Below are positions 1-64,000 of a stretch of DNA of 64,000 nt, one piece after another. The stretch's first letter is position 1. Each line of letters opens with the position of its first letter. The DNA is from Hysterangium stoloniferum. Its lineage: Eukaryota; Basidiomycota; Agaricomycetes; Hysterangiales; Hysterangiaceae. The DNA lies in assembly GCA_015178975.1 (NCBI GenBank), contig WHVD01000165.1:1-64000 (forward strand), in the 5' to 3' direction. The notes under the pieces are model-generated. The model was given only the letters and a program-made list of their open reading frames with translations, had not been told where the DNA came from and ran no database searches. A program made the translations under genes and the position numbers.

Positions 1-3000
1 TCATTGTTTGGTCTTGTTACACTTTCCGGCTCTGGGGAAAGATAGTTGAGCCGCGTTAGAGGCTGGAAGCCAAACAACAAAAATGCCGGTGAGAATTTCG
101 TTATAGAATGAACACTAGTGTTATATGCTAACGAAAAACTATCTAAAATTTTAGCCCAATCGTTTCGTTCTGGCCCAACGTAAGCTCTAAGCGCTACTTC
201 GAGGATTTGGTTCATTATTTCGGTTTGACCATCCGCTTGTGGATGATAGGCCGTGGTAAGTGCTCTTTTTATATTCAATTGAGCACATACTGACTCCCAA
301 AATTTGCCTGTCCATTTCCGATCGCGATCCGATATAATTTGTCTCGGGAGGCCATAGTGTGTCACTATATGCTTGAACACTAAACGGCCAGTTTCTTCCT
401 CATTGATGGTGGTTTTACAAGGTATGATAATTGCATATTTAGTTAATTTATCAACAATTACTAATATGTTATCAAACCCTTCGCTTTCCGGCAATTCCGG
501 TATAAAGTCCATGGTAATGACTTCAAATGGCCGGGTTGGGATTGGGATAGTCTGTAAAAGTCCTATAGGTGCGTGTCTTCTTACTTTTGACTTTTGACAT
601 ATATCACAAGTTCTCACATACTCTAGGATTGATCTCGACATTCGTGGCCAGTAGTAACCACTAGCAATCCGATTGTAAGTTTTATGATATCCTGCATGAG
701 CGCCTTCACTTAGCTCATTATGGGCTTCACTTATAATCTCTAGATGCTTTTGTTTTGGTACACATAGACGTAATGTACCTAGAGAATCTTCATAATATAT
801 CAAATTGTCATTTCCTAATGAATATTGAGGGAATCTTGGGTTTTCCCAATTAGACTCAAGTTTTAAATTCTCTAAGACTTCTTGGAAATAGCTATCTCCT
901 TGATATCCCTCAACAAATTCTCTTATTTCTTCATCTCCTATGCCAATTAACACACTATATGCATGTGTGCTATTATAGGGTAAGTCTATGCTTCCTATAT
1001 TTGAGTTCTCTAGCTTAATATCTAAGCTTATTGCCTGCTCTGGCTGCTCAAACTCAAATTCAGTATTCTTTGAGCATAAGAACAATACTTCTGATTCAAA
1101 TCCCGGTCCAATCTCTTCATAAAGATTTCCTAGTGAGTCTGTTTCATTCTCTTGTAACTCCACAGATTTAACTAAGTCTTTAATTGGACCATCTTCATTG
1201 GGAAATCTTCTTCTAAGCCTTGATATTGGGTCTACATTTGAATGTACCCTTCCTGCTCTATGGACTATCTTCAAATCTGGATATGCTGCAAATACTGTTC
1301 CCCAGGTAAGTAATCTTCTGTTGATATTCTGGAAGGTTTTACTCCAGGTTAATGCAGCATGATCTGTGATTGCCCATATCTTTTCTCCTTCCAGGTAAGG
1401 CTGGAACTTTATCAAGCCATCTTTAAGTGCTAAAGCCTCCCTCTCTGTGGGGGAATAGTTCTTTTCAGCTGGCTTCAAAGTTCTTGACCAGTAAGCAATC
1501 ACTCTTTCAACATGAACAATTGTATCTTCAAAATTCTCAGCCCAATTACCATTCTCTGGTAGATCATCTCCTTCTTTACTTATTGATACAACTAACTGAG
1601 GTATCTTTTCTCCTTTATCATAGGCTAGTTTTAGCTTAGTGTAATTTTTAGTACCCAACAGATCTAATATCCTGATTGGTTGTACTTGTTGTAATATAGC
1701 TGCTATGCCAATATCACAAGCATCACTATAAACCCTATAGCCTAAACCTCTGATAGCATAAGCTCTAACTGGAGCTGAACTTAATGCCTTCTTTGCTAAC
1801 TCAAAGGCATTTCTTTGGGCCTCTCCCCAAGTCCATTTGACATCTTTTTTAAGCAACTGGAATAATGGATTAACTATCCAGGCATAAAATGGAATGTAAG
1901 CTGAAAAGTAAACCATCATTCCTAAGAACATTTGTAGCTCATGGACTGACTTGGGATTTTCTAATTGTACAATTGCTTCTACCTTCTCCTTATGAGTAGA
2001 TAGTCCTAATCTTGAAACTTTCTGTCCTAGTAGTTTCAATGATTGATACCCAAAATGACATTTACTTGGAGATAATGTTATCTTAGACTTAATAATGGCT
2101 TTAAGTACTAAATCAACATGTTTCAAATGATCATTAAATGTCAAGGAGTATATCACTATATCATCAATATAGACTAATGCAAAAATCCATAAGAATGGTG
2201 CTAAAATATTTTGCATTACTCTTTGAAATACTGCCGGTCCATTTCTAAATCCAAATGGCATTCTCAAAAATTGAAATAAGCCTCTATGTGTCCTAAAGGC
2301 TGTTTTCTCTTTATCTTTTATTGCTATTTCAAGTTGAGTAAATCCTGCTAAAGCATCCAAAGTGGATAACCATTGTGAACCGGATAAGGATTGTAATATA
2401 TCCTCCTGTCTTGGTAATGGGAATTCATCAGGTATAACTTGTGCATTCAATTTTCTAAAGTCAATAACCATTCTTGGTTTAGAATTTCTGTAGGTAATGA
2501 ATGCTGGAGCCCCCCAAGGGCTTTTAGATGGTTCAATTACCCTTAATTTGACCCACTTATCCATTTGCTCATCAATAATTTCTCTACTCTTTGGTGAGGC
2601 AAAGAATGGTGGCATAGAAATTTCTTTAGTCCCTTCTCTTAATGGTATTTCAACTTTAGCATCATAGGATCCTAGTCTTCCATCAAGTCCAAAGGCATCT
2701 TGGTTTTCAACCAATAATTTCTTGAATTTTTCAGACTGTTCCTCATTTAGATCTTTGGATAAATCTACTTCTGTTAATAAATCTTCTTTTGGAACTAAAT
2801 CTTGAGGAATCTCTGCAGTCTTTGGACCTCCTTCTAGTTCTCCGGGACTATTATTATTTTCTGATTTTTCTGAACTAGATTTCAGTAACTGATCTGCTAT
2901 ACTTTGGATCATGAATGCATGTGCTTGCAATCTATTTAATTCTTCACTATCCATACTTTCTGATGTATCCAACCAAGTATTTGGATTGTGAGAATAACCT

Positions 3001-6000
3001 AACACTTGTCCTTTATGTATTCTGATAGGAAATGAAGAGAAATTTGAAATATATAATTTTGGATTTTCTTTTGTTATAATTGAATCTGGTGCTGCATAGA
3101 AATCTTCTTCTCCTCTATTAGATATGAAGATCTTTTCTATGTAGGCTGTATTTGAATCTTTTGGAAACTGTAATGTTACAGGAATAGAACTAACTGAAAA
3201 AGGTGAAATACATAAATCAATAGAAGCCTTGACAGAATGATTGTTATTTTCTTTAACATTCTTCTTATCTTTTTTAGATTGTCTTTTACTCATGTTTTTG
3301 GCTGTTATTTCGGAGTATTTTGATCTTACATTAACATGAAATGATTGTCCTTTTTCATCTTGAAAACTTGATCCAATTGAATTTTCAACTTTCATTTTTC
3401 TATCACAGGAACTAAATATCAATTCAGCTCCTGTTTCATTCCTTATAATAGATAGAGCATACTGATCAGCAAAATCATTTCCCAAAATAAATGGAGTTGT
3501 CATCCCCTTAACTACATAGGCTTCAACCTTTAATTCTACAGGGCCTTCATTTGTATCAAAATATAAAGGAATGGATACAAATCCTGATATGGTAGAAGAT
3601 CCTGTTACTTGAATTAAATTGACCTTTTGTCCAGTTTTTATCTTAGGTGGATTATTTAGTTTGTTCAATGCTGATTGAGATATCAAAGTAATATCTGCTC
3701 CAGAGTCTATTATGATTCTGATTTGATTTTGTCCATAATTATTAAGCCATGCCTTAGTAGCCATAGCCTGCGCACCAAGAAAGGCACATCCGGGTGGGCG
3801 TGACATTAACCCTTTTAATGATAAAATATTGTTTTTAGTCTCAGAAATAAGTTGAGTAACATAAGATCTGGTCTTGAACATGCCATTTCTAAATTTCTGA
3901 GATATATCTTGTTTTTCAAAGGTTTGTCTGGCTTCTAACTTGCTCAGAGATTCATTAGAATCTAGGGATCCCCTCAGAGAAGACTGTGGCTTCATTTTCA
4001 AAGTATCTGAGCCACACTCCAAATCCATTACAGCATTCACCTGAAGGGCCTTATGAAAATCCGGTTTTTCTTCCTCCTCTGAACTATCTGATGATTCTAA
4101 CTTTATTAAGTCTTTACTAGAATCATTTTGAGGGGGATTTTCATCTTCTGAACTAGCATTTAGATAGGCTTCTTCATATTCTTCCATGGCCTTGATATAC
4201 TCTTCATCATGGACAATTAAATTTGCTTTGGCATTTCTAGAACCCTTTCTAGAATACTTGCACTCATTATCCCAATGTTTAGGACTGCCACAATGTCTGC
4301 ATGGTCTAGCTCCTTTGCTTTCAGGAGTAGAACCTTTGGAAATTGTTCTATCATCCCTAGGGAATTGAGGCTTGCCTATAGTAGTTGAAGCACCAATAAG
4401 GTTAGTTCTGGCAGACTGGAAGAAATTCCTCCTGCTTGAACCTTGATCAGGACCTGGTAGATTAGATCTAGAAGTCCTTGGTGCATCACGCATCATTTGT
4501 TCAAGCTGCCTTACTCTTCTATCTAGTACATTATCATGACTTGGGAATGGAGTATGCTCCAGTGCTTCTTCATGATATTTAATTGCTGCTGCAAATTCTA
4601 CTAGGTCCTTGCAACGATGTACATCTAAGATAGTTGTCCAGAATTTAGGTGCTCCATTCATTACTTCCATCATAACTTCTGAATCACTCATGCTATACAC
4701 TAGACTAAGTAATTCAGATTTTCTGATATAGTAATTGCTTGGTGATTCTGTTGTATATCCAGCTTCTCTGTAGTGTGCTCTGTTCGCTCGGCTCTTTTGT
4801 CTATCAAGCCAGGCTCGGTTCATATAGTATGTGCATACTACATCTCGAAGTGTACCCCAATTCTGCATTGCTTCTCTTCTATAACTACTTGGTAAAGACC
4901 AGAACCATAAATCTGCATCCTTCTCAAGTCTAGTGGGTACAACTTCTCCTAGCTGGTTATATATGCTTGTACTACGCTCTGATAAGTTGTTTATCTTCAA
5001 AACCCATTTTGCAAGTGTGTCAGGATCACCATCCCATTTGGGTACAACATCAGGCTTCAACTTAAGATCAAAGTGAGCTCCTTTGTCTTCTTGTTTAGCC
5101 CTAGATAATTCTGACAGTCTCCTAATACCCTTAGGTCTATGGGATTTATCCTCAGGTGAGCTATCACTACTTCCTGGATCTCCAGGAGGCTGAGGACTTC
5201 CTGATCTTATTTTCTGACTCTTTTCACTAGGTAATCCCCTCTGATGATGTCTCAAGGTTGGCCCAAGCTTTGGGTAAGGACTAGGTGAATGTGGTGGACC
5301 ATAGTCACTATCAGATGATGGCTCATCAGGTGGAAAACTAGCTTTAGTGTACTTAGGAATTGAACTTGGTTTTGGTAAGTTATAGGCTCTTGACTTTTTC
5401 CCTAAGTACTGCTTATTATCTTCAAAGATATCAGATAATCGGCGTGATTCAGTCAGATGTATTGGATGTTCTTGATAAGGTGATCTTTTAGAAGTAATTC
5501 TTGGCTCAATCTTTACTTCTGCTAGTCTTCTTCTAATAGACTCAAAGCCATGCTCCTCATGAGGTGGCTTCATGGGTTCTGATTCTTGGGGAATTGACTG
5601 AATTTCAGTAGGATGAGCTGGTGTTGAAGCTTCAATCCCCTCAAATTCGACTGTAGGGCTAGGGCCTCTTGAAGGTAACTTCAATTCTTTTTCTTTCTTT
5701 TCTGATGGCATCATTGTCTTATGATCATAGAAATAGGCTAACAAGTTTTCAACTTCTTCTCTATACAAAACAGATATTATTTCAAAATCATTAGCATTCC
5801 ATGCTATGAGTGGATTGTTTTCAGGTCCCCAACTAGGCATACTAGGAATCCAATCTTTATTTTTATTTAGAATAGGTATTGATCTGATCAAATGCCTTTC
5901 TAACATATGAGTGAAGTTTTCAAACTTAATTGGATCTAAGTAATATCCAATTAAGTCACTAGAATCACTAGTAGTTGGTGTTCCAACTAACAAGTCTTCT

Positions 6001-6362
6001 AATGCATCCAGTAGTGGCTGAAAGAACTTTTCAGCATAACGAGGTAGATACCCTAAGTTCACTCTTTCCTCATTTGGAAATTCTGACATGGCTAATGCCA
6101 ACATAATATCTCGGCGGTGATTCATTCTTGGATCACCATCATAAGTTCTTCTCAATCTGACAGTACCAGGATACAAATAAGTCTTGTCCTTAGCTATATC
6201 CTCTCTGTCAGTAACTTCTTTTACTGGTTCAAAACTGAAACGCTGAATTGGTGAAGCAGGTATAGTAACATTCAAGAACCTTTCATCCCTTTCAGAAACT
6301 TGTTCTGTTATGGAGGATAGTTCTTGAGCCATTTCTGCTTTAAGAGTTGGTGTAGATAACAT
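1..6362 (-). CDS. Ty3/gypsy Gag-Pol polyprotein, C-terminus beyond the window
   Basis: A single frame of about 2,100 codons starts at the ATG complementary to 6360-6362 and continues past base 1. Order from the N-terminus: a long hydrophilic Gag; a CX2CX4HX4C zinc knuckle (CRHCGSPKHWDNEC, near 4260-4301); a retropepsin with IIDSGADITLI (near 3690-3722); reverse transcriptase with LVYIDDIVIYS (near 2150-2180); RNase H (near 1740-1300); and integrase with an HHCC finger (near 730-590) and TTAYHPQADGQTE (near 215-250). The domain order RT-RNase H-integrase is that of Ty3/gypsy. Gag and Pol share one frame, as in many fungal members. The frame looks whole in the part visible. Confidence 0.88.
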   Translation of the reverse strand, partial: MLSTPTLKAEMAQELSSITEQVSERDERFLNVTIPASPIQRFSFEPVKEVTDREDIAKDKTYLYPGTVRLRRTYDGDPRMNHRRDIMLALAMSEFPNEERVNLGYLPRYAEKFFQPLLDALEDLLVGTPTTSDSSDLIGYYLDPIKFENFTHMLERHLIRSIPILNKNKDWIPSMPSWGPENNPLIAWNANDFEIISVLYREEVENLLAYFYDHKTMMPSEKKEKELKLPSRGPSPTVEFEGIEASTPAHPTEIQSIPQESEPMKPPHEEHGFESIRRRLAEVKIEPRITSKRSPYQEHPIHLTESRRLSDIFEDNKQYLGKKSRAYNLPKPSSIPKYTKASFPPDEPSSDSDYGPPHSPSPYPKLGPTLRHHQRGLPSEKSQKIRSGSPQPPGDPGSSDSSPEDKSHRPKGIRRLSELSRAKQEDKGAHFDLKLKPDVVPKWDGDPDTLAKWVLKINNLSERSTSIYNQLGEVVPTRLEKDADLWFWSLPSSYRREAMQNWGTLRDVVCTYYMNRAWLDRQKSRANRAHYREAGYTTESPSNYYIRKSELLSLVYSMSDSEVMMEVMNGAPKFWTTILDVHRCKDLVEFAAAIKYHEEALEHTPFPSHDNVLDRRVRQLEQMMRDAPRTSRSNLPGPDQGSSRRNFFQSARTNLIGASTTIGKPQFPRDDRTISKGSTPESKGARPCRHCGSPKHWDNECKYSRKGSRNAKANLIVHDEEYIKAMEEYEEAYLNASSEDENPPQNDSSKDLIKLESSDSSEEEEKPDFHKALQVNAVMDLECGSDTLKMKPQSSLRGSLDSNESLSKLEARQTFEKQDISQKFRNGMFKTRSYVTQLISETKNNILSLKGLMSRPPGCAFLGAQAMATKAWLNNYGQNQIRIIIDSGADITLISQSALNKLNNPPKIKTGQKVNLIQVTGSSTISGFVSIPLYFDTNEGPVELKVEAYVVKGMTTPFILGNDFADQYALSIIRNETGAELIFSSCDRKMKVENSIGSSFQDEKGQSFHVNVRSKYSEITAKNMSKRQSKKDKKNVKENNNHSVKASIDLCISPFSVSSIPVTLQFPKDSNTAYIEKIFISNRGEEDFYAAPDSIITKENPKLYISNFSSFPIRIHKGQVLGYSHNPNTWLDTSESMDSEELNRLQAHAFMIQSIADQLLKSSSEKSENNNSPGELEGGPKTAEIPQDLVPKEDLLTEVDLSKDLNEEQSEKFKKLLVENQDAFGLDGRLGSYDAKVEIPLREGTKEISMPPFFASPKSREIIDEQMDKWVKLRVIEPSKSPWGAPAFITYRNSKPRMVIDFRKLNAQVIPDEFPLPRQEDILQSLSGSQWLSTLDALAGFTQLEIAIKDKEKTAFRTHRGLFQFLRMPFGFRNGPAVFQRVMQNILAPFLWIFALVYIDDIVIYSLTFNDHLKHVDLVLKAIIKSKITLSPSKCHFGYQSLKLLGQKVSRLGLSTHKEKVEAIVQLENPKSVHELQMFLGMMVYFSAYIPFYAWIVNPLFQLLKKDVKWTWGEAQRNAFELAKKALSSAPVRAYAIRGLGYRVYSDACDIGIAAILQQVQPIRILDLLGTKNYTKLKLAYDKGEKIPQLVVSISKEGDDLPENGNWAENFEDTIVHVERVIAYWSRTLKPAEKNYSPTEREALALKDGLIKFQPYLEGEKIWAITDHAALTWSKTFQNINRRLLTWGTVFAAYPDLKIVHRAGRVHSNVDPISRLRRRFPNEDGPIKDLVKSVELQENETDSLGNLYEEIGPGFESEVLFLCSKNTEFEFEQPEQAISLDIKLENSNIGSIDLPYNSTHAYSVLIGIGDEEIREFVEGYQGDSYFQEVLENLKLESNWENPRFPQYSLGNDNLIYYEDSLGTLRLCVPKQKHLEIISEAHNELSEGAHAGYHKTYNRIASGYYWPRMSRSILEYVRTCDICQKSKVRRHAPIGLLQTIPIPTRPFEVITMDFIPELPESEGFDNILVIVDKLTKYAIIIPCKTTINEEETGRLVFKHIVTHYGLPRQIISDRDRKWTGKFWESVCAQLNIKRALTTAYHPQADGQTEIMNQILEVALRAYVGPERNDWAKILDSFSLAYNTSVHSITKFSPAFLLFGFQPLTRLNYLSPEPESVTRPNN

Positions 6363-6636
6363 TGATGAATAGGAGTTAAAGGTAAGTAAGTTTTTTGTTT
6401 GTTTTAAAATGTAACTATTGTAAACTACAAGCTAATTTATTTAACACTCAGTTGTCAGCTGCAATAGCCTAATCCCAGAAGCACAGGAGTGACTACCTGG
6501 TTCTTTTCTGGAGAACTAAAGACTGTCTCAATTAGAGAATCAGTCCCAACAGTTGGTGTTATGAAACAGATAAGAATGTCCTTGACAATCGGTAAACTAC
6601 TTAAGAAACTAAACTGCTAGTTAATCACAGTATTTC

Positions 6637-6652
6637 CCAGAACGTCCACCAA
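6637..6652 (-). other. Primer-binding site of the Ty3/gypsy element
   Basis: On the minus strand the sequence just inside the LTR reads TTGGTGGACGTTCTGG, with the TGG expected to pair with a tRNA CCA tail. It is 2 nt from the LTR end. I did not identify the tRNA species. Confidence 0.6.
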
Positions 6653-7240
6653 TTTGTGATGTATTAGCCTTATTTTAATACTATTTTCCGAAAAAGGAGT
6701 CCAATGCTCTATCAAAATGTGCAAATACTCAATTCACTGCAAGGTAAAATAATTTAAGTATTTGATATTAATCAGTGGCAGCCTAAATAGACTTAGAACC
6801 CCTGAAGTCAAGAGTTTACTTGAATATATGCACCCTACTTCGCAAAGAAGGTTTTGAGAGCTGCTTGTGCAAGCTTGTTCTTTTTCTGTAAAAACACTAC
6901 TAAAATATGAATAACAATTCACTGATTCCGAAACTAGATTCGCCTTCGATTCTAGCTAGTTTATATATATTTTATACTATTTATCAAACAGTAAAAATAT
7001 TAATAAACAGGTCAAAAGATTAGATATAGAATAAAACACTATTTGGCTAATATATGCTTTATTTACACTAACCTACAGGGTCTACTGTGATACTAACTTA
7101 TCAGGATCTTAATGTAGTCTTAAGGATTCTGCAAGAATATTCTCAGTATTTGTTTATGCCAAAAACCGGGTAGAAATTAGAATATATGTATTTCTAATCT
7201 CAATATAACCTAAAATATTTATTACTTTAATTTATAGCCA

Positions 7241-7480
7241 ACAACTCAACTAGAGGTGGATTAGTAATAAAGGATAGCCAGCTACTCAACTAAGAGGTGG
7301 CAAAAAGAGAACAAGTTGTTTGTCAGAAGCTCAACTAGAGGTGACAAGGGGGTAGGATTATTACCAGAAGCTCAACTAGAGGTGGCAAAGGGATCCTGAG
7401 ATAGCTTAGGTCAGCAGCTCAACTAGAGGTGACTAAGTGTTTGTATATATTTATCCAACAGCCCAACTAGGGGTGGAATA
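7241..7480 (-). repeat. Six spaced copies of a CTCAACTAGAGGTGG motif inside the LTR
   Basis: The plus-strand core CTCAACTAGAGGTGG recurs six times (near 7247, 7285, 7328, 7367, 7416, 7463), 38-49 bp apart, with unrelated sequence between copies. The array lies downstream of the TATA box, so it would be transcribed in the element's leader. Function unknown. Confidence 0.75.
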
Positions 7481-7561
7481 TAACTGCTGATGCAGTGGCA
7501 CACTGATGTGGTGTAGTAAATGGGTTAAAAATAAGTTATATTTCAGTGGTGGAGCAGAGCT

Positions 7562-7570
7562 CCTTATATA
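7562..7570 (-). promoter_or_regulatory. TATA box of the Ty3/gypsy LTR
   Basis: TATATAAGG on the minus strand, upstream of the gag-pol leader. It would start transcription near 7530, putting 7795-8278 in U3 and 6655-7530 in R-U5. Confidence 0.55.
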
Positions 7571-7794
7571 CAGTAAAATCTGAGACATGGGAGAATGTTC
7601 TAGCTACTTGTTTTACCTATTTTTAGCTATTTTACCTGGAATCTGCTGGAATATTCCAGGAGTTTCTGCTACTTTCCATTGTAGCATATATGCTGATGTA
7701 ATGTTCTCGCGCGTCGCGAAGTTGCTGATTTCGTGCGCGCGCTGATTACATAATTTTCCCGCGCGTGTCGCGTTTGTGACAAGTCGTCGCATTT

Positions 7795-8022
7795 TGTGAC
7801 GACGGTCACTTGTTGTGACGACAGTCACCGTTGTGACGACAGTCACCGTTGTGACGACAGTCACCGTTGTGACGACAGTCACCGTTGTGACGACAGTCAC
7901 CGTTGTGACGACAGTCACCGTTGTGACGACAGTCACTTGTTGTGACGACAGTCACCATTGTGACGAATGTCACCGTTGTGACGAATGTCACCGTTGTGAC
8001 GAATGTCACCGTTGTGACGAAT
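7795..8022. repeat. 18-bp dyad minisatellite in the LTR U3
   Basis: About a dozen tandem 18-bp units of the type GTGACGACAGTCACCGTT; the last few read GTGACGAATGTCACCGTT. Each unit carries the inverted pair GTGAC/GTCAC around a 4-nt spacer. It lies upstream of the TATA box. The open frames on both strands here are by-products of the 18-bp period. Confidence 0.9.
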
Positions 8023-8278
8023 ATTCCCGCGCGTTGTGCAATAAGCGCCAGAAGGCCGACTTCGAAGATTTTTAGTTAAAAAAGAATAAACAGTAGAATT
8101 TCGATAGTTCTCCCAAATTAAATCATAAAAATATGAAATAAATTGTAAAAATCAGGTTAAATTCAGGAGAATATTGTACAATAATTTCGTCGCAATATAA
8201 GTACATTTGAACTTGTTTTTATCAATTTGTTTAGGGGGAGATTGGTTAAAAATCGGAAAAACCTAAAAATACATAACA

Positions 8279-8466
8279 GACATAGACAGAGACGGAGTCC
8301 GGGGGAAGTCCGGTGACTGATATGTGTCGTATTGAGGTTGAACGTAACTAGTCTTGACGTGACGGAGTCCGGGCAGGAAATCCTATAAACAGACGATTGG
8401 TGCTTGTAGCGCATGGGGGCATACGGGTTAGTGCCCGGAGTCCGGCAGGATTGTCCAGTCGTAACA
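8279..8466 (-). repeat. Family A LTR, 3' fragment cut by the Ty3/gypsy insertion
   Basis: Nearly identical to 63076-63263 of the complete family A LTR and ends in the same GTCGTAACA. The remainder should lie left of the window, beyond the gypsy element. It is followed by CTATA, the likely target duplication, because it sits inside a family I LTR at that site. Confidence 0.8.
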
Positions 8467-8887
8467 CTATATTCATGTACTTAGAATCCAGTTTCAATCT
8501 CGAACTAGTTTTCCCCCGAACAAGTTTGATCCTTGAACAGTCTCTAGTCCTCTTGTCTGTCAGCACACTCGATTCCCGGAACTCCCACAGGAACTCCAGA
8601 ATCTATATATCCTTGTATGCATTCTGTCAGCTCGAAATATGGACACCCGAATGAGTGTACGAGGGCACAGCCTATAAGCTGAAGCCAAGTCCATCTCAGT
8701 CGTTCACCATATCTTTCTGGTAATTATTCTGATATCACCGTTCCTTGTACTAATAATCCCCGGAACTTTCCCAGGACCTATTAGCTGGGGACTCCGTGGG
8801 ACTATTCCTGGAAGCAAGTGTGTGTTCGGAATAGTTACCAGAAACCTCCGTGGGACTATCTGTGGAGTTTTGTTTGGGAACTTAACA
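8467..8887 (+). repeat. Family I LTR, 3' part
   Basis: Matches the reverse complement of the complete family I LTR at 60369-61406 from CTATATTCATGTAC to the terminal CTTAACA. Contains the shared U5 hairpin module at 8661-8692. The 5' part is displaced by the family A insertion and lies outside the window. Confidence 0.75.
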
Positions 8888-9047
8888 GATGTCATAGATA
8901 TCATTACTAACGGGATACACTGAGAAAAGCACATGTTAGATGGCAATTGCAAGATTGACAGGACATATATATACCAGGTTGCTGAATCATTGGAAGCTAG
9001 CATTAAAGCAGCTGGACAGAGCCTTGTGGTGAAGTCATCTGTGGCAG

Positions 9048-9868
9048 TGTTACGACCCGGACAAATCCCGCCGGACTCCGGGCACTAACTCGTACGCCCC
9101 CACGCGCTACAAGCACCAATCGTCTGTTTATAGGATTTCCCGCCCGGACTCCGTTACGTCAAGACTCGTTACGTTCGACCTCATTAAGACACATATCAGT
9201 CACCGGACTTCCCCCGGACCCCGTCTCTGTCTATGTCCGTCTTCGTCCCACGCATCAGTCACCGGACCCGCTTAGAATCCCGTCACCGCTCTAATCGAGC
9301 CCCGTTCCCGTCTTAGTCAAATGACCTGTCACGATTTAGGACTCCGCTCCCGCTCCGTTTCCCGTTATGGGTTATGCTTTGTCACGATTCGGACTCCGCT
9401 CCGTTCCGTCCCGTTCCTAACACCAATTTGGTGTTTACTATTCCCGTTTTATGTTTTGCTCGTCTCGTCTCATTATTACTGGATTCGGTATGTCATGCAT
9501 TCCACGGTCTATATAAACTGGCAGATGTTGTACATACAATCCAGTCAGAAAATTAGCTTAGATTTCCCCCAGTAATCTAATACATTTTCCTCTCTAAAAA
9601 CCCTACTCTCATCAGACCGCTCGCACTAGTCGGAGCCCACGGGCTCCGGCGCATCTATCTCTCTCGACTATCTCGATTCACGACTCTCGACTCACAACCT
9701 ACGACTCACGACCCACGAACCCCCGCCCGGACTCCCCGGGATTCCCGTCCGCCTGTCTGAAATTGGACAACACGATCTAGCGAGGGCGCAGCCTATAAGC
9801 TGAAGCCAAGTCCTACCGGATATCCCGCGGGTTTCTCCGGAAACCCGGCCTGAGTGTGTATCCTAACA
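9048..9868 (+). repeat. Solo LTR, family A, TSD GGCAG
   Basis: Begins TGTTACGACCC, ends GTATCCTAACA, flanked by GGCAG at 9043-9047 and 9869-9873. TATA box TCTATATAAACTGG near 9504 gives plus orientation. U5 hairpin module at 9782-9813. CpG sites are largely retained, suggesting a young copy. Confidence 0.9.
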
Positions 9869-10180
9869 GGCAGCCACCAAGCCCACAGCAAAAGCTGCCA
9901 CACCAACTCCAAAGCCAGCCACCCCTTCTGCTGGTCCATGTGCTCCCTCATCCACAGCACCAAATGCAGTGACAGTGAGCCTCATCAAGCATTTCGAGGG
10001 GTTTGTCTCGAAGCCTGCCCCAGACCCAATCAGCTTGCCCACTGATTTGGACACCTTTGCAAGACAAGAAATTGTGGAGAGGTTCCATTAAGTTTTCCAT
10101 TGTCACAGGCTTTGGCCAGCTCTCTCCTCAATACTGATGCAAAAACTTTCATTAATTGTCTCTATGGCATGATCAAGAAC

Positions 10181-10493
10181 TGTTAGAATATGCTAAGGTT
10201 ACGATTAGTACTATCTCATATCTCATCTTGTGATTGCATATGGTTTCCGGTTCATGGACTTCCATGATAGCATAAATAGTTTAGTGTTAAAGTTCACACA
10301 CAGATCAGTGCACAGACCAATGCACAGACCATGTATGCTAGTATATAGTTAGTTCAGATGAGGAGTAGATCCCTCATCTGAAAGCCTAGTTATATCACCA
10401 GCTTATATCTACCTGCTCTACTCTAAGCTACTTTTGTACCTATGTAGAGAGTCCTCGCATTGTGGTCCCCTAGGCTATCAGATTATTTTAACA
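10181..10493. repeat. Solo LTR, family H, TSD AGAAC
   Basis: 313 bp, TGTTAGAATATG to ATTTTAACA, flanked by AGAAC at 10176-10180 and 10494-10498. A second copy in the opposite orientation is at 54835-55175. It interrupts the lysozyme remnant. Transcriptional direction is not clear. Confidence 0.85.
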
Positions 10494-10792
10494 AGAACTT
10501 GGTGAAGCTGAACAACAATCAATTCAGTGCTTTGACCTCATTTGCATTTAACCTCAGTTGTGGTGCAGTGCAGTCATCCATCATGCTGAAACATTTGAAT
10601 TCTGGGGAAAGTCCTGATACTGTTATGGTGCAAGAGATGCCCATGTTTAATTATGTGGGGGGAAAGTCACCTACAGAGAGTCAAGATGAATTGAGGACCT
10701 TTAACAGAATCAATATATAGATAGATGCAGTGTTAAACATGAGGATATAAATACTCACCAGCAGTAGTGCAGAGTACCTTGTGTCTCAAGAG

Positions 10793-12495
10793 TGTTAAGA
10801 CATGTGCAGGGCTTAGCAGAGAGTTTCTGGAGAAACCCATGGATATTCCAGTAGGACTTGGCTTCAGCTTATAGGCTGCACCCTCGTGAGATTGTGGCAT
10901 CCAATTTCAAATGGGCAGACAGGAAACCTGGGGAGTCTGGGTGTAGTGGATAGGTCGAAAGATCAGTCAGGGAGCCCATGGGTGTTAGGGCAACACTAAC
11001 AAAGCTACCAAACACAAGATAAAACACAGAAATATGAAGTGAAGAGGGGATAGCTCAATGACAGGGGAGATCACACTTGTTTTAGTGAAATTCCTAAGAG
11101 ATTGAAACTAAAGACTAGCTATGTACATGCCCCCTATTTATACTATTTATTATTTATGAGAAATTAAGAGAAAGTGCATATATGCACTGCTATTGAGCCA
11201 ACAGCACTTCTGTGTCTAACTGGCACCTCAGTGTTTGTGTTGGCACTGACTTTGTCTGCAGTGGCGGGGTGCATATCTGTGCACAGGGATTACTTTAGAC
11301 ACACTGTGTGTCAACCATGGACAGCGGCGGCGGCCTTATGATGACAGCAGTTGTGGCAACCTTGTGATGGCAATGGCTGTGACAGCCTTGCGATGACAAT
11401 GGATATGGTGACCTCGCAATGACAACAGCTACAGCTGCAACATCCTTGCAACAACAATGGATACAGTGACCTCGCAATGACAATGGCTGTGACAGCCTTG
11501 TGATGATGGTGGATATGGCTGTGCAATGATGGCGACAGTGGCAGTAACTTTGCAATGGTGGTGCAGCCTTGAGTCGATCACTATTGTCTGGCTGTGCCGA
11601 TGCTGCATCACTATATCACTGCGTGGCCATGTTCGGGATGTAGGCGATGCTGTTGTCATTATGTCGGTGCAATTGCTTGGCCATGCCACCATGCAGAATG
11701 TGCAAATTGTGACTATGCTGCATGCCCATGCATTGTGACGGCGTGACTACTTTCAATGGCAGTGGCAGTGGCATGATTACGTAATCATTCTCGCACCGTG
11801 CCTGCACTGCTATATGCACATGTAAATAAAATAAAATAAAATAAACCAAAATCAAAAAATAAATGGCAAATATATAATCTATATATTGCCCTGACAATGG
11901 GCTCTGACAAGGATGAGGGGTTGGGTGGTGATGGGTCAGAGGTCAAGTGATAGATAGGCTGGAGCCCACAGGCTCTGACAAGGTAAATAGTGGTGTGTTT
12001 CAAAGAGAGGAATAGAGCAGAAATTATACTGAGATTGCTGGGAAGATCTAAGCTGATTTTCTGACTGGATTGTATGTACAACATCTGCCAGACTATATAG
12101 ACTGTGGAATGCATGTTATACCAAATCCAGTAATAATGAGATCCAAACAAGTAATCATGAAACAAGATAAGTAAACACCAAATTAGGTGTTAGGAATGGA
12201 ATGGAGGCAGAGTCCAAAACATGACAGGTCATTAGACCATACTGGGAATGGGGCTCAGTTAGAGAGCTGTCGGGTTATCTGGGTGGAGCCTGGTGACTGG
12301 TGTGTGGAACAGGGTTGGACATAGACAGGCTTTGATGTGTGTGGGTCTGGTGATGTGTGAGACACAAAAGGGTTGGGGATGGACAGGTTTGATGTCCAGG
12401 TTCCAGCAGGTATTCCGGTTAACTGATAACTGCATATAGGGTGCAGGTGCATATATGGTAGTAACCAGAGTCTGGCGGATCTTCCAGTTGTAACA
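10793..12495 (-). repeat. Solo LTR, family B, interrupted by a family G LTR, TSD AAGAG
   Basis: TGTTAAGACATG at the left end, CAGTTGTAACA at the right, flanked by AAGAG at 10788-10792 and 12496-12500. About 790 bp of it is family B sequence; the rest is the family G LTR at 10983-11896 with its duplication. Minus orientation by the TATA region (near 12095-12105) and by the hairpin module at 10854-10885. CpG-poor compared with family A. Confidence 0.88.
10983..11896 (-). repeat. Solo LTR, family G, inside the family B LTR, TSD ATGGG
   Basis: TGTTAGGGCAAC to TTGCCCTGACA, flanked by ATGGG at 10978-10982 and 11897-11901. Minus-strand TATAAATAG near 11135 suggests minus orientation. Its U3 would contain an imperfect minisatellite (about 11320-11760) of units such as GCAATGACAATGG and GTGACAGCCTTG. 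Short open frames there are repeat artefacts. Confidence 0.85.
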
Positions 12496-12500
12496 AAGAG

Positions 12501-12787
12501 TATGTATAGCCTGCATTGTGCCTGTAAATCTATATGTTTCAATGCACTGTGTGACCAGAGATCTACATACAGTCTTCATGGGAAGCATATTTGCAATGTT
12601 GTGATCTGTAAATACTGCAACCTATACATGAACTGGGTTGGCATGTGCAATTTACTACAGTACATGAATAAACAACAAACTACACACCTTTCTGGATTTC
12701 ATATTTGCAAGATCCATGCCCACCTCCACTGTCATACCTTCTTCAAAGTGTATGTAAGTTCAACACTGTGATGTGATCCAAACCATC
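12501..12787. other. Intergenic, nothing recognised
   Basis: AT-moderate sequence between the family B LTR and the family J LTR. No credible coding frame or repeat seen. Confidence 0.5.
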
Positions 12788-13000
12788 TGTAAGCCTGGTG
12801 AAGCTTACCACAATGGACCTTTAATATTTAGTATCCACTTCCATAGATAATTAGGATAAACATGTGTAGTAGTTTTTTAATTATCATTTTTACCTACCAT
12901 CACTATTGTGTACTGCCATCTCTGTTCTTAGACAAATATACTCGAGTCCTATCAATGTTGTACTGAGACTCAGTGAGGCTACAATTGACAGTAGCCTTAC
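12788..13000 (+). repeat. Family J LTR, left copy
   Basis: Starts TGTAAGCCTGGTGAAG and ends CAGTAGCCTTAC; matches 26885-27100. Followed by a T run, then the GATAC site of element B. Confidence 0.65.
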
Positions 13001-13015
13001 CTTTTTTTTTGATAC

Positions 13016-13838
13016 TGTTACAACCAGAATTCCTGCTGGACTCCAGGCACTAACTTATATGCACCTGCACCCTATATGCACTAATTGTCAGTTTACCAGA
13101 ATTCCTGCCAGACTCTGTACATCAGACTTGTCCATGCTCGACTTTCATTACTTCATGTATCAGTCACCGGAATACCTGCCGGACTCCATCCCTATCTATC
13201 TCTGACCCTGTTCCACGCATCAGTCACCGGACCCCGCTCAGAAAACCCGTCAGCCCTCTAACTGAGCCCCATTCCCATTGTAGTCAAATGACCTGTCATG
13301 ATTCGGACTCCACTCCCACTCTGTTCCTGTTATGGTTTTATTACCTGTCACAATTCGGACTCTGCTCCATTCCATCCCATTCCTAACACCAAGTTTGGTG
13401 TTTATTTATCTCATTTCATGTTTGCTAGTTTAGTTTTCATTATTACTGGATTTGGTATGTTATTCATTCCACAGTCTATATAGTCTGGCAGATGTTGTAC
13501 ATGCAATCCAGTCAGAAAATCAGCTTAGATTCCCCCCAGTAATCTTAGTATATTTTCCACTCTAAATTCCTCTTTGAAACACACCGCTCTTACTCGTTGG
13601 AGCCCACAGGCTCCAACCCATCTATCACTTGATCCCTGACTTATCTATCCTGACTCCCTGACCTCTCGACCCATGACTGCTTGACCCATGAACCCTGCCC
13701 GGACTCCCCAGGATTCCCGTCCACCCATTTGAAATTGGACAACACGATCTCAAGAGGGCACAGCCTATAAGCTGAAGCCAAGTCCTACTGGCTTTCCTGT
13801 GGGTTTCTCTGGAAACCCTCCGTGTATGCACCTTAACA
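13016..13838 (+). repeat. Family B 5' LTR of element B
   Basis: 823 bp, TGTTACAACC to CACCTTAACA. TATA region TCTATATAGTCTGG near 13478. Hairpin module at 13754-13785. GATAC lies immediately upstream. Confidence 0.85.
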
Positions 13839-13863
13839 GTATTTTCTGACTAAGACTCGCAGA

Positions 13864-14121
13864 TTGTTCAATATGCCAAGAAGAAAAGCACACACAGGCA
13901 TCATTACCTGGACAGTCGAATCTTCATTCCCCACTAACTTTGTATACCAGCCAGATGCCATGGAAGAAACCCATATTGAAGAAGTCCCAGAAAACCCAGA
14001 CAAATCTGAGCATGAGGACGAGTCCATGGCCCCTGACAAGGGAAAGGGTGTCGAAAATTCCCCATCTAACGATCGACTGCCACTTTTGGACCCTGCCTCT
14101 GAGTATTTAGCAATCAAATAA
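13864..14121 (+). other. Open frame of 85 codons next to the 5' LTR, unrecognised
   Basis: Starts MPRRKAHTGIITW and is acidic and Glu/Pro-rich in its second half. It lies 25 bp inside element B's 5' LTR. It could be a leftover of a Gag N-terminus or a leader frame. No family recognised. Confidence 0.3.
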
Positions 14122-14269
14122 GTGAAAGGAGTATGGTGGGTCCGTGGGCGTTCTTAGGCGCTGCAGGCCATCTTTGTGAGGGCGCGGAGCGCCCGAACCT
14201 GGAGGTGTGGGAGAGTGTGACTAATATTGACGCCCAAAGCTCCTTATTACTCAGCATGGGAGCAAATGC

Positions 14270-14640
14270 GGAGGCTTTTTGCCATTCGCGGGAGCATTTC
14301 TGCGTTCGCGGGAGTATTTTTAGTGCCACAGGAGTATTTGTGACTAACGCGGAAGTATTTATACAAGCACGGGGGTATTTTATGACGTGTGGAGGTATTT
14401 TTACATGCGCGGGAGTATTATATCAGGTGCGCAGAGGTATTTTGCAATGCCGTGGGAGTATTGTTATACTGCATCCACTGTGCACCCATCCACTGCGCAC
14501 CTGCTCCCATCCACCGTGCTCCCATCCACCTGCACCCATCCACCGTGCACCCATCAACCCGCTCCCATCCACCGCGTACCCATCAACCCGCTCCCATCCA
14601 CTGCGCACCCACTCCCATTCACGGTGCACCCCCTCTCTCT
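14270..14640. repeat. Two short minisatellites in the leader of element B
   Basis: 14270-14460: about nine loose copies of GCGGGAGTATTT spaced 20-30 bp. 14465-14640: about a dozen copies of CACCCATCCAC/GCTCCCATCCACCG-type units of roughly 15 bp. Confidence 0.75.
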
Positions 14641-16270
14641 TTCCTCCAGGTGATGCGTGTACTCTTTCCTTCTCCCACCGTCCTGCGCTAATCCCCCTCC
14701 TCTCTCTTTCCTCCAGCGAGTGTGTGTACTGTTTCCTTCTCTCTCCGTCCTCCTCTGATTGACCTCTTCTCTCTTTTGTCCAGCCGGTGCGTGTATCATT
14801 TCCTCTTTCTTTGTCCTCTGACCATCCTCCTCTCTTTCCTCCAGGTGCGTGTACCGTTTCCTTCTCTCTCCATCCTCTCATCGCGGCCCTCTCTCTTTCC
14901 TCCAGCTGGTGCATCTACCATTTCCTTCTTCCTCTGTCCTGCGCTGATTTGCCTCCTCTCTCTTTCCTCTGGCCAGTGCGCGTTCCATTTCCCTCTCCCT
15001 CTGTCCTCTTCTGATTGGCCCCTTCTCTTTCCTCCAGGTGCGTGTACCGTTTCCTTCTCTCTCCGTCCTCCTCTCATCAGGACCCTCTCTCTTTCCTCCA
15101 GCCGGTGTGCATTCCATTTCCCTCTCTCTCTGACCTCTTCTGATTGGCCCCTTCTCTTTCCTCCAGGTGCATGTACCGTTTCTTCTCTCTCCGTCCTCCT
15201 CTCATCGGGACCCTCTCTCTTTCCTCCAGCCGGTGCACATTCCATTTCCCTCTCTCTCTGTCCTCTTCTGATCGGCCCCCTCTCTTTCCTCCATCTGGTG
15301 CGTGTACTGCTCCTTCTCCCTTTGTCCTCCTCTCTCTTTCCTCCAGCCGGTGCGTGTACTTCTCCTTCTCCCTCTGTCCTCCTCTCTCTTTCCTCCAGCC
15401 GGTGCATGTACCATTTCTTCCTCCCTTTGTCCTCTCTCTTTCCTCCAGGAGGTGTGTATACCGTTTCTTCCTCCCTTCGTCCTCTCTCTTTCCTCCAGCC
15501 GGTGTGTGTACTGTTTCTTTCTCCCTTTGTCATCCTCTGATTAGCCTCCTCTCTTTCCTCCGGCCGGTGGGTGTACTGTTTCTTTCTCCCTTTGTCCTCC
15601 TCTGATCGGCCTCCTCTCTCTTTCCTCCAGGAGGTGTGTGTACCATTTCCTTCTCTCTTCGTCCTCCTCTGATTGGCCTCCTCTCTCTTTCCTCCAGCTG
15701 GTGCATGTACCGTTTCCTTCTCCCTTCGTCCTCTCTCTTTCCTCCCAGAGGTGTGTGTACCGTTTCCTTCTCTCTTCTTCCTCTGATCGGTCTCCTCTCT
15801 CTTTCCTCCAGCCACTGCATGTACTGTTTCCTTCTCCCTTCATCCTCCTCTCTCTCTTTTCTCCAGCGAGTGCGTGTACTATTTCCTCCTCTCTCCATCC
15901 TGCTCTGATCGGCCCTCTCTCTTTCCTTCAGCAAGTGTGTGTACTATTTCCTTCTCTCTCCATCCTGCTCTGATCGGCCCTCTCTCTTCCCTCCAGGTGG
16001 TTTGTGCACCCTTTCCTTCTCTTTTCGTCCTGCCCTGATTGGCCTCCATTCTCTTTCCTCCAGCCAGTGTGTGTTCCTCTGATTGGCCTCCTCTCTTTCC
16101 TGCAGTGTGTGTCTACCATTTCCTTCTTCCACCATCCTCCTACCAGCCCTCTCTTTCTTCCAGGTGGTGTGTGTACCCTTTCTTCAGTGAGTGTGTACTA
16201 TTTCCTTCTCTCTTTGTCCAGCTGCTGTGTGTACTGTTTCCTTCTTCCTCCGTCCCCCTCTGATCGGCCT
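14640..16270. repeat. Pyrimidine-rich minisatellite, units of about 55-70 bp, over 20 copies
   Basis: Each unit reads approximately CTCTCTCTTTCCTCCAG, then GTGCGTGTACTGTTTCC, then TTCTCCCTCCGTCCTCC and TCTGATCGGCC. The plus strand is strongly C/T-rich. Long open frames on both strands (for example 14722-15540 plus and 14796-15815 minus) arise because many units are multiples of 3 and lack stops; I do not regard them as genes. Confidence 0.9.
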
Positions 16271-16434
16271 CAATAAAATCAGAATAATTCAAATAAAATA
16301 TAATAAATGAATATAAAATGTTTAAAAACAAAATAAATCGAAATGAAAAACAAATCAAAATAAAATACATTAAATCAAAATAAATAAATTGAGTGACCAC
16401 AGTAATTACTTGCAGTTGAGAGTCAATTTAACCA

Positions 16435-16975
16435 CTCTTTCCATTTGTAACCATTGTTTCCTTTTGTTTTTGTAACTGTTGTTTCCTTTTGTAACCATTG
16501 TCTCCTTTGTAACCATTGTTTCCTTTGTAACCTTTGTCTCCTTTTGTAACCGTTGTTTCCTGTGTAACTGTTGTTTCCTTTTGTAACCATTGTCTCCTTT
16601 GTAACTGTTGTTTCCTTTGTAACTGTTGATTCCTTTTGTAACTGTTGGTTCCTTTTGTAACTGTTGATTCCTTTTGTAACTGTTGATTCCTTTGTAACCG
16701 TTGATTGCTTTGTAACCGTTGATTGCTTTGTAACCGTTGATTTCTTTTGTAACTGTTGATTTCTTTTGTAACCGTTGATTTCTTTTGTAACCGTTGATTT
16801 CTTTTGTAACCTTTGATTTCTTTTGTAACCTTTGATTTCTTTTGTAACCTTTGATTTCTTTTGTAACCTTTGATTTCTTTTGTAATCTTTGATTTCTTTT
16901 GTAACCATTGATTTCTTTGTAACCTTTGTAACCTTCCTTTGTAACCGGTGTTTTCTATGTAACCGTTGTTTCCTT
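16435..16975. repeat. Minisatellite of 16-21 bp units (TTGTAACCGTTGATTTCTT type)
   Basis: About 27 tandem units alternating TTTGTAACC(A/G)TTG with TTTCCTT or ATTTCTT. Preceded at 16270-16430 by an A-rich stretch of AATAAAAT-type words. Minus-strand frames here are repeat artefacts. Confidence 0.88.
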
Positions 16976-16984
16976 TATAACACT

Positions 16985-17838
16985 TTCCATCTAACGTGAC
17001 TTTCCGTTCTGACACAACTTTCTGTTCTAACACGACTTTCCGTTCTAAATGACTTTCCGTTCTAACATGATTTTCCATTCCAATGTGATTTTCCGTTCTA
17101 ATGTGATTTTCCATTCTAATGTGATTTTCTGTTCTAACGCGATTTTCCGTTCTAACACAACTTTCCATTCTAAATGACTTTCCGTTCTAATGTGACTTTC
17201 TGTTTTAAATGACTTTCCATTCTAACGCGACTTTCCATTCTAAATGACTTTCCATTCTAATGTGACTTTCCATTTTAAATGACTTTCCGTTCTAACGCAA
17301 CTTTCCATTCTAAATGACTTTCCGTTCTAATGTGACTTTCCATTCTAACGCAACTTTCCATTCTAACACAACTTTCCATTCTAACACAACTTTCCATTCT
17401 AACGCAACTTTCCATTCTAAATGACTTTCCATTCTAACGTGACTTTCCATTCTAATGTGACTTTCCATTCTAATGTGACTTTCCGTTCTAACATGACTTT
17501 CCTTTATAACTAACACTTTCATTCCCTGAACACTTTCTTTCCATTCTAACGTGACTTTCCATTCTAACGTGACTTTCCATTCTAACGTGACTTTCCATTC
17601 TAACATGACTTTCCTTTATAACTAACACTTTCATTCCCTGAACACTTTCCATCTAACGCGACTTTCCGTTCTAAAGTGACTTTCCGTTCTAAAGTGACTT
17701 TCCGTTCTAAAGTGACTTTCCGTTCTAAAGTGACTTTCCGTTCTAAAGTGACTTTCCGTTCTAAAGTGACTTTCCGTTCTAAAGTGACTTTCCGTTCTAA
17801 AGTGACTTTCCGTTCTAAAGTGACTTTCCGTTCTAACA
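16985..17838. repeat. Minisatellite of 16-18 bp units (GACTTTCCGTTCTAA type)
   Basis: About 50 units of (GTGACTTTCCATTCTAAC). The right end, 17650-17838, is ten near-perfect copies of TTTCCGTTCTAAAGTGAC, so the array was homogenised from that end. A 110-bp block containing TTATAACTAACACTTTC appears twice (near 17505 and 17610), a higher-order duplication. Confidence 0.9.
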
Positions 17839-17885
17839 GCTTCCCTTTTAGAACAATGGGCCTCAGAAATACTTAAGAGTCATGG

Positions 17886-18000
17886 ATGCGGGGGGGTTTG
17901 GGGGGCGAAGCCCCAACAAGCCAGAGCCCACAGCGAAGTTGTGGGGCAGGTCACGAAGTGACCACCCCGCAGCGTAGCAAGGGTTCCCAGGCTTGTCACT
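17886..18000 (+). other. Cluster of GCGAAG-type hairpins just upstream of gag
   Basis: Three successive inverted repeats: GGGGC-GAA-GCCCC, CCCACA-loop-TGTGGG with GCGAAG in the loop, and GGTCAC-GAA-GTGACC, the last framed by TGGGGC and ACCCCGC. They lie between the minisatellites and the gag frame of element B. Confidence 0.6.
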
Positions 18001-18002
18001 TT

Positions 18003-20905
18003 AGAAAGGTTGATGAATCATATGCTCGGAGAAGGCAAAAAGAAGGATCCGGAACCTCCATGGTCAAAAGTCACTGCTCCGCAACCTTTCATGGGTTCCA
18101 ACCCAAACAAACTTTCCACTTTTCTCATGCAATGTCACTTCAATTTCCACAATCGATCCACTGCATTCTCCATGGACTCCCGAAAAGTCAACTTCGCACT
18201 TTCATACTTGTCAGGATCCACGTTGAAATGGTTTGAACTGGCTTTTAGCAGACTTTCCAAGGAAGAGCCACTTTGGCTTGAAGATTGGGATGCTTTTGTT
18301 GAGGAGCTTGAAACCAACTTTGGCCCATATGACCCGACCAGAGAAACCAAGAACAGTCTCACTAATCTTTGTATGAAGGACACACAGCACATCATGGACT
18401 ATATCATCCAATTCAATAATCTTGCAGCTCCTTGTCAGTGGGCGATCCCGCTCTCCACCACCAATTCTATGCCGGTCTGCCATCCCACCTTAAAGACGAA
18501 GTCTCAAAAGGAGAAGATGACAAGCCAAAAACACTGTCCCATATGCACCTTAAGGCTCAAAACACAGATGCACATTATTGGGAATGTTGTGCGGAAGTTG
18601 CCCATGAGACCTCTACAGACAAAGTGAACAGGTCCACAGCCAATAAAACCAACAACAACAACTTGTCAACCAGCAATGAAAACTCCACATAATCTGACAA
18701 TAAGAACAATAAAAAGTCTTCTAACAACAACAACAACAACAACAACAACAAAGGTCAACAGTCTGGCAAGCAAACCAAAAACCCCAACCTCACAGGCAAG
18801 CTTGGACCTGATGGCAAATTGACCCCACAAGAAAGACAATGTTGTATAGACAATAACCTCTGTCTCTTGTGTGGAAAACCTGGTTATTGAGTCCTGGAAT
18901 GTCCACTGGAAAAAGCAAACTCTGCAAAAGGTCAAACAGCCAAGACTTCCTCCACAAAAACTCTGTCGAAGAACAAACCAGCTTCCGACTCGAAAAAAGA
19001 GTGAGCAACCCTGTGGACTCTGCACAGATTGGGGGTTGCATTGCCTCTCTGTGCATTCAAGAGTTTACCCATCTCAACGCATCCACTCTTTCACATTCTG
19101 ATTCATTTTTCATTAAACTTATGTCTAATATGATTCTGAAATTTGTTTTTTCAGCCCTCATAGATTCCAGCTCGACTCATTGTTTTTTAGATACAAAATT
19201 CACACAAAATAATCTGTTGTCAACTTATCCAATTAATCCTATCAGCCTCCAACTTTTCAATGGCACAAGCAATTTGGTTGTCACCCAAGCTTGTGATTTA
19301 TCCATCTGTTTCCCATGTGGAACATCCCAGTTGGTCACTTTCTACATGACCCAGCTAGACTCAAGTTGCTCGGTTGTCCTAGGACACAACTGGCTTACCT
19401 GGTACAATCTGTTGATTGACTGGGTAGCTAACAGTATAACTTTCTGGACACCCATGGCTTCCGAGAAAACTGTACCTGACACAGCCTCCACGGCACCTGC
19501 AGTCTTGAGGACTCCTGTGATCCCTACGGCACCCATGGCTTCCCCAGAACCCATGGCACCTCCATCTATTTCTCTGATTAATGCTGCAGCTTTTATTAGG
19601 GCTACAAAAATGGATGGGTCCCAGGCATTCACTATCAATTTAAAAATTGATGAAGCAACTGGTCATTTCTCAACTCCAGTATCCGAATCTGAGCAAACCG
19701 CTGATCTAGAAGGCATCCTGGAGAAATATCATGACTTCATGGATGTTTTTAGTAAGTGAAAAGCTGACTGGCTTCCACCCCACAGAGAGTACAGCTTAAA
19801 AATTGACCTCAAAGAAGGTGCCCAGCCACCCCTTGGACATACTGTATCTACCCACTTTCCTTCACGGAACTTTCCGCAATCTGCAATTTCCTGGATAAAC
19901 ATTTCTCCATAGGCTTTATCAGACCTTCTAAGTCTCCTTTTGGAGCACCTGTTCTGTTTGTCAAGAAAAAGGATGGATCCCTTAGACTATGTGTTGATTT
20001 CAGAGGCCTCAATGCTGTTACAAAAAAGGATAAGTATCCACTTCCACTTATATCTGACCTCCTCGATGCTCCACAGAATACCTGGATTTACACCAACATA
20101 GACCTTAAACAGCCTATCATTTGGTCTGGATCTGTGAGGAGTATGCTTTTACCACAGTTTCATTGTGGTAAAACACTCCTTTTATTTTATTTATATTTTA
20201 CACATTCTATTCATATTTATCTATCTTTTATATTCTTCGAATATTCCATCATTTCATTAGTTCGAAGCATTGTGTATACTTGTGGGTGCACTCAGCACCA
20301 ATTAGAACTCAGACACACTTTTACCCAAGAACCACCACTCGTAAGACATAAACTAGGTCTACTACGAGCTGTGATCAGGGTAACGTGTCAGCTACTACAT
20401 AGGTAGCAATATCTGAACTATCTAACACTTCAGGCCTCGAACTATAGCAGTCGAGGCCTCCACTTGAATCATCCTTCTCAAATCATCCTTCCTCCCATTC
20501 TACTCATTTCTTCGTAGATAGAATGGTCAGAACTTATACCACTCTTCACAGGATCCCTGCAGGAGACGAATGGAAAACCACTTTCAGAACCCATTATGGG
20601 GCCTTTGAGTGGTTGGTGATGCCTTTTGGACTCACCAATGCTCCATCTGTTTTTCAGCATTTTATCAACAACATTTTCTCCGACATGCTTGATGTATTTG
20701 TCATTGTTTACTTGGACAACATTCTTATCTACTCCAAGAATCCTGTGGAACACAACAAACAAGTCTGTGAAGTTCTCCAGAGACTCAGACAACATGGTTT
20801 ATTCACAAATGGTAAAAAATGTACTTTTGACACAGACTCCATGGAATACCTGGGCTTCATAATGGGACCCAATGGACTCTGCATGGACAAAACTAAAGTA
20901 CAAGT
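18003..20905 (+). mobile_element. Gag-protease-RT region of element B (Ty3/gypsy), worn
   Basis: 18010-18630 resembles a retrotransposon Gag capsid domain (LKWFELAF, a region around WEDWDAF-like WLEDWDAFVEEL). A zinc-knuckle region follows near 18840-18900 (CLLCGKPGY). 19080-19450 is a retropepsin region (ALIDSSSTHCF ... VVLGHNWL). 19930-20900 is reverse transcriptase ([32 protein letters not shown]). It is interrupted by the F LTR at 20133-20550 and stops at the E LTR. Several breaks are present; it is a fossil. Confidence 0.82.
20133..20550 (+). repeat. Solo LTR, family F, inside the RT region, TSD GGATC
   Basis: 418 bp, TGTGAGGAGTATGC to CACTCTTCACA, flanked by GGATC at 20128-20132 and 20551-20555. 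A second copy is at 22483-23277. Confidence 0.85.
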
Positions 20906-21400
20906 TGTCACGAACATACAAACACAAATTTTGATAATATTCAATTTAACATTTCTTCAACATTTCTTTGACATTCCTTCGACATTCCGACTCAACTTCT
21001 GACTCAACTTCCAACTCAACTATTCTTCAACAATATCTTCAACAATCTCAAATATCTTTGACTTGTCTCAGTTTGATGTCATTGATAATTTCACTTTGAT
21101 ATCATATTATCATCATAGATAAATGATATATAGTATATAAGGACAATGATAGGAACAAAGGAAGTCAGTCAGAAAACCTGTACTATATTATATTATTTAC
21201 TGTATTACATGTATAATCATCGAACTTTTCCGAGTCCTTCTTTGACTTATTTATTCGTGAGCCTCTGTGTCCTATCTTTGCCTCACACTTTATCAACAGG
21301 ACAAATTAATACTTTGTCGAATGAGACATCTTTATTCAATATTCTTAAATATTCTTTGATTGTTTATTCAACTTTATTGAGTAAAATTCGATTCATGACA
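20906..21400 (+). repeat. Solo LTR, family E, TSD CAAGT
   Basis: 495 bp, TGTCACGAACATAC to ATTCATGACA, flanked by CAAGT at 20901-20905 and 21401-21405. TATA-like GTATATAAGGACAATG near 21135 gives plus orientation. Inserted in the RT-to-RNase H part of element B. Confidence 0.85.
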
Positions 21401-21418
21401 CAAGTCATCAAAGATTGG

Positions 21419-21984
21419 TGTTAAGTGCCGTGTCGGGAACTTATTCCGGAACTATCGGAAAGTCACCGGGAAGTCGGAAACTCGTGGATAGGGTCAGGAC
21501 GTCGGCTTCAGCTTATGTGCTGCGCCTCTACGCAAACGCTCAATGTCCTTAATTTCGGAAGTAAAACTTACAATGGAAGATATGGATATTCAGAGTTCCA
21601 AAGAGTTCCGAATATCGAGCGTACAGAAAGACGGGAGGAGGAATAAGAAACTAAGTCGATATCAGATCTAAGGTAAAGTACAAATTCACGGAAACTAATA
21701 TAAGTCTACTCGTTATTGTACTACAAACTAAGACCATAATAAGATGGAAACGGAAGTGTTCTTAAAACGGAAATACAATAAGACATATTAGGGAGACAAT
21801 ATTCCGAAACGGGAATACAACAAACAAACGAGTGAATACTTGTCAATGGACAAATTACCAAATGCAGAACAAGGGAAGAATGCGGATGATACGGTAACTA
21901 TGATGTTCCGTAGTCGGGGATCGGAAGTCAGAAGTCGGAGATCAGAAATCGGATATTGAAAACATCCGGGAACGGGTCGTAACA
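21419..21984 (-). repeat. LTR, family D, no matching TSD
   Basis: 566 bp, TGTTAAGTGCCG to GGGTCGTAACA. It carries the U5 hairpin module at about 21497-21528 in minus sense. Left flank ATTGG and right flank GCGAC do not match, so a deletion or recombination followed insertion. It retains many CpGs, unlike its surroundings. Confidence 0.7.
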
Positions 21985-22482
21985 GCGACAGCCTGTCTGC
22001 CTACAGGACATCTACTATGAAGAACACCTCATGCCCTGGAAGGAGAACATCCCAGCCAGGAAGGCTCACAATATTGTGTATGCTGCTAAGTCCCATAGAC
22101 TAGCAGCACAGCAAGATCCTAATCCTGAGCCTTATACTACCTGGCTGCAGTGAAACATTATGAACCTCCTTCAGTGCTCATTTAAGGAGGAGGTGATTCT
22201 GATGGTGTCTAGGAGGCTATCGTGTGGCCTACTTGCTGTTTGAAGGATTGCAGGACCAGAGGAGTGCTCAATTAGGGACCAGAAGGAAAGAAATGGATCC
22301 TTTTTTTTTTCTCTCCACCCCTCCTTCTACATTCTTACTGCCTCTAGACCTACCAACCTCTCTTTGAGCACTGGGATCTTGGCACTTTGTAGTTTGGGGG
22401 TGCTCCACACAAGATGCCTGGGAAGCATTCCAGATACTTCCCAGTTCTTGGTATAGCACATCCCTTTGAACTGGGGGGGCAC
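21985..22482. other. Interior of element B, unassigned
   Basis: A short plus-strand open stretch near 22010-22150 (DIYYEEHLMPWKENIPARK region) looks coding but I do not recognise it. A T run at 22300-22311 and a G run at 22473-22479 follow. No further domain found. Confidence 0.4.
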
Positions 22483-23277
22483 TGTGAGGGATATGCCCTG
22501 GCCATGGTTTTATTAAAGTAAAATACTCCTTTTATTTTATTTATATTTTACATATTTCACTCATATTTTCCTATTCTTTACATTCTTCAAATAGTACACC
22601 ATTTCATTAGTTCAAAGTGCTGTGTATACTTGTGGGTGCACTCAGCACCAAATAGAGAGACACACTTTTTACCCAGAAACCACCACTCGTAAGACACTAA
22701 ACTAGGTCTACTACGAGTGGTGATTAGGGTAATGTGCCAGCTACTACATAAGTAGCATTATCTGAACTATCTGAGCTAACTAACATCTCAGGCTTTGAAC
22801 TCGTCATCTAGCTCTCTCTCCTCTCACTCTCTCTAATATCACACTGCAATAGTTGATATTCTTCATATACACTGGAGGCACCCAAGGTTTTTGAAGTTGG
22901 AGAGCCTTCTGAAAATTCTACTATTTGGCCAAATTTTCTGAGAATTCTTTGAACTGATAAATTGTTTGAAAATTTTAAGCTTTAGTAGGATTTTCCACTT
23001 TGAAAAAATCATATCTGAAAACCTTAAAAATTTGTATCAAGAAACTCTGACTATTGATGTTTCCTTAGATATCCCAATATACATATTTAAAGTTTTCAGA
23101 TATTATTTTCTACTTTGGAAAATCCTATTAAAACTTAAAATTTTCAAACAGTTTATCACTTTAAAGAATTAGTAGAAAATTTGGCCAAATATTAGGATTT
23201 TCAGAAGGCTCTCCAACTTCAAAAACCTTGGAGTGCCTCCAGTGATACAGAGCGGTCCGAATACACGACTCTTTCCA
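22483..23277 (+). repeat. LTR, family F, interrupted by a MITE
   Basis: Aligns with 20133-20550 on either side of the MITE at 22870-23244; without the MITE its length is close to 418 bp. Flanks GGCAC and CCCTG do not match. Confidence 0.7.
22870..23244. mobile_element. 375-bp MITE with about 70-bp terminal inverted repeats
   Basis: Starts CACTGGAGGCACCCAAGG and ends with the inverse (CCTTGGAGTGCCTCCAGTG). About 70 bp of inverted repeat, A+T-rich centre, no coding. Flanked by ATA on both sides, consistent with a 3-bp duplication (Harbinger-like) or a TA-type site. The same terminus starts the large foldback at 46331. Confidence 0.82.
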
Positions 23278-23421
23278 CCCTGTCACCCTATGTCTCTCTT
23301 TGCTTTTACAGGTTTCTGACATGTCTTTCAAGTCCTAAGTGGATTTTCCGTGGACTTTGATTTTTATGTTTTTTTCACACTTTACTTTTATTTCCAAAAA
23401 TTATGAAGTTTCATTATTTGT

Positions 23422-24330
23422 TCAATCTACATTTATGGGACTGTGCTTCTTCCCCACCTCAGCCATCTCCTCAGGGAGCTCTGCTATCTCTGTGGGAACC
23501 CTGTCCTCATCTGAACCAGCATCCTTGGAACTCCCAATCTGTAGCTCTTCATAGACATAGCTGCCATACTCCACCAGGAACTTCCAAAATTCCTTGCGGA
23601 GCCAGTAGAGTTCCCTAGCCACTACCACCTGCACCTTGTTGCTCTTCCTAAGCAACTCATTTTGGGCCTCTATGCCCTCAGCAATCCACCCTAGGACCTC
23701 ATCCAAACCCAAAATCCCGTCTGACCCGCTCACTTCCCATGCCATGGACCCTGTGGGCTGCTTGTGAATGAGCAAGCACCTCACTTTGAGGTGTGCACTG
23801 GAAGTAGCCCAGTCCCTGCCCAGACTTCTGATTGCAATCAGTGTTCCAGTCATTACAACCGGAACACCGTGGGTTGTTCCTCATTGGTAGGTGGACTGGA
23901 GCCACTTTCCTTGACTTCTGTTGATGTGGTTACCTTCCCGGAGTTCCCACAGACCCGAGGCTTACCTTTTGGGGGCTCTCCGGCTCCCCCTCAGACTCCA
24001 ACTCAACCTCTGCCACCTTGTGCTGAAAATGCCAAGTCAGTAAGTCGATATGGTGATTCAATGGGACTTACCTTTCCTGTGGCAACTGCGGCCCTATCCG
24101 CAGCTGCCCAGGCTTTCTCCACAGTGACCCATGCAGCCTCCTCCTCATCCTTCTTCCTCTGCTCCTCAGCCACTTTCTCCGTGGCCAGTGCTGCCTGGTA
24201 CTCCCTATCCAGCTGCTCTTCGGCCTCCTTGGCCTCTCTCTCCACCTCCTCTCATTGTTGATGCTGTTCCTCCCACTGTGCCAAGATTTGGGCAGTGGTG
24301 AGAGGTGCCCAATATGAATTGCCAATGGAG
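23422..24330 (-). other. Antisense accessory frames of element B (Cys-rich plus coiled coil), broken
   Basis: On the strand opposite gag-pol, between pol and the 3' LTR. The minus strand shows a highly charged Glu/Ala/Lys coiled-coil stretch (24003-24245), then a Cys-rich segment with NNPRCSGCN (near 23870) and a helical, acidic C-terminal part (23422-23700) with ELYWLRKEFWKFLVEYG. Cys-rich plus helical accessory proteins of this style occur in mushroom genomes near retroelements; the function is unknown. It is broken in a few places. Confidence 0.5.
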
Positions 24331-24566
24331 GGCCCAGTGACTGGCATTGGCCTGCATGGCGTTGGTTTTGGATTCATTGATGATGGGGGTAATAAAGAAG
24401 AAGAAATTTCATTTTTTCAATTTTTTATATAGGCTCGTCGTGTTTGAACCTTATCTTCCAGATCACATGACTCTATGACACATACGTGTAACTGACATGA
24501 CCTTTGACACATGCACATAGCCAACAAAAACCTTATCAAGTTCTAGAGCCTCTTTGGGACTTCAGC

Positions 24567-24578
24567 ATAAAGAGAGGG
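24567..24578 (+). other. Polypurine tract of element B
   Basis: AAAGAGAGGG followed by TAC and the TG of the 3' LTR at 24582. Its strand agrees with gag-pol orientation. Confidence 0.55.
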
Positions 24579-24581
24579 TAC

Positions 24582-25403
24582 TGTTACAACTGGAATTCCT
24601 GCCGGACTCTGGGCACTAACTTATATGCACCCACACCCTATACGCACCAACGTCAGTTTACCGGAATTCCCACTGGACTCCGTACATCAGACTTGTCCAT
24701 GCTCGACTTTTGTTACTTCATGTATCAGTCACCAGAATACCTGCCAGACTCCGTCCCTATCTATCTCTGACCCTGTCCCACGCATCAGTCACTGGACCCC
24801 ACTCGGAAAACCCGTCAGCCCTCTAACTGAGCCCTGTTCCCATTATAGTCAAATGACCTGTCACAATTTGGATTCCACTCCCACCCCATTCCCATTATGG
24901 TTTTATGACCTGTCACAATTCAGACTCCACTCTGTTCCATCCTGTTCCTAACACCAAGTTTGGTGTTTATTGATCTTGTTTCATGTTTGCTAATTTAGTT
25001 TTCATTATTACTGGATTTGGTATGTTATTCATTCCACAGTCTATATAGTCTGGCAGATGTTGTACATGCAATCCAGTCAGAAAATCAGCTTAGATTCCCC
25101 CCAGTAATCTTAGTATATTTTCCACTCTAAATTCCTCTTTGAAACACACCGCTGTTACTCGTTGGAGCCCACAGGCTCCAACCCATCTATCACTTGATCC
25201 CTGACTTATCTATCCTGACTCCCCAACCTCTCGACCCACAACCACTTGACCCATGAACCCCACCTGGACTCCCCAGGATTCCCATCCACCCATTTGAAAT
25301 TGGACAACACAATCTCGTGAGGGCACAGCCTATAAGCTGAAGCCAAGTCCTGCCAGCTTTCCCATGGGTTTTTCTGGAAACCCTCTGTGTATGCACCTTA
25401 ACA
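24582..25403 (+). repeat. Family B 3' LTR of element B
   Basis: 822 bp, TGTTACAACTGG to CACCTTAACA, followed by GATAC. It is very close to 13016-13838 in the TATA-to-U5 stretch; differences are mostly C/T and G/A. Hairpin module at 25319-25350. Confidence 0.85.
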
Positions 25404-25720
25404 GATACCAACTTTCCTTATTCACTACCAGATCATTGTCTTCCTGCTTTGTACTGGATCCATCAACTGTCTACTTCATGAGGAACACTGCTGCTCAATT
25501 TGAGTTCCCGATTCTTAGCCCTTATACAGAACCACATCACCAACATCATGATCAATGGATATCCACTGTCTCAGACTTGGATTTGGACTTGTCAGGCCCA
25601 GAGCCCTTCGACTCATCCACATTCCCATGGCCCTCCCATCATCAAATCCCTCATCTTCCACTCATCTCATGACTCTCACCTCAGCACATTCATCATCCAA
25701 CCTCTCCATCAGCATCAAAA

Positions 25721-26560
25721 ATGTCAAGCAAAATTGTTTCGCCTTTTGCTGACCCCCTGACAGCCAATGGCTTGAAAGTCTGGCTTGGATCCTGTGAAGA
25801 TGGGTTTGAAAATTATGAAGACATGCATGGCAAGAAGCTCATGCCCAAAACTCACATCCACCTTACTGGTGCCACTCTCACTGAACCTCAGATGGTGGAA
25901 TGGTGGGCATTGGGGAAGGTGGAGTTTTTAGCATTACCTTCCTGGGAGTCATTTGTCAAGAAGGTAAAAGATTGTTTCATGCCAGTCAATTGGAAAATGG
26001 ATGCATTGGAACAGTTCTATTCTTGTTCTCAAGGAAAGCACAATTTTGCACATTTGCAATGGACCTCACCCAATGTCTTGGCACCCTTCCTTCTGCAACA
26101 ATATCTATGGCCATTTACAAACACCATATTCTTTTTTACTCTCACCCCCTCCTATACCTTCGTATGCATGCACTCCAGGCCTTTGACATTGATAATTCAT
26201 CTCAGATGCCTGATGAACTGATTGCCCTTATGGGATCACAATGGGACAACCTTGTTGCTGACAATGTGGCTCACTCAGGCCATTCTTTGGCTCACATCAA
26301 TTATACTAGCTCCACTGCTGTTCCACTTCTCACATCATTGACTGGCAATGCCACCAGCCCCACTAGTCTCATCACTGCTCTGAAATTCCTTCCAATCACA
26401 GAGGAGGAGAAGGCTGCACTTACAGCCATTTGAGGGTGTTGGAATTGTCATGGCAAACCAATGGACCTGGGTTGGGTACCTCATCAACATCACACATTCC
26501 CAGGCAACCCCACCAGGATTTTAGCCCATTAACTGTTATGAGCACCACCCCTACACCTGT
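25721..26560 (+). mobile_element. Gag-like relic of the family J element
   Basis: The plus strand reads a Gag-type domain common in Agaricomycete retroelements: HIHLTGATLTEPQMVEWW, ALPSWESFVKKVKDCFMPVN, WKMDALEQFYSCSQG. The later part continues in other frames to a CWNCHGKPMDLGW...H...CPG-style finger near 26440-26500. Broken in at least two places. The family assignment rests on general resemblance. Confidence 0.65.
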
Positions 26561-26884
26561 TCCAACCACTACCACTACCACAGCTGCAGCAGTGATTTTG
26601 CAAGAGTCACCTTATGGTGCATATGATTATCCCCCTCACTCTTGTTCAATGGCCATTAGGTGTTCCAGTCCCAGTGTTAGGGATGAGGATACAGATTTGG
26701 AATTGGGATTGGACAATTAACAGCAAGCAGCATGGAATTCACTTCCTTTTATTTTTCAGTTCACTCAGGTATCATCTTTGTCACCTGTTGTGGTTCTCTG
26801 AATCACAACTCATCCGCCATAATGGTCCTACACGTCTGCTGACTTGGCTGTTGGGAATGCTGTATTTTGCAAAGCGGGGAAGGG

Positions 26885-27100
26885 TGTAAGCCTGGTGAAG
26901 CTTACCATAATGGACCTTTAATATGTATTTAGTATCTGCTCTTAGATAATTAGGATAAACACGTGTAGTAGTTTTTTCATTATCATTTTTACTTACCATC
27001 ACTATCATGTACTGCCATCTCTGTTCTTAGATGAATATACTCAAGTCCTATCAATGTTGGACTGAGACTCAGTGAGGCTGCAATTGACGGCAGCCTTACA
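26885..27100 (+). repeat. Family J LTR, right copy
   Basis: 216 bp, TGTAAGCCTGGTGAAG to CAGCCTTACA, preceded by a GGGGAAGGG purine tract. Partner of 12788-13000. Confidence 0.65.
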
Positions 27101-27177
27101 TTTCAAGGGTGGTGGGCGTAGTGTCGGGTTAAAGGAGTCTCTTCGACCACGGAAGCCCCACATGATAGTTTATCAAG

Positions 27178-27684
27178 TTGAAACGGACACAGTTACTCTT
27201 CTTGCTACATAATGCTCGCCAAAAACAAAAGAAACCAAAAGCCCCTATCACTGGAGCAGGAATCAGGAATCGCATGCTTTGCCGCATTCGGGCTCCTTTT
27301 CCAATCCAGCCGGCAGTTGTCCAGTGGGTGACCTTGAGCATTGCTTGGATGCTTTGGTTGACAAAGACTTCCAAATGGTATGTGATGCGTCTACGGGTAC
27401 CTTGCGTGGTGTGGATCATTGACTCGGGTATTAAATTGGGGAAGGGATTGCATCATTACTTGGTAGGAAGTCGAATTGGATTTCCAATGGTATCGGAGGG
27501 GCGATGCAGACAAGGAAAAATGGTAAATTTTCCAAAATTTGATGTGAGCGATTGGAAGGATAAGGTACAAGATCCATATTATAAGAAACGAGAAACCGGT
27601 TACTATGGCATTGAGGGATTGGATAACATAAAACGTTCCGTCAATAGTAACGTTGGCATTGGCATAAGCCCAACAAGTTCCTAA
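27178..27684 (+). other. Unrecognised 168-codon open frame
   Basis: An open plus-strand frame starting MKRTQLLFLLHNARQKQKK, basic at the N-terminus, ending in GIGISPTSS. The minus strand is also open over much of it (27129-27786). It lies just upstream of a LINE fragment, so it might be LINE leader or part of another repeat. No family recognised on either strand. Confidence 0.3.
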
Positions 27685-27999
27685 TGAGTTTCTTGCTCGT
27701 GATATTTCTGCAGTAAAATGAAGGCTTTGGGTACGGATGTGAATAATGGAATCGCGGGTGCGACTAATGACGAAATGCGGTGACAAACGGCAGTACTAGT
27801 CCCCTCGACCACTACCAGCGTTAGTTTACAATGAAGGCCAATCCCCCTTCTTCTTCGTATGATCTCTACTCCCTTCCCTCCATTGGGCGACACCCCACCA
27901 GCCCCACGGACAGCTTCCTCGTCCAAGACAGCAGGCACCAGCTCCACTACTCCCCCAACAAAAATTCAGGAAGTCTCCCCGCTGTAAGCCTTATCTGAA

Positions 28000-29300
28000 C
28001 TTCGAAACACTCTCAAAGGCTCAAAAATGGCTGAGCAGAAACGCTCCGATTGCTTCAGACTCATTGATGTAGTTTCAGCAGCCCTCGTCTACCGCTCATC
28101 CCCACGTGCAGCACCCCCAAAGTATCCCGGAGCCATTAAAGATTATGGAGCTCCGATCCTGTCTCCAGGAGCAGTTGCAAGCCGTCTCGGACTCCGTTTC
28201 AGCCAAACTCGGTGGCGGTTCTCCACTCCCCGCCACCCTACGCCAAGGACGCCACTAGCACCACGCCGTACTTAACAGCCAACCGAGTATTGTCAAAAAA
28301 CTAATCGAATCGGCCCTATCCAACTCTGCCCACCCGGACTTGCAGAGAGTGTCCGTCCGCGGCGTGCGCACGCTGGCCAATGGCAACATTATTATGAGGA
28401 CCCACGAAGAGTCGGAAGCTAATGCCCCTCAGATGCATGCCTCCGCTTGGGCGCTGCTTGCAGAACGAGCGGCTGTAACGATGGAAACTTTTGAGGTCAA
28501 CACCAGTTTGTGCCCATCTCATTTGACCCCAAATCGGCCATTGCGGTGGAAGTTCTCCACAATCAAAACTCAATGGTGATCCCCACACCCACAACATCAT
28601 CTCTATGCGCCGGCTAAATGAGGAATTCCCCCGCGTTCAGAGCAAACAGCATTTTACACTAGTCATCACAGTTAGCGATGCCATAGTTGCCGATGAGCAG
28701 ACAAAGGCTTGGTCATTGAGGGGCATCTGTGCAACATCCAAAAACATGTCCCTTGACCCACCCAATGCTATTGGTGGCAGCAGTTTGGCCACACCTCCTT
28801 TGCATGTCCCAATAAGCATGATGAAACACTACTGCGCTGCGCCGATGCGCGGGTCATCACAGCATCCGTGACTACTCATGCACCCATCACACTAGGTGAG
28901 TCAACATGGGACCTTGCACACATGCCAAGATGTAATGCGCCAGCTGTGTAAGTAACCATAAATCCTTCGACGCCTAATGTCTGTCAAGTCAGATGCCATC
29001 AATGCCATCCTATCCTCACCTCCCCCTACTCTGCAGCTCAGAACCCGTCGCGCCCAATGGCATGGCAGCATTAAATGCCCTCCCTCAGGTTTGATGTCTG
29101 AATCAAGTCCCTCAACTGGAGTGAGAAGCCGGGAGTCCTTTTTTAACTGCTCAATTCAGAACATCCCTCTCAATGTGACATTATTTGCCTCCAAGAAACA
29201 CTGACACTCTTACTGCCTTTCACCCTTCTGTTTGGACCTACATCTTTTCTTCCAACTCTGATGCGCACATCGTAGGCTGGCCAATTACAGAAGGGAAAAT
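28000..29300 (+). mobile_element. Tad1-like LINE, 5' portion: ORF1 and start of ORF2
   Basis: ORF1 character: KKLIESALSNSAHPDLQRV then VRGVRTLANGNIIMRTHEE (near 28280-28440), resembling the nucleic-acid-binding ORF1 of fungal Tad/I-clade LINEs, followed by zinc-knuckle remnants near 28890-28960 (NHKSFDA). Near 29165-29240 a DIICLQETLTLL stretch marks the start of the AP-endonuclease domain of ORF2. The sequence has several frame shifts and stops and ends before RT. Host RNA-mediated element; the copy is dead. Confidence 0.6.
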
Positions 29301-30462
29301 ATTTGAGAAAATCTGAAAACTCTCGAGTCAGTTCCCAGACACGCTTGTGGATGATTTATCATAATCAACGGTATGGCCACCTTTCTGGGTCTTTCCAGGA
29401 TGACCGTTGTGGCAGCTTGAGTATGGATATTTACGAGATATGTTTAGAATTTAATTTTCAGACTCAATTGTATTCTCACATGCGATTGTATTTTTCAACG
29501 TCCCCTTCAAGTAACATTTGTGTAGCCCGGTATTCTGCCCTCCCTTGTCTGGTGAGTATCCAGCCATATTTGATGTAGGATTCCACCCTACCTTCTTCGA
29601 AACAGTGTCGCGTGTCCAAGTGTTCTACAAGGCATTGCAGCATTATCTAGGAGTGCACCAAAGGAATGGATTGCCTCGACAGTTATAAAGCAACTGCGGT
29701 TCATAGAGTTGCGTATTTTTGTTTGTAAGTTCTCTGGAGCACCTTCTATCTCTTGGATTTGTTAATCTGGAACAGATTCGGCACAATATATGTTGCAGCC
29801 TCGCTGCATGGAAACATCTCCCCGTGCGTGCCCTCCCTCCATCATTATAACGATTGTCAATTGGAATAATACTTCGGCTAGATTCCAGCTCTCGACTTTT
29901 CATACCACTCACATTCGCCTTACCGTGTTCCATTGGCAACGGAATGTCACTCAATGTTCGAGGCATTTTATTGAATTCCTGAGAACCATACCTGGGCGTT
30001 GTCATCGATCCAAGAACGTTACGGCAAGATGAGTGTAGAAATCGAGTATCACAGGAATACGAGTTTTGACTAGATATATAGGGGAATAGTAGGCTCATCC
30101 TCGAGTTGCATCCCCTATTCATGGGTTTTATCCGACGTGTCAATTTTTTGTATGTTGTATACCTACCATCATGACCTTGACATACGCATTTCAAACCTGT
30201 CAACTGCCGTAAATCAACGAGATGAATTTATCTTGTCTACGATTTTTCACTACCATCGTCGATCGAATTGTAATCGTGTTATAAAGTCAGAGATATTGCC
30301 ATCACGCTATCGTTTTCCAAATATCATTAACTGGGAAAATTATACATAGGGCTACACTATCGCAGGGAAAGTATTATAATGGGTGTCCGTAAAAAGTCCT
30401 TCTGTGTCATCTAGAGAGCGTATAAAGATGAATGCCTAAAGTCATAAAAGAATCTGGAGCTT
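29301..30462. other. Intergenic, nothing recognised
   Basis: Balanced composition, several short open frames on both strands (longest 186 codons on minus, 29643-30203) with no domain I can name. It would be the 3' flank of the AA7 gene. Confidence 0.4.
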
Positions 30463-32973
30463 CTAAGTTGTCCAAACTTGGTGATCGTTTCCAGCAGAGC
30501 ATTGCCAGGTTTGAACGACATTTCCATTAGTCAAGGAGCCATCTGTCAAGTCAAGACATTGATCTGGACCAAAGTTGAGACTGGGGACTTGAAATGTTCC
30601 ACAAACGAAACTCACTTTGAACGGACAAAGTAATTGTATTGTCGTTGCCGTAAGTCCACGTCTGAGCAGCGATCCCGTCGAAACATTGCCAAATCTTCAT
30701 CTTAATACCGTTAGCAGGAGCTATGACGTAACGTGTAAGTCTTCCAAAATATCGTGGCAAGTGTAACTATCCGTACGAGATCCAGCATCCAAACAGAAGC
30801 CCTGCCCAGCAACCTTGATGGACGTCGGACCGCGGCTGATTACCCATTTCTGGGCACCAGTTCCATTGCAGTCGAAACTAAACATTCACAGTCAGCTAGT
30901 TATACATGAAACTAGGGCAAACGTACATGTCAACAGGTGTTCCATTGGTATAACTCGCCTCCGTGACACCGAGGCACTTATTAACATTGCCGTTGGGATG
31001 GATGGCCACGCCAGTGGTGGGAGGTGGTGGCGGTGACCCGACATTTCCTTCAACGCCATTTGGGAATATGAACAGGCCCTGAGGATCCACCGTATCCTTG
31101 ATGCCTTGAAGACGAGCATAATGCGTGCCGTAATAGCGGAGTTGCCCTACACCAATTGTCAGTGTCGAGGGGGGAAGTTTAGTATAAACAAATCATGACA
31201 CACAATCAGATAGGCGGTCATCGATATAGTTGGGGTATGCTCTACGAGGAACATCGATTAATTAAAAAGAAGTGCAAAAAAGATACCAAAATATCCTACC
31301 CATAATCCCATCCAGTAGGGCTATTGCTGGTAATTTTGCTCACAGCGCCTATGAAAGAAGATTCTATCAATAACAGTGCCAAGTGCACAGAAGACTCCAG
31401 CACCATCGAGGAATGAGAACCCGTCGGCCGGATAAGGGAGGTTATGATTGGGCGAGTTGGCATAAAGTTGGAAGAGGAACAAACTATTCCTATGGGCGAA
31501 AGCATTGAAATTTACACCAGCAGCAGCAATTTGTGAGTTTTGCCCTCCGAGAAGATCAACTTGAATAAACCAGCTCTAAAGAACGTTAACACAATGGATA
31601 TCAGCACCGATCAAGATGATAACGACAGTTGCTCACCGTAGCACTAGCAAAGCCATCAAACGCCAAATAGAATATGAAGTTGGTCATCGCAGCGGTGGAC
31701 ATTGGGGATGCAGCGGGAGTCAACAAGGATTTGACATAAAACGTGTCGTGTGTGTCGGGATCACTTGTTGTATTCAATGGCATACCTCCCGCGAGGGCGG
31801 TAACAGAATTGAGATAATTCCCAGTGTTCTTTCCCCCACTTCCAGGAGGAGCCATCTGACTCATAAACGGTGCGATAATAGCATCCAAGTTTGCAGCAGG
31901 TCCGTAATACCCCCCACCGAAACTGAAGGTAAGCCTCCCAGACGAGGAACCTTTCTGGAGGGTGCATTGCAAGCTGAGTTCCTTGGGAAAATTGGTCTGA
32001 GAAAAGATTTGGTAACGAGTGAAACCCGCCAGAGCGTCCGCAGCGCTCAGCTCCCAGTTGAAGCCAAAGATTGTCGCAACAGGAGGAGCAGGGAATGTCT
32101 TTACATGGATGGCGGTAGTAATGGCGAAAGACGGAGCAGCGCCACGCATTGCCTGTTGGGGATTTAATAGATATTTATTGAAAATAAATCAATTTTGCAT
32201 ACCCAGTAAAGATCGGGATTGATTGTGCTGGAAACGCTTGTGATGGTACCATCTGCCAGAACGACATCCAGCGATTGAATAGTGTCGAGAGTTAAGCCCC
32301 ACATCCTGGCCGTAAAGCCGTATCCTCCGTATGCTGTGCAATAAAAATGAGAAAAATAAAATGACTGGAGTAAAATATTCTAACGCACAAGAATGGCCGC
32401 CAATTCCAACGTAAGGACATGTCCCATGAGGAAGAGCCCTGCCCTGGGTATTGAGTGCCAACGCAATGTCGCCAAGTCGGTTGCCCATGCCAATGGTCGC
32501 AGTGCCTGATGCTGCGTCAATGCTGATTGACTTGAAGGTTCTCATATCGACAACTACGGCATTGTTTTTACCTCCCAGGCCATTCGCGATATAGCTGTGC
32601 TATAAGGACATTAGTGAGGGCCTGCTCGTTATAATATATGTGAATTGACCTACCCCACCACCTCGGGCGACCACTTGTAAACCGTTTGCTACCGCCGCTT
32701 TGATGATTGTAGAGACATGTTGAGGTGTGGTGGGCGTCGTAACAGCAGCAGGAATGAAGGCATAACGGAAATTATCTGAAAAATAGCATCAAATGAATAT
32801 TGGGAATACATTAGAAAGGAAGAAGACTAACAAGCTTGGCTAGCGGGAGCGAATCCAGAATCTCCGGGGAAGACGACGGTAAATCCTTTCCCACTCAAGT
32901 CGGCACGCAGATCAGCTTTAACGAAAGAGAGAAGGCTAAGGGTCACCGCCACGTAGACGAAGTAAACCAGCAT
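30463..32973 (-). CDS. Secreted AA7-type FAD-linked oligosaccharide oxidase with C-terminal ricin-B lectin domain
   Basis: Multi-exon minus-strand gene. The N-terminus MLVYFVYVAVTLSLLSFVKA is a signal peptide. Next is the FAD-binding (PCMH) domain: GLQVVARGGGHSYIANGLGG, VVDMRTFKSISID, HGTCPYVGIGGHS. The His of GGGHSY and the Cys of GTCP match the residues that bind FAD bicovalently in glucooligosaccharide oxidases. The substrate domain follows, then a BBE-type segment (AYPNYIDDRL, LRYYGTHYARLQGIK), a Pro-rich linker and a beta-trefoil lectin with QKW and QTW repeats and a final QCLDLTDGS...QVW. Introns read clearly at 32776-32831, 32600-32653, 32334-32388, 32153-32202 and 31576-31636 (50-61 nt), with about six more toward the 3' end; the last junction near 30560-30610 is uncertain. 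Expected role: H2O2-producing oxidation of oligosaccharides outside the cell, with glycan targeting by the lectin. Confidence 0.85.
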
Positions 32974-33748
32974 GGTGAAGGTAAAAGAGGGGGTGGGTAT
33001 GTACTTGAATGCGGATACATACCTTAAAATACAACTCGGAAGCGGGGGGCCTGCAACACCTGAGCGTTATCATCAAACTTACAAAGTAGCTGCTGTTGAA
33101 GGCTATGCGTTCTAATTAATAAGAACCTCAATACAGCCTTTTCCTGTTCCTGAGATCAAACAATATGATCGCACCCCGAGCCGTTGGTACCGGCGGAGCA
33201 AAGTTGGTGGATATGAGGCAAATAGCAGCTGATAAATTTTTTTTCCCTCTCCAAGAATGGTCAGGGCCGGCTGTCGGCTTGCCTCCCGCGTTGCCGTCGG
33301 CGTTGTCCTTTGCGGACATCTCTAGTGACCACAACCGGAACAACTCCAGAAAACACTATTTTCAGCGCCTCTGCCTCCAACTCCGTGTGCTTGTCGTCAA
33401 CAACAACGAGCTCGGTTCTAGGCTTCATTATGAAACTTCTTAATCTTGATAAACTCTTTGTGAAATTATATGCATGTATTTATTACTCTTATATATATCA
33501 TTGTTACAAGATATGATCGAGACGGACTGACCAGTAAACCAACACAATCCACCATTCTTGGGGTGGTACAATCATATTTTTTATCTCAAGAACAGCGGAG
33601 TGCTGCAGCTGTCATGATTAAGGTTCTTATTTTAATTATGAACACCATATAGGGGCCCTTCAACTGCAGCTACTTAGGGTGGGTGCGAAAAATGAGCTAA
33701 CTCGAAGGCTTTGAAGACTATCGAGGGCGAATTAAAACGAGACGAGAT
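32974..33748. other. Upstream region of the AA7 gene, no gene seen
   Basis: Contains the likely promoter of the minus-strand oxidase. No clear TATA box. Short open frames near 33128-33516 show no recognisable domain. Confidence 0.4.
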
Positions 33749-33762
33749 GAAGGGAACAGGCG

Positions 33763-34299
33763 CAAGGCTCTCTTGTTCCGTGACCACCACCTGCCTTTGG
33801 GGTTGGGGCCCCCAGTGCTCGTGGTGAGGGGCGGAGAGGCGGATGACAGTGAACAGGTTTGGGGGCCTCTGAATTCACTGCTCTGTCAAAGTCGGCAGCC
33901 TTCAGCCGCGCACCAGTGTCGTCTGCAGAACGTCACTGGCACCTACCAACCATGATTGCTACCTGGCAGCGGTCTACCCTTCCTACCCACCCCGACTCCA
34001 GCATTCACCTATGCACTAGCAATGCAAGACTTCGGTGTGCCTGCAGCCCTTGTCGACGCTTGCTAGCAGGATCTCGGGCTTTTCTTGGGGCTTCGGCCCA
34101 AGGCCTCAAGTCCTCAGCTCTATACCATGTATATATGATATCTACCCCTTTGCTTACTAAAATCCCTTCCACGCACGTAGCTCACTCGGGACTTCGTACC
34201 ACCGTAGCATAGTTTCTCTGGGGCCTTTTCACCCCCTAGCCGCAGTTAGCCACTGTTGCTTGAAGCGGGATACAAATATATCAAAAAAAAAAAAAAGAA
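33763..34299 (+). mobile_element. 5'-truncated LINE 3' end with poly(A), TSD of 14 bp
   Basis: Flanked by GAAGGGAACAGGCG at 33749-33762 and 34300-34313. Ends in TATATC plus A14 and GAA. The 3' 110 bp match, in inverse orientation, the LINE at 34566-35154. Only 3' UTR is present. Confidence 0.85.
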
Positions 34300-34313
34300 G
34301 AAGGGAACAGGCG

Positions 34314-34550
34314 GAGTGAGAAGTTGTTGAAATATGATAATCTTGCATTTGTTTTGTTAATAAAATTTGTAATTAGATTAGTAACTACTGTATAGTTGCT
34401 TAGCAATATGAATGCTTTTTGTTCACGCTCACCGTGTAAAGATGTACCTCCCTCTGTATTCTTACAGAAGTGACACATAATATGTGAGAACAATGGGAAA
34501 TGACAAAAGGAAAACGCAAAGTGGCCTTGTCTAATGATGTTTCATGTCAC
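34314..34550. other. Short spacer between two LINE insertions
   Basis: AT-rich, no coding recognised. It carries the target site GCACGTGCCTCCATC at its right edge. Confidence 0.5.
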
Positions 34551-34565
34551 GCACGTGCCTCCATC

Positions 34566-35154
34566 TTTTTTTTTTTTTTTTGTTATATTTGTATCCCGCT
34601 TCAGCAACAATGGCTAACTGCGGCTAGGGGGTGGAAAGGCCCCCAGAGAAACTATGCTACGGTGGTAAGAAGTTCCGAGTGAGCTTCGTGTCTACGATGG
34701 ATTTTAGAGGGCTCGAGTCAGGGTGGGGACGGTGAAAGTCGGCGTACGGAGTCAGATGTAGCTAGAAGGAGAAAAAGAAAAAGAAGACCAAGAGTGGGAT
34801 ATGTACATCGGCCATGACGTTCCGGGACGATCTGTTGTGGAGGGATTGTGGGAGAGGTGTGGGGCGAGCGGGGGAGTCGGCGTCGCAACGGAGCCAGGTG
34901 GCCCTAAGGAGGTTCGTAAGGGCGTGGTGCAAAGGCAGAGGTTTGGCAGATAAATTTTGCAACTGCTCTGAGCCCAGACTTTGTACCCAGCAGAAAGGCC
35001 AGGTCAAGACCGCGTGAGACCTTTCGTAGGGGCCCACGCCAGTCTTCGTAAAGGGGGCAACTCGTTAAGATGTGGTCGCGCGTTTGGAGGGGTGCATACC
35101 CACAGGGGCATGCAGTGGTCAGGTTGGGGAGGAAGCGGTTGTAGTATTCCCCAA
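34566..35154 (-). mobile_element. 5'-truncated Tad1-like LINE, C-terminus of ORF2 and 3' UTR, TSD of 15 bp
   Basis: Flanked by GCACGTGCCTCCATC at 34551-34565 and 35155-35169. The poly(A) is the T run at 34566-34580. The minus strand encodes the ORF2 C-terminus with CPCGYAPLQTRDHILTSCPL (near 35040-35105), the Cys/His motif typical after RNase H in fungal LINEs. Truncated at its 5' end, which is usual for target-primed reverse transcription. Confidence 0.88.
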
Positions 35155-35169
35155 GCACGTGCCTCCATC

Positions 35170-37858
35170 AGAGAAATAAATTTGTCCAAACTATCTTTCC
35201 CTGCCAAATTCTTTAGGATCAGGCTCACTGGCGCCCGCACAGTTTTTGGCTTGTCGATGCAGGACATTATGAATGTACGTGAAAAAATTTCCCGTCTCTT
35301 ACCGTTTCATCGTCGAGAATGCCTCGTGGCCTTTTCCAATGAGGGACATGAAAATCGTTGGTTTAATTTAATACCTCTTGGGCTACAGGTGGTAGCATCG
35401 GGGAGGGATGAATGAGAGGAACGTCGTCATTGGCATGGGCTCCACGTCCTTACCAGAACGGGGGCAGTGGTGGGAGCACCAGCGGGCGAGTCTGAGCCTG
35501 AGAGGAGTCCCTTTGGAGTTTTGCGCATCTCGTAGGCGCAGGTGCCGGTGTGGGCGTAGGGAAAAGGGATGAGAGGACTCTGTGCATAAGGGTGGGTATG
35601 TAAAGACTGATTGGAGGGTGGATGCCATGTTTCCCAGATTTATGAGCCCTATCGGTTTTGGGTGGAAGACGAGCTACAGAGCTTTACACCGCTAGGATGT
35701 CAGGATGATTCGCCGTTTCGGGAACAACCTCCTTCCTTCCTCATAACAAGCCTGACACCTCAGCGTCGTCATGCTCTCATATTTATTCCGCTCTTTCTCT
35801 TCAACTATGGCAAGGTCCTTAGGCGGCGGTCCGCTACTGTCCTAACACGAGCACACATTTCAAAGTTTCTAAGCCCATATTGGCATTCTCACAAAACCAA
35901 AAAAAACACACCTTACTCGCATTGAATTCACCTTTACCTTCCTCCCCTCATTCGGACTAAATGGATGTCAAGCTCCGCATAATGCAGCTCACGGGTCGCA
36001 TCTTCTCCACCATATCCTCCTTTCAAGCACGACAATCCCAATTCGATTGTAAGAAAGAGGGACATACATGATTGTCAAAGAATTTTGTACATTCTTCTCT
36101 GTGAACAGACGTTGAAAGACGAGGGCTGAGCATGCGAGAGAGCTGGGTAAGATGAGCGCACGCTCAAGACTTGTGTAGGACGGGAAAAAGTGTCAGTTAC
36201 ATGTTGTGCCGGAGCGGCAATTACTTGTTTTTTGTATTTTCGAATATTAATATTCACGTTTGAAAATAGACATCTACTATTCTTATATATTCTGGTTACA
36301 ACTAAATAATGAGAAGAATGTACAAAGCTCCAGTAAATACATTCGATGGGTTTGATCGTGTCCGAGTTTAATCCTCCGATATGCACCACATTAGTTCTAT
36401 CACGTTTCTCATGAAATTTAGCAGCAACAACCTCAATATGCTCCTCTTTTACTTTGTAAACAGGAATACCTCCCTACTCACGACTGATATAGATTGCTGT
36501 GCCAGCAAAGAGAACTCGAAAGCTTAGGTCTCAGATATAATTATTCACAGACGGCGGATTGCGACCTTACTAAATACATGGATCAGATATTTAAGTCACC
36601 TTAAGAGGGGCAACCTCATTTTCATTGTCATTGCTCGTAGGATGGGCAGGCATTTCACTGAGATCAAGCATTCCAAGTACTGTATATGCTTAGCAATATC
36701 CAAAGGAAACCAGTCGCCGAGAGACCCGTCCGCAGTTCCATAGCCAAGTCCTAGGGAGCGTCGAGATTCTGCACGAGGCTGGATAAAATCTGAGTAGTTG
36801 TTCCAAATGTGAATTCATAAACGTTCGAGGGTTGGATGATTGTGGAGGAAGGTTGCGCATTGGCTATTGTTGCTTGCATTGGGGAAATAGTTCTCTGTAG
36901 AAATATCATCTGGGAATCCCGATAAGAGGGAAATATCCCCTTCAAGTAATAATTCAACCAAGGAAGGCCAGTATGCATGTTGGCAGATAACCATAAAATC
37001 AAAGCAGCATTCCGTTTATGAACTAAAGATTAGGTGTAGATGTTTCAATGTTGTAAATTGCATTATCCAATCTTGAATGAGACCATCCGATTCATCGCGC
37101 AGTCTAGAACTGAAGTTTGAGACACCATTAAGATGCTGACACTATTCTGGAATGGAGAGGCACCGTTCGGGGGATGTCCCTAGGGATGTCCCTAGGGGGA
37201 TTTCGGTCGAACACTGCCAGAGGGCAGTCCTGGTAACCCATGGCATAGAGAGAGTCGGTGGCGGGTTTTGGAGTTGTTACGGTTGGGAAAGAGGTGTTTG
37301 AGGTGAGAGCGGGGCTGGAGGAGAGCAAGGGGGTATGTTCGAGAAAGTGTGGATACAACGTCGAAGATTGCGACATTACAAATATATACCAATCAGGATA
37401 CAGGCAGATCATGGATAGGCTAGTACTTACACAGGCTGTGCGAATTCTCTGCCCCAAATGGGCATACCATCACAGGTGTGCGGTTCAATGATGATGAATT
37501 ATTTATCGGTTCCCTCGGTGACATGCTGAGTTGGCACCAGCGGGTCCAACGTCACATTGGCTCCATCCGTCATCGACCATAGCATCCGTCCAGGTGTTCT
37601 GTGCAAGCTGAAGCTTCCCATCTACGGACGCCAGTACCACCATTCCTAACAACGAAAGATCATCGATCACTGAAGCTGTTCCGATATGATGTTTCAATGT
37701 TTGTCAACGATCTACTTATTATCGCCAAGGTTAGAAACAAAAGAAACTACACACGCAGCTGGGTATTAATACAAGCTTCATGAGTTTTTGGTCACAGTCA
37801 CAAAGTCTGTCATCACGGATTTCAAACCAAGGTGGATCTTGTCCGAGTTCTTAGTGAT
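35170..37858. other. Long region without a recognised gene
   Basis: Open frames exist but none carries a domain I can name. 36751-37002 on minus (HTGLPWLNYYLKGIFPSYRD region) and 37503-37697 on minus (ASVDGKLQLAQNTWTDAMVD region) look protein-like and could be exons of a decayed gene. Part of the right edge (about 37785-37858) matches 49440-49500 in inverse orientation. Confidence 0.35.
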
Positions 37859-37863
37859 CATAG

Positions 37864-38152
37864 TGTTGAGAATATTTGCGCAGTTCTAAATATAACTCTC
37901 AGTGAGTGATAAACCTTCACTCAGATATGTATTGTTATCTACCTAAATATAACTGAATTAATAGTAAGCAAACTACTAATGTAAGATGAGGGAAATATGC
38001 ATACCTCTCAGTGAGTGATAAACCTTCACTGAGAGGTTACGCGATCGGTCTCCAACCATATATAGTATCCATAAGTGAAGTGCGACTATGCAGTTGCCCA
38101 ACACTTCATTCCAGCTTACAAATGTAGCTTACATAACATTATTACTTCAACA
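37864..38152 (-). repeat. Ty1/copia LTR, left copy (289 bp)
   Basis: Inverted relative to 43541-43829 and nearly identical. On plus it reads TGTTGAGAAT to TTACTTCAACA. CATAG lies just outside at 37859-37863. It contains two copies of a CTCAGTGAGTGATAAACC block. Confidence 0.92.
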
Positions 38153-38807
38153 CCCTCCCTTAAGCGGAACATAGTCTGATGAGGTATGAGAACCTTTCAA
38201 CCTTTGGTCTGGCTAACAGCTTCATTAGCATATCGGCAGAATTATCATCCGTGGATACGTAGTGGATTGATACCAGCTGCTTATTGGTGACTTCGTGAAT
38301 AAAGTGGTATCGAATATCAATGTGCTTGGTGCGTGCGTGGAATTCATCATTTTTTATGATTGATATGATGGATTGATTATCACAATAGATTGTGATAGGG
38401 CGAGTAAGCGAACGAGCAATTTTGGCTATGAATGCCCAAATCCATAGGGCCTCCTTCATAGCATAGTGTGAGTTGCAGCTATATATTCCACCTCTGTCGT
38501 TGATAACGCAACAATAGATTGCTTTTTCAAGCTCCATGAGATGGCACCTCCATCTATGGTCAAGATATAGCCCGAGATTGAGTGTCTATGCTCTTGCAAG
38601 CCCCAATCTGTGTCAGTAAAACCCTCAAGTGCATTTTGTGAGTCGTTTCGCCTTCCTCCGAATACCAGCCATTGGTCTCTTGTCCCTTTCAGGTATCTCA
38701 GGACCCTTTTCACAGCTTCCCAGTGTGGCCAACCAGGGTTTTGCATGAATTGTGTGAGGAAAGATATTGTGAATGCTATGTCTGGGCGTGTACTGAGTGC
38801 TGTATAC

Positions 38808-40387
38808 AGTGACTCAAAAAACCCTTCGCATGTTTTGTACTTCAGACCTATATCCCTGATAACTCAAAGAATAAAAATGCAAAAATATCAAGAATATTAG
38901 TGAATATGCTCTATCATATCTAGATTATGGAAGTATGGTGCCATTACATAAGCTCCAAATATGGAAATAATACAAATATTTATATACAAGAGACTCATGC
39001 GAAGCGTTTTTTTGCTGGCAACTTTATGACCATAAATGCTTATAGTCATGTGACCTTGTTGATTGTTTACCTCCAATTAGGTTCATATCAACAAAATCAC
39101 GTGATGTCACATGACCATGTTGTACTGGAGTATAAATATATCACCTTTAGCAACTAGTAATACCCCAATTCCCAAGATGCACACTTTGTCTCTTGCCAGC
39201 CAGAATCATATCCTCTCACTGCTTGATGCTGGTCATTCAGCTAGCCACATTGCAGTTTCTACTGGTCATAGCATTGGCACAGTCTCAAAGCTTCGTTCTA
39301 AGCATTGTTCTCATCTCCCTAAGTCCATTGGTGGTCATCCCCCAAAGCTTTCCCCTACCAACATTCACTATGCACAGCACCTCATCAGCTCTGGGAAGGC
39401 TGACACTGTGTTGATGTGGCCAAAGCTCTTAGGAGTGTCACCAACCAGTTCATCTGCACCCAAACTGTGTACAATAGTCTTAATATGGTTGGGAATGCCT
39501 CAATAACCCTTCTAATGTTTGGTACTTCAGATTTACATCCCTGATAACTCAGAGAATAAAACTGCAAAAATATCAAAGATATTTGTGAATATGCTCTATC
39601 ATATCTATATTATGGAAATACAGTGCCATTACATAAGCTCCAAATATGGAAATACTACAAATATTTATATATAGGAGACTTATTGGAAGGGATTTTTTGT
39701 GAGGTTTGGAGAAGAATTTGTGATGTTATGGGCTACATGCTGTGGGAAGGACCTGGGTATTCTTTCAAGATAGATGAGAGGATGGATGGGGACCTTTATC
39801 TTAAGATTATAGAGAAGGACCTTCAACCCAGCTTCAGCTATTATAGAAAATATGTGGGTGATGTCATCTTTCAGCAAGATCATGACCTTGAACATACCTG
39901 CAAGAAGGCCCAGACTTGGTTTCAAGATAATGATTTCAATGTTCTCCAATGGCCAGCACAGTCTCCAGACCTCAACCCCATTGAACACTTGTGGGACTAT
40001 GAAAAGAGGAGGCTAAGGGATACTGGTGTTGTGGGAGAGGGTGGAGGAGGAGTGGAACAAGATTGATGCAGAGGTGTGTCAGAATTTGATTGAGAGTATG
40101 CCTAGGAGGGTTGTAGCTGTGTTGAAGGCAAAGGGTGGCTATACTAAGTACTAAATATAAGTAGTTTTGTGGGTCAGAGTGGTCAGCAAAAAAACCCTTT
40201 ACATGAGTCTCTTGTATATAAATGTTTGTAATATTTTGGAGTTTATGTAATGGTATCATACTTCCATATTCTAGATATGATAGAGCATATTCACAAATAT
40301 TTTTGATATTTCTGCATTTTTATTCTTTGAGTTATCAGGGATATAAGTCTGAAGGGTGAAACATGTGAAGGGTTTATTGAGTCACTG
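38808..40387 (+). mobile_element. Tc1/mariner transposon (1580 bp) with about 210-bp TIRs, inserted in copia pol
   Basis: Starts CAGTGACTCAA and ends with the inverse, flanked by TA (38806-38807, 40388-40389). TIRs of about 210 bp include GATAACTCAAAGAATAAAAA. 39177-39506 encodes the N-terminal helix-turn-helix half of a transposase (SLLDAGHSASHIAVSTGHSI). 39686-40066 encodes the DDE_3 half (GDVIFQQDHDLEHTCKK, WPAQSPDLNPIEHLW). Between them, 39518-39690 is a third copy of the left TIR, so the element is a composite. The two transposase halves are separated and the copy cannot make a normal transposase. Confidence 0.9.
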
Positions 40388-43232
40388 TACATAAGAGATC
40401 CGATGGCCTCGCGATATGGTACATTTCGCATTTCTTCGAGCTGATGTGGTGTACTGGGTGATTGTGAGAAGGAAAGGTGGTGATGGGGGTCAAGGGGGGT
40501 TGATAGCGGCTTTGCATCCTGTAGGCCAAATCGTGTGACAATCTTGTCAATATACAAACATTGCGAAAACGATATTGTTCGAGCTGTGCGATCGCATTTG
40601 ACTTCAATCCCCAAGAGCCACTTAAGTTCGCCAAGATCCTTTATTTTGAATTCCTGTCGGAGTTCGTTCTTAAATTTCAAGATAATGGCTTTCGAGTTCC
40701 CCACCATGGTCATATCGTCGACATCAACTGCAACGATTAATGCAGTTTTGTCAGTATACCTATAGAAGACAGCATGTTCGACTTGGCATCGGGTGAATCC
40801 AAACTGGAACATGATCCCGCAAACGTGTTGATACCACTCGTGACTGGCTTGTTTCAATCCATATATCACATGTTTGAGCAGGCACACCATGTGCTCTTTT
40901 CCTGGAACCTCAAGTCCTTTTGGTTGCCTCATGTAGATCGTTTCGGTAAGAGGTGCGTTCAGATACGCAGCATCAACATCTGTTTGTTCAAGTTCCCAGT
41001 TGTTTCGTGTGGCGATGGCGGCGATAATGCGGATAGTGGTCAATTTTGCGGTAGGTGAGAATGTTTCATTGTAATCTATGCCTTCTTGCTGAGAGAACCC
41101 TTGCACTATGAACCTAGACTTGTAAGCCATGATCTCACCATTTGGACTGTGCTTGTATAGCATGACGACTTTGCTCCCTATAACATTCATACCTTTTTGT
41201 GGTTTAACAAGTTCCCATGTGCCAGCATCTACATGGTGCTGCATTTCCTTCTCAAGTGACCTTTTCCACTGTGGCCAATCACTTGAGACTTCGCTTCTGC
41301 AACATTCGCTGGCAGCTCATCACTATCATGTATGATTGTTGCCATTGCATTCTTGAACAATGTCGAGATGGCTGGTAAGTCTTCGTTTATCTCGCTCTTC
41401 AGCTGATCATTGATTTTCAGCATTGCTGTGACAGCTGCAACATCTCATGTTAAGTCTTTCTGAGGTGTTTCGGGGGGTACTGGCATTCCTTTCGGAAATG
41501 CTGGACCTTTCAGTCGTCCCTCTGTAAATCCCTGGCCAGTATTGATGTCACGGATATATGCTGATGGTTTCCGTGTTCTTTGTCCTCGTCCAGATGTTTC
41601 TGTCTCTTCAAAGTCTTTGAGCGGGTCGATTTGGGCATGCTGGGTATCATTTGGGATCAGCGGTTGTTGTTGGAGTATAGGTATGTCGTTTTGCGTGGTG
41701 TTCTGGCTGTCTGAGATCATATTCCCTCCCTCAGCCTGTACATCATCTAAAATGACAGTGGTTGATTCGTCGAATCTGACATTACGCTCAACTGTAACGT
41801 GGCATTTCCCGGGCCAATAAATATGGTGGCCTTTGCTTTCATCACTGAATCCAACCCAATGTCCTTCATCCGCTTTTGCTTCCAGTTTCACGTGTTCTTC
41901 CTCGAATACCCAAACTTTCGCGCCCCATTCTGGAACATTTCCCAGATTCGGTTTTCATTTTGTGACACTTCATAGGGGGTATGTCCATCCAGGACACTCA
42001 TTGAAGTGCAGTTTTTAAGCCAGGTTGCATGTTTTATGGCTTCGGTCCATAAAAACTTCAGTAAGTTTGCGGCAATTGTCATGGCATGAACATGTTCTAA
42101 TAACGTGCAGTTTAGTCGCTCAGATACACCGTTCTGTTGAGGTGTGTCATGTATGGTCAGTCGTCGTTCCGTTCCCTGTGATTTTAGGTATTCGGTGAAT
42201 ATATTTGATAAGTATTCACCACCTCAGTCTGTCTGCAATATTCTTATCTTTCCATTATATTGCGTGCTAACCCATGCTTCATATTCTTTATACTGTAGGC
42301 TTGAAATGCATCACTTTTCTGTCCTAACATGGCAAGTGACGACCACCGGGTTTTATCATCCGTATAACTGGCAAAGTACATTTTCGCATCGTAGCTTTCA
42401 GGGTTTGCAGGACCCCATACATCCGAGTGGATCTTATTGCCAACATTTGCTGCGATTTCACTGGAGCGCTCCTTTGGTATGGGCAGTCTTGTGATTTTGG
42501 CCTGTACACATGCCGTGCAAAATGTTGGCTCACTAGATAAGTCCAAATCTATCCCAAGGATATGACCATCTTGAACTGATCTTTTTGCTGCATTGGGTTC
42601 AATGTGCCCTAATCGTCAGTGTAATTCATCAATCGACATTTTCTTTGAGGTCACGTTTGCGGTACTATGGTAGGTCTTGTGCTCCATTTTGTATAGACCA
42701 TCGTCGGCAAGGGGAATTTCGCCAACGAGTTTACCATCCGGATCCCTGATCGTACATCTCTGATTTTTTAGCAACGCTGAATAGCCTGATTTGTCACAGC
42801 GAGCAAGTGAGATTAGTGTGAAAGCTAGGTCTGGTGAGTGGTATCTCAGTTACCCTTCTGCCGTCTGTCGGGTTTTAGGGTTTAGGATTGGACTAGACTT
42901 GGATGGCTTGAAGGGCGATACTTGAACAGTGTTCAGGTTTAATTTTCCCGGTTGCGGAAATTCTTCAGTTTCAGAGCCAGGTGAGGTAATGGTGGCTACG
43001 ACCGTCTTTTGGATAGGAATGTGTATCGTGTCCTATCTTGTACATCATGCCCACTCTTTTCGGGCAGGGATTATGCATTCTTTGAGGGCCAGTGACGTTA
43101 TGTGGCATCCGGCTATCGTACATAGGGAGAATGTGGGGAGACTGGTTTGGCATGGGAAGCGTATGATTGTGAGTTGCGTTCCTTCTTTCTCTTCTTTCGG
43201 CGTTTTTTGCTATGATCCCGGTTACTCATTCG

Positions 43233-43320
43233 GTCACTCTAGCCTTCTCATGAGCACGCACACAACGGTACGATAATCACTATCCTACCGCGTTTCGAAC
43301 CCTCGCTCTTCTTTATTCTA
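43233..43320 (-). other. Dispersed repeat, possibly derived from a tRNA gene (copy 1)
   Basis: About 85% like 49346-49435. On minus it reads GGTAGGATAGTGATTATCGT then ACCGTTGTGTGCG, reminiscent of a tRNA D-arm/A-box; no acceptable cloverleaf or B box was found. It could be a worn tRNA or SINE head. Confidence 0.35.
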
Positions 43321-43540
43321 TGTGATGATGAGTCTTTATCTCACTGCGGTCTGGTGAACAATATCATGTTGCGGTCTGAAGCGGAAGCCGGTTGCGACCG
43401 CAGGTGACAGACAGGTATCTGTGGCAGCAGGGGTGGGCCGCTACATGAGACTAGCCACAGTACAAACAGAGGCAAAGAGAAGCACTAGTGAAAAATAAAG
43501 GGAGGTGCTCACACAGAAGTGACATTGAGTGAGACCTATG

Positions 43541-43829
43541 TGTTGAAGTAATAATGTTATGTAAGCTACATTTGTAAGCTGGAATGAAGTGTTGGGCAAC
43601 TGCATAGTCGCACTTCACTTATGGATACTATATATGGTTGGAGACCGATCGCGTAACCTCTCAGTGAAGGTTTATCACTCACTGAGAGGTATGCATATTT
43701 CCCTCGTCTTACATTAGTAGTTTGCTTACTATTAATTCAGTTATATTTAGGTAGATAACAATACATATCTGAGTGAAGGTTTATCACTCACTGAGAGTTA
43801 TATTTAGAACTGCGCAAATATTCTCAACA
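43541..43829 (+). repeat. Ty1/copia LTR, right copy (289 bp)
   Basis: TGTTGAAGTAATAATG to ATTCTCAACA. CTATG lies immediately left (43536-43540), the inverse of the CATAG beside the left LTR. TATA box ACTATATATGG near 43628. Confidence 0.92.
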
Positions 43830-43841
43830 GGTTATGGGCCC
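43830..43841 (+). other. Primer-binding site, half-tRNA type
   Basis: GGTTATGGGCCC follows the LTR. It resembles the complement of the initiator tRNA-Met anticodon stem-loop (CAT anticodon), the internal site used by copia-type elements that prime with a tRNA fragment. Confidence 0.6.
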
Positions 43842-43955
43842 CGCAGAACCTAGTATCAAAAGCTTCGTTGTCCCAAAACTCGACCGAGAAGGATCGAACT
43901 GGGTTACCTAGAAGAACCAGACACTGATGGTACTCAGTGCTGGTAGAGGTCTAAA

Positions 43956-44783
43956 ATGACTGAGGGAACTGCGAGGGAGCCGCCACCACCGCTGACTTTT
44001 GGGGCGAAGCATGTTATGACAGAAGACAATTGGGCCAAGGTCGAAGCTGCAGAGCAACAACAGGACGAATTTGACCAACGCGAGGTGTATATCAAAGCCC
44101 AGATTTTCACATCCATTGAGCCGAGTCTTCAGATTGAGATTCAGAAGCTAAAGACGGCCAAAGCAGTGTGGGACACATTATGCCTCAAACATGAGGGTAA
44201 AGCACTGTCAGTTAAAATTGATATCAGATGTTGCATGTATGAGATGAAGTGCGAAGATGACTCAGCAGTCAAAACACACCTCAATGAACTCATGAAAATG
44301 CAGGCCCAACTCGAGGGCATGGATGCCGGTCTATCCAATGACAATCTAGTCACCGTTATACTTGGATCATTGCCGAAAACCTACCGACCGGTCATTAGCA
44401 CGATATCAATGTCTGCGAAATTCGCTGCATCACCCCTCGAACCAAACAAAGTGGTCGAAGCCATAATCGAAGAATTTGAAAGACTCACTATTGAAGAGAA
44501 GAAGCTGAAGGCCTCTGAGACTGCTATGTCAGCATCCAAGCACCGTGGGAAATCTAAAAATACACAGAAATCAGAGAAATCCTTCGAAAATGTGGAGTGT
44601 TGGAATTGTGGGATTATGGGTCACATTTCGGCCGAATGCCGGAAACCTAAGAAGAAAGGACAAGGGAAACATGAATGGAAAGGAGATAAGTCAAAAGCAA
44701 ATGCAACAACGTCAAGCACAGACATCGCATTTACAACCACATTCTCTGGAACCACGCTATCCCGGGAAACAAGTCCACTTTGA
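43956..44783 (+). CDS. Ty1/copia Gag
   Basis: 275 residues beginning MTEGTAREPPPPLTFG. A UBN2/copia-type Gag domain (KAVWDTLCLKHEGKA, MDAGLSNDNLVTVILGSLP) is followed by a Lys-rich stretch and a CX2CX4HX4C zinc knuckle, CWNCGIMGHISAEC (near 44600-44640). Packaging protein of the element. The frame looks whole to the point where protease should follow; the downstream element is truncated. Confidence 0.88.
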   Translation: MTEGTAREPPPPLTFGAKHVMTEDNWAKVEAAEQQQDEFDQREVYIKAQIFTSIEPSLQIEIQKLKTAKAVWDTLCLKHEGKALSVKIDIRCCMYEMKCEDDSAVKTHLNELMKMQAQLEGMDAGLSNDNLVTVILGSLPKTYRPVISTISMSAKFAASPLEPNKVVEAIIEEFERLTIEEKKLKASETAMSASKHRGKSKNTQKSEKSFENVECWNCGIMGHISAECRKPKKKGQGKHEWKGDKSKANATTSSTDIAFTTTFSGTTLSRETSPL

Positions 44784-45060
44784 CACACCGAAATAGACGT
44801 ATATGATTCAGCAGCATCGAACCATATGTCCCCTAGCCACCATCATTTTGTCACATTTAGAGAAACCACTCCACACCCAATAGAAGCTGCTGACAAAACT
44901 GTTTTTCACACAACTGGAATCGGGAGCATGAAAGTTGCTACATATGCCAAACAGAAAATCAATGGTCAATGTGACATTGAACAATGTGCTGTCCTGGGGC
45001 TCATACTGGAGTGATCACTGCTATTAATAATAGAGGCCCCTGTTATTTGGTGCGGACAAA

Positions 45061-46330
45061 AGTACGCAGTACAAGTCAGTGTGACCTTTATGGTCTGAGA
45101 TAACACGCCGGCCTTCACCACGTCCTTTATCAATCGTTCTAACATGTCGGTCATTCTGTCTCCTAACCCTATCATGTCTACTGCCAGAACATGCGGTTTC
45201 GGATTTAAACAGATATACTTATGACTGGCATTCTTGCAAAGGAGCATTCAGATTGAGGTGTGTCGATCATCGTATTTATTCATCTGATGTTTCCCGTCCA
45301 CGTTTCTCACATAATTCTACATGTTCTATAGGAATTGCTAATTATCCTTGGGCCATGTTGACCTCACTATAAGCGTTCAAGAAGCTAGCACGGTTTCGAC
45401 ACACTGACGATCTATCTGACCTTAATCCTGACGCACTAGGTTTCGCGCCCGTTACCCTCATGTACCATTCGCTTTTCATACTTGGTCGTCCTCCACCATT
45501 GCCGTAGTCTTCTCTTCACTCCATTCTCCTTTCACATAAGTAGCTAATGTCGTGGCTCCATTATATCTCGCCGTTGGGTTAAGCGACCTCGCTTCTGGTT
45601 TCATTGTCGTTGATTCGCCTGCATTGCGCATTCTTATTTAATATTTGTCACGTCTACCAGAATCTCAGAAGGCCATGCTCCCATCACAGCCTACAGCATC
45701 GTCACAATCCATTATTGAAGCTACATTCATCTCCAGCCAAAGTACTCAGTCTTTTCAACAACCGCACAGCCTCCATCTGGTGGGATATTAAGACGTGTGC
45801 CGTGATGCAGACATCGTTAATCCCTGACATTGGGTTGATGAGACAATCCAAGAACTCTTGGTGAGTATGCAGCTTATTTGAGGTAATTTTTCAATGGACG
45901 ACAATGCTGACATGAGTTTACATCCACGCTAGAGATAGACCGGATTATACGCTCTTTATTAATCACAAACTCGTCCTCAACTGTTTGTGAAGCCTTAACT
46001 CGTGACACAACCTTTTCCGCCAGCACCACGACACACTTGCGCATGAATAATGTTGAGGATGTCTTGGGACGTTAAGGCTAATGTTGTCTTTCTGTCGATG
46101 TCTGAACTTAATATAGAGAGGAACAAGTAGTGGTCGACAGTGTGGATAGGGGTGGGTTTTTTTTGGGTCAAACTCTATCTACCCAGGCTTGGCAGTTGGA
46201 ATCTCTCATAAAGTTGGAGAAGTTCCACTGTCGTATATTGTGTGCTATTTCATTGTCAATGGACACACTCTAGATGTGGTTGGAGCATTCCAAGTGTTTC
46301 AACATGTAGTATGTATGTGACCTTGTCTGG
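45061..46330. other. Intergenic, nothing recognised
   Basis: No domain-bearing frame, no repeat structure seen. Composition resembles unique host sequence. Confidence 0.4.
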
Positions 46331-49106
46331 CACTGGAGGCACCCCAAGATTTTTGGAGTTGCAAAACCTTCAAAAAATCTTGCTATTTGGCCAAATTTGC
46401 TAAGCATTCTTTGAACTGAAAAACTGTTTGAAAATCTTGAGTTTTAGTAGGTTTTTCTGAGGACAAAAATTGTATCTGAAAACCCTAAAGATGTTGATCA
46501 GGAAATTCTAAGGAAACATTGTTGGAAATAGCCTATTTTCTGTGGATTTTCTAAATGGGGAAATTCTTAAAAAACCCTGGGTTTTGTTAGGTTTTTCCAC
46601 CCAACAGATTTCTATAAAAACTGTAATAATTTGCCTAGAGAAATCAATTGAAAACAACATATTTCTGCTCAATTTTTCTGCTCAGGGAATTGGGTGAAAA
46701 CTATAATTTTTTACCAGGAAAATCTTGTGCCAAGACAATGTTTTGTTAATGTTTTGTCAAGGGGAAAACCCATAATGAAATTGACAATTTAATTATATGG
46801 GAAATCATTGAATAATGATAGATTTCAATAAGATTTTCCTTGGCCACAAACACTATGGAAATTCAAAAAATGTGTTGGTGAAATCTTGAAGAAATTAACA
46901 ATTTCACATGAGTTTCTTAAAGGGTTTTCAAGATGAGAAACCTTGAACTGATTTTTCCTGATTGAGCATGATTCACAAATATTTAAGAGGATTGTTTTAG
47001 ATTCAGGTAGATTCTTTTAGATTCAGATAGATTCTTTTAGATTCAGATAGATTCTTTTAGATTCACATAGATTCTTTTAGATTCACATAGATTCTTTTAG
47101 ATTCACATAGATTCAGATAGATTCACATAGATTCAGATAGATTCAGATAGATTCAGATAGATTCTTTTGGATTCAGATAGATTCTTTTAGATTCACATAG
47201 ATTCAGATAGATTATTTTAGATTCAGGTAGATTCTCTTAGATTCAGATAAATTCTTTGAGATTCAGATAGATTCTTTTAGATTCAGGTAGATTCTTTTAG
47301 ATTCACATAGATTCAGATAGATTGTTTGAGATTCAGATAGATTCTTTTAGATTCTTTTAGATTCACCCTAAACCATAAAAGAATCTATGTGAATCTAAAA
47401 GAGTCTATGTGAATCTAAGAGAATCTATGTATCTGAATCTATGTGAATCTATGTGAATCTATGTGAATCTATCTGAATCTCAAACAATCTATCTGAATCT
47501 ATGTGAATCTAAAAGGATCTTTGTGAATCTATCTGAATCTATCTGAATCTATCTGAATCTAAAAGAATCTATCTGAATCTCTCTGAATCTACCTGAATCT
47601 AAAAGAATCTATCTGAATCTATGTGAATCTAAAATAATCTATCTGAATGTAAAATAATCTATCTGAATCTATGTGAATCTAAAATAATCTATCTGAATGT
47701 AAAAGAATCTATCTGAATCTACAAGAATCTACCTGAATCTAAAATAATCTATCTGAATCTAAAAGAATCTATGTGAATCTAAAAGAATCTATCTGAATCT
47801 AAAAGAATCTATGTGAATCTAAAAGAATCTATGTGAATCTAAAAGAATCTATCTGAATCTATCTGAATCTATCTGAATCTATCTGAATCTAAAAGAATCT
47901 CCCTGAATCTACAAGAATCTATCTGAATCTAAATGAATCTATCTGAATCTAAAAGAATCTATCTGAATCTAAAAGAATCTATGTGAAGCTAAAAGAATCT
48001 ATCTGAACCTAAAAGAATCTATCTGAATCTATCTGAATCTATGTGAATCTATGTGAATCTATGTGAATCTATGTGAATCTATGTGAATCTATCTGAATCT
48101 ATGTGAATCTAAAAGAATCTATGTGAATCTAAAAGAATCTATGTGAATCTAAAAGAATCTATGTGAATCTAAAAGAATCTATGTGAATCTAAAAGAATCT
48201 ATGTGAATCTAAAAGAATCTATGTGAATCTATCTGAATCTATCTGAATCTAAAAGAATCTATGTGAAACTAAAAGAATCTATCTGAATCTAAAAGAGTCT
48301 ATCTGAATCTATCTGAATCTATCTGAATCTATCTGAATCTATGTGAATCTAAAAGAATCTAACAGAATCTATCTGAATCTATGTGAATCTGAAAGAATCT
48401 ATCTGAACCTAAAAGAATCTATCTGAATCCAAAAGAATCTATCTGAATCTATCTGAATCTATGTGAATCTATGTGAATCTATGTGAATCTATGTGAATCT
48501 ATCTGAATCTATGTGAATCTATGTGAATCTATCTGAATCTATGTGAATCTATGTGAATCTATCTGAATCTATGTGAATCTATGTGAATCTATGTGAATCT
48601 ATGTGAATCTATGTGAATCTATCTGAATCTATGTGAATCTAAAAGAATCTATGTGAATCTAAAAGAATCTATGTGAATCTAAAAGAATCTATGTGAATCT
48701 AAAAGAATCTATCTGAATCTAAAAGAATCTATCTGAATCTAAAAGAATCTATCTGAATCTAAAAGAATCTATCTGAATCTAAAAGAATCTATCTGAATCT
48801 AAAAGAATCTATCTGAATCTAAAAGAATCTATCTGAATCTAAAAGAATCTATCTGAATCTAAAAGAATCTATCTGAATCTAAAAGAATCTATCTGAATCT
48901 AAAAGAATCTATCTGAATCTAAAAGAATCTATCTGAATCTAAAAGAATCTATCTGAATCTAAAAGAATCTATCTGAATCTAAAAGAATCTATCTGAATCT
49001 AAAAGAATCTATCTGAATCTAAAAGAATCTACCTGAATCTAAAACAATCCTCTTAAATATTTGTGAATCATGCTCAATCAGGAAAAATCAGTTCAAGGTT
49101 CAAGTG
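46331..49106. mobile_element. Giant foldback element with satellite arms
   Basis: The left end starts CACTGGAGGCACCCC and continues, with divergence, like the MITE at 22870. From about 46937 the sequence is an inverted repeat: GAACTGATTTTTCCTGATTG and CACAAATATTTAAGAGG reappear inverted at 49050-49100. Between them is the 10-bp satellite, left arm about 375 bp, right arm about 1.7 kb. No coding. The right terminus is lost, since no inverse CACTGGAGG is seen after 49106. Confidence 0.8.
46990..49049. repeat. 10-bp satellite, GAATCT plus a variable tetranucleotide, in inverted arms
   Basis: Left arm (46990-47365) reads AGATTC plus TTTT, AGAT or ACAT; right arm (47366-49049) reads GAATCT plus AAAA, ATCT or ATGT. 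About 205 units in all. From about 48700 to 49030 the units alternate ATCT and AAAA almost perfectly (a 20-bp higher-order unit, about 16 copies), while elsewhere the three types are mixed. Confidence 0.95.
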
Positions 49107-50749
49107 CTCCGCAGAGAATGAGAGGATTACATCTGTGATAGAGATTGTTTTTCAATTAGGAGAATATAAATATTAAATTGGAGGAAGCATGAATTATCAA
49201 TGATTCTAACGAAATCATTGATCTATTGCATTATCCAAATACTACCGGTCCCACGAAATCAATGCCTATTTTTATATCAATAGCACACGTAGGAGGCGAA
49301 GCAAGCTGTATGAATTTTGATTGTGAGGCTTCGCACACACACCTCAATCTAGCCCTTCTCATGACCACGCACACGACGGTATGACGATCACTATCCTACC
49401 GCGTTTTGAGCTCCCCGCTCTTTTTCTTTCCAATGTGGACCACCTGGATTGAGGGCTTTCGAAATCGTGACGACAGACTTTGTGACTGTGACCAAAAGCT
49501 CTCCTCGCAGCCCACGCATTTCTAAAAACCAATTTGAACATTGTATTTGTGAAAGCTTTTGTAAGGCATTTCAACAGTGACGCACTTCCACTAGCATTTC
49601 CCGCTTTACAGGACAGTACCTAGTAGGATGGCAAGAAATAAAATTGAAATGTTCACAATGTAAGACGAACGCAATGCCTAGAAACCAGGTCATAGCTGAA
49701 ATTTCTGCAAGAGAGGTATGCTTTAGGTCGATGCGGAAATACGGAAGGATCGGCATTTTGCGAGTAATAAATATGCTAGTGATGATCCGCCGTGTAGGTA
49801 AGAAAATATTTAGATCTCATTTATTTGTTGAATTATGGCATGAGCGGTCAGGGCTGCAAGCTGATACTCGCCTCGGAGTCGCGGGATTTTGGCCATCTAA
49901 GGTGGACAAACGCACCGGCTTCCAACAATAATGATACCTATGATATAATAAATAGATAATTTATGTACATCAAATTAGGATCTCGAAACTACTACTTTGA
50001 TTTCACTTTTGGATGATGTTGGAGGCGTCTGGATACCCGCGTGTGGCTTCCGCGTGTGCAGGAAGGTATTGAGACACAAGCGCCACTCCTAGAATATGTT
50101 GGTGGTGCCTGGACCCACATATCCCACTTCCGGAGTGCTACAGGCGCTCAGAGGTCTAGACTTGTAGGCGCTCCTGATGGCTATAGACCATTAGCACCCA
50201 ATGTCATTGTACTGATGTGTCGCGGCTTTCTGATTGTTAAATGGTAAGACCCTTATTGACTCAATCACGTATATGGGTATAACGGACTGACGAGGTGGCA
50301 AAGTTGGTAAATATTGAACCCTTTTTAATATCAAGTTAAGATCCAACCCGTTTTGAATCAACCCGTTTTGAATCAAACTCGTCCAAAGCTGACTCTATTC
50401 TCCGTTGGACGCTATAAGTACTGCTCGGGCCTTCGAAAGGAGCGCACCGGCAACCGACAGCGCAGAAGGTCGCAATGTAATATGATTTTTATCAATATCA
50501 TGGTCAGATATCATATCAATGCTTTATGAAGAAACACGTACTCCTACTATCAAGTTCGATATAACATATACATTTACGGCCATCATGTTTTGGTACCGTA
50601 ACGGTTGAATTTAGTTCTCTGTCAAATTATTCGCCCAAGGCGGTTCCATCGACAAACGTGAAGGTCATCCATTCCGTGACGTCTTCATAAGGCGCATAGC
50701 GCTTGTAGTACCAAAAACTTCTAACCCCTCCCTCCTTTTTACGGCTCTC
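49107..50749. other. Intergenic, no gene recognised; contains a dispersed repeat copy
   Basis: 49346-49500 resembles 43233-43320 (first half) and the inverse of 37785-37858 (second half, GACAGACTTTGTGACTGTGA). CAACCCGTTTTGAATC is repeated near 50347-50380. The promoter of the gene at 50750 would be here. No TATA box called. Confidence 0.4.
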
Positions 50750-52269
50750 ATGTTGTTCTTACTGATGTTTCTGTGCTTCTCACATTTCTTTATACACGCC
50801 TCCCCTGTTCCCATCCTCTCAACCGATGGAGCCTTCGACGCATGTACCTGTCCCGACCGGCGAACCGTTTGGGATATTCTATGGAGCTGCCTTGCCACCA
50901 TTTTTGCATGCTCCTGGGTCTCAGTCCATCCGAATATACAAGAACCCAAGGAGGCGTGGTGGCTTGTCATTCTGAGACGGCTAGAACTCATGTTTTGGTC
51001 GATTTTCTCCCCTGAGTTAATCGTATATTGGGCAATGAGGCAATGGGACGGCGCCCGACGTCTGAAAAGAAAATATCGGCGTACGTCTTTCCCTAGTCAA
51101 TTTTTAGGATAAGGGTATTTTCCTTACCAATTGTGATCCAGATCTACAATGGACGATGACCCATGGCCATTTTATTCAAATGGGGGGATTTATGCTCTTC
51201 GACGGACAAGTTGCCAGAGGTACACTATCTCCTGAACGCTTCGAGGAGCTGCTCGGAGACGGAAAAATAGAATTTCCTACGATTACCAAGGAAGAGATCC
51301 AGGATCGTAGCAAAGGGGACGCCTTATCAAAAGGCCTTGTCATCGGTCAAACAACATGGTTTATAATTGAGTGTATTGCCCGGAAGGCACAAGGACTGGA
51401 TACAACACAAATTGAGCTTCTCACCCTCGCCCTCAATGGGGTCATATACTTCCTGTGGTGGGACAAACCGTTAGACGTTCGATGCCCAGTGCCAGTTCAT
51501 ATGCTGGAAACACCCATAGATCCCATCAAACCTGACACATGCCCAAGTATCAGTAAGCTATCGCATTCTAGGGCACCAAGGAGAAACTGATCTTACAAGT
51601 TCTTTAGAGACATCGGCGACAACATGTTTGAAGAATGATTGGATCCAGTTCCATGATACCGTTCGTTCTATTGGGTCATGGTTGAGATACATAGCCTCAC
51701 GGCCATTGAAGGCGTTTGAGGGGAAGCCTTGGTTCATTGTCCCATTTATCATCTTATTCCACTGGCCAAAGTCCGCATTCTTTGTCCTTTTACGTCGATT
51801 GAGAGACTTTAGGGTGTCAGACCGAAGGAGATCCGTAGAATATGAACGGATGCGGGTACCCTCACTGTACGCTCTTGCGAGGGATCAAGGTGGTGGTCTG
51901 CGAAAAATCGACATTACCTCAGCAGTTCTCGGAATTTTATTTGGAGCCATTCATTGCGTTGGTTGGTTTTACACGTTCCCAACCCACGTAGAGGCGCACC
52001 TTTGGCGCGTTTGTTCCGTTCTGGTGACTACCATCCCGGCCCTTTTCACTGTTCTTGTTTCATTAGAGAGGGTATTTAGACTACATGAATCCATCGAGGA
52101 TTTCTTTGACTGGTTTCTAGAATGTTATATTGCACTGTTAATCGCCACTCTCCCTGTATATATCCTGGCACGACTTTGCCTACTAGTGGAGGCCATCATC
52201 TCGCTTAGAGCCCTACCCCCGAAAGCATACACGAATGTAGAATGGACGTTATTTCTTCCCCACATCTAA
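50750..52269 (+). CDS. Fungal multi-pass membrane protein of unknown function, three exons
   Basis: Exons 50750-51080, 51142-51552 and 51608-52269 (introns of 61 and 55 nt, donors GTACGT and GTAAGC, acceptors CAG and TAG) give about 467 residues. The N-terminus MLFLLMFLCFSHFFIHA is signal-like. Then come CPDRRTVWDILWSCLATIFA (first membrane segment), an amphipathic EPKEAWWLVILRRLELMFW, a central soluble part with SPERFEELLGDGKIEFPTIT, ALNGVIYFLWWDKPLDVRCP, and at least three C-terminal membrane segments ending in LLIATLPVYILARLCLLVEA. This layout recurs widely in basidiomycete genomes as uncharacterised proteins. The start is chosen at the first ATG of the hydrophobic leader. The gene appears intact; function is not known. 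Confidence 0.85.
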
Positions 52270-53971
52270 ATACATGAATAAACCTTTTTTCTTTTAATGA
52301 ACTAGAAGGGTCTCTGGTACTCAGGTAGCTGCATTCAAGCCACTCTAATCGATCATTCCCATGCGCCATGAAAGACTGTGTGACGCCTTGGCACATCAAA
52401 TAATTTAATTGGGTATAATAACCAGCATCCGAACGGCCCCAACAAGAGGATTACCTCGCAGACCCCCCGGATTATTAAAAATGGTATGAGTTGACTCTAT
52501 TGCAATACACAATCTACAAGGGTTTAATAAGCTTGTAATGAAAGTACTTGTGTCTCAATATCTTGTGTCAGTTAGTGTAGCACCTCCTGACAATATAGGT
52601 TTGGTGCTCTGGGAGGTGTATAGTGGTTCTGACACACATTAACCTCCAAATGCATGGTCCACAATTAGCATCTTCATATGAAAAGTTGCAATAATTGATG
52701 GACTCCCTCTATAAAAAGGTGTGTTTCATCATCAAATTTAACACGGATGTCCAGCAACACACTAGGTACCAACCACGCCGAATGGTTCTTCTCAGACGGA
52801 CTTTCCCCGTGACTACTCACAATCAGGCCCCGGATATTCTGGTCCTCAAACCAGGTGAATATGTAAATTTCAGAAAGTCACAGAAAAGTGAATTGAATTG
52901 AAAAATATTATGAAACAAAAATCAAACGTAGCAGAGCGCTCGGGGCAGGCAAATAACACAGCCCCTACGTATGGTCATACGAAAGTTATTATGGATGAAG
53001 ATGCCAAGGAAACTCATGAAGTGCATTATGCGGTACATGAGGTGCGTTTATTGCAGTTAGCAGTGTGCATCAGTTACATGGTGGTATTCTGCCTGCCAGA
53101 AGCTTCTTTCAATTAACCAGAATCAATAGACTACTTGCACCTAAATTACATATACGCTACGCTTGCCAGTATGCCTTCTACTGGTCTTGCCTATACATCT
53201 TCAACCTCACACAATCCTTCGCAACGAGTATGCCTAGTATGCAGAGTGCGACGCCTCATCCGAAAACTTCCTCGTTTCCTAGAAACGACACCACAAGGCT
53301 TTATTTTATTGGCACCATACACCAGCTCCTCCTGCAATTCCACTCAAATTTCATGCTTTCCTCAGAAGCAGCCCACTACCTCATAAACGAGCAAACTAGA
53401 AAGCCGAGGTTCTCTTGATACTGGACTACTAGACAACATGTATTCTTTCACTAACCTTACAACTGGGCTGTTCCCTCTTTTGGTATTTACAGTAAATAGT
53501 GGTATGTTTCAAACAAACATGATACACTGTACCTCCATGTACAATAATATAATATCCACTAAGGCTCCCATCACTGCCACCAATGAACACAGGGAGTACA
53601 GATACATATTGATCGCTCTCACATTTCACTATTATGATAGCCGGTCAAGCGCAGAGGAGCAAAAATGCAATTTTAACAGAGTTATGATAATGGCTTGAGT
53701 GGAACAATAGCAATACACATTGTGGTTTGTGTGATTTTAAATTTAGGGATCCAATGCACCTTTACCCTTCTAATAATCTATCCAGAGCAAAACCTTGTTC
53801 TTTTCCAATTGTGGGGCAAAGTGCTTGGATGGAGACATGGAGCATTGATGACCATAGTGGTTGTCTCATACATGGCAAATCCCATAGCCTCTCGATGGTG
53901 ATCATTCTTAAACCTACTTCATGGGGCAAAAGCTTTATAGATATTGATCAAATGCAAAGCTGGGTTAATGT
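52270..53971. other. No recognisable gene
   Basis: Only short open frames. AT-rich in 52500-52760. Nothing assignable. Confidence 0.4.
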
Positions 53972-53976
53972 GGAGT

Positions 53977-54701
53977 TGTTACGACCGTGTTGCAACCCTA
54001 TCGGTCCCGAGGTTATCGCCACTTATCAACATTTTCAAGTCACCACTTTGGAAACCATCAGCCCCCAAAGCTGACGTATGTTTTCGCGATGATCAAACTC
54101 CGTTTACGCCCACATCAAAATAACTCATATTATCTGGTTAAACTTTTGATACGTCCCTTTTATTATGTTGATCCGTTCAATCCTATGTTTCACATATGTC
54201 TATCTATATTTGTAGTCCTTGAACTATTTCCGTTTATCGTAATTCCACTCTCGGTTATCATCGGCCTCCGAACTAATCATAAACTTCCCATTCCTAGTCA
54301 AGCTTATTGTTAATACCATTTTCTGCCCTTCTCCCCATTAGTATTTTCTAGACGCCTGTTACTTGTATATGAACCCGCTGTAGTTGTAGTTACTAGGCAA
54401 TCAGAATATCGACTCAGAATACCCTCATACATCTGTAACAGTCTCGTACTAAGAATCCCCCCTTCCGCCTTCATGTGCGCTTGCCCAGTCCCGGCCCTGA
54501 CCCCTTGGCCCGACGCTCAACTTGTCCTTTGGTCCCGATCGGTATCTCGCCGAAAGAAACTCCTTAGGATTAGTCTTCGCCCGTCCAAAATCTAAGGACA
54601 CCCTATGGATATTTGCAAGGGCGCAGCACATAAGCTGAAGCCAAGTCCTTCCGATCGGTCCCTGTTGGCCACCGACATTAGTCAGTTTTCAGTTCTTAAC
54701 A
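53977..54701 (+). repeat. Solo LTR, family C, TSD GGAGT
   Basis: 725 bp, TGTTACGACCGTG to AGTTCTTAACA, flanked by GGAGT at 53972-53976 and 54702-54706. Hairpin module at 54617-54648. Second copy at 61444-62164, inverse. Confidence 0.88.
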
Positions 54702-54834
54702 GGAGTGCTTCATCTGTTTTGGGGTGGCTTCTAAACATGATAGCCACTCATTATACGGAATGATGGGGGCATGGAGTGCTGCAGTGAAATGGGATACAAT
54801 ACTTCTCCAGGTGATGGGCCAAGGATGGACGATG

Positions 54835-55175
54835 TGTTAAAGTCAGTTGAAGGATCTGACTATAAGTTCTGCAAGCCTGGAGATTGTAGTACAAGGACTC
54901 TCTAAGTAGGCACTATGAAAGTGACTTTAGGTAGAGCAGTGTAGAATGTTAAATGAATGATATGTCTAGGCTTCCAGATGAGGATTCTACTCTCATCTGG
55001 AACTAACTATATACTAGCTTACATGGTCTGTGCATTTGGTCTGTGCACACTCTGTGTACAAAGCTAAACTATAATCTGACTAAGTATGCTACCACATTGC
55101 ATGAATCATGTTATCTAACTACAATCAGGAAGAGGTATGAGGTCATTCTTATTGATGACTTGTCATACTCTAACA
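54835..55175. repeat. LTR, family H, near-matching TSD
   Basis: 341 bp, inverse of the copy at 10181-10493 with insertions. TGTTAAAGTC to CATACTCTAACA. Flanks CGATG and TGATG differ by one base. Confidence 0.7.
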
Positions 55176-55180
55176 TGATG

Positions 55181-56028
55181 TGCCCAAAATCATGCTTGGC
55201 ATGGTGAAGCTCGATTATTGCTGTTGCAGCCATATGCACAGGAATGAATGAAATCAACTATTAAGATCTTATTAGAGTGGATATGACCAATCAATTACCT
55301 GAAATTCATGCCTTCATTATCAGGTACCCCACTGACAACCTGACTCACCCGTGCAAGTGTGGGGAACCATTCTCTCATATTCCAGTTGCCATTGATACCA
55401 CCACATAACTGCCACATGTATGATGACTGGACAGAGCATGGTCTGTTGCCTAGCAGTGAAAAGGATACACTCTAATTGTTGGAATTTGTGGTTCAGAACC
55501 CTAAGTACCCACATGTATCCATAATAGTCCCTATCCTCCTTCCCTCTTTCATTCTAATACTAATACCCATTTAGATTCACTGTATTGATGGGGTTATGAT
55601 ACTCATGTCTGTGATGGCATCTTCAACAGTGGGCAGAATGTTACACCATGCTACAAGGATAAAATGAGTAGTTGCATTGATGTCACATTTTGATTTGGGC
55701 CTAATGTATGATATTTCTAATACTGCTTGTAAAGAGTAGTCAAAGAGGTGTTGGTCATGGGGAGCTCAATGCAAGATTGATCATATACTGCACACCACAC
55801 ACCACTGGTAGAAATGATGCTAATGAGAGATTAAAGTCTTCATGCCCAGCTATTGATGATATGAGAAAAGACTCAATGAGTTGGAGCTTCAGACATAGAA
55901 GGCATACCATTATGAATAGTCATAGTCACTGAATTGTGAATCTACATCAAAATCATCAGAAAGCTCCATGAATAACCAAACCTTGTTAAAAAGCTCTGAC
56001 TTGAGATTATCCTACTACCAATGTATCA
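55181..56028. other. No recognisable gene
   Basis: Frequent stops on both strands. Possibly decayed repeat, with a CKCGEPFSH stretch near 55350 (plus). Not assigned. Confidence 0.35.
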
Positions 56029-56033
56029 CCTTC

Positions 56034-56835
56034 TGTTACGACCGAACAATCCTACCGGACTCCGGGCACTAACCCGTACACCCCCACACCCTACACGCAC
56101 CAATTGTCTGTTTATAGGATTTCCTGCCCAGACTCCATACATCAAGACTTGTTACATTTGACCTCATTACAACACATATCAGTCACCGGACTTCCCCTGG
56201 ACTCCGTCTCTGTCTCTGTCCGTCTTTGTCCCATGCATCTGTCACTGGACCCCGCTCAGAATCCCGTTATCGCTCTAACTGAGCCCCATTCCCATTTTAG
56301 TCAAATGACCTGTCACAATTTGGACTCCACTCCCGCTCCATTTCCCATTATGGGTTATGCTTTGTCATGATTAAGACTCCAATCCATTCCATCCCGTTCC
56401 TAACACCAATTTGGTGTTTACATTTCCCGTTTTATGTTTTGCTCATTTCGTTTCATTATTACTGGATTTGGTATGACATTCACTCCATGGTCTATTTAAA
56501 CTGGCAGATGTTGTACATACAATCCAGTCAGAAAATTAGCTTAGATTCCCCCCAGTAATCTAATCCATTTTCCACTCTAAACCCTTGCTTGATTCACATC
56601 CCTCGCACTAGTCAGAGCCCATGGGCTCTGGCACATCTATCTCTCTCACAACATCTCGACTCACAACCCACGACCTCTCGACCCATGACCCCTGCCCGGA
56701 CTCCCCGGGATTCCCGTCCACCCGTCTGAAATTGGACGACACGATCTAGTGAGGGCGCAGCCTATAAGCTGAAGCCAAGTCCTACCGGATATCCCACGGG
56801 TTTCTCCAGAGACCCACCTTGTACGTATCCTAACA
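56034..56835 (+). repeat. Solo LTR, family A, TSD CCTTC, CpG-depleted copy
   Basis: 802 bp, TGTTACGACCG to GTATCCTAACA, flanked by CCTTC at 56029-56033 and 56836-56840. Hairpin module at 56751-56782. Relative to 9048-9868, many CG dinucleotides are TG or CA. Confidence 0.9.
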
Positions 56836-57081
56836 CCTTCCATGTAAACAATCTTATTTGATTGCAACAGGGAGGCATCATTGCCTCTATCCACAAATGA
56901 CTCCAGCTGCCAATCAAAAGAACTCTTCTGTGAGGGTCTGTGTAGGTTTGAGTGATAGATGGCATTGCCACAAGCTGTGCTAGGATTTGCAACTGAGTCC
57001 ACCTGTGCTTCCTGTCAGAAGAATGACTTCATCCACCTCTGCATCATCAACTGCCTTCTTACCTGAACTGAAACATGTCTA

Positions 57082-58102
57082 CAGTGACCCAAAAAGTGTC
57101 TGGATGTCTGGTGAAATTGGAAAGAGTGGCTATGACTACATGTTTTAGGGATTTATATTTCATTAACCCAAAACTTCATCTTTAAGACTTATACACTCCC
57201 TTAAAATATGCACAAATGTCATGGTTATACAAGATTATCTGGGTTGTTACCTAATCTTTGGGATAAAATACATTCTCTAGCATCTCCATGACTTTTAAAA
57301 TGTCCACAAACATTATAGTTAACCAAATTATTTGGGTTATGACTTAATCTTTGGATGAGATGTATTCTCTTGTATATTATGCAAACTTTCAAATATAGTT
57401 CATATAATTTAAATTTATTTGGTTCAGAAAGTTAACCAGAACTATCTGGCCAACCAATCCATACTGTGGAATTTATCCCCAAAAGGATAATCTATATATG
57501 TTTGTTTGACTAAATTTTGTCAGATACAAGATAAATATTAATATTTCCTTATTCTCCAGAATATTATCTGATAGGCTGAATTTGATTAAATATTAATTTT
57601 ACAACAAACAATATAAATGTATATACTTTAGTGGATAAATAACTTTTAAAGTTTTTGGTTATCCTTTAATATGGAGTTTTGATGCAATTCTTTTGCAGGA
57701 GTGACCATCCTGGAGAAGGGAAATGACAGAGAGTCTTGTTTCAATAGAGTGCTTCTTCATAATGTGGTGGAAGGGTGAAATGAGGAAAAGGTTCATATAA
57801 ATGTGTTATTTAAACATGTGGTCACATGACCTTGTCCAGAAATTCCCCCAGTCATATGAACCTTAGTTGAGTTTCATGTATCAGTTGACAGAGCAAAAAA
57901 AGTGTCTAGATGCACCATGTCCATTGTTCATTTTTTACTCTCCTGATAAGGAAAGCTATGATGTCATGCTTATGTCATTATATAGGTCAGATGTATACCT
58001 CTTACTTCTGATTTCTTCTGATTTTTATCTATTTTATTTCTGGAGCTGTGAACCCCTCTTTCCAATTTAAACCAAACATCCAGACACTTTTTTGAGTCAC
58101 TG
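57082..58102. mobile_element. Non-autonomous Tc1/mariner-like element (1021 bp)
   Basis: Termini CAGTGACCCAAAAAGTGTC and the inverse of CAGTGACTCAAAAAAGTGTC; the TIR extends about 50 bp to AAATTGGAAAGAG. Flanked by TA (57080-57081, 58103-58104). The interior is A+T-rich without a transposase. The outer bases match those of the Tc1 element at 38808. Confidence 0.85.
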
Positions 58103-58104
58103 TA

Positions 58105-59180
58105 TGTTTCCAGATAGTATCTTCAAAGCCTTCACAAAATTGGGATTTGACCTCCATTTGTACAAGGAGAAATTGTCTAATTATATTCCTACAGTGAATC
58201 AGCCAGAGCAAATCTATTATAAAGCACAGTTTATGAGTCATGGAGATCATCATGGTCCTGGGATCATATCATTGAAGGTCCCAGAAGACTGTGTATGGGA
58301 AAAGCCTCATTGGTTCAAGCCTCCCAAGTTTGTCACCAGGTTCAGGAGCATGTTTTCTTCTCCTGCTATTGACTACTCCATGTTTGATGTATGATGCCTG
58401 GTGTATGAGTGAAATTATGCTGTGTTGGGTCAAAGAATGTGCCAGTTCTCAGCAGTCTGCCCCTTCATGTCTTCATCTTATGCATACTAGAAGAGCAACC
58501 CCTGCTGGGCCCACAGAACTCACACAAGGCTAGCAGGAGGGAATCTGAAGATACATTAGAACTAATATATCAACAAACAACTACCTAACTCACCTAGTAG
58601 GAGGGAATCTGAAGAGAAACAGTCCCTGCAAGGTGTGACCCATAGGCACCCAGTGGTTTAAAAATAACTTTACCTGATACAGAACAGGGGCCCTTCTCAC
58701 AATGGAACACTAGTGCTACAAGCTTCTGAAGTTAATCTCCTACTCCTCAGAGGCATGTACTAGCCAGAGTAGTTGATATCCACAAGGAGAGGGAAAGTGA
58801 TGAGAGGCATAGGATTGGACTGTGGATCCAGGGACTCCAATAAGATGAGAAAATGGTGCTCTCTGGGGCCTGTGATGGAGGGTCCCCTGACACATACCAG
58901 GAGCACCTCAAATCACAGTTCTCTGTGATGGGATCCAGGATGAAACTTATTAACCTGCTATTCAACTAACAATCATTGTGATTTGACAAGGCTATGTATG
59001 ACCTGTGGGAGGCAAGCCCCCACCATGCTACCACCTCACAACTTTACTCAGTCACTTCATGACCTGGTAGATCAATAATAATGTCTTTAGACACTACATT
59101 AGCAGTTTGTATTACCTTCTGTGACCACTTCTGTACATTCCAGCTTCTCATTTATTCTCATTCAGAAACTTATTTTACAG
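58105..59180. other. Unassigned, possible decayed gene
   Basis: 58105-58394 (plus) is an open stretch with SIFKAFTKLGFDLHLYKEKL and KPPKFVTRFRSMF that reads like protein but which I cannot place; the Tc1-like element sits at its left edge. 58780-59060 has a second, stop-rich protein-like stretch (ACDGGSPDTYQEHLKSQFSV). Confidence 0.35.
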
Positions 59181-59199
59181 TGATTGAATTTTACATTAT

Positions 59200-60300
59200 T
59201 CAGAATTATATACATTATATACATTTGTAAATTCACTGAACCTAAAAAACATAAGTCAATCTCCTTTTGGAACATTTCTGAATACTGTACTTACTTGTGG
59301 CTCAATAATAACATCCTTCAACACTACATTTGCAGTCATATCAGTGTTCATGGAGTAGGATTTTCACTCTTCCCTAATTTGTCCCTCTTGAAACACCAAC
59401 ATAAAACTGTCCATGTGAGAACACAGGAGTATGCAGATCCAATCCAACTAATTTAAAGATTGACCCTGTGACTTATTGATAGTCATAGAAAATACTAACC
59501 TGACTGGAAACTGCTGACAATACAGTTCAAATGGCACTTGTTTTGTAGTTGGAATAATTGTTATTCAAGGGATGAATGCAAGCTCTCCTGCTGAAGGTCC
59601 TGTAACGATCTTTACTTGAAGTACTATGTGAGTCATTTGTATTAACTGCAGTCTTGTTCCATTACAGGGTCCTTGTCCTGGATCCAAGTTTCAAAGAAGA
59701 ATCAATGGCACTCCAGGTTTCAAATGCAATTTACTTGGTGACAATCCTCCAAAGTTGATTGAGTTTACTGTAAGTACTAAGGAGGATATAATGTCTCAGT
59801 GCCTCCATCTTTGACACTGTCTGCACTGTAATAGGTCTGCCCAATCCCTGGAAATTTTTGGAAGAGCATGTCATTGATTTGATCTACATCTGAATTTCAA
59901 GGACAGAGAATGGCCCACTCCAAGAAAAACTCATCAGTAAGAACCTCAGGATCATGTATGTTTGGATAAATAGTTGAGACTAAATTATCCACTCGTATGT
60001 GTTCAGGGACTTTAAACATTTGATCAAGAGGCATGTCCTTTCCATGTCATGGACATGGGCAATGGCTTTGCCAAGGAATTTTTCTTCATAATGAGGTAAA
60101 ACAAGTGTGCCTTTTTCAATGCAAAAACATATGACACTATATCTGGGTGATTAGCTGCAGTTTGTTCTGGAAGAAGTGCTTCAGTTATTTCCCTCCATTT
60201 GGGGTTGGCTGTCATAGTAATAAACAGGCTTGCATTGCCATACTTGTGTGAGATAGCCCATGAATTTTGCAAAATATCCATTATATTCTAACTACTACCT
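59200..60300 (-). mobile_element. Helitron relic: Rep segment and helicase C-terminus
   Basis: On minus, 60281-60024 contains NASLFITMTANPKWREITEA and ALLPEQTAANHPDIV, the Helitron-like N-terminal (Rep) domain. 59830-59200 carries a Pif1-type helicase C-terminus, ending [19 protein letters not shown]. The catalytic Rep tyrosines and most of the helicase are missing between them and the frame is broken by several stops. Further upstream pieces may continue at 60301-60368, 61407-61443 and 62165-62444, separated by LTR insertions. Confidence 0.8.
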
Positions 60301-60368
60301 TGGAGGGTTGCTTGCAGTAGATATAAATCTACTTCCAATTTCATTTAGCTCAGATTGCAGGTTATTAT

Positions 60369-61406
60369 TGTTAAGTTCACAAATTCCGAGGAAGTCCTGT
60401 GGAGGTTTCCAGTAATTAATTCTGAACACTTCTTTCTTCCAGGGAAATGTCCCATGGAGTCCCTGGGTAATAGCTCCAGGGAGTTTCTGGGGATTAGTAG
60501 TTCAAGGGAGTGTGGTATCAGAATAATTACCAGAGAGTAACACTGAGATGGACTTGGCTTCAGCTTATGGGCTGCACCCTCATACACTCATTTGGGTGTC
60601 CATATTTTGAGCAGACAGAATGCATACAGGAAGATGTATATTCCGGAGTTCCCATGGGAGTTCCAGGAATTGAGCGTGCAGACAGACAAGAGGACTAGAG
60701 ACAAACTTGTTTGAGGCAAACTTATTTGAGGGAAAACTTGTTCGAGATTGAAACTGGATTCTAAGTACATGAATATAGCAGACTTATATAGACTGTGAAA
60801 TGTAATAATACCAAATCTGGTATTAATGAGAGGCAGAACCATTAAACATAAAACGAAACAAGTAAATACCAAACTAGGTATTAGGGATGGAATGGAATGG
60901 GAGTGGAGAATGAATCATGACAGGACATTTAACCATAACTGGAGCGGGGCTCAGTTAGAGGGGTTCTGGAAGTCCGGTCGGAGTCCGGTGACTTGGTGCA
61001 CAAGATAGTGTCAGGTATAGACAGGTTTGATGTGCAGGAGGTCCAGCAGAGTCTGGTGGGTTTTCTGATGACTGGTGTGTGAGATGCAGAGACAGATCAT
61101 AACAGGAGTGGGGTTCTATGCTCTGTTAGAGGGTTCTGGAAGTCCAGTTGGAGTCTGGTGACAGGTACATAAGACACAGAGTGTCGGATGTACATATATA
61201 GGGGGGAGTCTGGGGTCCAGTGGGTTTTCTGGGTATAGAGAGTTGGGTGCAGATAGGATGGAGTACATACAGAGAGTCAGGCATAAATGAGTTGACGTGC
61301 GGGCTCCAGTAGGAACTCCAGTTGTAACTATACAATATAGAGGGTTGGGAACATGTAGGATGGGGTCCGGGAGCCCGGAGGCTGGCGGGTTTTCTGGTTC
61401 CTGACA
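60369..61406 (-). repeat. Solo LTR, family I, TSD ATTAT
   Basis: 1038 bp, TGTTAAGTTCAC to TTCCTGACA, flanked by ATTAT at 60364-60368 and 61407-61411. Minus-strand TATA TCTATATAAGTC near 60785-60796. Hairpin module at 60550-60581. U3 contains an internal near-duplication (GGTTCTGGAAGTCC near 60962 and 61130). Confidence 0.88.
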
Positions 61407-61443
61407 ATTATCCTGTACTGTGAACCACCTGATGGGATATTTT

Positions 61444-62164
61444 TGTTAAGAACTGAAAACTGACTAATGTCGGTGGCTGACAGGGACTGATCAGAAGGAC
61501 TTGGCTTCAGCTTATGTGCTGCGCCCTCGCAAATGTCCGTAGGGTGTCCTTAGATTTTGGACAGGTGAAGACTAATCCTAAAGAGCTCCTTTCGGCGAGA
61601 TACCGATCGGGACCGAAGGACAGGTCGAGCGTCGGGCCAAGGGGTTGGGGCCGGGAGTGGGTGAGTGCATGCGAAGGCGGATGGGGGGGTTCTTAGTATG
61701 AGACTGTTACAGACATATGAGGGTATTCTGAGTTGATATTCTGATTGCCTAGTAACTACAACTACAGCGGGTTCATATACAAGTAACAGGCGTCTAGAAA
61801 ATACTAACGGGGAGAGCGGAAAATGGTATTAACAATAAGCTTGACTAGGAACGGGAAGTTTATGATTAGTTCGGAGGCCAATGATAACTGAGAGTGGGAT
61901 TACGATAAAAGGAAACAGTTCAAGGACTACAAATATAGATAGACATATGTGAAACATAAGATTGAACGGATCAACATAATAAAAGGGTCGTATCAAAAGT
62001 TTGACCAGACAATACGAGTTATTTTGACATGGGTGTAAACGGAGTTTGATCTTTGCGAAAACATATGTCAGCTTCAGGGCTGATGGTTTCCAAAATGGTG
62101 ACTTGAAAATGTTGATAAGTGGCGATAACCTCGGGACCGATAGGGTTGCGACACGGTCGTAACA
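61444..62164 (-). repeat. Solo LTR, family C, near-matching TSD
   Basis: 721 bp, TGTTAAGAACTG to CGGTCGTAACA. Flanks ATTTT (61439-61443) and ATTTC (62165-62169) differ by one base. Hairpin module at 61497-61528. Confidence 0.85.
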
Positions 62165-62444
62165 ATTTCAGCCTGTAAAGTGCCTTGATTGAGTCTTATC
62201 CATGATAGCCTGCTTTGCTCTGCCACTGCCCATGCATCTACAATGTATTGCTAAAGCAGAATTGTTGTTGCTTCACCAATTCTTTGAAAGAGTCAATAAG
62301 CATAATATTTTATCTGAGAGACTTTTGTCTGCTTTTTCTTCTTCTGTCTATCCTCTGTCACTTGTTCAACTTGTTCAGGTTCAAGTTCTTTAGTAATTCA
62401 CTGCACCTCATCCTGCTCCATAGCTGGCTGAGGAGGTGGCATAG

Positions 62445-63263
62445 TGTTAGGATACACACACAGGCCGGGTTTCCAGAGAAACCCGCGGGATATCCGGTAG
62501 GACTTGGCTTCAGCTTATAGGCTGCGCCCTCACTAGATCGTGTTGTCCAATTTCAAACGGACGGACGGGGATCCCGGGCAATCCGGGCGGGGTTTGTGGG
62601 TCGTAAGTCGTAAGTCGGGGGTCGTGGGTCGTGAGTCGAGTCGGTTGAGAGAGATAGATGCGCCAGAGCCCGTGGGCTCCGACTAGTGCGAGCGATGTGA
62701 ATCGAGTAAGGTTTTAGAGCGGAAAATATTATTAGATTACTGGGGGGAATCTAAGCTAATTTTCTGACTGGATTGTATGTACAACATCTGCCAGTTTATA
62801 TAGACCGTGGAATGCATGACATACCAAATCCAGTCATAACGAAGCGAAAACTAACAAAACATGAAATGGGAATAGTAAACACCAAATTGGTGTTAGGAAC
62901 GGAATGGAACGGAGCGGAGTCCGAATCGTGACAAAGCATAACCCATAACGGGAAACGGAGCGGGCGCAGAGTACAAATCGTGACAGGTCATTTGACTAAA
63001 ACGGGAACGGGGCTTGATTAGAGCAGTGATGGGATTCTAAGCGGGGACCGGTGACTGATGCGTGGGACGAAGACGGACATAGACAGAGACGGAGTCCGGG
63101 GGAAGTCCGGTGACTGATATGTATCGTAATGAGGTCGAACATAACGAGTCTTGACATAACGGAGTCCGGGCGGGAAATCCTATAAACAGACGATTGGTGC
63201 TTGTAGCGCATGGGGGCGTACGGGTTAGTGCCCGGAGTCCGGCGGGATTGTCCGGTCGTAACA
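62445..63263 (-). repeat. Solo LTR, family A, TSD CATAG
   Basis: 819 bp, TGTTAGGATACA to CGGTCGTAACA, flanked by CATAG at 62440-62444 and 63264-63268. Hairpin module at 62500-62531. CpG-rich, near-identical to the young copy at 9048-9868. Confidence 0.92.
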
Positions 63264-63278
63264 CATAGCATCATCAAT

Positions 63279-63928
63279 GGAGGGTGTTTATAATTACTAT
63301 AATTTCAAATATTTATTAATAAAAGTCTTATTTTTACAAAACTCCATCTTTAAATAGTGATATCTATTCTGAAACAATTATATCATCAAAAAACAACCAT
63401 CAGAAATAGTTCTCCATATTACATCTTATACAACCCATAGTTATTTAACAAATTCCATTGTATATAATTTCCTTCCTTTTACAGATGCCTACTAATACTT
63501 TTGTTGTTAATTTGTTTTTTAAAAGCTAAACTGTAGTTATTTCCTAGTAAAATATGTAAAATATTATTGGAAATTTTTCATCCTACATATGGCCTTCTTT
63601 ATTAAGGAGGGTGTTTATAATTACTATAATCTCAAATATTTACTAATAAAAGTCTTATTTTTACAAAATTCCATCTTTAAATAGTGATATCTATTCTGAA
63701 ACAATTATATCATCAAAAAACAACCATCAGAAATAGTTCTCCATATTACATCTTATACAACCCATAGTTATTTAACAAATTCTATTGTATATAATTTCCT
63801 TCCTTTTACAGATGTCTACTAATACTTTTATTAGTACTTTGTCTTTTAAAAGCTGTAATGTAGTTATTTCCTAGTAAAATATATGAGATGTCATTGGAAA
63901 TTTTTCATCCTATGGCCTTCTTTATTAA
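63279..63928. repeat. Tandem duplication of a 327-bp A+T-rich unit
   Basis: GGAGGGTGTTTATAATTACT begins both units (63279 and 63606); they are about 95% identical over 320 bp. No coding. More units might follow beyond the window, but the last 70 bases diverge. Confidence 0.92.
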
Positions 63929-64000
63929 GTGAAATTACCTATATATTCTGGGTATGTTGAATCAAGTAGAAATCTGTTCAGATTGACAGATCCATTCCAA

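Follow-up and report, generated by a model that had tools for sequence, protein, structure and literature searches.

Why should LTR families that differ outside it carry one and the same short hairpin near their 3' end? This question is raised by a 64,000-nt stretch of the Hysterangium stoloniferum genome (contig WHVD01000165.1, positions 1 to 64,000; hereafter the window), for which an initial annotation reported a 32-bp hairpin module at 11 places in five LTR families. All 11 blocks were found at these coordinates and in the RNA sense strand assigned to them, a direction that is shared by the long pol frames:

8661-8692, + strand: module, family A copy (32-mer match and covariance model)
9782-9813, + strand: module, family B copy (32-mer match and covariance model)
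10854-10885, - strand: module with B/C-like flanks but a family A self-primer, a mosaic (32-mer, covariance model, 11-mer)
13754-13785, + strand: module, 5' LTR copy of a B/C element with a retained primer-binding site (32-mer, covariance model)
21497-21528, - strand: module, family I copy, GAGG...GCCGACGTCC (covariance model)
25319-25350, + strand: module, B/C copy (32-mer match and covariance model)
54617-54648, + strand: module, family D copy (32-mer match and covariance model)
56751-56782, + strand: module, family B copy (32-mer match and covariance model)
60550-60581, - strand: module, family A copy (32-mer match and covariance model)
61497-61528, - strand: module, family D copy (32-mer match and covariance model)
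62500-62531, - strand: module, family B copy (32-mer match and covariance model)

The 32-mer pattern, with at most 3 mismatches, matches 10 of these 11 copies and gave 0 matches in 100 shuffles. The eleventh copy (21497, family I) departs by an indel, having GAGG for GAGGG and a tail of GACGTCC. The module at 25319 probably belongs to the 3' LTR of the element that begins before 13754. A covariance model of the module (34 copies as input, 4 of them from the window) returned the same 11 places at 45.9-56.6 bits, and the only further window match up to E 1 scored 12.2 bits (E 0.87). Because the model recovers exactly these 11, the list is complete at its sensitivity, and the remaining window LTRs are without the block. 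Rfam 15 at gathering score, including the hammerhead ribozymes of retrozymes, gave 0 matches in the window. Across the 111-Mb assembly, one 32-nt module pattern occurs 5,077 times, and 26 of 27 loci picked by their LTR/PBS junction alone have the module. A pattern with 18 fixed bases had 5 matches in a prokaryote collection versus approximately 7.5 expected (uniform estimate over both strands of 257 Gb), and a viral collection had 2. Judged by title and abstract, none of the three papers containing a module string is about a retrotransposon, and searches of open-licence PMC papers brought up no title or abstract with a hairpin of this kind in such elements.

The predicted stem pairs GGC and CAGC with GCUG and GCC and closes an NNAUAA loop. 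The 32 bp are conserved as described, but the true conserved unit is larger, approximately 70-95 nt, and takes in an upstream GAAAT..GGACA block of which the GGAC is able to pair with the GTCC closing the module. The loop, said to be variable, varies freely at only two of its six letters: in 50 copies, A and U of AUAA are invariant and its last two A are kept in at least 90%. Likewise, the position near the LTR 3' end holds, but the distance ranges from 73 to 216 nt (from AUAAG to the LTR end ~73-83 nt in B, C, D and X, ~99 in I and ~216 in A).

The carriers examined form a single Ty3/gypsy chromovirus clade. In the one element scanned (L031), pol comprises protease, RT, RNase H, H2C2, rve (integrase), SH3_Tf2-1 and Chromo, and thus has the Ty3 order and an integrase chromodomain. 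Of the families, B, D and I, for which pol was compared, are one lineage (69-83% identity between pol pieces). Between B and D, fourfold sites in pol are just 39-41% identical and the module 97%, with mid-R and U5 at shuffle level. Module identity amounts to 78-100% and lies above the best of 40 shuffles in all 10 family pairs, compared to 0 of 10 for mid-R and U5, so the module is more conserved than the flanking U5. The objection that the families might simply be close relatives with an equally conserved U5 is correct in its first half, at the protein level, but not in its second.

This relatedness allows a reading without any structural selection, in which co-packaged RNAs of related families exchange sequence by template switching or gene conversion and so keep the stretch alike. 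The LTRs are indeed mosaic, as family A combines a U3 of B type with a pre-module stretch of I type, and in the 10854 copy the module region is B/C-like but the self-primer is that of A. We nevertheless judge it improbable: two of the shuffle measures given below are non-significant, as it would have it, but conversion gives no reason to expect changes that are paired, as seen in K, in M and in the outer stem.

Upstream of the module lies an 11-nt stretch that is the exact complement of the sequence right after the element's own LTR. This exact complement of the primer-binding site (PBS) is present upstream in 16 of 19 junctions (all except L033, L038 and L091), and in each case 0 of 200 shuffled PBS matched as well. 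Beyond these 19, one junction of family I and one of K have it as well. Altogether, each of six families has an 11-mer that differs from the others and fits the PBS of that family; in A, X, I and K the match comes from one junction each. Within the window, the exact family 11-mer precedes 11 of 11 modules:

8490-8500, + strand: self-primer of 11 nt, family A type, exact
9543-9553, + strand: self-primer of 11 nt, B/C type, exact; putative RNA 5' end
11099-11109, - strand: self-primer of 11 nt, family A type, exact
13510-13520, + strand: self-primer of 11 nt, B/C type, complementary without mismatch to the PBS at 13841-13851
13841-13851, + strand: primer-binding site, 2 nt (GT) past the LTR end
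21659-21669, - strand: self-primer of 11 nt, family I type, exact
25075-25085, + strand: self-primer of 11 nt, B/C type, exact
54399-54409, + strand: self-primer of 11 nt, D type, exact
56526-56536, + strand: self-primer of 11 nt, B/C type, exact
60745-60755, - strand: self-primer of 11 nt, family A type, exact
61736-61746, - strand: self-primer of 11 nt, D type, exact
62759-62769, - strand: self-primer of 11 nt, B/C type, exact

Of the 27 junction-selected loci, 14 show the 11-nt match within the short stretch examined; among the 13 without it, two stretches are only 189-212 nt long and most of those of B/C end near the expected primer. L062 has one mismatch in the self-primer, L057 has neither a self-primer match nor the module, and the D-like L056, L058 and L066 have no exact self-primer match in the stretch examined. 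L099, with approximately 39% pol identity, has a 10-nt self-primer and an LTR without the module; self-priming therefore does not depend on the module.

At the level of sequence, these pairs of 11-mer and PBS are the signature of Tf1/Sushi self-priming, which the initial annotation does not mention and which gives the best clue to the context of the module. The RNA of Tf1 and Tf2 (Schizosaccharomyces pombe), Tj1 and the Tf1/Sushi chromoviruses is described as starting with a self-primer that is complementary to the PBS after the 5' LTR (PMC10085805, PMC4600332, PMC6317226). They share with the carriers the self-primer (here at a presumed RNA 5' end), the PBS just past the 5' LTR, the LTR end CA and a chromodomain integrase. 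A tRNA or half-tRNA primer was considered and rejected, as the putative PBS is without TGG. Self-primer and PBS are paired (10 or 11 of 11 pairs) in the unforced minimum-energy fold of 8 of 10 leaders, with a predicted probability of 0.98 for X_L079. The Tf1 pretzel has two further duplexes, between the flanks of the PBS and the leader; in 12 tests on 6 leaders of the carriers no significant counterpart was seen, as between 16 and 200 of 200 shuffles equalled the best helix.

A TATA box shortly before the self-primer, seen in four of the 11 window copies, is compatible with the self-primer as RNA 5' end:

9510-9517, + strand: TATA box TATATAAA, starting 33 nt ahead of the self-primer
11135-11142, - strand: TATA box TATAAATA, starting 33 nt ahead of the self-primer
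60783-60790, - strand: TATA box TATATAAG, starting 35 nt ahead of the self-primer
62795-62802, - strand: TATA box TATATAAA, starting 33 nt ahead of the self-primer

In the 330 nt searched, a TATA-type match occurs in 5 of 11 window copies, 4 at 33-35 nt before the primer and 1 at 106 nt, and the pattern used gives no match in the other six. Because the self-primer lies upstream of it, the module is probably located within the transcribed leader. The same evidence bears on the proposal that the block is core promoter DNA, with TATAAG as TATA box, binding as double-stranded DNA and a hairpin that is a by-product of the dyad. TATAAG is present in many A and B/C copies, the upstream GAAAT..GGACA is a possible binding site and a dyad might likewise account for symmetric changes; however, in the alignment described below most rows from D, I and K have a loop starting with ACATA, and four of the 11 window copies have a better TATA box far upstream of the module, at 33-35 nt ahead of the self-primer. 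Moreover, self-priming requires the self-primer to be part of the RNA, and all 11 window copies have it upstream of the module, which is why we rank the TATA reading of the loop last, as very unlikely.

Compensatory changes in the stem were scored after 28 of 167 rows had been judged reverse-strand matches of the near-palindrome and dropped, leaving 139. The main alignment comprises 50 of 136 copies, including a random 9 of 61 B/C and 9 of 38 D copies. Of the 13 unassigned copies, 5 were removed by hand (L017 twice, L019, L028 and L040), some of which have broken pairs. In this alignment, 98.0% of cells are paired and 11 cells are changed on both sides versus 1.7 in shuffles; over all 136 copies the values are 97.6% and 12 versus 1.0. 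The paired share, the both-side-changed cells and the covariation score of the main alignment each exceed 500 of 500 shuffles. Its two other measures are weak, with the number of pairs with a both-side change reached by 44 of 500 shuffles and that of further pair types by 432. With all 136 copies, shuffles were as high in 0 of 500 cases for the paired share, 0 for both-side cells, 5 for both-side-changed pairs and 317 for further pair types.

Genome-wide, a G-C to A-U change of the stem has 427 matches, mostly in one new family, and an A-U to U-A change has 3 copies. At G10-C19, 125 matches are changed in the left arm alone compared to 427 in both arms (single changes from a left-arm search), and the search at C8-G21 gave 3 double changes, only 1 of which pairs. 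In K, G became A and C became T; both changes are transitions, their context is palindromic, and symmetric deamination might have contributed to them. M consists of 3 related copies of putative LTR membership. The outer stem re-pairs by family (AAGGAC/GTCCTT in D, ATGGAC/GTCCAT in A, TGGAGC/GCTCCA in K). When its arms are exchanged among B/C, D, I and A, 4-6 pairs still form. Families were assigned here via an upstream motif that includes this stem's own 5' arm, a choice that favours the outer stem, and 13 unassigned copies are left uncounted. Compensatory changes thus exist, the outer stem included, but the independent events are few, about four by our count. Selection on RNA structure, as originally suggested, is supported by these paired changes and by the excess of the module over shuffles in 10 of 10 pairs, but unproven.

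In folds of whole leaders, the predicted probability of CAGC/GCTG reaches 0.95 or more in 8 of 10, and that of GGC/GCC stays below 0.35 in 7 of 10. RNAalifold on the 50-copy alignment predicts the inner stem and not the outer one, and the folding energy of the island is unexceptional (z -0.5 to -2.3). Another candidate, in which the module tail would pair over a long range with the GGGAYTTCGGC ahead of the PPT, was promising in B and D and was rejected because family I has GACGTCC and yet an unchanged GGGATTTCGGC, without co-variation.

A short leader hairpin with AUAA in an A/U-rich loop resembles the poly(A) hairpin of HIV-1, whose 5' copy stays silent while the 3' copy is used. By analogy, the module would mark the end of R, and UAUAAG/CAUAAG in its loop would be a weak poly(A) positioning signal, held in a hairpin so that only its 3' copy is used. 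The almost invariant AUAA agrees with this, as do the module being the sole site with a listed hexamer (TATAAG/CATAAG) in 5 of 5 leaders scanned and the similarity of B and D stopping a few nt past GTCC; a non-autonomous family would also retain such a module. Unlike in HIV-1, however, the hexamer in the loop is UAUAAG or CAUAAG and not the canonical AATAAA, the leaders of I and X have a second CATAAG and that of B has AATACA, and a genome-wide search for retrocopies (module tail plus A12 within 60 nt), a weak test, found 0. We consider a poly(A) hairpin unlikely.

Our preferred reading, with a probability of roughly 0.5, is a cis-acting leader stem-loop of one self-priming Tf1/Sushi-type chromodomain clade, acting as a signal for Gag or RT/RNase H. 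Its direct basis is sequence conservation, the position of the module with respect to self-primer and PBS, some changes that are paired in the stem and the fact that an apparently non-autonomous family has kept the module, from which we infer that the stem would form in vivo and be recognized in trans. By analogy with Tf1, the RNA would begin at the 11-nt self-primer, which would fold back on the PBS just behind the 5' LTR. The module would then sit within the loop closed by this duplex, with the outer GGAC/GUCC stem holding the inner stem in most families. Conservation across thousands of elements suggests that the copying or packaging machinery must recognize the hairpin; the element's own Gag or RT/RNase H would be the most likely recognizer, for RNA packaging or for assembly of the self-priming complex.

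A Tf1 counterpart of the retroviral U5-IR stem-loop is reportedly required for reverse transcription, as the title of Lin and Levin (1998) has it. It is likewise a leader RNA structure near the PBS, whereas the module is local, lies ~73-216 nt before the LTR end and involves neither primer nor PBS. Retroviruses with long-R stem-loops are tRNA-primed, unlike the apparently self-primed carriers. In some of those with a long R, residual conservation is tied to stem-loops (PMC3601003), comparable to the conservation remaining within R here. Ty1 and Ty3 are described as requiring 5' leader sequences in cis with proteins supplied in trans, and also tRNA-iMet, whereas the carriers are apparently self-primed (PMC4974528). 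For the Tf1/Sushi chromoviruses, the accessible text of the papers cited for them (PMC10085805, PMC4600332, PMC6317226) describes no local hairpin that is conserved in the stretch from self-primer to PBS.

More tentatively, the hairpin may be a previously undescribed, trans-recognized signal for packaging or the primer complex that defines a compatibility group among self-priming LTR elements, in which the pol-bearing B, D and I and at least one apparently non-autonomous family, A, share one hairpin and keep private 11-nt primer/PBS locks. To our knowledge, packaging and initiation signals of LTR retrotransposons have been mapped in very few elements, and in self-priming ones hardly beyond Tf1. 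Here, six families in one genome have differing primer/PBS pairs and one common hairpin, so that primer and hairpin recognition become separable by comparison. If the hairpin is a trans-recognized signal, it could serve as bait for its binding protein, and it would help to account for the spread of an element of approximately 5 kb without pol. Family A, represented by one copy (L096), has as pol remnant a 71-residue RT scrap and no frame above 182 aa; it appears to be non-autonomous with the module retained, its 33-nt module stretch being the same as in B.

A 32-nt hairpin module (stem GGC/CAGC with GCUG/GCC, loop NNAUAA) lies in the LTRs between a self-primer, an 11-nt stretch upstream of it, and the PBS, the complement of this stretch just after the 5' LTR; it is conserved over the sampled families and displays some co-variation. 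The 11 blocks reported in the window by the initial annotation were all recovered at their positions. Ten of them fit the 32-mer with at most three mismatches (100 shuffles gave 0 matches), and a covariance model trained on 34 copies (four from the window) returned the same 11 places at 45.9-56.6 bits, the next-best match reaching 12.2 bits. In the assembly containing the window (111 Mb, 554 contigs), there were 5,077 occurrences of a 32-nt pattern with four degenerate places, against 0 for its reversed control. This pattern does not capture the family I form, which accounts for a further 393. Among the copies in the sampled loci, TpG or CpA often replaces the CpG of GGCGC, a pattern resembling methylation- or RIP-like decay of dead copies. 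Past GAAGCC, the sequence jumps towards gag in locus L074 and to the LTR end in locus L083, as deletions at the 3' edge of the module would give.

The junctions consist of the LTR end (CA), GT and the 11-nt PBS. At 16 of 19 junctions, the LTR also contains, upstream of the module, an exact 11-nt complement of the PBS, and for each of these 0 of 200 shuffled PBSs were equally good; the other three are L033, L038 and L091, the last of which begins within the primer. One family I junction and one K junction provided further exact pairs, and six private pairs were identified across the families. The exact family 11-mer is located upstream of the module in all 11 window copies.

Private self-primer/PBS pair per LTR family, and outer stem (pairing around the inner hairpin) with the copies forming at least four contiguous pairs
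B/C: AGTCAGAAAAT; outer stem GGAC/GTCC, 59 of 61 copies
D: AATCAGAATAT; outer stem AAGGAC/GTCCTT, 31 of 38 copies
I: AGATCTGATAT; outer stem AGGAC/GTCCT, 4 of 5 copies
X: GATCAGAATAT
A: AGTTTCAATCT; outer stem ATGGAC/GTCCAT, 7 of 10 copies
K: AGTTCTAATAT; outer stem TGGAGC/GCTCCA, 8 of 9 copies

The self-primer of Tf1 is 11 nt long. In the available text on this element, the RNA 5' end pairs with the PBS and acts as primer (PMC4600332, PMC10085805). If the carriers behave like Tf1, their RNA would begin at the self-primer, and the leader, counted through the last PBS nucleotide, would span 264-412 nt (ten copies), with the module starting at 140 nt (I), 171 nt (A), 189 nt (X), 218-220 nt (D) and 238-244 nt (B/C) in seven copies and at about 263 nt in an eighth (C_L048). 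Such a position, 140-263 nt inside a leader modeled on Tf1, argues against the loop TATAAG as a promoter. A search of 330 nt per window copy yielded a TATA-type match in 5 of 11, beginning 33-35 nt upstream of the 11-mer in four and 106 nt upstream in the copy at 8661. Unforced minimum-energy folds join the self-primer with the PBS in 8 of 10 leaders; the pairing is absent from those of B_L035 and the window copy. A second conserved motif occurs right after the self-primer in the leaders of L031, L039, L093, L096 and L079 and in the K copy in L003 (e.g. TAGCTTAG, CGACTCAG, TGACTTAG, CAACTTAG, CGAACTAG), and is possibly part of a cleavage or folding signal.

The module is more conserved than its surroundings. 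Ten pairs of families B, D, I, A and X were compared (one copy each, 40 shuffles), and module identity (78-100%) exceeded the best shuffle in all ten; neither U5 (tied at two decimals in two) nor mid-R did so in any pair. The 45 nt upstream exceeded the best shuffle in three pairs and tied in two, and the stretch +13 to +60 exceeded it in one. The best blastn matches for B-D and D-I are ~70-95 nt long, running from GAAAT..GGACA or just upstream to a few nt past GTCC. At fourfold-degenerate pol sites, identity between B and D is 39% over 260 sites and 41% over 175 sites, close to saturation, whereas their 32-nt modules are 97% identical.

In full-length carriers, long pol frames share the orientation of the module, and the one element scanned has a chromodomain integrase; their LTRs start with TGTTACGAC in several with a resolved start and finish with TAACA. 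The pol comparison covered B, D, I and the window's B/C element. Because pol is 69-83% identical among B, D and I (B vs D pieces 69-83%; B vs I 80% over 537 residues; D vs I 76% over 271 residues), these families form one clade. Gag identity between B and D is 52-67%, and pol pieces of the window's B/C element are 74-83% identical to B. The left-edge window element is 29-40% identical to these carrier pol pieces, and the covariance model found 0 matches in the window upstream of 8661.

Compensatory change in the stem is partly supported. Alignment A1 (50 of 136 copies; seven stem pairs, 500 shuffles) has pairs formed in 98.0% of cells (slid controls at most 39%). Both sides differ in 11 of its cells, against an average of 1.7 in shuffles (0/500 reach this), and its covariation score is 0.191 versus 0.126 (0/500). 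The A1 counts of pairs changed on both sides (2; equaled or exceeded in 44/500) and of further pair types (5; 432/500) do not stand out. All 136 copies gave 97.6% pairing and 12 cells changed on both sides (0/500 each), seven further pair types (317/500), and three pairs changed on both sides (5/500), one of which depends on a doubtful match in L040. As related rows inflate the shuffle figures, the events weigh more. Family K has CAAC/GTTG in place of CAGC/GCTG; a search for changes on both sides at this pair gave 427 matches, with 97 A-U, 2 T/T and 1 A/G among the 100 matches listed, and a left-arm search gave 125 matches altered in that arm only. For A9-T20, three double-change matches were all U-A, from one repeat (M, three related copies of putative LTR status). 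For C8-G21, one of three double-change matches pairs.

In arm swaps, the K 5' arm of the outer stem makes six pairs with the K 3' arm and two with any other. Swaps among B/C, D, I and A retain 4-6 pairs, so family specificity is partial. RNAalifold predicted the inner stem only. Counting against structure are a predicted GGC/GCC probability below 0.35 in 7 of 10 whole leaders and a folding energy of the island (the ~75-nt conserved stretch including the module) that is ordinary by prediction (z -0.53 to -2.27, seven leaders).

Leader transcription would start at the self-primer, which would fold onto the PBS; the hairpin would be recognised by a protein provided in trans. Family A looks non-autonomous: in L096, its two LTRs are 4.44 kb apart (a spacing seen again at a second place on C41), with a longest frame of at most 182 residues and an RT-like stretch of 71 residues only. 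Since family A retains the module, a signal acting in trans is argued for, which fits Gag packaging or an RT/RNase H complex. The main rival is that the module is a poly(A) signal: AUAA in the loop is almost invariant, and retention in family A fits equally well. According to the available text of PMC4600332, PMC6317226, PMC2864245, PMC10085805, PMC3601003 and PMC4974528, Tf1/Sushi elements commonly self-prime and form a three-duplex pretzel; this text describes no conserved leader hairpin in self-priming elements; for some retroviruses, stem-loops are tied there to residual conservation in long R regions (PMC3601003).

The lineage of locus L099 (39% pol identity to carriers) has a 10-nt self-primer (1/1,000 shuffles as good) and 0 modules in its LTR; because self-priming sequence is present without the module, the hairpin would be dispensable for self-priming in general. 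This element, at L099 1649-7592, has I-like module copies on both flanks.

Upstream of the 3' LTR by 10-20 nt, GGGAYTTCGGC was found in B, D and I (L031, L039, L095). At window 13510-25403, a B/C element apparently spreads over ~12 kb and appears to comprise nested insertions: it encloses gag/pol pieces (17998-20915) and an LTR of family I (~21419-21984). Between its gag-like pieces at 13892-14112 and 17998-19001 sits a repetitive open frame (~14600-16300, minus strand) with many REKETVHA..GGKREE repeats. Window 46939-49100 holds a large 10-nt-periodic array, in which a 300-nt reference recurs as 157 overlapping copies, with long inverted arms (46939-47366 with 48673-49100).
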